Of a stretch of 64,000 nt of DNA, positions 1 through 64,000 are shown one piece after another. The notes under the pieces are model-generated. The model saw nothing but the letters and a program-made list of their open reading frames with translations. It was not told the origin of the DNA and searched no databases. Within the stretch, counting starts at the first letter, position 1. Every line of letters starts with the position of its first letter. The stretch spans positions 50,031,317 to 50,095,316 of the forward strand of contig NC_088867.1 in assembly GCF_032884065.1 (NCBI RefSeq), in the 5' to 3' direction. The position numbers and the translations under genes were made by a program. This DNA comes from Artemia franciscana. Taxonomy: Eukaryota > Arthropoda > Branchiopoda > Anostraca > Artemiidae.

Positions 1-499
1 AAAAAAATATAAAACATTTGAAGACAAGGCGAAAATTATCTTTTTAGGTCAAAATTTATTTCTGTTTTTTAGTAGCAGTTCTGGCTCTTGATGATTTATA
101 GGCTAAATTATTTAGCAAGTGTTTTTGTATATATTTTTTTCTCTTTTTAAGTCTTTGATCAATATTTGATATTTTTTTATTGTAAGCGTTATCATTTGTC
201 TTTTCTTTATATTATATTGTAGCCTACTCCCCATTTTTTGAGGGAAATAAAGAAAATAAAAAAATATCTAGGACATGCGGGAGGGCTACTGCATTGCAAA
301 GGCTAGCAAGTAAATAACGGTTAAACTGAATTTGCATATGACAAAAGAGAAGTAAGATATCAAAATTTGACTGTTAAGATTGTGGATGAGAAACAAGTTT
401 GTGTGTTTTTAGGGAGGACACAATGGGGAGGCCCAAATACGTCAAGCGATCAATAGAATAAGTTACTAAGCTTCCGAGCTCTATTGACGGTACATACTT

Positions 500-545
<46 letters not shown>

Positions 546-1171
546 GAACTTCTAGTAAAGCAGAAGCCAAACCTTACTTATCCTTAAGGATATTCAAATA
601 GAGCATGCATCAGTCAGCCCAGTATAAAAACGATAAATGATTGAATCGGCAACCATTAAAAAAACAAAAAAAAAGAAAGACGAAAAAAACAAAAAGAACT
701 TGCTTTTGAAAGGAGTCTAGTCCACATTCTCTAACTAACTCATCAGAAATTGAGTTTTGACCACCACAAGCAAATTTGACACAGCAAGCATACTTATATT
801 GTAACTTCAAAGATGGAAATAGTATACTGAAGTATTATAACATTCATTAGCACAGTGTGGCTCAAGTTATACTTGTAAGATTGGCAGTGCCAAGGTCCAG
901 TGTACATCTGTAAGTCTTCTCTCATTAAAAATTACCTGCGCATCAATCTTACTTCAATTTATTCTTTGCGGATGGAAAACGCATCATATCTAGTAGACTA
1001 TTATATCTAGTAATGCATATCTAGTAGACTATTCAGTTTAGAAATCAAGATAGAAGCTGCATCAAAGTAAGTAAGTAGGTCGAGTAAGTAAAATCAAGTA
1101 AGTGCAAGCTATTCAACAATCCAAATTCATTTTGAATCATAGCGACCATTAAAAAAGCAACAAACAAATAC
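1..1171. other. non-coding, downstream of the last visible exon
   Basis: No convincing gene is visible. The stretch is AT-rich and holds a short family A end joined to an A-tract (461-543) and a short duplicated motif at about 990-1035. The minus-strand ORF at 610-810 has a few cysteines but its acceptor would be in the wrong phase (stop in phase 1), so I do not call it. The next exon of the bHLH/zinc-finger gene is either hidden here or lies outside the window. Confidence 0.6.
461..543 (+). repeat. family A terminal fragment followed by poly-A
   Basis: About 40 bases match the left end of the family A copy at 16328 (start TTACTAAGCTT, then GAGCTCTA and ACGGTA). A 43-base A-run follows at 501-543. 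The full copy at 16328 also has an A-rich stretch near this point, so this looks like a truncated copy whose A-run has expanded. Confidence 0.6.
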
Positions 1172-1854
1172 CTTGACAGCATCCATCCATGGCAGAATTA
1201 GACGAAAGTTCTAGTTTTGGCTTTTGATAGTTCATCTTAGATAAACAGTCAGGAAAATCAAATCCAGCAGTTTCATTCGAAATATGACCCTTCGCAATTA
1301 AATGTTCCTTTATATTATTAACATTTGGACATAAACAAATGGGACACTTCTTTTTTTTAACAGCTTCATGTTTTATATAATGGAGAACAAAGTTTGAGTA
1401 GTTCTTTATTTCTATACCACATATTTCACATTTAAACGACAGTCCTGTTTCACAATTTGTGGACTTATGCAATTGCAATAAATAAAAAGACTTTGCAATC
1501 TTCCCACAAGCATTGCATCGCCATTTGCCAACACTCGTCTCTTCAATTTCTCACAAGCATTGCATCGCCATTTGCCAACACTCGTCTCTTCAATTACTAA
1601 CAGCATTGCATCGCCATTTGCCAACACTCGTCTCTTCAATTTCCCACAAGCATTGCATCGCCATTTGCCAACACTCGTCTCTTCAATAGCGAGTTTTGTT
1701 AGCCTTTTTATCTGAACAGTTGTTCTTAAATGGATTTTCTCGAGTTGCTTTGCTTGTTTGGATGGACTAGCCAACCAAATAGTTTCTGGTGCACTTAACA
1801 AATCCATACGAAATCCACTAGGTTTCTCTTGAGAACAACCATTGCCAACACGAC
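1172..1854 (-). CDS. zinc-finger exon (paralogue of the 3420-3959 exon), frame broken by a 140-base tandem expansion
   Basis: An internal exon read from splice sites. The acceptor is CTTTTCTTGCAG before 1854 and the donor is CAAG|GTATTT after 1172, entering and leaving in phase 1. It has a finger-like start (WRCNACGK), then QLHKSTNCE, then C-x2-C...H-x3-H (KCEICG...HYIKH) and C-x2-C...H-x5-H (KCPICLC...KEHLIAKGH). These match the 3420-3959 exon position by position. The exon is 683 bases, which does not preserve phase. Removing the three extra 46-47 base units at 1505-1690 leaves 543 bases (181 codons), which does. As it stands the first half (EETSVGKWRCNACGK) is out of frame with the second (KSFYLLQLHKST). 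This is either a broken allele, an exon skipped in splicing, or an assembly error. It is probably nuclear and nucleic-acid binding, by family. Confidence 0.7.
1505..1690 (-). repeat. four-copy 46-47 base tandem repeat inside a zinc-finger exon
   Basis: The motif GCATTGCATCGCCATTTGCC recurs at spacings of 47, 46 and 47 bases (anchors at 1510, 1557, 1603 and 1650). On the coding strand each unit spells EETSVGKWRCNAC in one frame and LKRRVLANGDAML in another, so the frame alternates along the array. The excess over one copy is 140 bases, not a multiple of three. Confidence 0.92.
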
Positions 1855-3419
1855 CTGCAAGAAAAGATGAAAATGTCAGCCCGTTGAATTATCAGTTAGT
1901 ATTGCCTATGACCAATACAAGTCAAATTAACTTTGAGTTGGAAATCGAATGCAGGATGAAAAACTGTTATGAACATAGCAAAATACAGTTATGAAAAAAA
2001 ACAGAATGAATTGCAAATTTGAATAATTTAATGCCCTCTCACATATGAAACACCCCCCTCCCCCTACCCTCCTTTCGAAAACAATGTCTATTCTTACCAA
2101 AATCAAACAGTTCACTGACATTTCTTGTTAAAATTCAGAATTTACATTGCACATTTGAATATAAATTAGTACACAAATAAAAGCTACGTTTGTTGGGAAG
2201 GGAAAATCTTTCCTGGGAGTGAGAGGGATTGAGTCAACTAAAATATTCGTTCTTAAGCTCTAAATTACAGGCGCTATTTTGCGCAACTCAAAGGAGAAAA
2301 TTCCCCTCTCGTTTCCTTCAAGGCATGATGTGTGGTAAGGGAATAAAACCTTGTTGGAACATCAGCTGTAATATAAAACTATAAAAATTATATATTAAAA
2401 AAGGTGCAGTTCACTCTGACTGATATGCATTTGATCTGTGTGTCCTGTCTCTACAAAGACACGATAAATCTAGTCACCCTTAAGGAAAGGAGAGCAGAAA
2501 TTTCCTTGCATTTTGCCCACAATGCCGTGCATAACCCTCGTACAACTTTTCTTTTCCCTAGCAATCCTTGACCCCCCAAACTCGCCCCCCACGTTTTACT
2601 TCAAGAAAAATGTCCCTTTTTGCCCCAATAAGAGTTTCCACTGAAAGATATAGAAAAAACGTTCATCCCTCACATAGCTACATTTTAAATAAATAATCCC
2701 ACCCTTCTCACTCTACTTTTATCTTAGAGTTCTAGTGTTTATTTTGTAATTGCAAACTTTGTAATGCTTTCCAGATAGACTTTTGTATAATTTTGTTTTC
2801 CCTGTTTTTTTAATTTTACGAGTATTGGTTGCAATTTTATAATTTTGTATTGACACTAAAGTGCGAATTCGGCCCTTTTGGGCTTGTGATAGCCACTTTT
2901 TTAAAATAAATCTTATCTTATCCTGCAAGTACAATACGTGATATAGCTATATTAATCCTTCTTTAATTATAGCCCTAGAACCACATTTTCCGTACAGCTC
3001 ATTGTTTTATACATCTTTCCGGCGATATATCGATTTTTTTTAAACATATTGCTCAATTTTTTTTAATATAAATCTGATACATCTTATTTTTTGAAAAATC
3101 TTTCAGGCGGCAGCGAACGCTCATCAGGTCGGCGAAAAATTTGAATTGAATCCACACTAATTGGCATTAGCTCAGTAATTCTCTTTAAATATTTCCTGAA
3201 ATTCCCAACTTACTAACCATATCTAATTGTGAGTTATAGCAGACATGCGTTTTGACAACTTGGGTGTTTTTTTTTTTTTTTTTTTTTTGCTGAATTCCCT
3301 TGTCAGAATTGATATTTTAATGCAAGAAACTTGATAAAAAAAAAAAAATCCTCTTTTTTCCAAAATTCCCAATACAAGAAGATTAATATACCTTTTTTTT
3401 ACTTCTACTTTCAACTTAC
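1855..3419 (-). other. intron between the two paralogous zinc-finger exons
   Basis: No coding sequence is recognised. About 2690-2925 looks like the 3' end of a dispersed element ending AAATAAATCTTATCTTATCC; a related end occurs near 25010. There are homopolymer T and A runs at about 3268-3288 and 3336-3348, just downstream of the neighbouring donor. Confidence 0.55.
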
Positions 3420-3959
3420 TTTTGAGATTGCCAGTGTTACGAGTCAGAATTGACTTCGATTGCAGCTGACGCTTCCGTGGCAAATTTTTAGGCATTTTTT
3501 TTGCTTTAGAATCAGTCGAGGATAAGGACGGTGACATGTGACCAGCAGAAAGTATATGCTCCTTCATATTGTCAATGTTCTTGCACAAGCAAATTAGGCA
3601 CTTCCGTTCTGTTCCTGCTTCGTGCTCCAGAATATGTATAACAAGGTCAGGAAAGTCTTTAATCTTAACGCGGCACTTATCACAGTGGGATGGTAAATGT
3701 TTCTCACAAAGTGTGCTTTTATGAAGCTGAAGTAAAAGAACAGAATGTTGCACCTCTTTACACAAATCACATTCTAGTGTAGTAACATGAATGTCCGTGA
3801 GCTTTTCCTTATGCATGCCATTCGTCGATACATTAGGCTTGGGAGACTCTACCTTTAAAGGGTCCAGTTCAACAGGAGAAGACACTGCAATTTCTGGTAA
3901 TAACATAGTAGTTTCAACTGGAAACGAAAGTCTATTGCAGCTGGGTGACGCCTCTTCCT
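3420..3959 (-). CDS. C2H2/C2HC zinc-finger exon of the bHLH/zinc-finger gene
   Basis: Internal exon of 540 bases (180 codons), phase 1 at both ends. Acceptor TTTACCTGTTTCAG, donor AAAA|GTAAGT (near-perfect consensus). The first third is acidic and proline/serine-rich (EEASPSC...PVELDPLKVESPKP). Three metal-binding patterns follow: LECDLCKE...QLHKSTLCE (C-x2-C...H-x4-C), HCDKCRV...HILEH (C-x2-C-x12-H-x3-H) and KCLICLC...KEHILSAGH (C-x2-C-x10-H-x5-H). A basic tail comes next (KAKKMPKNLPRKRQLQSK), a plausible nuclear localisation signal. The paralogous exon at 1172-1854 comes next in the transcript, so the fingers arose by exon duplication. Reading on past the donor gives low-complexity sequence, which supports the splice. 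Target DNA or partner is unknown. Confidence 0.8.
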
Positions 3960-6220
3960 CTGAAACAGGTAAATGAAAAGAAAAAATAAAAACAACAAAT
4001 AATACACTATACTGCCATTTATTTCACAAGTTTATGCTCTCAAGACCTCTATATATTGGTAATTATATTAAAAAAAAGTATTTTCCTCCCAATTTATCCC
4101 TTGTTGCCCTGGGAACATTGACACGGTGGTAGTGCAAAACTTTTTGGACGCAACGGTGGGGATAAAAGAGATGCTGACGGTATATTTTATGAGGAGCTAT
4201 CAGTCATTTATTAGTCCAGCATATGGGATAAATTTTACGGTGATTATGAAAGTGTTTGTGGAGGGAATATTCAAAGATATACGGGGGAGGTTTGTAAAGC
4301 TGGAGAAAATGAGAATTAATATTGAAATAGAGGAATCACGACGGCCACTATTGTGGGTCAAGCCCGACTACCAGAAGCATAGCTAGCCATCTCTTTGTAG
4401 GAGTAGAATAGGAGAAGAATACATATTTCTGATATTATGGGCTGCACACTATTGCATGGTCCTGTTGAAACAAGGTCCAACATGCTTCTGTCTCGGAGAA
4501 CAGTTTCTGATGGAAAGAACGGGTATCAGAGGGGTTAAAGACCCAATCTGTGCCTCCAATGGTATAGCTTCATGATTCTTCTACAAAAGATTTCACACAC
4601 CTACCTTTCTACCAGGCAGCTGCCAGTGAGGACAAGCCTTATATACACTTAAAAGGTTGGGAGTGGATGCTAAGGACTATAGTCAATAATTCCACCATAC
4701 GAATTCAAAATTCATATGGTGTCAATTTTTCTGTTGGAAAATTGACAGTGGGGGATGATGTCACATTGCATGATTCCAAATTAAAAAGAATTCTACCTGC
4801 CAGTCTTTTTATTAGTAAGTTGACAGAGAAAAACGACTAAATGGAACTGATCAGGAATACATCAATTCAGTACTTGGCTTTTATTTACACAAAAGCAGTC
4901 TGCACTAAGTCTGCATTTCAACACCTAGTCAGTCTGCACTTGGAACTGATTTAGGATTTAGCTTTCAGTCTACAGTAAAGTGATCCATCTCCAAGTTTCA
5001 ACACCCTTCTCTTCTATATTTTTATATTTCTGACAATACTTTAATTTTTTCCTTTCCTTTCTAAGTGATACAATTTTTTCCTTTCTAAGTGATATATTCT
5101 CAAAATTTGAGCTTCAAAACAAAACGTTTCCTCTTAACAGCTTTGGCTTGAAAGTCGCTTTGTATGCTTTATTTGGGTCTTTATCACAATGTTCTAAATT
5201 TTGAATCATAACAATACTGAAAGATGATCCAAAAGAACAAAAATGAATCCTATGGATGTTGCTGATAAATCTAAGCAAAATGAAAAGACTACATGGATAT
5301 GTAGGTTTATTTTCACTTAATCTAGAATAGATGCTAATAAACAATTTATATACAATTTTTTCACAGCTAGGTTTTAATAATTGTCTCAGCATATTTATTA
5401 AGGTATGCACTAATAAATAAACTTAGCTTTTTTAGCCTTCTGGGATAATCTAGAGCTCAGGTCACTTTCTATTTATTCTTTATTAATCAAAAAGGAACAA
5501 TTTAAATTTTTATTCAGCATAATTTGCGAATAAAAAAGACATACATTATTTTTGACAAACAAATAAGCTTCCAGGTGGGGATAAGTTCGTTCATTAGACA
5601 GTGAAAACAGATACAGAAGCCTGGATTTTTCGACCACATATACAGTGGTCAACATCAGCAGAAAGACTATAGTATTAAAATTAAACTAACATACTTATAG
5701 AGAACAAAATAATAGCTTCCGGTTCATTCATTCTAATAACTTCCAGAAGTTATTATTTTGTTCTATATGAATATGTTAATTTTAATTTTGATACTTTAGT
5801 GTTTCTGCTGATGACGACCGCTTTATATGTGGTCAAGATATCAAGACTTTTGTATCTGTTTTCACTGTCAAACAAATGGACTTATAATCATTTGAACGTT
5901 TATTTTTTCGTCTAGAAAGGCAGCGTGGACTTGGAAAAAAAAAATACCTAGTTGAAGGTATTACGTCAAAAATACATTATTTTTGAAACGCAAAACAGAT
6001 TCGATGATTGCTCATACCAATGAAAGGAACGATGCTATCACTTTCCATTAGGTATGAGACCAAGCGCGTCAAAATACCACTGTTATCTTGATTTTACCTG
6101 AATAAACAAAATTTAAAATATACAACAAGGCTTTATCTAATAGAATGAAAACTACCTGGTGTTAAGGAGTGTTTAGACACAAGAGAATTTCTTTTATATT
6201 CTTTCATTTAAAAAGCATAC
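3960..6220 (-). other. intron
   Basis: No coding sequence I can defend. A plus-strand ORF at 4126-4386 has no recognisable domain and no splice or promoter context. A foldback element lies at 5577-5890. Confidence 0.55.
5577..5890. repeat. foldback (long imperfect inverted repeat)
   Basis: The arm at about 5577-5725 (including TTTCGACCACATATACAGTG and CATCAGCAGAAAGAC) reappears reverse-complemented at about 5745-5890 (TTTCTGCTGATGACGACCGC, TATATGTGGTC, TCTGTTTTCACTGTC). The arms are about 140 bases with scattered mismatches around a spacer of about 25 bases. No ORF. Probably a non-autonomous foldback transposon. Confidence 0.8.
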
Positions 6221-6367
6221 CTTCTTCCTTTATAGTAAATGAGCCAACGTGTAACAGAGTTGGGGTGCAAGACATACTAACATTACAAGCTGAGGTGCTC
6301 TTAACATTATCCATATCAGTGCGCAAAATAACGTTCAATGGCTCATCAGCTTGGATGTGAATGGATT
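6221..6367 (-). CDS. small acidic linker exon of the bHLH/zinc-finger gene
   Basis: 147 bases (49 codons), phase 1 at both ends. Acceptor CCCTTTCTCTTTTAG; donor GAAGAAG|GTATGC. Only this frame is open and phase-compatible. It reads ESIHIQADEPLNVILR near the start and GSFTIKEE at the end, with no folded domain recognised. IKEE fits the SUMO-attachment pattern (hydrophobic-K-x-E), and the exon at 40715-40865 ends in the same IKE(E). It joins the bHLH exon (9171-9303) to the zinc-finger exon (3420-3959) without breaking frame. It was found from splice sites because it is too short and lacks a start for ordinary ORF calling. Function: linker or regulatory region (inference). Confidence 0.65.
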
Positions 6368-9170
6368 CTAAAAGAGAAAGGGAGTGAATAGCTCATAAAA
6401 ACAATCCAGAACTTCTGGATGTTTTTCTCTGGAATCTAAAACGGGTGGGAAGTTGGAAAACAAAACATAAGAAACGACTCCTCATGGAATTTTCGAAAGA
6501 AATCGGGAGTCTTGCACAACCTGGGAAGATGAAGGATGAAAAACTGTTTAATACATGCCGAACTTCAAAACCATTTTTCAAAAGAGAAGGAAAATGGTGA
6601 CATATAATTAATAGGATACTATGCAGTATAAAGTATTCAGCCAAAAAAAAATTATAGTAATATATGATTTTATAACGAAACTTTATAGTAATTTTATGGT
6701 AATTTTATAGAACTTCTTACAGTATTGAAAAAAATTACAGTGAAATAAATTTTTTAACTGATGAGCTTTCGAAAATTAATTTCAATGTGTATCAAAGATT
6801 CAGATTCATTTTATTAGTTCTTTCCAAGAACTGTCCGAGACACATACAGTTTTCAAACGAATTATATTACAAATATTCTCTTTTGTACTTTTTAAAACAT
6901 TGAAAATAAAAATTAATATTATAGTAAATTAAAATGTTGAACTAATGAACTTTCAGCAATCAATATCATTATTTATCAAATATTCCGTTTAATTTTATAA
7001 GTTCTTTCCAAGACTATTCAAGACACAGTTTTCAGTAAAGGACCAAAGTCTACACACTAGGCTTTAGACTTTTACAGTTAGGGAAGGGCGCAGTATCTTA
7101 ACTCTTGTTTCTAGAAATTTGTGTCCGTTTTAAGTTTGATTTGAAAATTAAATCTAAGTTTTGCTCGTTTTAAGATTTGTTTATTCATTTATATTAGAAC
7201 CTGTTGTATGTTTGTTTGCTAAAATGTTTATTTAATTTCTGCTCGTTTTGGGATTCATTTATTATTTAATAGTAATTTCAGATCGTTTTGAGTTTGAAAT
7301 ATTATAGGAATTTATTTGTGCTGATCTTAAGTTTAATATGGGCTTCATTCCCTTTGAAAAACTTTTTTTCGGAAAGTTTTCTTTTTAATAATTTCTGCTC
7401 GTTTTTGACTACCAGGTATTTAGTCAACTATGGCCTCTATTTTAGGGATTAAAGATTTACATAAATTATTTCTTCTCAGGGATTTGCCTTTTGGAGAAAA
7501 AATTATACACTTTTTTTTAATTTTCTTTGAAAGTCTATTTTAATTTCTATTCCTTTTTTAATACTGAATTTGGTTTTAGTTTGGCTTTGGTTAATATTTT
7601 GAACATTTCTCCGGTTTTTCATTTTTCTAGCGTAAGAATTAAAATGTCTAACTCTAATTGAATAGTTCTTATTAGTGACGTTTTATTTATTTCAGTACTC
7701 CCTTGGTATTACCCGGAATTTTCAACTAAATGCCATCAGATGTTCCTGGCACATTTCAGATACGCACTTCTGACAACCTAGATGCATATAGTATTTTTGG
7801 ATTGAATATTCTGATCCTTAGCGCTCCTAAGATATTTCAGATATACTCTGTTGATGACATGGATGCACATGATGTCTTATTTTTAACTTAAAATCCCCTT
7901 AAGCATTCCCTGAAGGTTCCAGTAGTGTTCAACATACCCTGAACGTTTCAACTAAATGGCCTCAGCCGTTCCTAAAATATTGCTGATACGCCCTTTTGAC
8001 AACCAGCATGCATAAATGTGTTTTGATTTTGTTCAACATACCCAAACATTATCTGAAAGCACTCACAAGTAAATGTAGTACCAGGTGCAGGCAGTCACAA
8101 GTTGTTACAGTCGGAAGTAGCCACTATTTCAGTCACAACTAGTCGCATTTGCAGCCGCAATACTAGAAGTGGCGGCTCTGAAAGCTTCAAGTTAATGCCC
8201 CTGCCGGTTCCTAAAACATTGCAAATATAAATTTTTGATAACATGGATGGAGACGGTATCTTCTAATTTAGCTCACCATACCCTTCAACATTCCACAAAA
8301 TTTCATTTCAATGCCCTTAATCTTTTCGGACGCACCCATGATCTAACGTTCCATCCTTTCTCAATGATAAATCCTATATGTTAAAAATGGAAAAATTGTA
8401 TAATTTGCAATCCTCGCCCCGGGGGCTGTGGGGGCATTTGACTTGCAATCAAATGAGCCTCCTCCAAAGTTTCTACGACCAGTCTTCCCATAAATCCTCA
8501 AATGCCCTCAGAATATAACTTATGACCCTTGTACACAAGTGCTGTGGGGTTTTGTCAACCCCGAAGGCATTGTCACATGACCTTTGGACTATTTTGTACA
8601 AAACACCTATCTCAAAATTTTGATAAAATACAATTGCAGAAAAGAGCGCATGGGGGTGGGGCTACTTGCCCTCCGATCAGTTTTGACTCTTAAAAATGAA
8701 ACTATAACTTTCAATATCCAATCAAATGTGCTTCCTTCAAAGTTTATACGACCACCCTTTCCATAAGAACCTTATATGCCCCCGGACATAACTCACACCG
8801 TTGCCCCGAGCTGTGGGGAGGAGTGATCGTGAAGACTTCTCTGGACTCATTAAACTTTAGCAAGTACTCTATTCCAAAATTGAAGAAGTTCTATAGACTC
8901 AAATATAAATATCCAACGTAATAAATGAATTGCATCAGATTTGGTGCTGGAATTTTCATCCTGATTGCTTTGAATGTTTTCTAATAGTTCAAAAAGCTGT
9001 TCGAAATGAGCTTAACAGCTACAACTCAAGCAATTCGTCTATTGTTTGTTTTTAAACTGTTCCACCTAAATATTATCCAATTTCCTACTATACCTGACAT
9101 TCTTCATATATTTTGTCTGTTGCTTTATCTAAATCAAAGTTGTGTCCATCCACCAGAAATTATCACTCAC
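6368..9170 (-). other. intron, mostly AT-rich, with family C repeat
   Basis: Highly AT-rich to about 7700, with repeated phrases such as TCTGCTCGTTTTGG. Family C repeat fills the rest. No gene seen. Confidence 0.55.
7720..8880 (+). repeat. family C dispersed repeat
   Basis: The same wording recurs in the same orientation at 42560-43080, 47560-49030 and 52280-52700: phrases such as CATTCC(C)TGAAAGTTTC, CTTAATACCC, CAGCTGTTCCT, GATATTGCAGATAC and ACCTGGATGCA. Within a copy the phrases repeat every few hundred bases with heavy divergence. A short stretch at 8090-8170 is GTCACAGTAGT-like and minisatellite-like, and is mirrored at 42980-43080. It encodes no intact protein. Class unknown. Confidence 0.65.
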
Positions 9171-9303
9171 CTCTCTTAGAGACCATTATTTTCTTTGGAG
9201 GCTCTTGCAACGTGCCATGTACGACATCTTGAAAGTGATGATCAGATGATAAAAGGTCAGCAAGGGAATTTATGTAGCCAATAGTTAATCGGAGAGTTTC
9301 CAG
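9171..9303 (-). CDS. second half of the bHLH domain (Ptf1a/Fer-like)
   Basis: 133 bases, entering in phase 0 and leaving in phase 1. Acceptor CCTTTCAAATTTTAG; donor AGAG|GTGAGT (perfect consensus). It begins LETLRLTIGYINSLADLL, which is helix 2 of a bHLH domain and resembles the LSK-(V/I)(D/E)TLRLAIGYI...L pattern of the Ptf1a/Fer group. It completes the domain begun in the 18183-18424 exon, which ends KKLSK in phase 0. After the helix comes PPKKIMVSKR, which resembles the short conserved box that follows the bHLH in Ptf1a proteins. The later conserved C-terminal motif of Ptf1a (VWTPEDP-like) was not found. Without splicing the frame would stop three codons later, so a short bHLH-only form is possible. 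Role: DNA binding and dimerisation in the nucleus, by family. Confidence 0.85.
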
Positions 9304-9674
9304 CTAAAATTTGAAAGGTACAAGATGATTAGCCTGGTGAAAATATTACGATCTCCATTTAGAGTGAAAAATCACATAGATGGTGAACTTTCAATTCTTG
9401 CTAAAAATTTTCTGGAAAAATGAACAACTTTTTACGTAGCAACAGTATAAAAAAAAAAAAAGGGATGAGAAGAAAAGAACATTGTTACGCCCTTAATGCC
9501 ACTGGCATCATTATTAGGAACTGACTTTTCGAATTCTAGTATTCTTGTTTTCAATGACTCTGATAAAAAGAATGACTTCAAATAATTTCCATCCATTATT
9601 TGGTTTTCAGCCATTTTATACCAGTTTCTTTTGGCCTGAAAATTGGATTTGAATACCTACCTCTGATGAACCTA

Positions 9675-10615
9675 GGCAATTTGGAAACCTCAAACCCACT
9701 TCTACCTCCAAGTACCTTGTTTCTCTCATCGACTACATTGGGAAAATCCTCAAAAAGCCTAATTCCTGGCTAAACTTAATTTCCATTGACCTTCAAAAAG
9801 CATTTGACCTTGTTAACCTCAATATATTAGTTGAGAAACTTGTCAGTGAATTCAATATCGATTCTTTCCTGAGGAATTTGGTTGCCTCCTTATCAAATAG
9901 GTAATAGTAAATACCAAAAACATTATGTCCGATCCTCTCCCTGTCCAAAATGGAATACACAAAGGTACTCCCCTAGGTCTCCTCCTTTTTCAGATATGGT
10001 TAAGAGGCTCGCTACGGAATTTCCTGGCAGACGGAAACTTGTCAATGACCTAACGATTGTTAAAACTTGCTTAAGAAATTTAATAAGCAACCCTATGAGC
10101 ATCCTCAAAGAAATTGGAGATTATGCATCGTACTTGGACATACGAGTAAACCCGTCTAAGTCTACTATGATGCTAATATGTTTTCTTAAATCCTCGCCCC
10201 GTTTTATTGATTCTATCCCTCCTGAAATATCAGGCTTAAGGAGGGAGTCTATCTCCCTCCTTAAGCTCCTTATTAAATTGAGCACCCTCCTTCCTATTCC
10301 TCCGAAAAGAGCCATCCGAAAAGAGCCCTGAAAATATTTTTCAAAGAAGGTGAAGTGCTATACTCTCTGCTTCTAAGAAAAGCTTTGCTGGGAATCCACG
10401 AGCGCAAGAGTTACGTTGTGCCTTCATTTTGCAAAAAATGCAATAGCAAACCTCGCGAAGAAAACATTTTACCTTAACGTCACTCCCATCCAGACTTCGG
10501 CTGCCTCGAGCTGCTTTTGAATCCACTCTTATTGAGTCCCCCACTCACTGATTTACCCCCAGATATTAAAAACCTTTGCCCCCTTCATTACAAAAATAAA
10601 TAAATAAAATATCTC
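9675..10615 (+). pseudogene. decayed non-LTR reverse transcriptase fragment
   Basis: Around 9700-9905 one frame reads SKYLVSLIDYIGKILKKP and then ISIDLQKAFDLVN, the RT motif with the first catalytic Asp. Shifted frames continue with GIHKGTPLGLLLF (a PQG-like motif) and later NDLTIVK, ASYLDIRVNPSKST, resembling the (F/Y)ADDxxI and NPxKS regions of CR1/Jockey-group LINEs. Stops and frameshifts separate the blocks, and the endonuclease is absent. The 3' end runs into an AATA-rich tail near 10595-10615. It is a dead 5'-truncated insertion in the bHLH intron, in the opposite orientation to the gene. Confidence 0.7.
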
Positions 10616-10791
10616 GCTAGTTTCTCCTTTTTTTATTGGAAAGTATTGCTGCCCAGGTTTTCGTATTTATTCGCTTCTTATGACCCCCCCCCCCATTTTT
10701 AGTGCTACTTTTAACTTTTTTTTATATGTATTTATTTATTTGTAGTTAAGTTTGTTCAGTTTTTATGGTACTTGGTACTAATTAAATAAAT

Positions 10792-11082
10792 AAAAAACTA
10801 GTTTTTTTTAACTGAAAGTAAGGAGCGACATTAAAACTTAAAACGAACAGAAATTACTCCATATATGAAATGGGTTGTCCCCTCCGCAATCCCCCGCTCT
10901 TTACGCTAAAGCTTTTAATTGTTTTAAAAAGTAGAATTGTGGCAAAGAGTCAAACTTTGGCGTAAACAGCGAGGGATTGCGGAGGGGACAACCCATTTCA
11001 TATATGGAGTTTCTGTTCATTTTAAGTTTTAATGTCGCTCCTTACTTTCAGTTAAAAAAAACTAGTTTTTTTAAATTTAATT
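10792..11082. repeat. foldback: near-perfect 120-base inverted repeat
   Basis: The left arm (from AAAAAACTAG through GTAAGGAGCGACATTAAAAC and GGGTTGTCCCCTCCGCAATC) returns reverse-complemented ending CTAGTTTTTT at 11082. The arms are about 120 bases around a 30-40 base centre. The outer part equals the left end of family B, so this may be two family B ends head to head. Confidence 0.88.
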
Positions 11083-12303
11083 TCTGAACGTTTTTGAATT
11101 TATATATGTTTGATTTTGGCTCTCCGCACATCAATTCTTAAAATGAAATTTGTATATTAATTCTTTTTTTGACTAAATGGCTTTCTCTTAGTTTTGATCA
11201 GACGATTTTGAGAAATAAGGGGTGGGGAAGGAGGCCTAGTTGCCTTCCAATTTTTAGTACTTAAAAAGGCAACTAGAACCTTTAATTTTTTACGAACGTT
11301 TTCATTAGTAAAAATTAAAGAGCGAGGTATTTATCTCCTCCTAAATTACCTCGCTCTTTATGCTAAAGTATTTTTAGAACCCCTCATATGCGTAATAATC
11401 TCTGTTCGTTTTCAGTTTCAATGCTACTCCTTACTTTCAATTGAAAAAGCGTTTTCATGTTTATTTTTTCATTGTTTTTTTATAGTAATGCTAGAAAATC
11501 CTGCGCCCTTTTCATTGAATTTTCTTCCCCCATGACATATTCCTCCAAGGGAAGATCCTCCCACGTAGCCCCTCCCCTCAACCCCACCCCCAAACCAAAA
11601 AAATCCCCCCTGAAAACGTTTGTACACTTCCCAATAACCATTACTGTATGTAAGCACTGGTCAAAGTTTGTAACTTGCAGCCCCTCCCCCAGGGATTCTG
11701 CGGGAGTAAGTCATTCCTAAAGACATAGTTATTATGGTTTTCGACTATGCGGAACAAAATGGCTATCTCAAAATTTTGATCCGTTGACTTTGGGAAAAAA
11801 TGAGCGTGAGAAGGGGCCTAGGTGCCCTCCAATTTTTTTGGTCACTTAAAAAGGGCACTAGAACTTTTCCTTTCCGTTAGAATGAGCCCCCTTGCGAAAT
11901 TCTAGGACCACTTGGTCGATACGATGACCCCTGGGGAAAAGAAAAAAAACAACAAAAAACAAACAAATAAATAAACACGCACCCGTGATTTGTCTTCTGG
12001 CAAAAAAATACGAAATTCCACATTTTTTTAGATAGGAGCTTGAAATTTTCGCTGTAGGGTTCTCTGATACACCGAATGCGATGGTGTGATTTTCGTTAAG
12101 ATTCTATGACTTTTAGGGGGTGTTTCCGCCTATTTTCCAAAATAAGGCAAATTTTCTCAGGCTCGTAACTTTTGATGACAAAGACTAAATTGGATGAAAC
12201 TTATATATTTAGAATCAGTATAAAAATTCGATTCCGTATTTTAGAGTTTCGTTTACTATTGAACCGGGTCGCTCCTTACTACAGTTCGTTACCACGAACT
12301 GTT
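10792..12303 (+). mobile_element. family B repeat, plus orientation (most complete copy)
   Basis: It starts at the foldback and ends CGCTCCTTACTACAGTTCGT plus a few bases. Both ends carry GTAAGGAGCGAC in opposite orientation, so it has short inverted ends. Copies at 19726-21110 and 62730-64000 (both minus) share internal blocks such as TTGGAGGGCACCTAGGCC and GGTGTGATTTTCGTTAAGAT. There is no coherent protein. It is probably a non-autonomous DNA element, and its right end abuts family A. Confidence 0.65.
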
Positions 12304-14178
12304 TGACTAAGTGATATATAGCGATCGCAAATTCTGTCGGTTCCGGTTTTGCTAGTTTAGACACTTCCAGATAAGCTAGGACTATGAAATTCGGCGGGTG
12401 TATCAGGGACCAGACTAGATTAAATTAGAAGTAGTCGTTTCCCCGATTCGAAAATCTAATCTGGGGGGGGGGAGTAGGAGGATGGTTAATTAGAAAAATT
12501 AGAAAAATGAGGTATTCTTAACTTACGAACAGGTGATCGGATTTTAATAAATTTAACATTTAGAAGGATATCGTGTCCCAGAGCAACCGGATCCGGTGAC
12601 ATTGGGGGAGTTGGAGGGGGAAACCTAAAATCTTGGAAAACGCTTATAGTGGAGGGATTGGGATGAAGCTTGGCGGGAAAAATAAGCACAAGTCCTAGAT
12701 AGGTGATTAGCATAACCGCAACAAATCCGCTCTCTATGGGGGATTTGGGAGGGGGGAGAGTTATTTCTGAAAAATGCGGTATTTTTAAATTACGAAGGAG
12801 TAATCGGATCCTAATGAAATTTCATATTTAGGAAGAACTCATAATTCAGATCTCTTATTTTAAATGCCGACCGGATCCAGTGTCACTGGGGGGAGTTAGG
12901 ACGGGGGGAACCAGAAATCTTGGAAGAGGCTTAGAGTGGACAAATCAGGAAGGAACTTGGTGAGAAGAATAAGCACAAGTCCAAGATACGTGGCTGACAT
13001 AACCGGATCGGATCCGCTCTCTTTGGGGAGTTGGGGGGGGGAGTACTTCGGAAAAATTAGAAAAAATCAGATACTTGTAACTTACGAACGGGTGATCAGA
13101 TCTTAATGAAATTTAATATTTAGAAGGATCTTGTGCTTCAGAGCTCTAATTCTAAATCTCGACCAGATACGGTGACATTGGGGGGGGGGGGCTGGAAGGG
13201 GAAACCGGAATTCTTGGAAAACTTGAAAATTAAGGTATCTTTATCTTACGAATGGGTGATCGGATCTTAATGAAACTTGATTTATAGAAGGATCTTATGT
13301 CTCAGATGCTCCATTTTCAATTCGAATCGGATCAGGGGACTTAGGGGGTTGGAGGGGGGAAACAAAAATCTTGGAAACCGGAAATCTTGGAAAACGCTTA
13401 GAGTTAAGAGATCGGGATGAAACTTGATGGGAAGAATAAACACAGGTTCTAGATACGTGATTGACATAATTGGAACTGATCCACTCTCTTTGGGGGAGTT
13501 AGGGGGTGTTAATTCGAAAAAATTAGAAAAATTGAGGTATTTTTAACTTAGGAACGGGTGACCGGATCTTAATGAAATTTGTTATTTAGAAGGAACCCAT
13601 GTCTCAGAGTTCTTACTTTAAATTTCAACTAGATCTGGTGACACTGAGGGGAGTTGGAGAGGGAAACCGGAAATCTTGGAAAACGCTTAGGGTGGAGAAA
13701 TTGAGATGAAACTTGGTGGGTAGGATAAGCAAATATCGTAGATACGTGATTGACGTAACTGTACTAGATCCACCCTCTTTGGGGGAGTTAGGGGGTGGGG
13801 TTCAGTGCTTCTGGACGTGTTAGGACGATGAAAATTGGTGGGCGGGTTAGGGACCTGCACAAATTGACTTGAAAAAAGTCATTTTCCCAATTAGACCATC
13901 TGAAGGGGGGGGCAGAAGGGAGAGGAAAAATTAGAAAAAATGCGGTATTTTTAAGTTACGAGTGGGTAATCGGATCTTAATGAATTTTGATATTTAGAAG
14001 GACCTCGTGTCTCAGAGCTCTTATTTTAAATCCCGACCGGCATTAAGCCTCTGATTTTCCTTTTAAATCTATCTTTTGATTCTTAGAATTTTGCTAGAGC
14101 TTATCCCATATGAGCTCTTGGCTCTTCCGGCCTCGTCACAAGTGTCATATGAGCTCTTAGCTCTAGTTATCTTTTTAA
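12304..14178 (-). repeat. family A repeat with internal tandem units, minus orientation
   Basis: Family A has one end AAATTGCGATCGCTATATGTCACTTGG (here reversed at about 12308-12335), then several diverged units of roughly 300 bases, then a GAGCTCTTGGCTCTTCC block (about 14110-14178). Each unit has GGATCTTAATGAAATTTGATATTTAGAAGGA, CTCAGAGCTCT, GACCGGATCCGGTGAC and a G-rich run (split here for length). Other copies are at 16328-18060 and 49357-51110, both plus. It encodes no protein. Confidence 0.7.
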
Positions 14179-14989
14179 TTTTGACATTTTCCTGTTTAAT
14201 TATTGACTGGCGAATGATTATTCATTCGAATTTTGTATTTTTCAATGTCGTTTTGGGATTCTGTGCCAATTTTCTGGTTTTCATGCTTTTTTATGATATT
14301 TATGACTCAGAAATTTGAATTTGATCCTTAAGGGCTTGTGATAACGATCTATAGCACTACGCATTTCAACAAAAAATTTGAAATTCCGACCAGAAACCCC
14401 TCAAATACGATATTCAAACTACAGCACTGAAACCACCAATATCTTTTCACTATCCAGGTCGATTGAAAAAGTCGTAGATTATCAAATAGTTCCTGTTGAC
14501 ACTATAAATAAAGAGTGCCTCGAGCAAATAGTAGCCAAGAGTCAAAATAAGAAATTTTAATAGCCATTAACACATCAAAGAATTGGTTTTTCATGCTGAT
14601 TACAAGTATATAAAATGCATCGAGTTTACTGTTGCCCGTCAAAGGTTACGAGCCTGAGAAAATTAGCCTGATTTTCAGGAAATATTAGGGACGCCCCAAA
14701 AAAGGACTTTTTTTGAAAATAGCGATTAGATTGAGGCCATCGCAAAACCCAACTGTACAGGTTTCTCGCTCCTAGTCTTGCACTTTTTTTTCAGAAGAAA
14801 GATTACAAATGTATATTTATTTGTTATTTTTTGTTCCCCATAAGTGAGACGTAAATAGCGACGAAGACCACAATGCATTTCCATTACAAACACCAAAAAC
14901 AAGAAGCAATAGGAACAGTGGGAAACAAATTAGAATGAATATTTCGGCCCTATGTCCAAGGGCCGTCCTCAGCAATACGAAAATAGGTC

Positions 14990-15478
14990 AATGTTCCTAT
15001 TACCTGAACAATTGTTTAGTGTCATGAAACTATTGTTAATAGATGCACTTTGACTTTTGGAACATCTTTTCTCTCTTGCAAAACTACCGCAAACTCACTG
15101 TTATGGAGTTATTCTGGCCCAAATATCCTGTATTTACACATATAGAATTGCAATCATTTCCGTTTTCGTTGATCAGATATTTGAAATCGCGAATCTGTAA
15201 TAGTTCAGAAACAAATTTGGGCTATATGTTTGCACATCAGGGGGGGGGTAAAGCATAGCATATATTAAATACGTAAACTAACCATTGCTGTATTTAATAT
15301 ATGCTATGCTTTACCCCCCCCCCTAATGTGCAAATTTAATGTGCAATAACTCCATAACGGTGAGTTGGCGGTAATTTTGCAAGAGAGAAAAGATGTTCCA
15401 AAAGTCTAAATGCATCTATTAAGAATAGTTTCACGACCCTAAACAATTGTTCAGGTAATAGGAACATTGACCCAAAAA
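14990..15478. repeat. foldback: 490-base imperfect palindrome
   Basis: The left arm runs from ATGTTCCTATTACCTGAACA through GGAACATCTTTTCTCTCTTG and AGCATAGCATATATTAAATA. It returns reverse-complemented through CATATTAAATAC-like sequence, TTTACCCCCCCCCC and GTTCAGGTAATAGGAACAT near 15475. The middle third of the left arm has an unpaired insertion of about 120 bases. No ORF. Confidence 0.85.
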
Positions 15479-16099
15479 TATATAAGAAGAAACAACTTAC
15501 AACAGGATAAAATCAATACAACTAAAATGAAAATTATTTCAAAACAGTCCCAGCATCCTTACCTCAGCAAAGTTCAACCAGGACTGACAAATAAATTGTG
15601 ATCAAACGAGGAAATTCATTGAAATGAAAGAGAATGATTTAAAAACAAGTTTTTAATGTCAGCCTTGCTCTTTTGGCTTCTAATCTCTTAGGATGATTTC
15701 ATAGGTTAATTGAATCTGACTTCAATTGAGATCAGATTTAAGATTAATAACAATAATTCCTTAAATAGGGACTTAGGAGAATATTCACTAAATGCTCTAT
15801 ACACAAATTCAATTCAAAATAACCTTACGAAATATTAAAAAAAAAAAAACAATAAATATCAACACAGTACCTGTCAGATATAGACCTATGAGATTTGAAC
15901 TAAGACAGATTGATTTTTTTTTCTACAGCAGTCGACAGCTATTGATGAGCTGATCAAAGTATATGTCATCCATTTTTTGATAGAAAAATTCCTTCATGAA
16001 ATGTACAAAACCAAAGTGTTGCTCTCGCAACACTTCGCTCGGCGAAGCCGAACAAACGTTGCCACAACAACTCACGTTGTCAATGCAACGTAGATCTAG

Positions 16100-18060
<1,961 letters not shown>

Positions 18061-18182
18061 ATACTAGATACCTTAGGGTGTATAGGTTTATCATGTAAAT
18101 GACTCACTTATATCAGCCCGTCTCCAGAGTAATAACCACAACTACGTTAGAACTACCCATAGTGAACTTATTAAGATACAAC

Positions 18183-18424
18183 CTTAGATAGCTTTTTTTC
18201 ATCTGGCAACGTAGGAATATGGCGTCTTAGGCCCTCAAAAGCGTGGTTAATAATCTGATTTCGTTGCCTTTCTCTTAAATTTGCCACATGACGTAACTGA
18301 CCAGCTGTTCTTTTTCTTCCTCTCCACGACTCCTCATGGCAATAATCGGAATAGTTGTTAGTTAGTTCTTCGTTCTTTCTACTATGGAACGAGCAAATGC
18401 TTTCATCATCCAAATATTCACATT
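18183..18424 (-). CDS. first half of the bHLH domain (Ptf1a/Fer-like)
   Basis: Internal exon of 242 bases. Acceptor GTTTCGACTTTCTAG, entering in phase 1; donor CTAAG|GTTGTA, leaving in phase 0. There is no Met before the domain, so the start codon lies in an upstream exon. After an acidic stretch ([12 protein letters not shown]) comes the basic region and helix 1: [46 protein letters not shown]. The ERxR core contacts E-box DNA, and NxAFEGLRxHIPTLPxEKxLSK is the signature of the Ptf1a/Fer1 group. Two changes are unusual against my memory of that group: ERQRNQIIN in place of ERRRMQSIN, and Asp in place of Tyr in TLPDEK. Helix 2 is in the exon at 9171-9303. Orthology to Ptf1a/Fer1 rather than Fer2 or Fer3 needs a tree. 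Confidence 0.9.
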
Positions 18425-19055
18425 CTAGAAAGTCGAAACATTAACAAAATCCCCATTACATGGGGCCTGAATGGGGCCAACATGGCCTGAATTAGAGGAA
18501 AACGAAAATTTTTCGCAATTAAAGTACTAAGGAGCATGAAAAATGGCAAAGCAACACCAAGAAATACATGAAAAAAAAATATTAACTCAAACGATGGAAG
18601 GTCCCCTAGAAAAGGGAGAATAAATTTTTTATATAGCACATAATCGCCTCTCAGACATTTTTTTTAATATGATTTTTAATGTAATTTTAATCTAATTTAT
18701 ATTATAATATAATTATATATAATTTAATTTTAATATAGTTTTTTTAATATAATATATTTAAAAATTAAAGTGGCAAAACCCTATAGGCCAGTGTATTCTC
18801 CTGATGAGCCCTTGCGTTGGGTTGTTGCCTCTGAATTATTTGTCTTTATTATTTTTTCTATTGTTTGGTAAATGACGACTTATACTTATTGACGACATGA
18901 CTGCCTGTCCATGGATTATTCTTTATGGTTGATTGTGTTTGGCTATGCTGTTTGACCTATGTGATTGAATAGATGAGTAGGGTTAAGGCCTCATTCAAGT
19001 GCTGGTCTATATTAATCACTAATTTAGGAAAACAGTCTTCCTTTTCTCCTTCTGT

Positions 19056-19134
<79 letters not shown>

Positions 19135-19725
19135 GTGTGCTGTTGCATTGGTGATTTCTCTTTTCATGATATATATATTTTTTAATAAAAACGACCAAAG
19201 CAAGCCAAATAAAAGAAAGGGGGAGAGATTCACAAACCACCCATAGGCTACTATACCCTTTAATGTTTACTAGAACGGTACAATTTTTACCTCTATCATT
19301 TTGAAGCCATTAATACATTGTGTAATTTAACTATAATTGTAAAATAACTGAACGCCCGGTTTGGAGCAAAGAAGCGTAAATCGTACCTTTATCGGTAGCC
19401 CGTATTACGATCTTTATAAAAGCTTCCGCAAAATCAATCTTAGCCGCTGTTTGAAGTGGTCGCAATTGGGGTGAATAATATTGTAAAGTTATGTTATATT
19501 TTAGGTACACATTACCGTAATATTCTTTAGACCCTTAAAATATGAACAAAATGCCCATTTTTAAAGGGTTTTATCATTCTTGAGCAGAGCGAGGTGATAA
19601 TTAGGGTGACTAGGAAGAGGTTTTCTTACATAAGGAACCATTTCAACAAACCAGCTAATTTCTTTTGTTCTTTTTAAGTTTTTGTAATATGGTAGACCAT
19701 TCCAGACCAACAGATTTTGGCCAAT
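18425..19725. other. intron segment with a 72-base T run
   Basis: No gene recognised. AT-rich between 18660 and 18770. A homopolymer of T spans about 19059-19130. Confidence 0.6.
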
Positions 19726-21110
19726 CAAACAGTTCATGGTAACGAACTGCAGTAAGGAGCGACCCGGCTCAATAGTAACCGAAAATCTAAAAAATGGAAT
19801 TTTGATACCAATAGTTACATCAAAAGAATCGCATTTTAATGCTGATTTTAAATATATAAGTATCATCAAGATCAGTTATACCCATCAAAAGTTACGAGCC
19901 TGAGAAAATTTGCCTCATTTTAAAAAATAGGGGGAAACACCCCCTAAAAGTCATACAATCTTAACGAATCACACCATCAGATTCAGCGTATCAGAGAACC
20001 TTATTGTAGAAGTTTCAAGCTCCTATCTACAAAAATATGGAATTTCGCATTTTTTGCCAGAAGGCAAATTACGGATGCGTGTTTATTTGTTTGTTTTTTT
20101 CCCCCAGGGGTGATCGTATCGACTCAGTGGTCCTAGAATATTGCGAAAGGGCTCATTCTATCGGAAATTAAAAGTTCTAGTGCCCTTTTTATGTGACCGA
20201 AAAAATTGGAGGGCACCTAGGCCCCCTCCCACGCTCATTTTTTCCCCAAAGTCACCGGATCAAAATTCTGAGATAGCCATTTTATTCACCATAGTCGAAA
20301 AACCTAATAACTATGTCTTTTGGGATGACTTACTCCCCCGCAGTCCCCTTGGGAGGGGCTGCAAGTTACAAACTTTGACCTGTGTTTACATACAGTAATT
20401 GTTACTGGGAAGTGTGGAGACGTTTTCAGGGAGATTTTTTTTTGGTTGGGGGGAGAGTTGAGGGGAGGGGTTACATGGGAGGATCTTTCCATGGAGGAAC
20501 TTCTCATGGGGGAAGAGACTTTCAATGGAGGGGGCGCAGGATTTTCTAGCATTATTTAAAAAAAAAACGATGAAAAAATAAATATGATAAGATTTTTCTA
20601 CTGAAAGTGACGAGCAGCATTAAAATTAAAAATGAAGAGACATAATAACGCAGATGAGGGGTTTACCTCCTCGTAATACCTCGCTCTTTACGCTAAAGTA
20701 TTATTAGTAATTACAACTACTTATTCTACGGCCTTTGTGATTCAGAGGCCATTCTTAAGGAATTGGGACAAAATTTAAGCTTTAAAGAGCGAGATATCGA
20801 CGACGGGCGAGCCCCATCATACACGCAATAAAAACATACGAATACAGAAGTTCGCTACGTAAGTTAATTCGTAAGTTACGTATATTTTTTACTTCGTAAA
20901 AAAAACGTTCGTAAAAAATTTGAAGTTAATGCCTTTTTAAGTAATCAAAAAATTGGAGGGCAACTAGGCCTCCTCCCTCGCTCCTTTTTTCTCAAAATCT
21001 TCCGATTAAAACTATGAAAAAGTCATTTAGCCAAAAAATTTAATATGCAAATTTCGTTTTAATTATTTATGTGCGTAGAGCCAAGATCAAAACATGCGAA
21101 TATTTACAGT
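19726..21110 (-). mobile_element. family B repeat, minus orientation
   Basis: It starts with the B end (GTAACGAACTGCAGTAAGGA then GCGACCCGG) and continues in the same block order as the copy at 62730-64000 and the reverse of 10792-12303. The internal foldback is not preserved here. No coherent protein. Confidence 0.7.
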
Positions 21111-23329
21111 ATAATAGAGGAATTATTAATGTTATTCAAAGTAAAAACAAAACACACATTTTTTAGTTGTGAGGAGATAAGATAGAAAGAACATATTGGA
21201 TTTATAAAAAATGCATCTTTTGTTTTTGATGTTTTGATGACAAAAAACAAATCTGGCGTTGCTTACAAATTTCAGATAATAAATTGTTACTTTGATATCC
21301 AGAAGAAAAGGAAGAAATATAAAATAAAAAGATATGTGGAAAATGAGAGAAGAAAAGAGGTTAAGTCTTCTTCGGTCAAAAGGAAAGGAGAAATCATAGT
21401 TTTACATTTCTGTTTTAAAAAGTATACTGTATTTCCACTGTTTTACTAATTCATTTTCTTAAGCTATTCAGACTATTACTTATTTCTGGAGAGCAACATA
21501 GCCTGTCTGTTTAAAGGTGGATCAAGTGTTGCTTTGGGCCAACTAATGCTAAGCGACAAATCTAAACAAACAAGGAACGCGATTTCTAGGGCATCTTTTT
21601 TAAACTTTATTGGTCTTTTTGCGAGAAATATTAAGTCTTAAAAAGAACAAGAAGTTTTGAATCATGACATCTTTTGCAAATAAGCTCTCTGTTTCTCTGT
21701 ACTTTGACGTTGATAAAGAATACATTTGAACCTCTTGAATGACGAATATTTTTTGCAATTAGCACTGTCTTGCTGAAGCCCTAGACTCCTTTTTCCAAAC
21801 CTTTAAGGAGACGACAACTAGATTATAATCATTCCTTGTTAGCAGCTCCTGAACTCATTTACTCCAGGATGCTTTATTTCTTTTTCATAAAATCTGGCTA
21901 TCCTGAATTTCTACCCCCTTCCCTCTATAGAAAAATTTATATAGATATATCAACCTTGATATATTCCAAAGGACCCTAACTAGCCTAATAGCTTCTTCAA
22001 CGGCATTCACAGAAAAAAAATATAACATATATTCTTTAGCGGTTGAGATGGAAGGCATTAAGGTATTAGCCTTTACAGTCCTTATCGGCGGTAATAATCT
22101 CCGTTTCATGGCCCTTCAGCCGGGAAAAGGTGAAGGGCCAGCCATCCTTGTTTTGGCTGGAGACCAGCCATCCTATACTTTCGCACATCCTTCCTGTTTG
22201 CCTTCCTCAGATTTCTCCAGGTGTCCTTTAGAGCTAAGTTGATTCTGGCTGACTTTGGGGGACTAAGGAAAATAGTTTACCTAATTTCCGCCAGTATTCT
22301 ACCTTCGTTTTCAAAACATACGTCATTTTCAGTAAATCCCAAGCAACAATTCGGCCTTTAGGGGTATGAGGAGGTGCTAAGCACCACTTTAAAATTCTAG
22401 TTCAAGTTTTTCCTCTATTTTTTTGTCATGGAACTACTGTAGCGGAGGATGGCAACCAAGATATCGTTCACCAGCCTTGATTTTAAATTATTTTCAACTC
22501 AGTATTCACACCCTTTTGCACCTGTTTCGGAGGAAGTTAATCTATCTAATTATGCTTTTCTGACCAGGTTTCACTTACTTAATAAATACTAGTTTATTAT
22601 TATTGCTTAATAAATACTAGTTTCACATACTTAATAACTACTAGGGTGATTAAGATTGAACAGACGATACAAGAGTCAAAATCCCCACTAAAAGATAGCC
22701 TATAGATTTATTTCTGTCCGGCGATGTGACAGTGGGGAGAAGGGGGAATATAAGACAGAATCAGCTCTTGAATCAGAAAATTAATAAAATATATACAGCA
22801 AGTTACGCAGTAGTCGGACAGCTAATCACCGATTGAACTATTAAATCCTTGTAAAATCTCTATTATACCACCTAGAAATTAGATTATTTCAGCATTGAAT
22901 TCATCTAAATGGTTTTAATGAAAATGCAATTAGCATGAATATTTTAACCATAGACAATGCTGAACATTTGAAAGATCATATCTTACCATATACCTGAAAT
23001 CACCTAAGGTCAACACAAGTACAAGGCGCACTTCCATCCGAAAAAAAAAAACAATTAGAAAAGTATACTACTACAAGATATGTCACTTTACATGCGGGTG
23101 CAATAACCCAGCTGACAGATGCAATAAAATAATCTGCCTCCCCCTTACGTAAAATTTCTATTTTTACGATGCAAGATCACATTGTAAGTTCTTCAGAGAA
23201 TACAGTTTTAATTTCCCACGTAGCAAGCTCGTAGAGACACCGCACCAGTTCTATCTCGATACTTTATAAATCTAACTTAGTCACGATTTAGAAAATTTTC
23301 AAAATGTCCTTCTCATCTCTCTTTAGCTC
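21111..23329. other. no recognised feature
   Basis: No domain or repeat family from elsewhere in the window was recognised. A few short ORFs (21234-21449, 22048-22242) lack recognisable domains and splice context. Confidence 0.5.
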
Positions 23330-24180
23330 TTTTCCTTGTCAACAACTGAAGCCCCTTCCTTTCTTTAACTCTGACAAGTCTAGATTGACTATTCCTTCTT
23401 AATTTTTTAACATGCAAAAACAATATTTAACTATAATGCCGTCTGACTGTATCTTCCAGATTCTTCGATATTTCATCCATTGCTTCCACTTCACACCTCT
23501 TTAATTCATGTTTTAGGTTTTCTCTATCTTTCATACGTTCCTTGTATTCTCATATGGTCTATCCCTTTAATAGAAATTCCTCCTCTTTTCTCCTAAACTT
23601 CCAAGCCGTTTTCACTTATATTCCTAGCTGCATTTTTAACTTTCCTCCTTAGAACACCGTCTGCTACTTCACAGACTATTTCCCTAAAATTACTGCATCC
23701 ATCTTCTACAATGTCAAATCTGAATCTCCAGTTTAATATTCAAATATTCCTGGAACATTTTCCTCAAATTTTCATCCTCGAGTCTATAAACGTCGTAACT
23801 TTTGGAAGTGTGTTACCCTTTCTAAATTTTAGCTTTAGATTAGCCTTTCACACAACAAGATGGTGATCTTTATATCAATAACAGGACAACTATGCACCCC
23901 AGAATATTTTATTGATGCTGCAAGTCTTCAACTTATGATAGGTTAGTCAATAAGGTTGGCCATCTTACCACTAGGTGGGCACCATGTTCTGGGCCACTTT
24001 ATAATCATATACTGTATTGGTTAAAGCTTTATTGTTATACCTAGAATTCTGCAGCAATCTATAACCGTTACTTTTTCCTTTCCTAAATCCAATTTACCTA
24101 TGCTAGGATATCATCCATCCCCATTCCTTCTAGTCTAGGCATTAAAATCCCCTAACAAAATTTCTCTACGTTTTGTGTTT
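23330..24180 (-). pseudogene. decayed LINE endonuclease (RTE-like)
   Basis: Reading the minus strand from about 24180, broken frames give ILLGDFNA (EN motif with catalytic Asp and Asn, about 24139-24160), then blocks resembling the W-x-SPxGKxxNxIDY motif and, near 23851-23872, SDHHLVV-like DHHLVV followed by CKANLKLKFRK. That order is typical of the apurinic endonuclease domain of RTE-type LINEs. Many stops and frameshifts; no RT domain adjacent. Confidence 0.65.
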
Positions 24181-24187
24181 TGATGTT

Positions 24188-24975
24188 TCTCCTCAACTTC
24201 CAGCTGAAAAAACTAGTTTTTTTTTCATTTAATTTATAATCATTTTTAAATAGTGCGGAGAAATCAGGCTCTCCGTCCATGGAAAAGTCCTTTTCTGCAA
24301 ATACCCCACCCCTAGTAGAAAGTAGCTCCCAAAGAAAATTCCATCAGGAGAATTTATTCCATGGAAAACTCCCACAGAGAATTTCTCCCGTGAAAAATCC
24401 CCCCCTACGAAAAGATACTCTAGCCAGCTCCAACCCCGTAACCCCCCCCCCCCCCACAATTCCCCTTGGCATCATCAGATGTAAAATTGAGTTGGCAAAG
24501 AGAAAGACAGACTAATAAAAAAAAATCATATAGAAATTCTAGCAAATTCCTTCAGTGTAAAATTTTCCTGGAAGGTTCATCCCCCTGAAACAGTCCTCTC
24601 CATAAGAAATTCTCCTCATTCAAAATCCCCAAGCAGAAAATTCACCCACTCCGCAGCCAAAAAATGTATGCATACTTCCCAATAGCAAACACAATATGTA
24701 AACAATGAGCAAATTTTATAACTTAGACCTTTCCCCAGGGGCTGTGGGGAATCATGTTATCTCCATAGGCGTAATTATTGAGGCTTTCAACTATGCTGAA
24801 CAAAATGCCGACCTCAAAATTTTGATCAGACAGCATTCACGAAAAAGAGAGAGGGGGAGCGGGCTAGTAGTCTTCCAGTCTTCTTGCTAATTTAAAAAGG
24901 CCACTAGAACTTTTAACTTTTGTTCGAACAAGCCCTTTTCCAATAATCTAGGGCTATTGGTTCCATGTGATAGAG
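24188..24975 (+). repeat. diverged family B-like segment
   Basis: It begins AAAAAACTAGTTTTTTTTCA like the left end of family B, contains CCATGGAAAAGTCC-type and AATTCTCC-type blocks and ends with the TTTTAAAAAGG / ACTAGAACTTTTAAC block also found near 11265 and 11865. Heavily diverged. A (CTT)n run of about 24 bases follows at 25020-25043. Confidence 0.5.
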
Positions 24976-25379
24976 TAAAATGTAATATTGTATGTGTGTT
25001 TCGTGATGAATAAATCTTATCTTCTTCTTCTTCTTCTTCTTCTGATCACCCATGAAAAAAAAAAAAAAATAAAAATGTGTCCATGATCTTTCTTCTGGCA
25101 AAAATACCAAAAACGACTCAAATCTTATGAACTATTTCAAAACTTATAACATAGCCTGATCCATACAAGTTGGTACTATGAAGTTATGTGTTGCTTTTCA
25201 TAAGCATACTCCTATAAACAGATGCTACAAAACAAGGAGGATTTGTTTTCCAAATGCAGCATGTTACCACTTCTTAATCCAAATTCCCTTAGATGTCTCT
25301 GAATTCTGTTTTCCCAATTCTTTTGACGAAATAAAATGTAAACTAATTTACCAGAGTTCCTAACAGCTTTACCAGTAAG

Positions 25380-25880
25380 ATAACCCAGTTCTAGCAATAC
25401 ACTCTTGCTTACATTTCCTTCACTGTAACAGACATGAAACCAGATTTTTCATACCTTCAAAAGCATCAGAAACAAATAACAAGTACCCCAACTAGCAAAA
25501 GAAGCCAACCCCTTGGTGCAAATATGACCAAGGTATAATGTAAAATTGTTGCTTAACAAATCTTTCACTTGTCTTAAAATTTGAACTACGTTTGTTTTTA
25601 TAACCACAGCATTGAAGTTGTCAACTTCTGTATTTTTTTTAAGTGGTGCATCAAACCCCTAACCAAGAAGATGACTGTGCCCTAGTAAACTATAGTTACT
25701 TGCAGGTCTCTCTTCATAGCATGCATGAAACCAATTTTTTTCGTACTACCCAATGCATCAGAAGCAAACAATAGGTATACAAACTAGCAAAAGATGTCAA
25801 ACCCTTTGCTCTAACAGTCTATTATATCTTTGCCCCTCTCTCTGTGACCGATATGAAACTAAGCTTTCCAAACCCTCAAA
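25380..25880 (+). repeat. degenerate tandem repeat, about three units
   Basis: Similar wording recurs at about 25430-25530, 25725-25820 and 25850-25880: ACATGAAACCAGATTTTTCA, AGCATCAGAAACAAATAACA, ACTAGCAAAAGAAGCCAA. No protein. Confidence 0.45.
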
Positions 25881-28219
25881 TCCACCACAAGTACATAAAA
25901 TTAAGTCTTAATTCAGGCATATTACAGAATTTTGCATATTCTGTCCATAGGTATTTGTCTGTTATAACACCTATATTAAGTTCTTCATCCATAAAAAAAA
26001 ACTGTAGAACCAGCTTCTTCGTTAGTTCGCAGCTAAGCACGAGACAAGACAAATGAAGTGACAGAATAGATGGGAAATAAATAATTTGGGCTATATATTT
26101 ACCCATTAGTGGGATGGATGTAAAATATAGCGGATCTGTATGCAAAATGTGTTAGGCACAATTATTATGCATATTTTGAAGCAAGAACTGTTTACTAAAC
26201 TTCAATTTCCAAATTTCTTTTAAAAGGGACATTAAAAAGGGAGGGGGGAAACAAGCAAACCCGGGCAACACTAGTATCAAATTATAAAAGAGAAAAACTA
26301 GCAGGATATTTTGTCTATTTGTTTTATAATAAAGGAACAAAGGTTATTTTTTACATATCTGGATGTAACACAGCAAATACTGGACAAGATAGAAATAGGT
26401 TCAGAGACAGCTTGAGGCAGGTGAAATCTGGATGGGAAGTGGCACTTGGGGAAAAAATTCATCTGCCTTTATGTAAAGGTAGATTGTGTTGCTGTGGGCC
26501 AAGTTTCTAATATCATCACTAAGAAAAGAGCCAAGGAAAATATCCAATTACTTTATTGATTAGGCCAGGTAGCTGTCATACATCTTGTGCACCTTTTAGT
26601 ATAACTTTCATTTAAAGCTGACTTTAGTCCAACTTTGACTTGAAACTGATGTCTGCCAGCTAGAATTGAGCTTGATGGAAAGAAAAGACTATGTGCATAG
26701 CTTTAGGAAGTCTTCTCTAGCAAAGACTATAAAACTTCACTTCTACTTGCACACTGTGGGTTCTAGCTCTATTACTATTAAACACTTTTCTTTTTGGTCC
26801 CAAGCAAGAATTATATACAGCTCCCCAAAAGGGATTTTCACATTCACAAACCTAGCTGAAAACCCACACTTGAGGTTAGACCCTTTTTGATTAGCTGGAA
26901 TTTGTAAGCTACAACAGGAAAAAGCCGAAGTGTCACTCTTGAACACAGTTACCTTAGATATAGATTGTTTTACATAATTGGGACTGGATTAGTCAAGATT
27001 GGCTAAGTATAACCTAGGAAAACTTTTTTTTTTATATTTAAACTTAAACATAAGTAATCCTTACATATTGGCATATCAAAAGACAATAGTTCTACTTCAC
27101 AACACTTAAACTTACTTTAAATTTTATATTTTTAAACAAGCACAAATTTTCTGGCCTGACCAAAAACAATCTAGATAGTCTAAGAATTTGGGAAAATTGT
27201 ATTTCTCTCTTAGTACCCTAAACCCATTTTTATAGAATCCTTTACAGAGTAAAACTAAGAGACCAAAATTGAAAAAAAAAAAAATCAAAATGAAGCTTCA
27301 CAGAAAATATCAATCACATCATAATTACTATTCATAAAGCTTCTTTATTTACTAAAATTTACATAGTACTTTTGTGTTTGATTAACTAGCCAACTTAAAG
27401 GTCAACTGAACCTTATAGGTTAAAAAGTGTTTAATTTTTTTGTTACAAGATATTTAACTAAAAATGTTATGACTTGATTTTTAGTAAATTAAGCTGATTT
27501 TTCCTTTACATAGTTGGGGGGGGGGGGAATTCAAAACTGACTAGGCAAAAAAAAAAATATTAATAGAAATAAATTTAGAAAATTACATAAAATAGTTTTT
27601 CTTGAGGAATCATGGTAAAGGAGATTGCATTCTACTGTTCAATGGTAGAGAAAACACACCAGACACTATTTTTACATGTAAAATTTACTATAATGAGCAA
27701 ATTTTGGTCCCCTGGTATTAGAACTTATACTGAACAGAAAAAAAGCTCATCCTAATTATTCAAATTTAAAATGGTGTTTGATTGATGACTAGTGAGTCAA
27801 ATATTTTATTTAAATTGACAAACCAGTCAGAAAATAAGAAACTATTACTGAAATTAGGATTTTTTGTATATAAGGTAAACTGCTCCATAATGTTTTTTTT
27901 TTTTTTTTTTTTGTGTTTCTACAGATGTGGAAATTTGATTTTTGGTTTGGTTCTATTTCTGATATTTGTAAGACATGATGGCATTTATTTTACAATACCC
28001 AGAAGTAGAGTAAGAAATTCTAGCCTAAACGCTTGATAGATATGCTAATTGAAGAAGAAAGGAAGAATTGACTCCTAGAATTTGAAAAGTACCTTCCCCT
28101 TTGTATCTTTGTTTCTAAAAGGTAAATCTATAAAAGCAACCCCAAAAAGGTTTTTTGTGTGAATCAGGTTATGGATTTCTGTGGGGGGCGGGGGATATAC
28201 CAGACACTGTTTTTACATG
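25881..28219. other. no recognised feature, AT-rich
   Basis: No gene recognised. A 20-base phrase at 27655 (CAGACACTATTTTTACATGT) recurs almost identically at 28201, immediately left of the pogo-like element. T, G and A homopolymer runs occur at 27894, 27516 and 27548. Confidence 0.5.
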
Positions 28220-28434
28220 TAGGGGAGACTTGGAGCGCTTGGGACAGGTCTATACTTGGGACAGCACCTTCATCTACAAGATGCCATCTAGCATTCACAA
28301 TGGTGTTTTGCCCTATGAATAACTTCACTCATAGGTGACGTGTGCATAAATTTTTATTTCAGTAGCCCACGTAGTTGTCAAGAGAGAGGTAAACAAAGAA
28401 TTTGTTCACCTTTTTGTCACCCCCAAAGACCTAA

Positions 28435-31400
28435 ATACACGGCTGAACCCACAGACAGGCAAGTACTTAACCATTGACCTCACTTTCACAACAACAGACA
28501 TGGTAAATAGTTCAGAAACCCTGTAACCTTGACTCTGACCATGAGATTATATCATTGAAACTAGAGATTAACCCAGTAAGGTCAGGGTACCAACCAGTGA
28601 AAATGTGGAAATTCCAAGACAAACTCTGGAACTCTTGGAAACACAACTTAGACCAAAAAGCTTTGGAAATTAAGACAAGTGATGAGTCAGTGGAATCACT
28701 GTCAAATAAGATTACTTCAGCTATCATAGCCTCCTCAGAAAGAATATTTGGCTACAAACAACCTCATCCAAAAAGACAAAATTCTACTCTGGGATGGAAC
28801 AGTAAATGCCAGAAAGCCTACCTAGAGAAGGAAAAAGCAAAAAATAATTTCTCTAGATACGTCTCAATTGAGAATAAAATAGTTTTTAAGCAAAAGACAG
28901 CAGAATTCAAAAAGAAACTGAAAGCTGAGACACAAGATGGATGGAGAAGGCTCTTTGAAGACAAATTTGGCCACAACACTCCTGTTCAGGAGCTATGGAG
29001 AAACTTCCAGGTTTTTTCAGGCAAAAAAGAAGGAATCCCATCCCTGCAGATATACAGGTGGGAAGGACTACAGAATCTTCAACCAATGGTAAATTTAATC
29101 TCTTCTTTGAAAAGTTTCTGAATGTAGTTACTCCATTACAGTACACACCCCACCAACCTAGTCCCAAAAATAGTACTGCCCCCTTTTCAGCTCCCAGGAA
29201 GTTAAAGACACCATTTCAAAGCTCCAGCCTGGTGCAACTGGCCCTGATGGAATTCACAATTTGATGTTGAAAAATTTGCTAGATACATTTGTTGAGCTAC
29301 TGACACAGCTATTCAACAGATCTGTCATAGAGTCAGCAATACCATCTGAGTGAAATAAGGCAATAGTAATCGCACTTCTCAAGGCAGGTAAAGTCCCTAA
29401 GGTAGTTGATTCATACTGCCCCATATCAATCACTTCTTGTGTTGCAAAACTAATTGAGAGGGTAATAAAACTAAGAATTTTAACCCCATTACCAGACCAC
29501 ATCCAAATTGAACAGCTTGGCTTTTTACCTGGAAGAAGCACCATAGATGCCCTAGTTGGACTAGAGCATATAATAAAACTTAGTTTCAAAAAAGGAAAAG
29601 CTGTCCATGGGATATTTTTAGATATGGATTCAGCATTTGATAGAGTTGATGTGGGGCAACTAATCAGAAAGCTATCTGTACTGGGTTTACCAGACCTACT
29701 GGTAAATTGGATCCACCAATTCTTGATGGGCAGGGAAGTTCAGGCCTCCTTGGGGGGCTCCTACTCAGAGTTTAAGAGAAAAGCTTACGACACTTGACTC
29801 CCTCAAGGATATGTTCTAAGTCCACTTCTCTTCTCAGTGTATTGTCATGATATAAGCCTGGAAAATGTCCTTATAGCAGAGTTTTTTCTGTATGCTGATG
29901 ATATTACTGTTGCAGTTGTGGGGAGAGACCCTTTATGCTTACAGTCAACCTCCCAAAAAGCTGTAGATATGCTATCAATTTGAGCAAATAGTAACAATAC
30001 GGTTTCCACAACCCATAAGTCAGTTAGTGTGTTCTTCCACAAAATGCACAACTTGGCTGCTTTCAAACCACAGATGAAACTTAATGGACAAGGGATTGTA
30101 GTTGCAGAACATGCATGCTTTATGGGAGTTATATTTGACCAAAAAATGACATGGAAACCCCATCTGGATGAGCTGATTGGCAGTCTGAAACAAAGACAAA
30201 ATTTCATTAATGCTCTCTGCCCTGGAAGAAGAGGTGTCCCCACAGCCTTTGCCTCGACTATTGTCAAGTCAGTGGTGATATCCAAGATAGACTTTGGATC
30301 ATTTATATATAGATCAGCTAAAAAATGTCTCCTTAAGAAACTTGACACTACACTTCATGCAATCTTAAGAAGGGCCCTTGGTGACCTAAAATCTACTCCT
30401 ATTGCAACTATGTATTGTGAAGTGGGGATCCAGTCCCTTCACTCCAGAAGAAAATACCTCCTCGCAAGATATTTTGTAAAGAAAATAAGACTCAGGAACC
30501 ACATTATCTACAAAGAAATTATTAACCATTACAACCCTGACATCTGCTTTAAACCAACAGAGATGTCCTCTTTCCAGAGATTCCTTTGCCTTCCGGGCAT
30601 GGAAGAGTTCATGGAGAATGGCAGGCTGACTGTCAATTTGGATGATGAAGTCCTAGTTTGGCCTAGTTTCCTCCAAAGGAATTAGGGGATTGATTATTCC
30701 TAAGATCAGCATCAGAAAAAAGGAGGGCCTCCCCTAAGTACTGATGAAAATCATATTCCTGGGAAAGTTGGCAGAATATCAGGAATACATTCAAGTTTAC
30801 ACAGATGGCTCAAAGACAGAAATAAAATGCAGTTGTGCAGTAGTTATACCCTCCCAGAGCATGTCTCTTTCCTACCATTTACCCCCCAGCCTGAAAATTT
30901 TCTCTGCAGAGCTTATGGCAATTAAGTTTTCACTTCAAGCCATATCAAGCCAAACAGAGAGCAAACATTAGAAGCATATTATCTGATTCACAATGATTCA
31001 CTTTCAGCTCTGGATTACCTCTCACACCAGCAACACCAAGCAAGAAATGTTGCCATTGAGATTGAAAATTTGGTTACTCAACTTGCAAAAAAGGGTAAAT
31101 CTGTTCTATTCATATGGGTTCCAGCACAATGTGGTATAACAGGAAACGAATTAGCAGATCAGGCTGCAAAACAAGCCTCCCAACTAGGCCTGATCACTCA
31201 AACCCCGATTACTGGTCCTGAATTTCTCTCTTCAATCAGCACAAAAACTTTGGAAGAAGAAGAGACTTGGCTCCATTCTTCCCATACTCAACTCCTTGAT
31301 CTCTATGATTATAAGCAGCCATCAAAAGAAATGTACCTCACTTCTTGCATCCTTTCTACTTGCCTATTTCGTCTTAGATGTGGCCATGCAAAGACAAAAT

Positions 31401-31735
31401 CAACACTATTTCAGTGAAAAATGGCTCCATCCCCCAACTGTGACATATGTGGAGTGTATGAAGATATGCGTCACATCATCTTTAACTGTAGAAAATATGA
31501 AAAAAAGAGGGAAGTACTAAGAATTTGCTGTGAGAAGTCATTTAATGCATTCACGATGCGTTCTGTTCTGGGACACCACACGTCTCCTCCATGGGCTAGA
31601 CGACTAAGCACAAACCTCTTGGGTAGATTTGTTAAGACTACTGGTTTGGTTCATTCCCTATAAGTTTTTTTGTTTTTGCACCTATATAATAGTGATTTCA
31701 GAATTATCCTATTTATCATTTTAGATATATTTTAT
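28435..31735 (+). pseudogene. LINE with RT and RNase H, 5'-truncated, broken (I-like)
   Basis: It starts inside the endonuclease (GKYLTIDLTFTTTDMV, then LDSDHEIISLKLEINP in another frame). Next come RT motifs: FLDMDSAFDRVD, PQGYVLSPLLFS and LYADDITVA (about 29885), with stops between them. It continues with MKLNGQGIVV and GVIFDQKMTWKPHL, typical after the RT. An RNase H domain follows: VYTDGSKTEI (about 30800), AELMAIKFSL and FIWVPAQCGITGNELADQ (about 31105). A C-terminal CDICG...H...C motif is at about 31428. RT plus RNase H plus a terminal CCHC-like motif suggests the I superclade. Several frameshifts and in-frame stops make it inactive. It lies inside the pogo-like element, so it is younger than that insertion. 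Confidence 0.8.
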
Positions 31736-31744
31736 CTGCATTTG

Positions 31745-32478
31745 GTTGTATGAGACTGGTTATCAAGGAGGCACACTCGTGCCTCTATAAAGAGGCGAAC
31801 CACGACAATGTTAAGCGATCTTCGGTTCCAGTGGTCGCAGAGGGATGGGGAGGGATGCATTTCGTAGCCCGAGCTCCAACTAAGAAACCTGCCAAATTTC
31901 ATCCCCCTCCGACTTTTCCTTCATGGGGCAAATCTGGCCGAAAGTTTCGACCCACCAACCCCAGCCCCCCTTTAACGTTGTCCGATCGGGCTGAAATTCA
32001 CAATTTAGGGTCCCCTAGGGCCCAGGAGCTTATCCGCGAAATTTCAGCTCGATCCGATAACTCCTTCCCTGTTTTCCAGAAACCACGCATAGCCACTTAA
32101 TTTTCATATTCTTTTTTTTCCTCGACGCCTACAGGTCACAGCCGACATCGGATCTGGGTGTACGAAGACTCATTCGATGCGGAATTCTCCGAGTAAGTTT
32201 CCTTGAAAGTTTCGTAGGAAAATCTTAACCCCCCGAAAGTTTCGACCCCCCAACCCCACCCTCCCCCCCTTTAACGTTGTCCGATCGGGCTGAAATTCAC
32301 AAGTTAAGGTCCCCTACGGCCCAGGAGCTTATCCGCGAAATTTCAGCTCGATCCGATAACTCCTTCCCTGTTTTCCAGAAACCACGCATTAGCCACTTAA
32401 TTAACCCATTTCTCCATAAGAGCCCATGTTAATTTGAAATTTTTAAAATTTATTTAAAAGTTATATTTACACACATGC
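31745..32478 (+). repeat. family E direct repeat, two copies
   Basis: A block of about 165 bases (CGACCCCCCAACCCCA, AACGTTGTCCGATCGGGCTG, GAGCTTATCCGCGAAATTTC, CAGAAACCACGCAT) occurs at about 31935-32100 and again at about 32235-32400. An adjacent block with GACTCATTCGATGCGGAATT recurs at about 32650, inside the inverted-repeat element. So this stretch is probably part of, or derived from, the same element family. Confidence 0.7.
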
Positions 32479-32552
32479 AGGTGGTTAGCTTAGTCGGTAG
32501 AGCGTGGGACATTTAATCCTCGGGTCAAGGGTTCAAGTCCCTTATCGGGCGG
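32479..32552 (+). tRNA. tRNA-Lys(UUU)-like sequence, probably a pseudogene or SINE head
   Basis: The D-arm (TTAGCTTAGTCGGTAGAGC) is followed by a loop CATTTAA placing UUU as anticodon, and by a perfect T-stem and loop (AAGGG TTCAAGT CCCTT). Pol III A-box and B-box-like sequences are therefore present. The acceptor stem fails: 5' AGGTGGT does not pair with 3' ATCGGGC. It lies 14 bases left of the inverted-repeat element. Not a functional tRNA on this evidence. Confidence 0.55.
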
Positions 32553-33017
32553 TTTTTTTTCACAAAATATGAAAAAAACCGTCTTCTTAAAGAGTTAAAG
32601 AGGCTGCGTCCCAAAGTCGAACCTTAAAACGTACAGGAATGTACGAAGGGTGTATGAAGACTCATTCGACGCGGAATTCTCCGAGTAATTTTCCTGGAAA
32701 GTTTCTTTGGGAAATCTTAACCCCCCGATTTTCTAGCTTAGAAAAACCCATTTCCCCATAAGAGCCCAGGTTAATTTTTGAAATTCTTAAAAGTTACGAA
32801 TATCAACATTCAAGTACATCAAAATAATCAGCTCGGCACGGCGAGAATGACTGCAAGCATCATAAAAATCCAGCTCCATTCCAGAAATTAAATTATGTAA
32901 TTGGAAATTCTCCTTGATTGGAAATGTTTTCCAAACTGAACGCAGACGCCATCTAGCATATCAGAAATGAACTTCCTAAACGCCATCTGTCCTTTTTTGA
33001 GAGAAAATTCACAATTT

Positions 33018-33540
33018 ATCTGGATAGAATTGTATCAGCTGAACTTGGGCCAAGTTAGGAAAGAGAGATCTTCTACAGCAGAAGATTAGATTTCCGAAGC
33101 TAAGTACCAGACTAGGCTATCTATCATAATTAATATTTCTCTTGCCTCACCTATCTGGATAGAATTGTATCAGCTGAACTTGGGCCAAGTTAGGAAAGAG
33201 AGATCTTATACAGCAGAAGATTAGATTTCTGAAGCTAAGTACCAGACTAGGCTATCTATCATAATTAATCTTTCTCTTGCCTCACCTATCTGGATAGAAT
33301 TGTATCAGCTGAACGTGGGCCAAGTTAGGAAAGAGAGATCTTCTACAGCAGAAGATTAGATTTCCGAACCTAAGTACCAGATCTATCATAATTAATCTTT
33401 CTCTTGCTTCACCTATATGGATAGAATTGTATCAGCTGAACTTGGGCCAAGTTAGGAAAGAGAGATCTTCTACAGCAGAAGATTAGATTTCCAAAGCTAA
33501 GTACCAGATCTATCATAATTAATCTTTCTCTTGCCTCACC
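33018..33540 (+). repeat. four-copy tandem repeat of 127-135 bases
   Basis: Units start at 33018, 33153, 33288 and 33415 (ATCTGGATAGAATTGTATCA, then CAAGTTAGGAAAGAGAGATC and CAGCAGAAGATTAGATTTCC). Each unit ends TTTCTCTTGCCTCAC, which resembles a polypyrimidine tract; the last is followed by CAG|GTC. The array ends about 15 bases before the first ATG of the unknown ORF, so it may carry a promoter or splice acceptor. Confidence 0.92.
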
Positions 33541-34466
33541 AGGTCTTTTCTACAATGCCAAGCAAAGCTTGGCAACTAAAGCAGAAAATGAAAAGTAAGT
33601 ATGATGAGAAAAAACAAGAAATTAGCGAGATAAAAAGGAAATACTACCAGGAAAATAAGGACCGAATCAAGGAGGATGTAAAGAGCCGCTTTCAAACAAA
33701 TGAGACGGCAAAGGAGCGTAACCAAACAAAAGCTTTGAAAAGAAATTTCAAACTGTATGCAGCATCACAAGATTATCGCTCAAGGAAAAAACAGGCAAGC
33801 CTCACTCAGTACAACAACCACAAGGACAAATTTTCACAACTGTTTGGTGACTACTACAAGAGAAACAGGGACATTTTGACTGCAAAAATATGGGTGAGAA
33901 CATAGATAAAAAATGGTACACCATCACCCCTGTCGCGAACCAAACATGGAAAAAAAGGTAATAAAGCGCCACCCGCAGCAGAAGCTACCAGCATCTCATT
34001 TTCTGCATGCTACTGTCATGCTACAGCATTCAAAAAAGCTGTAGAACACAGAATGGCGAATGATATAATTTTGTCCCAGAGATCGCGCGTGAAACAAAAG
34101 CGACACAGACAGTATTATTTGGGAGAAGCGCGTAAAGTACAGAAAATGCAGAATGATTTAAAGGAGATGCAACAAGTTCTGAATATGCACTATTGCAACA
34201 CGGAAGACTCGAAGGAAGCCATAAAATTGGAATTTGCACATGCAAACAATGTCATAGAAATGGCAACAAATTCGCTCGCAAAGCGACATGCGCTTAATGC
34301 AGCAAAATGCGAAAAATTTCTCGACAACTTGCCAGAAGACGAACCCCCAACCCTTGAAGACTTTACAACAGCTATGGGTAATTTGAGACAACACAGTGAG
34401 TACACAGAGCCATATTTTTATGAAACAGCCCACACTAACTACGGAACTAATATCTGTCGCGTATAA
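33531..34466 (+). pseudogene. unknown lysine/glutamate-rich protein, one in-frame stop
   Basis: Two ORFs (33531-33905 and 34053-34466) are in the same frame and joined by open sequence, interrupted only by TAG at 33903-33905. The first credible ATG is at 33555 (MPSKAWQLKQKMKSKYDEKK). The N-terminal half is a highly charged probable coiled coil (EIKRKYYQENKDRIKEDVKS). The C-terminal half holds QRSRVKQKRHRQYYLGEARK, another helical stretch, and LDNLPEDEPPTLEDFTTAMG near its end. Charged repeats of this sort occur in accessory proteins of large DNA transposons, but I cannot name a family. The protein lies inside the 2.2 kb inverted-repeat element and is probably its own gene. The stop could be a mutation or an assembly error. 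Confidence 0.5.
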
Positions 34467-34467
34467 T

Positions 34468-34652
34468 AGGGCTGCCGCCCCCCAAACCCCCCACTTTTAA
34501 AGACTCTTTTGTACAGGTTTTTTGTTTTGTTAATTAAAAGAGGGCCTTTCCGAAGCCAAGAGCGGGGGGTCAGGGGGGCGGCAGGGCAGCCCCCCACAAC
34601 AAAAAAACCTGTATAAAAGAGTCTTTAAAGCGGGGGGTTTGGGGGGCGGCGG
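34468..34652. repeat. GC-rich inverted repeat after the unknown ORF
   Basis: The left arm GCTGCCGCCCCCCAAACCCC...TTAAAGACTCTTTTGTACAGG (34470-34520) pairs with CCTGTATAAAAGAGTCTTTAA...GGGGGGTTTGGGGGGCGGC (34607-34652). The arms are about 50 bases with a loop of about 85 bases. It starts just after the stop codon, so it could act as a transcript end hairpin or be an inner element boundary. Confidence 0.8.
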
Positions 34653-35399
34653 ACCCCAACTGCCTCTCCTAATTCCTGTACGTTTTAAGGTTCGACTTTG
34701 GGACGCAGCCTCTTTAACTCTTTAAGAAAACGAAGTTTTTTTCATATTATAATGTGTAAGAATTGCATTATTTATTATAATTGTGTGGTATATGAATTTT
34801 AATTGCTGTTTGACAATGCATAGTTGCAGTATTTTGATTCCTGTTTTTCAACGCATGCAGTTGCTGCAGGCGAATAACCCCCTTCTATTAGCAAGTCAAG
34901 TGATACTGTTCTGGTTCAGTGAATACTGACTGAAGTGACACCCAAACAAGCTAGTGATTATAGAAGGCACAGAACAACTGAGTGATACAAACGCATATGA
35001 CCTATTGGTTGAACACATCAAACCCTAAACAACAATAGCAACAAAGAATTTGTAAGTGTATTTTCTAAGATTTCCGAAATCTGTGTAGTTAGTTGCGAAC
35101 GCACCATTGCAGATATTTACAAAAGAATAGGACTATGTATTGGTGATGGACATTGAAATGATGTGTAGCCAGGAGTATCTGCATTATCTACTGTGAACAC
35201 TAAGCTATATTTTTTTGTATCAATACACACCTTAATTTATACTTGGGACATGTCCCAAGTAGTAAGAATATAGAATCTACAACCAAATCTTAAATTATGT
35301 CCCAACTAGATCTCTTAGTACTTTTCATGATTAATTCTGTTCACACCCTGACTAGGTAAACTCAACCTCTAAGTTCTAACAGCCTTTTTTTCTAGTTTT

Positions 35400-37353
35400 T
35401 ATTAACAAGGGGAAGAAAAACCCTTGAGGCGAGTCATACCAGTCAATGAAGGAACCTTGAGGCGAGTCATAGCAGATATTTTGTCAAAAAAGTAATCTGT
35501 ACAAGAAGCTGTTAAAATGTGTGGCCTGTCCAAAACTTCTCTACATAGGCACCTGACTTCCCACATGACAAACTCTAGTAGAGATGCAGTCAATACCCCT
35601 TTTATATGCCAGTCAAAAATAACCCACAACAAGATTTTGACCACTGAGCAAGAAACAGAGCTGAAAAAATACCTGATTGAGGCATCTAAGCTACATTATG
35701 GGCTTGGAATTTTTGAAGTCAAAACGCTAGTCTCTGAATATGCCAAGAGAAATGGTATATCTTACCCTGCAGGGTGGGATGCCAAACAACAGGCAGGGGC
35801 AACTTGGTATTACAGCTTTATGGCTAGAAATCTGTCATTTAGCTTAAGGACACCAGAACAAACCAGCCTTGCAAGGGCTACAAGTTTCAATCAACGTACA
35901 GTTTCCATATTCTTTGACAAACTGAAGGGCATCATGGGAAAAATTCAGATTTCAGTCTCAGAATATTTGGAATATGGATGAATGTGGCCTGACCACTGTA
36001 TAGAAGGTTGCTGCCGAGTCAGGGGTTAGACAAGTTGGAAGGAGCACTTCTGCAGAGAAGGGCCAAACTGTTACAATTCTAGCAACTGTGTCAGCTCTTG
36101 GAAACACAATTCTCCAGTCCTGGATTTCCCAAGAAAAAAAGTGACCCCCAGAATGACCATGGGAACACCCACTGGAACTCTGGCTTTTCGAGGAGGTGAA
36201 AGTGGATGGACCAATTCTTTAATCTTTGTTGAGTGGATGAAAAACTTCATATCCTATGCACGTCCACAAGCACAGAATCCCTGTCTTCTGATCCTTGACA
36301 ATCATGAATCCCATCTGTCAATTAATGCAATACAGCTAGCAAAAGACAATCACATCATCATACTAACCGTTCCATGACACACCTTGCACAAATTGCAGCC
36401 ACTGGACAAGACTGTGTTTATCCTGTTCAAGCTTCCTTACAACAGAGCAATTCCAAACTGGATGGTGAATACCTAAGCATTCCAGTTTCAATTTATGAGA
36501 TACCTTGGTTCCTTGGACAGCATACTCACTGAGTTTTACTATGAGAAACATGGTGTCAGGATTCTGTGTTTCCGGGATTTCACACTTTAACAATGACATA
36601 TTCACTGATGATGAATATGCACCATCTTCAATTACAGATAGGCCAAAACCTGAAGGTACAACTGGCAAAGGGAACAGTTGAGCCACCGTCGGACTCTGAT
36701 ACAGAAGTTGGTAGCAATGTCTCAACCATCAAGCCTATACAGCTGTAAACCACCCCTCAAACTCCCAAAGGAGTACAAACAATGGATCCTTCCAGTGCTG
36801 TATTACCAGGTGACATTAGACCATTCCCCAAAGCTGGGCCAAGAAAATTTAGAGGTGGAGTTAGAGCTCAAGGGTGTTGCCAAGTGTTGACAGACACATC
36901 CAAGAAAAAGAGAATTGAAGAAAAGGCAGTTGGACAGATTAACAAGAAAAATCAAACTGCATCAAAGGTGAAAAAGCCTGCCAAAAAGGTGTCAGCAAAG
37001 AAGTTTGGCAGAAAACTGAAATATTCCACCATTTCTTTATCTGATACATCTTCAGAAGAATATCTCATGAAACCATGGAGAATCAGATTGATGAAATGGA
37101 GATACAGAGTGGGGACTTTGTCCTTGTCATGGGAGATAAAAAACATGGAAAGAAATTTTACAGTGTAAGAGAAGTTGTCAAAGTTGGTGAGAACAAGGTT
37201 GAAGTCTGCTACTTTAAAAGGGTCACTCCTTTTCAGAAATATGTAGCTACAAAAGCTTCATACCAGTTTGAGAAGTGGCAAGCTGCAAAGAAGCTGCCAA
37301 ACCCAGAACCAACTGGCAAACTGAACACCAGGCCAGACACTTCATTTTTCTGA
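35400..37353 (+). pseudogene. pogo/Tigger-like DDE transposase, inactivated
   Basis: In order there is a helix-turn-helix (AVKMCGLSKTSLHRHL, about 35510-35560), a second DNA-binding region with GISYPAGWDAKQQAGATWYY, and then the DDE_1-type catalytic core. Asp1 is in QNIWNMDECGLTTV (GAT at 35977), Asp2 in CLLILDNHESHLS (GAC at 36297) and Asp3 in KLQPLDKTVF (GAC at 36404). The C-terminal part has SGDFVLVMGDKKHGKKFY and VEVCYFKRVTPFQKYV. Breaks include a TAA upstream of the HTH, a frameshift near 35960, stops after Asp1, and TGA at 36376 where the family has PPHTSHKLQPLD. All three catalytic Asp codons survive but the gene cannot be translated whole. It lies within the inverted repeats at 28222 and 37723. 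Confidence 0.8.
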
Positions 37354-37914
37354 TTAACATGTCTGTATATAATATATTGCAAAAATTCTAAAATGTAAAC
37401 CTTTTTATATTTTTGTAATATTAAATGACTATATTTGACTTTAAAAAAAGATGGAAACCTGGGCATCCCAAGTATTAAACTATGTCCCAAGTATAAAACA
37501 ATCTAGTCCCAAGCATAAAACTAGTTTTATACTTGGGACATTTGAGAGCTTCTGCTGAATTACTTTTTTGGTCAAGTTCAAGATGACTTAGAAAGCTGAG
37601 TTTTGGGCCAGACATTCTCCATGAAGTTGCCTATATTACCAAGCAGGATTTATCCTTACTGCTGAAATGATTTGCAATCAGTGACCATTAAAAAAATTCA
37701 TCCCAAGTACTCCAAGTCTCCCCTATAATTTGCTTTTTCAAACAAAGCTTAGTCTTGTGTTACAAGAACATAAAGTCTGTACGCCCTATGGTTTGGATAC
37801 TTCATTGTAGCCTAACTTTAAGGTCCCATTTCCAGGATTAGGCTCAGGCTTAAATTCTTTGTCCAATGTTGACTATTAGTATATTTAAAATTATTAGGCT
37901 AGTGATCAAGACAA

Positions 37915-38475
37915 AATTAAGACAGTTCACATAACTGTATTACCAATAAAGTGAACATACCACTCAATGCCTATTTTTATGTTCTTTACAAATACAATAA
38001 TTGCTTCTACTGGAAATTCAAATTTAAGTACTTTTTGAGCTCTTAAATGATGAATTTTCAAAAAATTATGACAGTTCATATAACTGACTCATCAATAAAG
38101 TAAACATACCACTTGATGTTTTTTTTATGTTCTTTACAAATATAATAATTTCTTCTAATGTAAATTCAAATTTAATCACTTTCTGAGCTCTTAAAAATGA
38201 CCAATTTTCACTTAAAGTATGAGTTATTGCTTGTTTTGGACAAAATAATACTATGTTTTCTCAGCACCATCTTTTCTTGGTTGTTTTCAAAACAATAATG
38301 CTACATTTTCTCAGTGCTAAAATTACTTACAAAAAGGTTAGTTTAGGTTGGGTTAAAAAGTGCTTAAATTTGAATTTGCTGTAGAGGCAATTATTATATT
38401 CATAAAGAACATAAAAAAAAGGTATCAAGTGGTATATTCACTTTATTTGTAAGTCAGTTATATGAACTGTCATAA
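37915..38475. repeat. three copies of a 120-145 base AT-rich repeat, two direct and one inverted
   Basis: Copies at about 37918-38060 and 38068-38205 are direct (CAGTTCACATAACTG, AAAGTGAACATACCACT, TTATGTTCTTTACAAATA, GAAATTCAAATTTAAG). A third at about 38360-38475 is inverted. Just outside the CR1-like LINE fragment further inverted matches occur (about 38605-38660 versus 40352-40400). Confidence 0.7.
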
Positions 38476-38880
38476 ATTTACCATGATCTATGTGTTAAAA
38501 TATTGAAGTTAATCTTATAAGTTACATAGCATATAAGAAAATTTTGAAAACTTGAACAATTAGACTATCTGCTTTCTAGGGGGTTTAGACCTAATAATTT
38601 CGGTAAACATTTATATTAATAGATTACTCAGATAGCTAAGAAACAAACTTATCTCTCTAGTCAGAATTGCATCCTGAATCAAAATTTAACATTCATTTGC
38701 ATTAGAAATGAGCTTTATTGTCACCCTTATATATTCCAACTCAAGGTAGCCTATATTTGCATATTTATTTATTATTAGGAATAGTGGTAAGCATCAATGC
38801 TTGTCACAAAAACATAATACTAATCTAAAGTAAATTGGCAACAACAAACTAAACAGCAAAAACTTCTAAATAAAACGACA

Positions 38881-40130
38881 CTACACAACAAAAGCATCTA
38901 AATAAAAAGGTATATTTACTAATGCACTCTTAAAATTTTGAACACTCTCTGCCTCAACAACCTCCAAAGGCAAACCATTCCATGGTCTGGCAACTCTACT
39001 AACAAAAGATAATTGACCAATTTTTTTCAGTGGTTTTGGAGGATATAATTTATAATCATGCTGATGAGTAGAGTGATAATGGCTAAATTCAAAAAATAAA
39101 TTTGGATCAACATCATCCACTCCTTTAATTATACAAAACACATTTACAAGGTCATTGCAATGTCTACAAAACTTCAACAACGGGAGTTGAAGCCTAGAAA
39201 GTCTCTGCAGATAAGAAAGGCGCTGAAGGTATGGGACCAATCTAGTGGCCCTTCTCTGAACCTTTTCTATCCTATGCTCATCTGTTAGACTTAATGGAAA
39301 CCAAACAGAAGTATTATACTCAAGAAGAGGGCAGACCATTGATTTGTATAGTAGTAAGAAATTATGAAGGTTAAACCTACTAAAGCTTCTCCTTATAGAT
39401 GATAAACGATAATTTGCATTCTTTACAATTTCCAAAATATGCTTATCAAATTTAAATTGGGTATCAAAGTAAACACATAGTGTAGAGTGTAGTATAGAGT
39501 AGAGTGAGCATAGTGTAGAACAACACACTTAGAAGGGTTTATGAACATGGAATTAGATTTGCAACAATAAGTTAGAGAGTCAAGATCCTCCTGTAAAAGT
39601 TGCACATTGTTTTGGTCTTGTACTGGTAGATAAAGTTTTACATCATCCACAAACATCTTGACAGTAGAATGCTGAACAGAGAAAGGCAGATCATTAATAA
39701 ATACACAAAATAAAATTGGACCCAGGCAGCTACCCTGGGGGACTCCACTTAACACATCAATTGAGGATGACATAGCTTCACCAAGAACAACCTGCTGAGT
39801 TCATCCATTTAGATAATCAGCAATAAATGCAATTGTTTTTTTTACCCAATTTATAAGCTGCACATTTTTTAAGAAGGGTGGGTATTGAGACTTTGTTGAA
39901 TGCCTTCAAGAAGTCAATGTAAATGCAGTCAAAGGGTATAGCTAAATTGGCAAAATGTTGAAAATCCAAAGTAACCTCAAGAAGCTGAGTATTATAAGAC
40001 CTATTTTTTTGGAAACCATGCTGAGCAGGATTCCAAAGATGATTTCCATCAAAATACTTTTGATCACGTGAAACAATCAACTTTTCCATTACTCTGCAAA
40101 AAATAGACGTGATTGAAATTGGCCAATAGT
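38881..40130 (-). pseudogene. CR1-like LINE fragment (RT C-terminal half)
   Basis: From about 40090 downwards the frames give HGFQKNRSYNTQLLEV, YIDFLKAFNKVSIPTLLKK (first catalytic region), SGVPQGSCLGPILFCVFIND and KMFVDDVKLYLPV (the F-x-DD variant common in CR1-group LINEs). Then comes the long C-terminal part with SMVCPLLEYNTSVW, IEKVQRRATR and RPWNGLPLEVVEAESVQNFK, which is characteristic of CR1/Jockey-group proteins. Two frameshifts separate three blocks, and the endonuclease and N-terminal RT are missing. A short internal duplication (LQRLSYLQRLSRLQ) is present. Confidence 0.8.
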
Positions 40131-40714
40131 TTTTAAATTAGGAGGTGGGGTGGGAGTAAAGTTCAAAATTACCTCTATAGTCAGAATTGAATCCTGGATT
40201 CAAATTTAAAATCCATTTGCATTGGAAATGACCTTAACTAAACTCCCCATCCTACCCACTTAATGTGTAATTATATACCCTGAATTGGAATATGCCAGGA
40301 ATTGGTATAGCCTAGCCTATATAGGGGTGGGGTAAACTTCTGACAATAGAGGTGAGTTTGTTTCTTAGATAGGCTATATGAATAATCTGTTAATACAGGC
40401 TAAACTATGACAATGATTTTAACAGTTATTTAACCATTGAATCATTGATCATCCAATTGCTGGGTACAGTTTGTGGATAGCTGTTGGATAGGCCAGTTTA
40501 GTCCTTGGTAGCCTACATGTATTGTCACAATAAAATCCATTATGTTAGTAATGTCATGATTAGTGGATCAAATAAGTGAATTTATAAGCCACTAGGCCTA
40601 TTTGTTTGCTATTATTGTGCTTCCTTTAAAAAACCTTGCTCCTTGCTCAAAGAATTTACTACATTGCAACTAAAGAGAAAAGGCTCTAGGCCAAGCCTGT
40701 ACAAATTAACTTAC

Positions 40715-40865
40715 CTTCCTTTATGCTAGAACCCTCCACAGGGATTTTTCTTTCCAAGTCTTCTGAAAGAAGGTTTTTCTTCTTGTTAGAAAGCGACACC
40801 GACTTTCCATTGTTTAGTTCCTTTTGCTTCCATTGTTTAGTTTGCCTTTGAAATGCAAGCGGCTC
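40715..40865 (-). CDS. lysine-rich exon upstream of the bHLH exon
   Basis: 151 bases, acceptor GTAGATTTTCCAG, donor GAAG|GTAAGT. Only one frame is open through the exon (entering in phase 0, leaving in phase 1). It reads EPLAFQRQTKQWKQKELNNG, then KSVSLSNKKKNLLSEDLERK, then IPVEGSSIKE. The outgoing phase matches the bHLH exon at 18424, giving ...[14 protein letters not shown]. The SSIKEE end parallels FTIKEE of the exon at 6221-6367. No Met, so coding must begin further upstream; no phase-0 partner was identified. Low complexity and lack of homology keep confidence moderate. Confidence 0.55.
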
Positions 40866-41419
40866 CTGGAAAATCTACCTGACTTGTGGTAGGCTATTTA
40901 GCACAAGATTCAAACCAAACTTCAGTACAACCAGACTTGCCGGATTGCTTCGTCTGCTGATAAACAAATGTGTGCAAATCCGAACTTTCAATGTGGAGGT
41001 AAAATTTTAGTGGCTAGATGCGACTTCAACCAGTGCTTACCTGTTCAACTCTTTAGCATCCGTACTTGTAAAGTCTTGAAGTATTTAATAAAATGTTCAT
41101 GAAAAAAATAATTATATGTCGATACTGAGGAAGCATTCACAAAGTACATCTTAGAACTGGGAAATAGAAATCTCCCAAGAAATGAGTTCAACAGAATCAA
41201 ATTACCTAAGGATATAATTTCAAGTTTTAATTTAATTGAGGAAGTTTTGAAAATCGCCTTGTAAATAAAAAATACAAAGGAATGAAGGAACACGTACGTT
41301 AGCGCCGCTCAACAAAGAAGTTGGAAAAATGAAGCGTGACATTGTTCATCACCTCTCAGGAGAAAGCAAATCCTGTAAAAGTTATGATTATGTTAAAAAC
41401 AAACAGAAAAGAGGAATCA

Positions 41420-41645
41420 AACTCAGACCAAATTTCTTCATTCAATCAAAGTTACCGATTTGCCACCCCATGACTTAAAACTAAAGAACAAAACATTAAT
41501 TTTACTAATGTGTACATGAAATATTTTAGAGAGCATGTGCAATGGAACACTTCAAGTTAGTACTGATTAATGTAGCAATGGAGTTAAAGTAAAAATTATT
41601 ACTGAGGATAAAACTGAAGAAGAATTTTACATTAATCTATGATTA
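41420..41645 (+). pseudogene. PIF1/Helitron-like helicase relic
   Basis: Broken frames read TKFLHSIKVTDLPPHDLKLK, then NKTLILLMC, ESMCNGTLQVS and VKVKIITEDKTEEEFYIN. The pattern FL...LPPHxLxLKxxxxxxLMRN...GxCNGTxL...xxIIxGD is the conserved C-terminal helicase region of PIF1-type helicases found in Helitrons and relatives. Only the last helicase motifs are present, with stops. Confidence 0.6.
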
Positions 41646-42290
41646 GAGGACGACCGACAGCGAAAATGACATACATACAAGCCCACCACGTACTGAGTAC
41701 CTGGAACCAAGCGAAGTTCAGTTTCCTCCTACTACTACTGCGAACAACTCGCTGCAGCACCAGACCGCCCTAGTCCAACGCAGCTCCGCATGCTGCTCTT
41801 GCATCTCTATCAGTTTAAAGTCTGTCAATTTATACCCTTCCAATTTAGCTTAAATCTTTCCTCACGAACCCCTTCTACCCGATTCGGAAACGACCTGCTT
41901 TTCGTTTGACCTTATATGGTTTACCGACATGGATGTTCTTTGGAAGTCTGTCATCGTTCATCTGCATGACGTGTCCTTGGTCATCTCAAATTTTCTCCAT
42001 TATTACCCTAGAAAGCGGGATTGAACCTCATTTTTTGCACAGTTTGAAGTACGGTCAGTCAGACGGGTACCTAAAACAATCCATGGACTACTTTTCTAAA
42101 AACCATCTAATAAATGCTTCCCCGTCTCTCGAACCGTACTTGCAAACTGTCAACACAGTAGCTCCTAATAGTCTAATCTTTGTTCTTAAATTCATCTTCA
42201 CATTCTTCCAAACTTTATTCAACTGTGAAAAAACACGCTGGTCCTTGACTATTCTACTTTCTAAATCTTCGCTGCACCCAGCGTCTTTAC
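41640..42290 (-). pseudogene. decayed C-terminus of an RTE-like LINE
   Basis: From about 42290 downwards the minus strand reads SQLNKVWKNVKMNLRTKIRL, LGATVLTVCKYGS and later GHVMQMNDDRLPKNIHVGKP. This matches the well-known LINE tail ...SLRTKxRLxxATVLTVLLYGCE... GHVLRMDDDRLPK. Many stops. It abuts the helicase relic at 41645, in the opposite orientation. Confidence 0.7.
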
Positions 42291-42559
42291 TAATAATTAA
42301 TTAAAAAAAAAACTTTCCAAAAAAGTTTTTCAAGCGACCAGAAATCATTACTAAAGGATAAATGAAACCCAAAACGAACGAAAATCATAATAAACGATCA
42401 TAGTAAACAAAAAGATAACAGGCACAAATAAAGATGAATAAATAAATCTCAAAACGAGTAAAAATAAAATTTAGTTTCCAAGTAAACTTAAAACGAACAA
42501 AAAAAGACTTCGAACAGGAATTTGGCTACTTTTCCCTTCCCTAACCGTAAAAGTCTAAA

Positions 42560-43080
42560 GCCCATTACATCAATTGCTTTTTGTTGAAAATTCCCTCGAC
42601 AATCTTTGAATGTTACAACTTGATATGCTTCCCTAACTGCTCTTGAAATATTGAACATATGCCATCTGAAAAACCTGGATGAATGTATGTTAATTGGATT
42701 TTGTTTAACATTTCCCTTAGCATTCCATGAAAGTTTCGACTTAATACCCATAGCTGATCCTGAGATCAGTATCGATATACTCAGATACACGCTTTGACCA
42801 CCTGGATTCTTTTGATTTAGTGCAATATCCCTCAAAGTATTCAATAAAAATTAATTTTTAACAGCCTTGACTATTTGTGGCATATTGTACATAAGACCAT
42901 TTTACAACCTGGATACACTTTGCTATTTTTGGCAAGCAAAATGCCGTTAAACTCTTTTTAGTTCAATAATTTTAGTTGTAATAATAGAAGTTGTAGTAAT
43001 ATTTAGAGTCACAGTCGCAGTAGCTGTACTAATAGAAGTAGTCACAGTTGCAAAGGGTAGCAGTTGCAGTCATGAGTTGT
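42560..43080 (+). repeat. family C dispersed repeat
   Basis: It shares CATTCCATGAAAGTTTCGAC, CTTAATACCCATAGCTG and ACCTGGAT phrases with the copy at 7720-8880, ending with the GTAGTCACAGTTGC-like minisatellite. The 118-codon minus ORF at 42488-42844 is its shadow. Confidence 0.6.
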
Positions 43081-45089
43081 TTTAGGCACGTTTTGAAGAA
43101 GATAAATTATTTAATGAACTGTAAATTAAACTATTGGGTTTAACATTTCTAAATGGGTTTATCAGTCACCCAAAAAAGGTACTATAAACAAGAAAATAAC
43201 CTGGAAAGAATGCTTTTAATTCAAAAAATGTTCCGGAACTGAGATTCCAAACAGAAAAAGTTAACGTTAAACCCAATTAAAGTAATTTAAGACATTTATT
43301 ATTGTTCAAAAAAATTGTTCTATTTTAGCAAACCAGAGATTTCATTTCTAAACTTTATTGACAAGGATTTTCAGAGAACGGAATCATGTCTAGATCTGTG
43401 TTTACAATTGAGATCACTGAAAGGTTACAGCTGAAATCTTTCTTATTAGAAAACAAACAATACGAAACGGACAACAGAAAGTAAACCCGTCTTTAACATA
43501 CAGTTAAATGGATGTCATAACAATTTGCACTTCCCAAAATGATTATTTTCGCTTCGAGTATTTACTACACCTTATTTGCAATTACGACCTTAATAGATAA
43601 CAGTTTATGAACTTATTATCTAAAAGGCCATTACTAATGGATTGAATCCAAAAGAACATATTTCGTAAAAGTGCATATCGGAAAAAGTAAAAAATATACA
43701 CAAATTATGTGAGAACATCTCAAATTAAAAGGGATATAAGAAAATTCAAGATCAGGCAAAAAGAAACCCTTAACACACATTGCTTTGTCATGGATTGGTT
43801 CAAATGTCTGGCTCTCCCTCATACTCTCTCACGACTTGAAATACCCTACGCATGTGATGTTAGAAGATGCAAGACTGTCTAGCGATGTTTCTCTGAATAC
43901 TTAGCCCTGCTGCCTAAAAATTAAATTTTGGCTACTTCCCTGGGTTTCTTGAAATGAAATAATACTAATCTTTTCAGAGCCCCTTTCTAAAAAAAAAAAA
44001 TTATGGTCTAACCTGTGTCAAAGGCTGAGACAAAATTTTCAAATAAAATCATTCCTAAGAAGTTTTAGTTAAAATTTTACCGAAGGATACATTCTGAGAA
44101 ATTGATCAATATAATCTTAGTTTTCTCAATCAGTATCAAAACCATGGTGCATATGGTGCACAATGATCCATGCCAGTTTTTTCTTCCAAGACATTCATGT
44201 TATCTTTTTTTATAATTTGAAGTACAAAATTTTTCTTGGGAGGTCAGCTTTAATATCTTCATAAAAATCCTCAGTTTGAATTTCATAAATGAAACTTATC
44301 CGTATCCATGCAGCATTAACCAATGTTCTCTTAATATTTTGATTTCACGTATTCATAATGAAATTCATACATCAATAACTTAGATAACTCTAATACAGCT
44401 AATCCGATATAACTATGTTTATCTAGACTTATTATTGACCTGACCATTCTGGCTACCGAGAAATTCTTGGCAAAGATTATTTCCAAACTAAATTTATGTT
44501 TTTTTTATTATTATTATATTGTCTTTGTTCATCATTAGTGATTATTTCAATATTAGCTCTTTTTCTAACTTTTTGCATGGTTTTCCCAAAACAAACATAA
44601 TTCATTAAGAGGTCACGGAATTAGGAAAAAAGTCTCAGTTATCGAACTATGCTATGTTGGCAAAAGCTCACAAAGTCAAAGGATTTCAAAATTCTGAGCT
44701 GCGTATCTGGTAAGCTGGATGTCTCTGCTTTTCAGGGGTTGTTTAAATTAAAGCAACTAATGAATAATCGAAGCATATTTAGAGCTATAGTCGATTGTCT
44801 GCAGTTAGAAGACCAAAGACAATGAGAATCCATATATAGAAACCTAGTACTAGAAAACTAGTACTCTCTGTACTATATTCTATTTAAACGAGCAAAAGTG
44901 CATGAATGTATTTATGTACATATGTGTTCATTTGTGTGTTTTTTTCAAAAACGGTCCATATTTTTTTTTAAATTGGCACTGTGAGGTTTCCTTTTCCCAA
45001 AAGTGGTCGTACTGTTTTAGATATCTATGATGCATTCAAATTATACAAGATGACAAATAACAACACACAGCTCAGGTAGCAAAATTATA
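43081..45089. other. no recognised feature, AT-rich
   Basis: Read on both strands; no domain or window repeat recognised. A minus ORF at 43634-43822 starts with ATG but has no splice or domain support. Confidence 0.5.
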
Positions 45090-45790
45090 AAAGATGAAAT
45101 TATAAAAATAAAAAATGACTCTGAAAAACAGCAAAAGCAAAAGGCAAGGAACAAGCGGCATCAAAAATCAAATTGAATTACAAGCAAAAAGTTGCACAAC
45201 AAAATTTGCAGTTACGAGACAAATTAGAATTACAATAGGGATGATATAACGCGTTTTCTTAGTGTTTGCAAAGGATAAACAGGAAAGAAGAATTGAATTC
45301 TCGCTCTGCCAATATATAACTTAAAACTAAAGAATAACAGAATAATCAGGCTAATGCGTAATTTAAAGTTTTTGAAGGGTATATGCAATAAAGAATGCAT
45401 GGTTTTGTTACTAAATTATACCACAACGTAATTAAAGCCAAGATACGATTGCTGAGGAAAAAGCTAGAAAAGAAGTTTTTTTTTTGTTATCTCTGACGTT
45501 ATAAGAAAATATACAAGAAGAGGAATAAATTTGAAAAGCTAAAGCAAAATACATGAAAAAAATTTGAGAGCAACAGCGAGAACCACAACAGATTGCAGAA
45601 GAATACTAATCTTAAAAAACGTATCATTCCCTGAAGGACGAACAGGAATAAAAAATCAAATTCACGCCAAAATTCCTTAATTGAACTAAGATTGCTGATT
45701 TACCATTTCAGGATTTAAAACTAAAGACAAACACGATAATCATACTAATGCATAATTTGAGAATTCGCGATTCTCACTACCATATCTATT
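45090..45790 (+). pseudogene. two further PIF1/Helitron-like helicase relics
   Basis: A charged stretch at 45090-45230 (KQQKQKARNKRHQK) precedes LPIYNLKLKNNRIIRLMRNL and FLKGICNKE at about 45300-45390. A second copy of the same motif, PKFLN then IADLPFQDLKLKTNTIIILM and HNLRIRD, lies at about 45670-45775. Both align to the relic at 41420-41645. Stops and frameshifts throughout. Confidence 0.55.
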
Positions 45791-45959
45791 TCAACCACAG
45801 AATCATTTTATATGGCACAGATTATTCTTGATTTTGTAGCATCCTTGTTTTTCTCAGAGCTGCCTATCCTTCACAATTCAGCACGTAATTTCAAAACTTA
45901 TTAAATATATGGCAAGTTTAACCACTAAGGAAGTTTAAAAATGAACTTTTAAGCTCATC

Positions 45960-46480
45960 TTGCATTTCTGAGCTTCATACGCTAAAAGCATAGGTTGTAC
46001 AACAGTTTTGCAGCCAGAGTCTATAGCATTCTCCAAAAGATATTCTTTAAAAAATCACATACTTCTTTCTCCTTGTCCTCAATTGTTTCCAAAAATAGGG
46101 AATCAGTCAGAAGTTTTAATATGTCAGGGCCTGTGAAAACTCTTTTCATTTGGCTTCAGACAGTTTAGGGAATTTGAGGCACAGATGTCCAAAACATTTC
46201 CCTACTTTTGGCACTGAATTGACAAACTGCTTTACAAGCCCCAATATAATATAAAGAGGTAATAATACGGAGATGTAGTAATAACACTTTCTGGTGTGAC
46301 TAAGGTCGTTTTCCGGATGTAATTTCTCACCATTTGTGCAATTGTCTCAAAGGGGCCAGTCAATTATAATCCAGTGTAGCTGTCTGGCTCTACTACCCCA
46401 TAATCAAAGAGAGCAACGATATTTTCTAAAATCACCCTGCTGACCAAACAACATGGGTAGGGATACTAAAACGAAAAGAT
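45960..46480 (-). pseudogene. relic of a multicopy arthropod repeat ORF
   Basis: The minus strand reads, in shifting frames, KYRCSL*LWGSRA, DWPL, VLLPLYIILGLVKQFVNSVP, KVGKCFGHLCLKFPKLSEAK (then a stop) and KMSLKVHF. I recall a protein family abundant in arthropod genomes with the order CLWDSR...WP...LLPPLHIKLGLMKQFVKAL...FPxLSEAKLKEGIF...MSLKVHFLHSHL. The match in order is clear, but I do not know an agreed family name. Inactivated. Confidence 0.5.
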
Positions 46481-46933
46481 TTTTTCTTACCTTTTAATCA
46501 AAAACGAAGGTTTTCTACCCATCTTTTGCAAACCTTCTACGGAGCCTGCGGTCTGTCTCGTTCTCCAAATTGATTATAAAAAAGGCATACAAAAAGCTTC
46601 TTTCGGACGCCTACTTAACATTATATTTTACTGGGTATTCACCACAGATTAACAAAAGCTAGATGGAGAAATAGCGGAATATCTAATGGTCACATTCTAG
46701 AAAAAACTGACTTGTTGTAAGAAATTAATGCTAAAATTTTCTCTAATAGTACTGACGATTCTTTCAGCAAGTCCAGCCCTCAATATAAAACATTTTTGCA
46801 TCATCTTTTTATTTTTATCTAAAAAAATTGAAAAAGACCTTGTCTTCATGTACACGATACAACACACCAACGACGCCATCTACACTATTTATTTTAAAAA
46901 GTAGCTTTGGTACAAGCAATGACAACCTGGTTT

Positions 46934-46939
46934 TTTATT
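46934..46939 (-). promoter_or_regulatory. poly(A) signal AATAAA for the zinc-finger terminal exon
   Basis: AATAAA on the minus strand, 21 bases after the TGA at 46961-46963. A second AATAAA lies at 46888-46893. Their position supports this exon being the last of a transcript. Confidence 0.55.
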
Positions 46940-46960
46940 TACTAGGATTCTTGATTAAGA

Positions 46961-47328
46961 TCACCCACTTGGCTTGAGACCATTAATATGATAGCTATTT
47001 CGATGATCCATAAGCTCCTTTTTAACGTCAAAGTAAGTGAGACAATCAAGGCATTTGTAAAGACCTGTTTCAGTAGTTTCAGTTGGCCGAATGCCACAAT
47101 TGGCCAGGTCCCTTTCATTAACATAAATTAAGTTTATGTGAAAGCGCAAATAATGCCTCTTAAGACTAAAACCACGCTTGAAGATGGCACCGCAGATGTC
47201 ACATCGGAAACGCTGATTTTTCTTCAATCCGTTTTCGGATGGAATAATGCTATCCTTTTCAATCTTAAAGCTGTAGTATTCAAACGGCTTTTTGTTCATC
47301 ACTTTTTGCAAATACAGAAGGGTACTCT
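46961..47328 (-). CDS. C2H2 zinc-finger terminal exon
   Basis: Acceptor TTTCTCTTTCAG, entering in phase 1; open to TGA at 46961. It reads STLLYLQKVMNKKPFEYYSF, an acidic/basic linker, and two classical fingers: FRCDICGAIFKRGFSLKRHY...H (C-x2-C-x12-H-x4-H) and YKCLDCLTYFDVKKELMDHR...H (same spacing). It ends HINGLKPSG. The upstream exon at 56875-57066 leaves in phase 1 and would join cleanly. With poly(A) signals close behind, this is a real 3' end. Either a separate zinc-finger gene lies upstream of the bHLH gene, or this is an alternative terminal exon of the same locus. DNA or RNA binding by family; target unknown. Confidence 0.85.
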
Positions 47329-47559
47329 CTGAAAGAGAAACAAACATTTAGAAGCGATTCTTGATAAAAGTATGAGTGACAAGCTTACTGACATACAGGA
47401 TGCAAAGTTCTGTTGTAAATAAAGCAAATGAAGCTTTATTCCATCAAAAAAGCAAATATAGCACAACAGAATCTATGATTGGAAGATAAGCAACATCGAG
47501 CGTACCAAGGTATAACGAAAGAAAATGATTCCACAGCGAAATCGGTGTTTAGAAGACTT

Positions 47560-49030
47560 ACCCCATGTGCTGTGAGGGTTAAGTCATCCCCCGAGATTTT
47601 TCTCGGATTTTTCGATTTTTCGACTATTTGGAACAAGAAGGCTATTCTAAAATTTTGATCAGATATCTTTAGAAGGAGGACTGCTAAGAAGAGATTGGGA
47701 AGTGAATTGAATGCCCTCCGACCAGTTTTTTACATTTTCCTCAACATGCACTGAGAGTTTAAAGTAAGTACCCTCAGCTGTTCTTGTGATATTGCAGATA
47801 CACATTTTTGATAAACAGGATGCAAATAGTACCTTTAGATTTAGCTTAACATGCCCTTCAACATTACGTGTTATTATCATGCCCCTTAACGTTCGACCTT
47901 AATACCTTTAGTCTTTTCAAACACACCTAGAATAAGTATTCACCTCTTTTCCTAATGATAAATCCTACATGTAAAAAAGGGCAAATTTTATAATTTACAA
48001 TAATTACCCTGAGGACTTTCGGGGCATTTCATCAAGGAGGCGGAATTACTAGACCTTTTGAAAGTTTTGAAGAGAATTACTTTTCAAAATTTTGAGCAGT
48101 GATGAGCAAAAGGCACATCGAAAAAGGGCAAGGGGGCTGGTTACCTTCAGGTAGTTCTTGAATACCCCCAGAGATTTTCAACTTAATACCCTCAGCTGCT
48201 CCTTAGACATTGATGATGCGTTCTTTTGACAATCAGTCCACACACAGTGGACTTAACCCCTCTCTGAAGTAGTGGCAAGCTATGTCATCCTCATAGGCAT
48301 AGTTATTTGAGCTTTTCACTATCATTAACAAGACGTCTACATCAAAATTTCCATCAAATATTTTTGGAGGGAGAAACTCAATACTATTAGCCTTTCTTTG
48401 AATATTACAGATCCTCGTTTATGATCTGTGCCTTTTTATTTAATATAACACACCCTTCAACATTCTCCAAAGTTCCACCATAATACCCTTAGCCTTTTCG
48501 GATACACCCACGAGAAAATATTGCCTCTTTTCCTAATGATATATCCTGCAGGTTAACAAAGGCAAATTGCATAACTTAAATTCCTTGCCCTGGGGCTGTC
48601 AAATGACAATTCCAAAATTTCAATAAGTGTTGAGTAGAGGAGGCACCTAAAAGGCAAGGAGGAAGGAGGGTCTTTGCCCTCAAATCTCTCTTCAACATCC
48701 CCTCAACATACCTTGAAATTTTCAACTTAATATCCTTAGTTGTTTTTTAAATATTGCTGATATCCCCTTTTCACAACCAGCAAGCACATGGCGTGTTTTG
48801 ATCGTGTTCGGCATCCCTCTCAACATTTTCTTAAAGTTTCACTTTAATACCCCAAGTCTTTTGGGAGACCCAGGAATAAACATGCCCTCTTTTCCAATAA
48901 AAATCCTAATATGTTAACAATGGGTAAAATACATAACTTATGGCCCTAGCCCAGGAGGCTGTGGACACAGGAGATGTGTCAACCCAGGAGGCATAGCTAC
49001 TCTACCTTTGACCTATCTTTAGCAAAATAG
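47560..49030 (+). repeat. family C dispersed repeat, longest copy
   Basis: Several rounds of the same phrases (AATACCCTTAGCCTTTTCGG, CACACCCTTCAACATTC, GATATTGCAGATACACAT, CCTTGCCCTGGGGCTGT) alternate over 1.4 kb, all in the plus direction. No protein is conserved. Confidence 0.65.
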
Positions 49031-49356
49031 CTATCTCAAAATTTGATCTGATGCGTTTAGTAATAATAATATTTCAACATTTTTCACTTGCATAAAATGC
49101 ACTTAGAGAAGTACAAAAACATAGAAAGATAAAATAAAATGGAAAAAATAAACAAGAAAAAACTCACAAAAAAGTAGATAACATCTCAGCTACTTAGGCA
49201 ACACACTTAAGACTATGCAGTTAAGTGGATAGTCGACAATATTTTTTCGACTCTCATTGAACCTGTTTACAAGCTGGTCATTTTTTGAAGAAATATCAAA
49301 AACGTTAAATCTACACGAAATGCACCGGTTGCGAGTCCAAAGCACCAACTGCAGAA

Positions 49357-51110
49357 GATATTTACAACAAGAACCAAGAGCTCATATGGCACTTGTGATG
49401 AATTCGGAAGAGCAAAGAGCTACTTCTCACCGAGTTTCATTACGATCTCTCCACTCTAGGCGTTTTCCAAGATTTCGGGTTTCCCCCTCCAACTCCCCCA
49501 ATGTCACCAGATCCGGTCGGGGTTTAAAATATGAGCTCTGACACACGAGTTCCTTCTAAATATCAAATTTCAATAAGATCCAATAACCCATTCGCAAGTT
49601 AAAAATACCTCATTTTTTCTAATTTTGCCAATTAACCGTCCTTTCACTCGCTCCCCCCACCCATATGATAAAATCGGGGAATCAACTATTTCTAATTTAA
49701 TCTGGTCGGGTCCCTGATACGCCTACCAACTTTCAGCGATCACTATATTGATCACGTATCTAGTTTCGGATCTTCTTCATGTAAAATTGGGGTGGTCTGG
49801 GATTCGAACCTGAAACCTCTCGCACCCTAAGCGAGAATCATACCCCTAGACCACAAGCCATACTTAAGATGAACAATCATTTGTTTTATCGGCAAATAAA
49901 GTTCTTCTCAACTATCTTGTCCGCTCGCCCCCTCCCCCAGATGGTCGCATTGGGGAAGAGACTATTTCTAATTTAATCTAGTCTGGTCTCTGATACGCCT
50001 GCCAAATTTCATCGTCCTAGCTTATCTGGAAGTGCCAAAACTACCAAATACCCCCCAACTCCCCAAAAAAGAGCGAATCCGGTCTGGTTATGTCAATAAC
50101 GTGTCTAGGACATGTGCTTATTCTTACCACCAAGTTTCCAAGATTTCCTGTTTTCCCCTCGAACTCCCCCCAATGTCACCGAACCCGGCCTGGATTTAAA
50201 ATAAGAGCTCTGAGACACGAGAACTTTCTAAATATCGAATTTCATTAAGATCTAATCACCCATCCGTAAGTTAAAAATACATGATTTTTTTCTAATTTTT
50301 CCAAATTACCGAATTAGGTCACCCCCCAACTCCCCCAAGGAGAGCGAATCCGGTCCGGTTATGTCATTACGTATCTAGGACTTGAGCTTATCCTTCACAC
50401 CCAGTTTCATCCCGATCCCTTCACTCTAAGTGTTTTCCAAGATTTCCACACCCCAACTCCCCCCAATGACACTGGATCCTGTCGAAATTTAAAACAAAAA
50501 GTCTGAGTTACGAGGATCTTCTAAATATCAAATTTCATTTAGATCCGATCACTCGTTCGTAAGTTAAAAATACCTAATCTTTTCTAATTTTTCCGAATTA
50601 CCCCCCCCCCCCCCAACTCCCCCAAAGAGAGCAGATCGTTCCAGTTATTTCAATCACGTATCTAGGACTTGTGCTTATTCCCCCCAAGTTTTATCATGAT
50701 CTCTCCACTCTAAGCGTTTTCCAAGATTTCGAGTTTCCCCCTCCAACTCCCCCGATGTCACCAGATCCGGTCGGATTTAAAATAACAGCTCTGAGACACG
50801 ATATCATTCTGAATATAAAATTTCCGAGAATCAAGATGATTCCGAATCAATGTCAAGATCTGATTACCCGTTTGTAAGTTAAAAATACATCATTTTTTCT
50901 AATTTTTCCAAGTTAATCGTCCCCTCACTCGCCCCCCCCCAAATGATCGAATAGGGGAAAAAACTATTTCTAGCTTACTCTGGTCTGGTCCCTGATACGC
51001 CTGCCAAATTTCCTCGTCCTAGCTTATCTAGAAACGCCCACACTAGCAAAACTGGGACAGACAGACGAACAGAAATTGCGCTCGCTATATGTCACTTGGT
51101 AAATATCAAG
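49357..51110 (+). repeat. family A repeat, plus orientation, with a tRNA-like insertion
   Basis: It starts in the AGAGCTCATATGGCACTTGT block and ends GCTCGCTATATGTCACTTGG. Between are about six diverged units as in the 16328 copy. About 180 bases at roughly 49735-49917 do not match family A and contain the tRNA-Pro-like sequence. Confidence 0.7.
49789..49859 (-). tRNA. tRNA-Pro(AGG)-like sequence, probably a pseudogene or SINE head
   Basis: Minus strand: GGCTTGTGGTCTAGGGGTAT, GATTCTCGCTTAGGGTGCGA (anticodon stem and loop with AGG) and GGTTCGAATCC (exact B-box). The anticodon arm pairs well (TCTCG/CGAGA). The T-stem has mismatches, and the acceptor ends (GGCTTGT against GACCACC) do not pair, so it is unlikely to be charged as tRNA. 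It sits in a non-family-A insert within family A. Confidence 0.6.
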
Positions 51111-51416
51111 TTCCATAAAAACGGAAGAACAGAGATCTAATTTTTTCCTACTTAGGTATTAATGAAAAGACTCCACAAAGGGACCAAGAAGAAAACATGC
51201 CGGGCGAAAAAAGCGTTGCAAAGTCTGCCTTGAGTTATTTTATGGAATTGGCCTTTAAGTCGAGCAGCCCGTATGATTTTAAAGCTTTTCTTTTAACGCT
51301 GAGATAACAAGTATTTTAGTAGTTTTAATAATTTATACAAACAGGAGAACTAAACAATTGAGAGAAGAAGATGCGGAAATAGTTTCTGGGCCAACATTGG
51401 CAGTAACAGGAGGTTG

Positions 51417-51716
51417 CTAAGACAAACCGCAGACGAGAATCTCACTTTTAGCGGAGGCAACTTGAAGCACAATCTCATTGAGACCAACCTTTGCTAACGT
51501 TCTTCTATCAACAGAATCGAAAGCTTGCTCATAATCGATAAAACTGAGGACCAAAGGTGCTGGACAACAAAGGGACTTCTCATTTATTAACCTAAGAGTC
51601 AAAACTTGGTCGATACATCCTCTACCTTTTCTAAAACGGCACTGTTCTTTCCTTAAAACTTTGTCTACAGCATCTCTCATCTCTCTCAGCATCATCTCTC
51701 TTTGAGAACAGAGCAA
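51417..51716 (-). pseudogene. RTE-like reverse transcriptase fragment
   Basis: Reads CRFRKGRGCIDQVLTLRLIN, then LVLSFIDYEQAFDSVDRRTL (first catalytic Asp region), matching the FRxGRGTxDQIFTLRQI...FIDFxxAFDSVDR pattern of RTE-type LINEs. Ends abruptly after the AKVGL turn, with no downstream motifs. Confidence 0.7.
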
Positions 51717-51854
51717 ACTATATTATAACTGTATTTTGGAAAACTTGGAGGTCATCTGATAGTAAAGGATATCGTCTGAATAACAGAGGTGATTTACATA
51801 TATATGGGCTCATTAGAAATGGAGGAGTATTTTTTAGTAAAGATTTGGATAGTA

Positions 51855-52097
51855 TTATTGAAAAGATAGAACCTTGTAAGCATAGAACCTTGTAGGAATA
51901 GAATCTTGTTTCACACCTTTCCGATCAGTGATGAATTTGCTCAGCTGGCTACCTAGCCGCATCTGTGTGAACGCATTACCACACCAATTCCATAAGAGAC
52001 GACAGATAAAAGGGTTTACTCCACTTTTTAATAGAGGAAGAAAAGCAAGTGAAGAAGTAATGGAATCGAACGCCTTTGAAATGTCGATTACACACAT
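51855..52097 (-). pseudogene. second reverse transcriptase fragment
   Basis: Reads MCVIDISKAFDSITSSLAFL, LLKSGVNPFICRLLWNWCGN and then GVKQDSIPTRFYAY in place of the usual GVRQGxxLSPxLF. Resembles the ORF2 type at 58380-61107 more than the neighbouring fragment. Truncated at both sides. Confidence 0.6.
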
Positions 52098-52279
52098 ACA
52101 GGTTCTATATCAGCATCCGATAGCGGTCTAAAATAGCCAAAAATGTTGCGTGGGCATTTTGCACATCCAAGCCTTCACGAAATTCAAACTGGTTGTCCCC
52201 ATGATCGTACACTGTGCTGATTTCTTGGAAGATCGGCTTTTCAAAAAGCTAACTAATTGTAAAAAGAAAATTCGGGTAA

Positions 52280-52700
52280 AAAATAACGAGGATGGGGGGG
52301 GGGTGGCTGGTTGCCCATCGACCACTTTCAACTGTTAATATGAGCATTACAACTTTCAATTTCCAATCGAATGAGCCTCCTTTAAAGTTTATGCCACAAC
52401 CCTTCTATAAAAATCTTATGTATTAACAATAAGCAGCTTCGACAGCTTACAGCCCTTACCATGAGGGCTGAGAGGGAAACTCAACCCTCAAAACGTAGTT
52501 ATTTGATCTTGTGACTATCCGGGAGAAAATGGTAATCTCAAAGTTTTGATCAAATATATTTGAGGAAAAAAGGGCACAGGGGGAGGGGGCTGGTTGCCCT
52601 TTGGTCACTTTTGATTCTTAAAGAGAACTAGAAATTTTGATTTCCAATCGAATGAACCCCCACCAAAGTTTATAAGAACACCTACTTTCACAAAAACCTG
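52280..52700 (+). repeat. family C-like repeat fragment
   Basis: Phrases such as TGCCC(A/T)TCGACCAC, CAATCGAATGAGCCTCCT and AAAGTTTATGCCAC match 8690-8760 and 47700-47720. Confidence 0.5.
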
Positions 52701-53734
52701 GTATTATTACAAAATATGACGGAAAGCCAGTCGACACTGAAAATACCAGATTCTAGACAAGTAATTTTTTCCTGTGATTTCATAAGAGATTTGCTGCGGT
52801 GATTTTCTTGGCTAGTATTCTTCAATTATAATTAATAGATATTAGTCTAGAAAAATACCACATCTGGTATGGTCTGTCATTGTGCTGTTTATAGTTCATA
52901 GTCAGGAGCTTGTACACAATACAAAAAAAAAACATATATTCTCTGCTTATTGAAGTGCAGTCAATTTTTTTTTGCATGAGTGGTTATTTTATTTTTCATT
53001 TTATTCATCTTTATCTTCATGTCAGTGTTTTTCCTTTCTTATTTTCTATATTTTACTTATTCTCTTTTCTGATGTGTGAAGTGTCTTCTGTACAAAAAAA
53101 AGAGATATTCAATATACAAATAAATAACAAAAGTTTAAATTCTCAAAGCAATTCAGCATCTTTGAATCCACTCTAAAAACGACATTTTTAAGTATCCAAC
53201 CCTCGCCGATTTTCAAGGGAACGATTCTAATTAGTAGCAACCAATATTATTTCATTTAGGAAAATCTAATTAGCATTATCAATATTAAGATTCCAAAATG
53301 GAAATTGAAGCAACGTGTAAATGATATTGAACAAGTTATCCACGAAGGAAATAAAATTAAATGAAAGTTAAATAACACACTATATGTGCATGAAACTATG
53401 TGTATAAAAAGTGGCTTAATTCGACACTGAATTGAACGAATGTCCAAAAGATATACAATGGTAGTGGAAAAAGAGCAAATACTCAAATAAGAAAATTGTT
53501 CAAATTCGTATAAATTAAGTGACAAGAATCCTTATACTTTTTCTTATCAGTTTTCGCTAAGCTTTTACGAGGAAATTACCCTGAGACACTGTGTAATATA
53601 ATATTTTTAATTTCTTTTTGTCGTACAAGTTCAAAATTATTCTTATTAAAGCTGCTGGACGCGATTAACGATAATTACTCTTTTGTAAGCTAAATTGATT
53701 CCCGCTTTGGGATTCATTGTTTAATTCCGTCCCG
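52701..53734. other. no recognised feature, AT-rich
   Basis: No domain or window repeat recognised. ORFs at 52910-53176 and 53256-53525 are low-complexity, F/I/L-rich and unsupported. Confidence 0.5.
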
Positions 53735-55735
53735 TTTTCCCGTAAATATATTTTAATCTTGTTTTTTTTTTTTTCTTTTTTTTGGCAAATTTTTCCACAT
53801 CTGCTAATTTAGCTTTCCAAACAGACAGTCTGACGATGACTCATCGAGCAGCCAAGAAACAGTGTTTCACATTTAAAGCCAGTGGGGTCAGAGGGTGCTA
53901 GCCACTGATTCAGCAGAACGAATGTTGTACCCCTTGATACTACTCATTTGCTGGATTCTCACGGGGTTCTCTCTCACTTTTCATGCCAAAAAGAAGACTA
54001 GTTTTCACTTAAATTTGTGACCTCAGTTTGAACAACAGTAAGATTTTTACGACCCATAAGTACACAGATTAAAAAAGTACATTTTAGCACAAACAAGAGG
54101 AATTAAATTGTTACAATTGTGGAACTACAGGGCATTTTGTAAGAAACTACCCTAGAAAATATAAGCGGAAAACTCTTGGAAATTAAGAGGAGAGAGGATG
54201 AGTCGAAATTGGCCATGTCAACTTTTGCAGAAAATGATCTGGGACCTGGGAATCTGGGATCCCCCCCTATTGACTCTAAGGAGCATTAGCTCCTGTTTGG
54301 TGGGGAGAAGCCCCTTTGGAATGTCATAAGGGGTATACACCTCACTCAACGCACAACTGTGGGGCCTCTTGTGATGCGTTTACTGAGGCTCAGCCTTTCC
54401 AAACTAAGATCCCTGGAATATACTCTTTCCCATTATCAGTCACTATTTATCCCCTCCAAGCCTTTACCCTGTAGCCTCATTCACTATTCTTATCCTGTAT
54501 TGGTATAAACGTTTATAGTCTTTTCCTTGAGTCTTATATCCAAAATAGCCTCCATTTGACATCAGTAATCGTTCTTCATATGATTACCTCAGGGGATCAA
54601 GCCCAGAAAAAGTCTCGGATTGTTACCCCATTTCCCTGTATCCCAATCGCTACCGCGTACCTTTGTATTTTTTTTTTACAAACAATTTTGAACTAGGCTA
54701 TTGACAATTTGTGTTATAATTGAAATGTGGATTCATTTTCATCATTGGAGGTTAAGAGGTTAGCTGAGCAAGTCCCTTCTAACGCCTGATATCGTCCCAT
54801 ATCCCAGGACCCTATTCTTCGCTTCTCTTTTTAAATTCACGAGAGTGAAGAAATTCCAGATTTAATCGTGCTGCAAGGCTCTGATAAGGTATGGCCCAGA
54901 ATCCATATAATTACTGTCACTTTTTTATATTTTTCCCCATTCCGCTCTTGGGTTGGCTGATAAACGAATTCCTTTCCGGTTGGGCTCAAGAACCTCATCA
55001 CTGTGTCAGCACGATTGCTGTCCCGTTAATTATGCAGGAACTCTTAATCAAAATCCCTAAGCGGATGAAGATGGCTATCAAGCCAATAGCTTCGATCTTA
55101 TACACAGCCGTTGAATGGCAATGGATTCTGGGCTAAACAGATGGCGTGGCAGTAGAACCTAAAGCCAAGCTGTTAGGTAGCTGCAATGAAAACTGGCCAA
55201 AGAAGCAAGACTAACACAGTTGGTGATTTTGGTGTTTTTGTTTGGAATATTTTGTTTCTTGTGTTTTTCTTTTGACTTATGAGGTTACAACCAGGTTAGC
55301 ACTCTGGTGGATATTATCTTTAAAGGGAGGCTCTCGGGCCCTTTGACTTGATTATCTGTTAAATGCCCTTTTGTACACTAAATTCACTCTCACTTTAGGA
55401 CTCTCTGCTTCAACCTGTTCTTGCTTTTCCTTAAATATCTCTTAACTTCCCTTTCAGTTTTTTTGGTAATTTTTTGTGAACTAACTGATTAGCGTAGCTT
55501 TCCAAACAGACAGCCTGACGATGACTCACCGACCAGCAAAGAAACAGGGATTCACGAGTTAAGTCAATGAGGTCAGAAAGAAGGGGGTAAACCATTGACT
55601 CGGCAGAACGGGCATAGCACGGTGTCACTTCAATATTACTAATTGGCTAGATTCTCATGGGCTTTGCTCACTTTTCACGACAATAAGAAAACTAGTTTCT
55701 TTTTGATTTGTGATCTCGATTTGTTTTACCTTTTT
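53735..55735 (+). mobile_element. direct-repeat pair enclosing a gag-like zinc knuckle (possible LTR element remnant)
   Basis: About 300 bases at 53735-54035 recur as a diverged direct repeat at 55410-55735 (AGCTTTCCAAACAGACAG, CTGACGATGACTCA, TTCTCA(C/T)GGG). Between them, at 54109-54186, one frame reads CYNCGTTGHFVRNYPRKYKR, a CCHC knuckle with the last Cys replaced by Tyr, followed by a stop. No protease, RT or integrase was found in the 1.4 kb interior, and I could not define TG...CA ends. A decayed LTR retroelement is the best guess; a simple segmental duplication is the alternative. Confidence 0.45.
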
Positions 55736-56874
55736 TTTTTTTATCTAAGGTCACTTTTATCCTCTTCACCTAGGTAAAGCTTAGAGAGTGAGAGAAAATA
55801 AGGTGTTTCGGCATAGAAAAATAGTAAAAAAAAATGTTTGAGGTATCTTCATGAGGAATGATATTGTCCTGGGAAGATACAATCCAAGGGTCTGGGTCAA
55901 TTTGGTAGTATAAAAAACATCAGAGCCAGGTCACTATTTCCCCACTCCAGTCTCAAGCCATGAGGATTGCCAGTGCGTGAGAATTACTGAGTGTTGAGTG
56001 GTTGAAGAATTAATACTAAAGGCGTAATTTACTTAGATTGTTTCACCTAGCTAGAAAAAGAGGATTTGTCAATAACCTTCACCCAGCAATCTATTAGTAG
56101 CGACCACGGGCCTGTGTGAAGTGGTGGGCGGAATATCAGCAGCGGCAGTAGCCCTGTGGCGAAAATACTAGTAGCAAAGGCTCTGTGTAAGAATATTTCC
56201 ATCAAAGTGCTTTTGAATGTGTTAATTACTAACTCATTTCTGTGTGTAACTATTGAATAGTATCTTGTTGGATATTGCTATTAGTTAAATAGTAAAAATG
56301 TTTGTATAAACTAAATTTTATAAACCATCTTCAGAAAATCTCTTATTACCTTCTTATCCTGGTCCCATGTCACATCCAAACAGTCTTTTCCCTCTTTCAT
56401 CAAATTTCTTCCTTTTTTAAAGATAATATCTTCTAGTTTTCTCTTTCTCACGATAGCTTTAAAAAACATGTATGGTGTACAAATATCCGAGTTTGTTCAT
56501 CCAATATAAATTCTTTCTAAAAATTAACTCCAATGTATAACAATTGTTCATAAATATTGCATTCTTTTTAAGCCCCGCCTTTCAAAGTATATTTAATTAA
56601 ACGACTAATTTAAGCTTTCATGTCCAAATATTTAGTTTTTAGTAAAGTAGGACTGACAGGATAAAATTTCACTGTATTCTATTTTTTCGAATAAAAAAAA
56701 ATGAACTTCCTATTATACATCGTTCCCGAATACAAACAAGTCACCTATCATTAATAGCGACAAAAAAAACTAATGAAATTCATCATAGGACCCTGAATAT
56801 TATTCATGTTTATTAGGTTTATAATTACAAAATAAAAATGAAAGCAAGAATACTATATTAAGGTATATCCTTAC
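55736..56874. other. no recognised feature
   Basis: AT-rich, no gene or window repeat recognised. Confidence 0.5.
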
Positions 56875-57066
56875 CATTGATATTTGGTCTAGTCACTACA
56901 GGTAGCTCAGAAAACACGTCAGCCTTTTTGAATACAGCATCAACTTTAGTTTTGATACCAGACATGCGATCTGTGACAGAAGAGTGGGGTGCGTATGGCA
57001 AAATTGAATCTTCAACATTGTGGTCTGAAGCATCTTCGTTTGACAATGACTCTTTGTCTTCTACGT
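56875..57066 (-). CDS. acidic exon, phase 1 at both ends
   Basis: 192 bases (64 codons). Acceptor TTTGTGTTATTCTTTTAG, donor AATG|GTAAGG. Reads VEDKESLSNEDASDHNVEDS, then ILPYAPHSSVTDRMSGIKTK, then VDAVFKKADVFSELPVVTRP. No known domain. The acidic, serine-rich composition resembles linkers of zinc-finger transcription factors. It joins in frame to the zinc-finger terminal exon (47328-46961), which makes Asn-Glu-Ser at the junction, and is equally phase-compatible with the bHLH exon at 18424. No start codon upstream was identified. Confidence 0.6.
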
Positions 57067-58379
57067 CTAAAAGAATAACACAAAGTGCATTTGAATGAGC
57101 TATATTCCTATGTTGTTTTGCACCTTCATGAATTATTCCAGTCCATTCCCTCTAAGAAATTCCCTTTTGTCTTTTTTTCTATGTCTAAAAAGATGGTAAG
57201 TTGAAGGTAAACTGACTATTTTCTTATATTTTATGTACTTTCATGAATCGTTCCTGTGCTCAATCTAAAGTATATTTCTGGTTGGCGTTTCCAAGTACAA
57301 ACTCTAACTTTTACCCGTTTAGAAAATTTACTCTGATCCATGAGCGGAACCTAAGCATTTCAATTGGATCGGGGGAAAGGAGCTTTAAATTCGGGAGGTA
57401 GACTGTATAAAATCTTTCACCGTAATGGGGAGGTGATCCAGCCCTCCTAAGAAAAAAACTAAAAAATACCAGTCTAAACGGATTTTAGGCTGTCTGAATA
57501 CTTATCTGGGGAAATTATTTTATAATGAATAACGAACACAAATGGAAGTGCACGCCAGCCCAAAGGTTTCAAGACCACTCTTTTTTAAAGCGTTAAGACG
57601 AAAGGTTACTATTTAGAGAAGATGCTACTCGGTTAAACTAAAAAAAACACTACACAATAAATAATAAACATATCAAACAAATATAAATTAAATTCAGAGT
57701 CAAGCTCCTACGCTAGTCTGGGGGTAGAGGCTCACCGGTTGATTCTCAGCACCCAGCGTCAATTGTACGTATTTATTTTGGTACGCTAGACTTACCCTAT
57801 GAAACTTCAAACAAAGCTAATGCTACTATAATTTTTGCCGATTCAACCCTAATTTAATATGATGTTTATTTAAAATGTACATCTTGACAAAATCCGATAT
57901 TATTTCCTTGCTAAAGTTTGAACCTGCAAACATATAAAACTAGTTTCTCACCCCTTATAATCTTTAGAAGTACCTGATAAATGATAGTGTTTACCAGATT
58001 ATTATACCCCTTACATTTTACGACCTCTTAAATAGGAGACGCTTATAGCCTCTGTGCTATAATTATACAATAATGCTACTGACGAATAGCTTGTAGATAG
58101 TCGTATACATCCCTAAGGAGTATTTCAAGTGCACTTAAAACACCAGCAAATAGTAGCGACAAAAAAGAAAAAAGTCACCTCGAAGCCTCGAAAAAAATGA
58201 AAATGAAACCACATTCAAAATTTATCAAGTGTCAGGAACTTCAACGTAAGGAATTTAAGTTTGAAGAAATTCAGGAAGTTCAAATTTTGATCATCAGTGA
58301 TTTATATACCAAGCCACAAAAAAGGACTAAGTTCTTAAGGACTGTAAATTTTCTTTCATACACCCAAACCTCAAACTGA
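57067..58379. other. no recognised feature
   Basis: AT-rich. No domain, tRNA or window repeat recognised. The ORF at 58197-58379 lacks support. Confidence 0.5.
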
Positions 58380-58499
58380 AAATAATAATAATAATAATAA
58401 TTTATTTGTTACCCGCTTGTTTTGACAAATTAAGCGGAGTAAAAACATTAAGGAAAGAAAAACGAAATAACACAAACAATACAATTAATACAGTCTAAT

Positions 58500-61107
58500 C
58501 AAAGGGTGGTAAGGGCCCAAGCGTTGACAGGCCTCAGCACCTAATCTAGCATAGAGTTTTTTATAAACGAAAATAATATCAGTGGCACAAAACTTTCTGA
58601 TAATCTTCTGATTTCTATAAGAACGCGGCAGATACAATAAATATTTACAATAACGAAAATACATAACTCTTATGCCCTACAAATCTTGATTATTAAACAA
58701 CGGGCGCAAACCGGAAAGAAACAATATAGAATGATCGCAATATGTAGAATAAAGTCTGGATAAAGCCTTTCGTGAAAATCTGCCTCGGTTCGGGACAATT
58801 TTCGCGTACCCTTTTTTAAGTTTACTTTTAATATCATTTAGCCCACAGGATCGAAAAGCCGATAAAGATGAACAAATACTAATACCAAGCCACCGAATCG
58901 AAGAAACGAGCTGAACTGAAAAATAACCACAATCAAGATCACTACTTTGATGCTTAGCATTAAAAACTAAATGTTCACATTTTGATGCTTAGCATTAAAA
59001 ACTAAATATTCACATTTTTCAGTATTAAGTTTGAGGCCGATTTCCTCAAAAGACTTAGAAACAAGCTGGGTCGACTTAATTAGGGTAGATTTAGTGCGGC
59101 TGATCAAAAGTAAATCATCTGCATATGCAATGTACGAAAGATTAGTTAGGCCTAAAAAACATGATGGATTAATACGTGGCAAAACAGAATAAAGACAAGC
59201 ATTAAAAAGATAAGGGGATAAGACTCCTCCTTGCCTAAGACCAGAACGGATGGGGATATTACCAACGTAGGTGTCACCTGACTTGAGTCGAACATATGAA
59301 TTAGCATACCAAAAACGAAGAGTTGATATAATAGACATATTTGCACCAAGTTGGATTAAAGAATACCAAAGTTGGCTATGACAAATTGAATCAAAAGCTT
59401 TTGAAACATCGAGTGCACAAAAATGAACCTCAAAACCATTTTTATGCGCTTCAAGTAATAGCGAAACTATACCACGATGAGCTTGTTGGCATCCTATATA
59501 CGGCTTAAAGCCAAACTGATTAGACATATAATCTACATTAGACAGGAGATCAAGGAGCAAAACATATTCAAATACTTTAGTTAAAGTACAAGCAACCATA
59601 ATAGGCCTATACGAAGCGCAACTAGTTGGGTCCTTACCACGTTTCAAAATTGACGTAATGTTAGAAGAGCATAAACACATCTGAAAAAGTAACTGCAAGT
59701 GATAAACTAATTCCTCCGAATCGGTGTTGAGGTGAAAAGCACTGATCCCGTCTATATCATAAGATTTCGATTTAAGTCTCTCTACACTTCTTTTGACACG
59801 GTCAACACTAACGGGAGGTACATGACCTTGAATGATTTTGTTAGGCAACAGATTAGAACAGAGCTTGGCAAAACGAAAATGAACCGCATATATCACTGTA
59901 TCGAAAATGTTACTATAATGATTGATCCATGATACATTAGGGATTCGGTCAGCCGTAGGCGATCTATCAAACTTCGCGACATTAATCACTTTTTTCCACT
60001 GGCTAGGAGACTTAGGAAATTCAGCACCATTGTACCTAATTTTTCGAAGATAGCGTTTAAAATCAAGCTTTGTTCTTTGTTTAATATCGAAAACATTACC
60101 CCTTAAGGGGCGGCCGCAAGCTATCCAAATTTTTAGCCACAACTTAGCCCGATTTTTTATTGTTTTGAGCTCTGGGTCATTCTTCCAAATTGAACTTCTT
60201 GTTTTTGCTCTAAAGCGACATAGGGGAACAGCTACTTCTTCAGACCTCTTTAAGCACGATACAATGTGGCTATAATAAATATTAAGCTGAATTCTGGCTT
60301 GTGGGGACCCAATGCTTGTACACAACAGATTAAAAGGGACTTTAATCGTTGATAGAAGGCTAACAAGCGTAGAAAAATAAAGAGGCCAGTCAGCTTTGTT
60401 CCATTCTCTTTTAGAAATCCATTTTCTAGAATTGGGACGAAGGTTCTTCTCCGCAGTAGCATTAAGGGTAACAGTGAGGGATAGGGGGAGATGGTCGTAA
60501 TCACGCTCATCCTGATCAACATGGACTTCGCCACAGATGAGACCAGAAGAAACGATACGATGATCAATGTCTGAAATTGAGCCACTATTATGGATATAGG
60601 AATGGGAGGCATCTTTCTTCAAAATTTTGTAACTATTCGGTAAGGAATCTAACAGAAGCTCAGTCCGCACTGAAGCTCAGTCCGCACATTACTCTCAATG
60701 CCATTCAAAAGACTTCTTATTAATGAGCAAAATTTTGTAAATTTAGTTAAACTTCGGAGGGATTTCTGGTCGCAGGGGAGATAAACATTAATGAGGACAA
60801 GGTTGGCAAGACGAATAGCAATATAACAATCACTCTCGTGATAGCACAAAGGGGGTGGTGAAAACAGCGTCTTTTTTATTAAACATGCTAGGCCACCTGA
60901 TGGTCTGCCAGAGGTTTTGCGTGCACTTTTAGAAAAAACTGAGTGTTCGTTACTTCTCTGTAGGGAGTTTAAGCTCACTAAAGGTAGGAGATGCTCCTGG
61001 AGGAATAAAACATCAAGATTTTCTAATTTCTGATCTAAAGAAACGTCTTTATCCTTAGTACCGTTAATATTGAACGAACATATAGTGAAATTAGTCTTAG
61101 CACTCAT
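58500..61107 (-). pseudogene. LINE ORF2 (endonuclease and reverse transcriptase), broken by short duplications and a deletion
   Basis: It starts ATG at 61107 (MSAKTNFTICSFNINGTKDK). The endonuclease has the Asn (NINGT) and Glu (LFLQEHLLP) motifs and YDHLPLSL near its end, but the GDFN block is missing between SLIRSLLNGIE and VRTELLLDSL. A 17-base tandem duplication at about 60656-60690 shifts the frame there. RT follows with SYRPIMVACTLTKVFEYVLL, HFCALDVSKAFDSICHSQLW, SGLRQGGVLSPYLFNACLYS and YIAYADDLLLISRTK (catalytic DD). A 35-base tandem duplication at about 58951-59022 introduces a stop at 58967. Beyond it the C-terminal part continues in another frame (DLDCGYFSVQLVSSIRWLGI, then YLPRSYRNQKIIRKFCATDI) to about 58500. 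Inactive as written. Confidence 0.8.
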
Positions 61108-61943
61108 TTTCTAGTATAGGACGGTCGTTTCGACAGAAGTTCACGAAGAATTCGGCATTTCATTGAAAATGACACATGATTGCCTTGACAGTTCGCACAT
61201 TTTGGTGTAGCCTGGCACGGAGAATCAGGCGAGGATTCATGTTGCCCTGCGCAACGGTAGCAGCATTTTTCTTTATCACAATTTGATTTTAAGTGATTTG
61301 GTGATTGGCAATTATAACAGCATTTGGGTGGGCGTTGGTATTCGTAAACTCGATATATCTTATACCCAATCTTTATACCAAGTCGAAGCGCATTAGCGAG
61401 CGCAACAGCGTTTTCAAAAAACACTCTAACAGCCAAAGAATTGCCTATTCGCTTCGCATGAGTAATATTATTGCAATCAATTAACATTTCCTCATCAAAA
61501 TTGGTCGGTATACCTTTAATGATTCCAATATATTTCGTTTCTTTTACTTTAACGTCACAATCTCTCATTACAGTTGGAACGGCATTGCAAAAGTTCCTTG
61601 CAGCAATCTTGTCAATTCGTACCACTAACTTATCGCCAGAGGGCTTAATGCTGTGAATACATTCATGACCTGGAATAGAGTCTATTATTTCGCGACGCTT
61701 GGCAGGATTATCTAATTCTGATGGTACTTTAGAAATAACAAAGGTCGTCAGATCGGGATTCAATGACTGAACGCCAGGGCTGCTAAGAGGGGGGAATTTA
61801 AGATCATACGACGAAATCTTCTCACGGATTTGCTTAAGTTCCGAATCAATGCTTACAAGCTTTGAGGCGAAGCTAGAATAAGCCACAGCAGGAATAACAG
61901 GAACCTCGGTAGGTAAAATAATCACGTATGTAGGTAAAGACAA
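61104..61943 (-). CDS. LINE ORF1 (gag-like, three zinc knuckles), 5'-truncated
   Basis: The frame opens after TAA just upstream and has no ATG near its start, so the N-terminus is missing. The middle (about residues 70-190) resembles the RNA-recognition-like region of LINE gag proteins (TTFVISKVPSELDN, IIKGIPTNFDEEMLIDC, VRVFFENAVALANALRLGIK). The C-terminus has CCYNCQSPNHLKSNC, CCYRCAGQHESSPDSPC-like and CANCQGNHVSFSMKC knuckles, which bind nucleic acid in the ribonucleoprotein particle. The stop codon overlaps the ORF2 start as ATGA. The frame is otherwise intact, so the insertion is relatively young. Confidence 0.8.
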   Translation of the reverse strand: MSLPTYVIILPTEVPVIPAVAYSSFASKLVSIDSELKQIREKISSYDLKFPPLSSPGVQSLNPDLTTFVISKVPSELDNPAKRREIIDSIPGHECIHSIKPSGDKLVVRIDKIAARNFCNAVPTVMRDCDVKVKETKYIGIIKGIPTNFDEEMLIDCNNITHAKRIGNSLAVRVFFENAVALANALRLGIKIGYKIYRVYEYQRPPKCCYNCQSPNHLKSNCDKEKCCYRCAGQHESSPDSPCQATPKCANCQGNHVSFSMKCRILRELLSKRPSYTRK

Positions 61944-61945
61944 AT

Positions 61946-62729
61946 TTTAGCTGTCGCATTTCTGGAAAATTTCCATAATGTCCTTAATGTGACGGTAATT
62001 AGCTTGATCGCCTTGGCGTCTTTGCACACGTTCACTCTCTTATATAGCAAACTTATTAATATACTAGGATTTACATTTTGGCAATCTATAGTTTATATGA
62101 GGATTACAAAAGTAAAGAAAGATCCAAGTCCAAAGTCACCAGGATATAGATATTTCTGCCTTCCTCATAATTTGCCAAAGTTGTGGCCCTCTCCGAAATG
62201 TCTGTCAGATTCCGAGATAAAAACCTTGTATACATACAAAATTATAGAATTTTGCGTTTGTCAAAGCAATCATAAAGTGAATTCAAGATGCAGCAGGAAA
62301 AAATAAATCAGGAAAAAAACATTACTGTAAAACAGATATAGGTTAAGCTTTACGATTTGCTGAGAGCCACTGTTCCTCTCACGTCATAATTTTGGTTCAG
62401 ATTCTGGAAACATTGAAACGTCAGTTAGATATAGCGAACGAAATTTAAAAAAAACAACTTTTGGCTTGGAACAAAAGTTGACAGACGATGGCTATTCTGT
62501 GAGGGCAAAGCACAATCGTACTGGTAAAGTTTGTTTCTCAAACCCATAATAACAATAATTTATTATATCCCATTGATATTTCCGAGGAGAAATAGTAAAG
62601 TCATTTTACATTCAAGTTTTCGCACCCATATCTTCAGCTTTAATACCTATTTTAGAAGAATTGATATAATTAACAGTCTCTTCTTCAAAAAACTCATTAC
62701 AGCGTAGTAGTCAATTAGAAAAGTGATCA
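61946..62729. other. non-coding or unassigned; weak plus-strand ORF
   Basis: An ORF at 61989-62306 (plus) contains ITKVKKDPSPKSPGYRYFCL and ends EFCVCQSNHKVNSRCSRKK. It is Cys-rich at the end but matches nothing I know. The rest shows no feature. Confidence 0.35.
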
Positions 62730-64000
62730 AACTGTTCGTGGTAACGAACTGTAGTAAGGAGCGACCCGGCTCAATAGTAAACGAAACTCTAAAAAACGGA
62801 ATTTCGATGCTAAAAGATATATCAAAAGAATTGGATTTTTATACTGATTTTAAATATATAAGTTTCATCAAATTTAGTCTTTGTCATCAAAAGTTACGAG
62901 CCTGAGAAAATTTGCCTTATTTTGGAAAATAGGGGGTAACCTAAAAGTCATAGAATCTTAACGAAAATCACACCATCGCATTCAGCGTATCAGAGAACCA
63001 TGTAGAAAAAAATTCAAGGTCCAATCTACAAAAATGTGGAATTTCGTATTTTTTGCCAGAAGACAAATCACGGGTGCGTGTTTATTTTGTTTTTGTTTTT
63101 TTCCCAGGGGTCATCGTATCGACCAAGTAATCCTAGAGTGTTGCAAGAGGGCTCATTCTAACGGAAATGAAAATTTCTAGTGCCCTTTTTCAGTGACCAA
63201 AAGATTGGAGGGCACCTAGGCCCCCTCCCACGCTCATTTTTTTCCCAAAGCCAACGGATCAAAATTTTGAGATAGCCATTTTGTTCCGCATAGTCGAAAA
63301 CCATAATAACTATGTCTTTGGGGATGACTTACTCCCCACAGTCCCTGGGGGAGGAACTGAAAGTTACAAACTTTGACCAATGTTTACATACAGTAATGGT
63401 TACTGGGAAGTGTACCGACGTTATCAGGGGGGATTTTTTTGGTTTGGGTGTGGGGTTCAGGGAAGGCGGCTATATGGGAGGATCTTTCCTTGGAGGATTA
63501 TTTCATGGGGGAAGAGAAATTCAATCAAAAAGGCGCAGGATTTTCTAGCATAACTATAAAAAAAACAATGAAAATATAAACATGAAAAAGTTTTTTCAAT
63601 TGAAAGTAAGGAGAAGCATTAATACTTAAAACGAACAGAGATTATTACGCATATGAGGGGTTCTAAAAATACTTTAGCATAAAGAGCGAGGTATTTAGGA
63701 GGAGATAAATACGCTCTTTATGCTAAAATTCTAATTCAGGGGTCATTCTTAAAGAATTGGGACAAAACAAGATTTAGTGTGAAGAGCGAGGTATTAACGA
63801 GGGGACCAACCCCCTCATATATATAATCAAAAATATAAGAATATAAAAGTTTGTTACGTAAGTTAATTCTTAAGTTATGTATATTTTTTACTAATAAAAA
63901 CGTTCGTTAAAAATTAAAAGATCTAGTTGCCTTTTTAAGTAACCGAAAAATTGGAGGGCAACTAGGCCTCCTTCCCCACCCCTTATTTCTCAAAATCGTC
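62730..64000 (-). mobile_element. family B repeat, minus orientation, runs off the window
   Basis: It starts GTGGTAACGAACTGTAGTAA then GGAGCGACCCGG and follows the block order of 19726-21110 closely. It is interrupted only by the window end. ORF 63312-63548 is a shadow of its G-rich blocks. Confidence 0.75.

Follow-up and report, generated by a model that had tools for sequence, protein, structure and literature searches.

The 64,000-nucleotide stretch of Artemia franciscana DNA analysed here (the window) probably carries two separate units on its minus strand, a truncated duplicate of the Ptf1a/Fer1 gene that has neither its start nor its tail, and an independent zinc-finger gene beside it. 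Judged from the genomic sequence, the probability of this reading is about 0.6. The first exon of Ptf1a/Fer1, its two bHLH exons and part of its last intron would have been copied, and the tail exon would either have been left out or been lost. The duplicate probably retained its capacity to code through much of its history and, being now without an ATG start, is most likely a relic. The neighboring gene, LOC136027547, would be an independent finger gene, the annotated coding sequence of which begins in the exon at 6367-6221. The bHLH copy and the finger gene would then be separate in transcription and in translation, and the bHLH copy is presumably no longer translated.

A sequence-only reading of this DNA had joined six minus-strand intervals into one gene. 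All six are bordered by AG and GT, and the phases quoted for them are correct. The frame of the joined chain is open in exons one to five and is broken in the sixth (683 nt), within a 47-bp tandem of 4.1 copies at 1496-1687. The features of the locus, in window numbering, are the following.

40715-40865, minus strand: proposed lead exon; no homologue found, no better than chance exons.
22310-22594, minus strand: duplicated Ptf1a first-exon region (head), located by blastn; start codons lost.
22438-22474, minus strand: head coding exon remnant; second ATG now CTG, open to a phase-1 GT donor.
18183-18424, minus strand: bHLH exon A; phase 1 in, phase 0 out; copy of canonical Ptf1a exon 2.
9171-9303, minus strand: bHLH exon B; phase 0 in, phase 1 out; copy of canonical Ptf1a exon 3.
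7233-7367, minus strand: remnant of canonical Ptf1a intron 3, located by blastn.
6221-6367, minus strand: KEE exon; N-terminal unit of an apparently expanded Artemia zinc-finger family and start of the RefSeq protein P0002 (MDNV...).
3420-3959, minus strand: zinc-finger exon 1; three finger-like motifs.
1172-1854, minus strand: zinc-finger exon 2; frame-broken by the 47-bp tandem, related copies elsewhere open.
1496-1687, minus strand: 47-bp tandem, 4.1 copies.

By these comparisons, the coding homology is genuine for five of the six exons. The limits proposed for the bHLH pair and for the three finger-side exons are upheld by homology, and those of the lead exon, 40865-40715, are not. The agreement of the phases between exons is weak evidence for a single gene, because the bHLH exons have the phases of the canonical gene from which they derive, phase 1 is that of the family to which the finger exons belong, and the lead was picked to fit. 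The only free match of phase is that between 9171 and 6367, which by our estimate would arise by chance in about one case in three.

The canonical Artemia Ptf1a/Fer1 gene is located on the same scaffold as the window (C5:50031317-50095316), 47 Mb away from it. Its product, P0009 (QYM36_013098, 185 aa), is a full-length Ptf1a-type protein with the C-terminal sequence HSISW...LWTPEDPR..., and many of its relatives among the matches listed are annotated PTF1A. It is encoded by four coding exons on the minus strand (C5:2578401-2578360, about 2576.0-2575.8 kb, 2573844-2573713 and 2559559-2559428). The borders and phases of the window exons 18424-18183 and 9303-9171 are identical to those of its exons two and three. 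The two copies agree in 313 of 372 coding nucleotides and in 95 of 124 aligned residues, and exon A has one 9-bp in-frame deletion relative to canonical exon 2. The Pfam HLH model gives 65.3 bits for the window cassette and 63.9 bits for the joined protein, against 78.1 bits for the canonical one and a cut-off of 20.7. The Ptf1a/Fer identity given earlier to this domain is confirmed by the exon-for-exon match.

The likeness extends into the flanks. Blastn aligns window 22594-22310 with C5:2578513-2578214 (68% over 308 columns), which is the only match of this head stretch within the 48 kb compared, and window 7367-7233 with C5:2564939-2564803 in the intron (72% over 137 columns). A genome search (15 matches, 34 candidates scored) finds two Fer1-like loci only, that of P0009 and the window. 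On this evidence the bHLH pair arose by partial segmental duplication of the normal Ptf1a/Fer1 gene of the species. Given the remnant of intron 3 at 7367-7233, the duplication ends somewhere in the interval from 7233 to 6367, where the KEE exon begins, provided that the tail is not a later loss. No match to the fingers or to the KEE exon is present at E 0.01 in the 70 kb around the canonical gene, and that neighborhood was rejected as the source of the fingers.

The window copy differs from P0009 in having no ATG start and no HSxSW/WTPED tail that could be found. Both canonical ATG codons are gone from the duplicated head, the second being replaced by a CTG with A at -3 and G at +4. The head coding remnant is identical to the canonical sequence at 25 of 37 bases, and the block with its flanks at 74%; the head has diverged, on these figures, in the manner of non-coding DNA. 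There is no in-frame ATG in the head, in the lead exon or in exon A, and the first one of the chain is that of exon B (MVSKR), which is absent from the canonical exon. Within 264 kb, tblastn with the Artemia tail and head proteins finds neither, the best E values being 2.2 and 1.8. Searches near the window likewise yield nothing, whether made with the Artemia tail, with tail motifs or with a segment of the human PTF1A tail, and no conserved tail exon was found in the window or in the 100 kb to each side of it. Both HSxSW and WTPED are present in the canonical tail exon. At E 1e-5, P0009 matches 1408 proteins, itself included, out of 1516 candidates, and motifs were counted in the 120 listed. 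Among the 119 listed matches other than P0009, an HSxSW-like motif is present in 116, a WTPED-like motif in 76 and the C2H2 motif tried in none, in agreement with the earlier statement that proteins of this family end in a conserved tail and have no fingers.

The finger half of the chain is an annotated gene. Translation of the joined exons 6367-6221, 3959-3420 and 1854-1172, starting at MDNV and ending at the first stop, gives the RefSeq protein P0002, letter for letter. P0002 is isoform X2 of LOC136027547 (358 aa), is without a bHLH and has its own ATG in the 6367-6221 exon; it stands for a cluster of four member sequences, and its isoform name implies an X1. The sequence-only reading, which proposed a single fused bHLH-finger gene, had itself named fingers with their own promoter and a separate start codon as one of the observations that would speak against fusion, and the RefSeq annotation has such a start at MDNV in 6367-6221. 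Together with the bHLH copy that has no ATG and the lead exon that stands at chance level, it argues against the fused gene.

The KEE exon scores 24.7 bits against a profile of eight KEE units, and none of 2000 shuffles is as good. The proteins P0006, P0007 and P0008 contain in all eight units, caught by pattern, of the type D-P-L-Q...G-S-F-T-L-K-E-E. In P0006 and P0007 the KEE units are N-terminal, and Pfam finds no bHLH in either. The two finger exons of the window are 39.8% identical over 98 residues, as expected of the duplicated fingers described before, and their fingers score below the Pfam cut-offs. The second finger exon has at least 145 matches in the genome, on many scaffolds (150 of 829 candidates scored), and many of the finger-triplet matches lie in open frames of 400-700 codons. 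The finger family is large and, by these counts, apparently lineage-expanded. The window copy shares the finger triplet with the members P0003-P0008 and the KEE units with P0006-P0008. Its exons are of phase 1, and its N-terminal KEE unit is followed by a phase-1 finger exon. It differs from the family in its extra finger exon (3959-3420) and in the 47-bp tandem that breaks the frame.

A bHLH-KEE-finger fusion through the junction 9171-6367 is possible, as the two exons are in phase. The donor of exon B is GTGAGT, which is a consensus donor form, and the first acceptor of known use beyond it is that of KEE, 2.8 kb away and in phase 1. If exon B were spliced to KEE, the frame would extend to MVSKR (381 aa), and from the head CTG it would measure 513 aa as drawn. 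P0002 starts in KEE and not at MVSKR, so the P0002 model does not use this splice. A bHLH-finger protein is absent from the 7 matches among 6426 candidates of about 323-1029 aa and from the 4 matches among 85 candidates of about 97-309 aa. The 120 matches listed of the 1408 include no second Artemia protein (about 102-324 aa), and among the titles and abstract openings listed in a search of the subject literature none names a bHLH-finger fusion of such kind.

A real chimera, in which exon B is joined to KEE and the protein begins at the head CTG or in a new 5' exon, is favored by the retained donor with a phase-compatible acceptor next to it, by the CTG that replaces the lost ATG in its particular context, and by the 513-aa joined frame. 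The retention of the frame, of the splice sites and of the generic bHLH positions described below also speaks for it. It is opposed by the absence of such a protein from the matches in the lengths searched, by the start of P0002 in KEE and the missing ATG, by a head that has diverged like non-coding DNA, by the chance level of the lead exon, and by the frame break at 1496-1687 in the finger half itself. We regard the chimera as unlikely, yet worth keeping in mind.

The history of the bHLH copy can be followed through its substitutions. Between the window and the canonical gene dS is 0.367, dN is 0.131 and dN/dS is 0.356 (bootstrap 0.19-0.67). The changes occurred mostly on the window copy: at the 28 differing sites that are aligned to at least 20 orthologues, the canonical residue is the commonest at 17 and the window residue at 1. 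In the non-coding blocks (721 nt) p is 0.269, and gap events occur at 0.039 per base. Under neutrality, the joint probability that the frame stays open and unshifted and that all four splice sites remain intact is 0.0002-0.026, where the range spans four assumed rate settings, the indel rate is that of non-coding DNA, and the locus was chosen for looking intact.

None of the 12 changes in the core falls on the 18 generically conserved bHLH positions (P 0.0055). With two local bHLH profiles the core gives 0.0005 and 0.0065 for 12 changes, 0.0015 and 0.019 for 10, and 0.024 and 0.063 for 8; in runs on the whole cassette the value falls from 0.17, with 25 substitutions assumed, to 0.002, with 50. 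The excess is milder with Pfam's own HLH model, in which the best of 60 simulations reaches 71.1 bits against 67.8, and one of the 20 simulations ranked best locally exceeds the window (20 of the 60 being scored singly). Of the 12 core changes, six are at positions where all 119 of the Ptf1a orthologues compared are invariant. Under neutral drift, 505 of 1000 simulations score as well as the window core on the Ptf1a profile, and 285 of 1000 as well as the whole cassette; the BLOSUM62 measure of the core changes is at the neutral median (0.53). Codon positions 1+2 diverge by 0.129, where a neutral branch would be expected to show 0.149. By these tests the generic bHLH positions are spared, less clearly with the Pfam model and not by BLOSUM62, and the Ptf1a-specific positions are not spared. 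The tests are evidence of past constraint; they are not read as proof of present function because several were run and because the locus was picked for its intact look.

The least probable explanation is that the copy has been dead, and drifting neutrally, ever since the duplication. The neutral level of the Ptf1a profile and BLOSUM62 losses, the near-neutral divergence at codon positions 1+2 and the loss of start and tail all agree with it, but the low joint probability of the intact frame and splice sites does not, with the reservations on rates and on choice of locus given above. It is also improbable that the copy encodes a tail-less bHLH protein of its own, starting at the CTG or in another exon and reading from exon B into the intron. 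Such a protein would profit from the same signals of selection, and an in-frame stop (GE stop) is indeed present three codons past the exon-B donor. The canonical gene, however, likewise stops just beyond its donor, so that the stop is no new feature; the donor is still of a consensus form, and the copy is absent from the 4 matches among the 85 candidates of fitting length.

Two separate units, the reading preferred here, are suggested by the canonical gene on the same scaffold with two exons copied at the same borders, and by the presence of only two Fer1-like loci. The loss of both head ATGs, the failure to find the tail and the start of P0002 at MDNV point the same way, as do the lack of a bHLH-finger protein in the searches, the N-terminal KEE units of P0006 and P0007 without a bHLH, the hits at Ptf1a-invariant positions, and the neutral level of the Ptf1a profile and BLOSUM62. 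Counted against two units are the frame and splice sites kept against neutral odds, the spared generic bHLH positions, the dN/dS of 0.356 and the donor GTGAGT. In addition, the protein searches covered bounded ranges of length, a 381-aa isoform could hide in the P0002 cluster, and a rarely expressed factor could be missing from the annotation.

The lysine-rich lead exon did not stand up to comparison. Its DNA has itself as the sole match in the 334 kb searched, and no lead-like stretch was seen by eye in the matching proteins inspected. A diverged KEE exon is ruled out, as the lead translation scores 0.1 bits against the KEE profile and 574 of 2000 shuffles are as good. On the minus strand of 18425-64000, a loose filter, which the lead passes, leaves 30 open exons of out-phase 1 on 6 donors, and a stricter pyrimidine-tract filter, which it fails, leaves 8 on 4 donors. 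The plus strand of the same region has 15 such exons on 2 donors (loose) and 2 on 2 (strict), and for the whole window there are 18 on 8 donors on the minus strand and 5 on 4 on the plus strand. The lead exon is, by these counts, most likely a chance open frame.

If the duplicate is a relic, it adds another case to the truncated gene duplicates. Chimeric genes that arise by truncated duplication next to another gene are a known general kind, and the window likewise has a truncated duplicate with a free splice donor that is closely followed by phase-compatible exons; it differs in that its chimeric splice is a candidate predicted from genomic sequence. In the doubtful case that the Ptf1a duplicate has captured the finger gene, the phase 1-1 bHLH pair, spliced to KEE, would form a bHLH-KEE-finger transcription factor that starts at the CTG or in another exon, is freed from Ptf1a-specific constraint and keeps the generic bHLH positions. 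In a milder form, the duplicate may supply the finger gene with a promoter and with the exon-B ATG (MVSKR). Use of the splice would amount to a new transcription-factor architecture, created by capture of a symmetrical two-exon bHLH cassette, and with both parents still in the same genome the steps would be datable and testable.

Several further elements were observed in and around the locus. The intron between the bHLH exons contains several repeats and, at 9740-9835 on the plus strand and nearby, a frame that we take by its motif to be reverse-transcriptase-like. Some 16.5 kb downstream of the last exon in the window there is a C2H2 array (positions -15352 to -16891, approximately, in window-relative numbering) that has a phase-1 acceptor and matches P0007 and P0008. 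It has one frame change near -16350, through which P0007 and P0008 read, and which is either a sequence error or a genuine break. A terminal exon at 47328-46961 on the minus strand has a phase-1 acceptor, two C2H2-like fingers and a stop, with AATAAA at 46939, 46893 and 46813. Beyond the window and 38 kb upstream of this exon, an open paralogue of the second finger exon is present at C5:50116557-50117099 on the minus strand, which corresponds to about 85783-85241 of the window numbering; in the two parts that were compared its identity is 64-70%.

The finger module is found in other company as well. P0006 and P0008, on a scaffold of 55,982,255 bp, are finger-family models that also carry the nuclear-receptor C4 finger PF00105, so that the annotation pairs the module with a different DNA-binding domain. 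In P0003-P0005, on a scaffold of 41,777,601 bp, the module is N-terminal; two of the three are named EGR2-like by NCBI, and the end of these proteins looks similar to the fingers of JAZF1.
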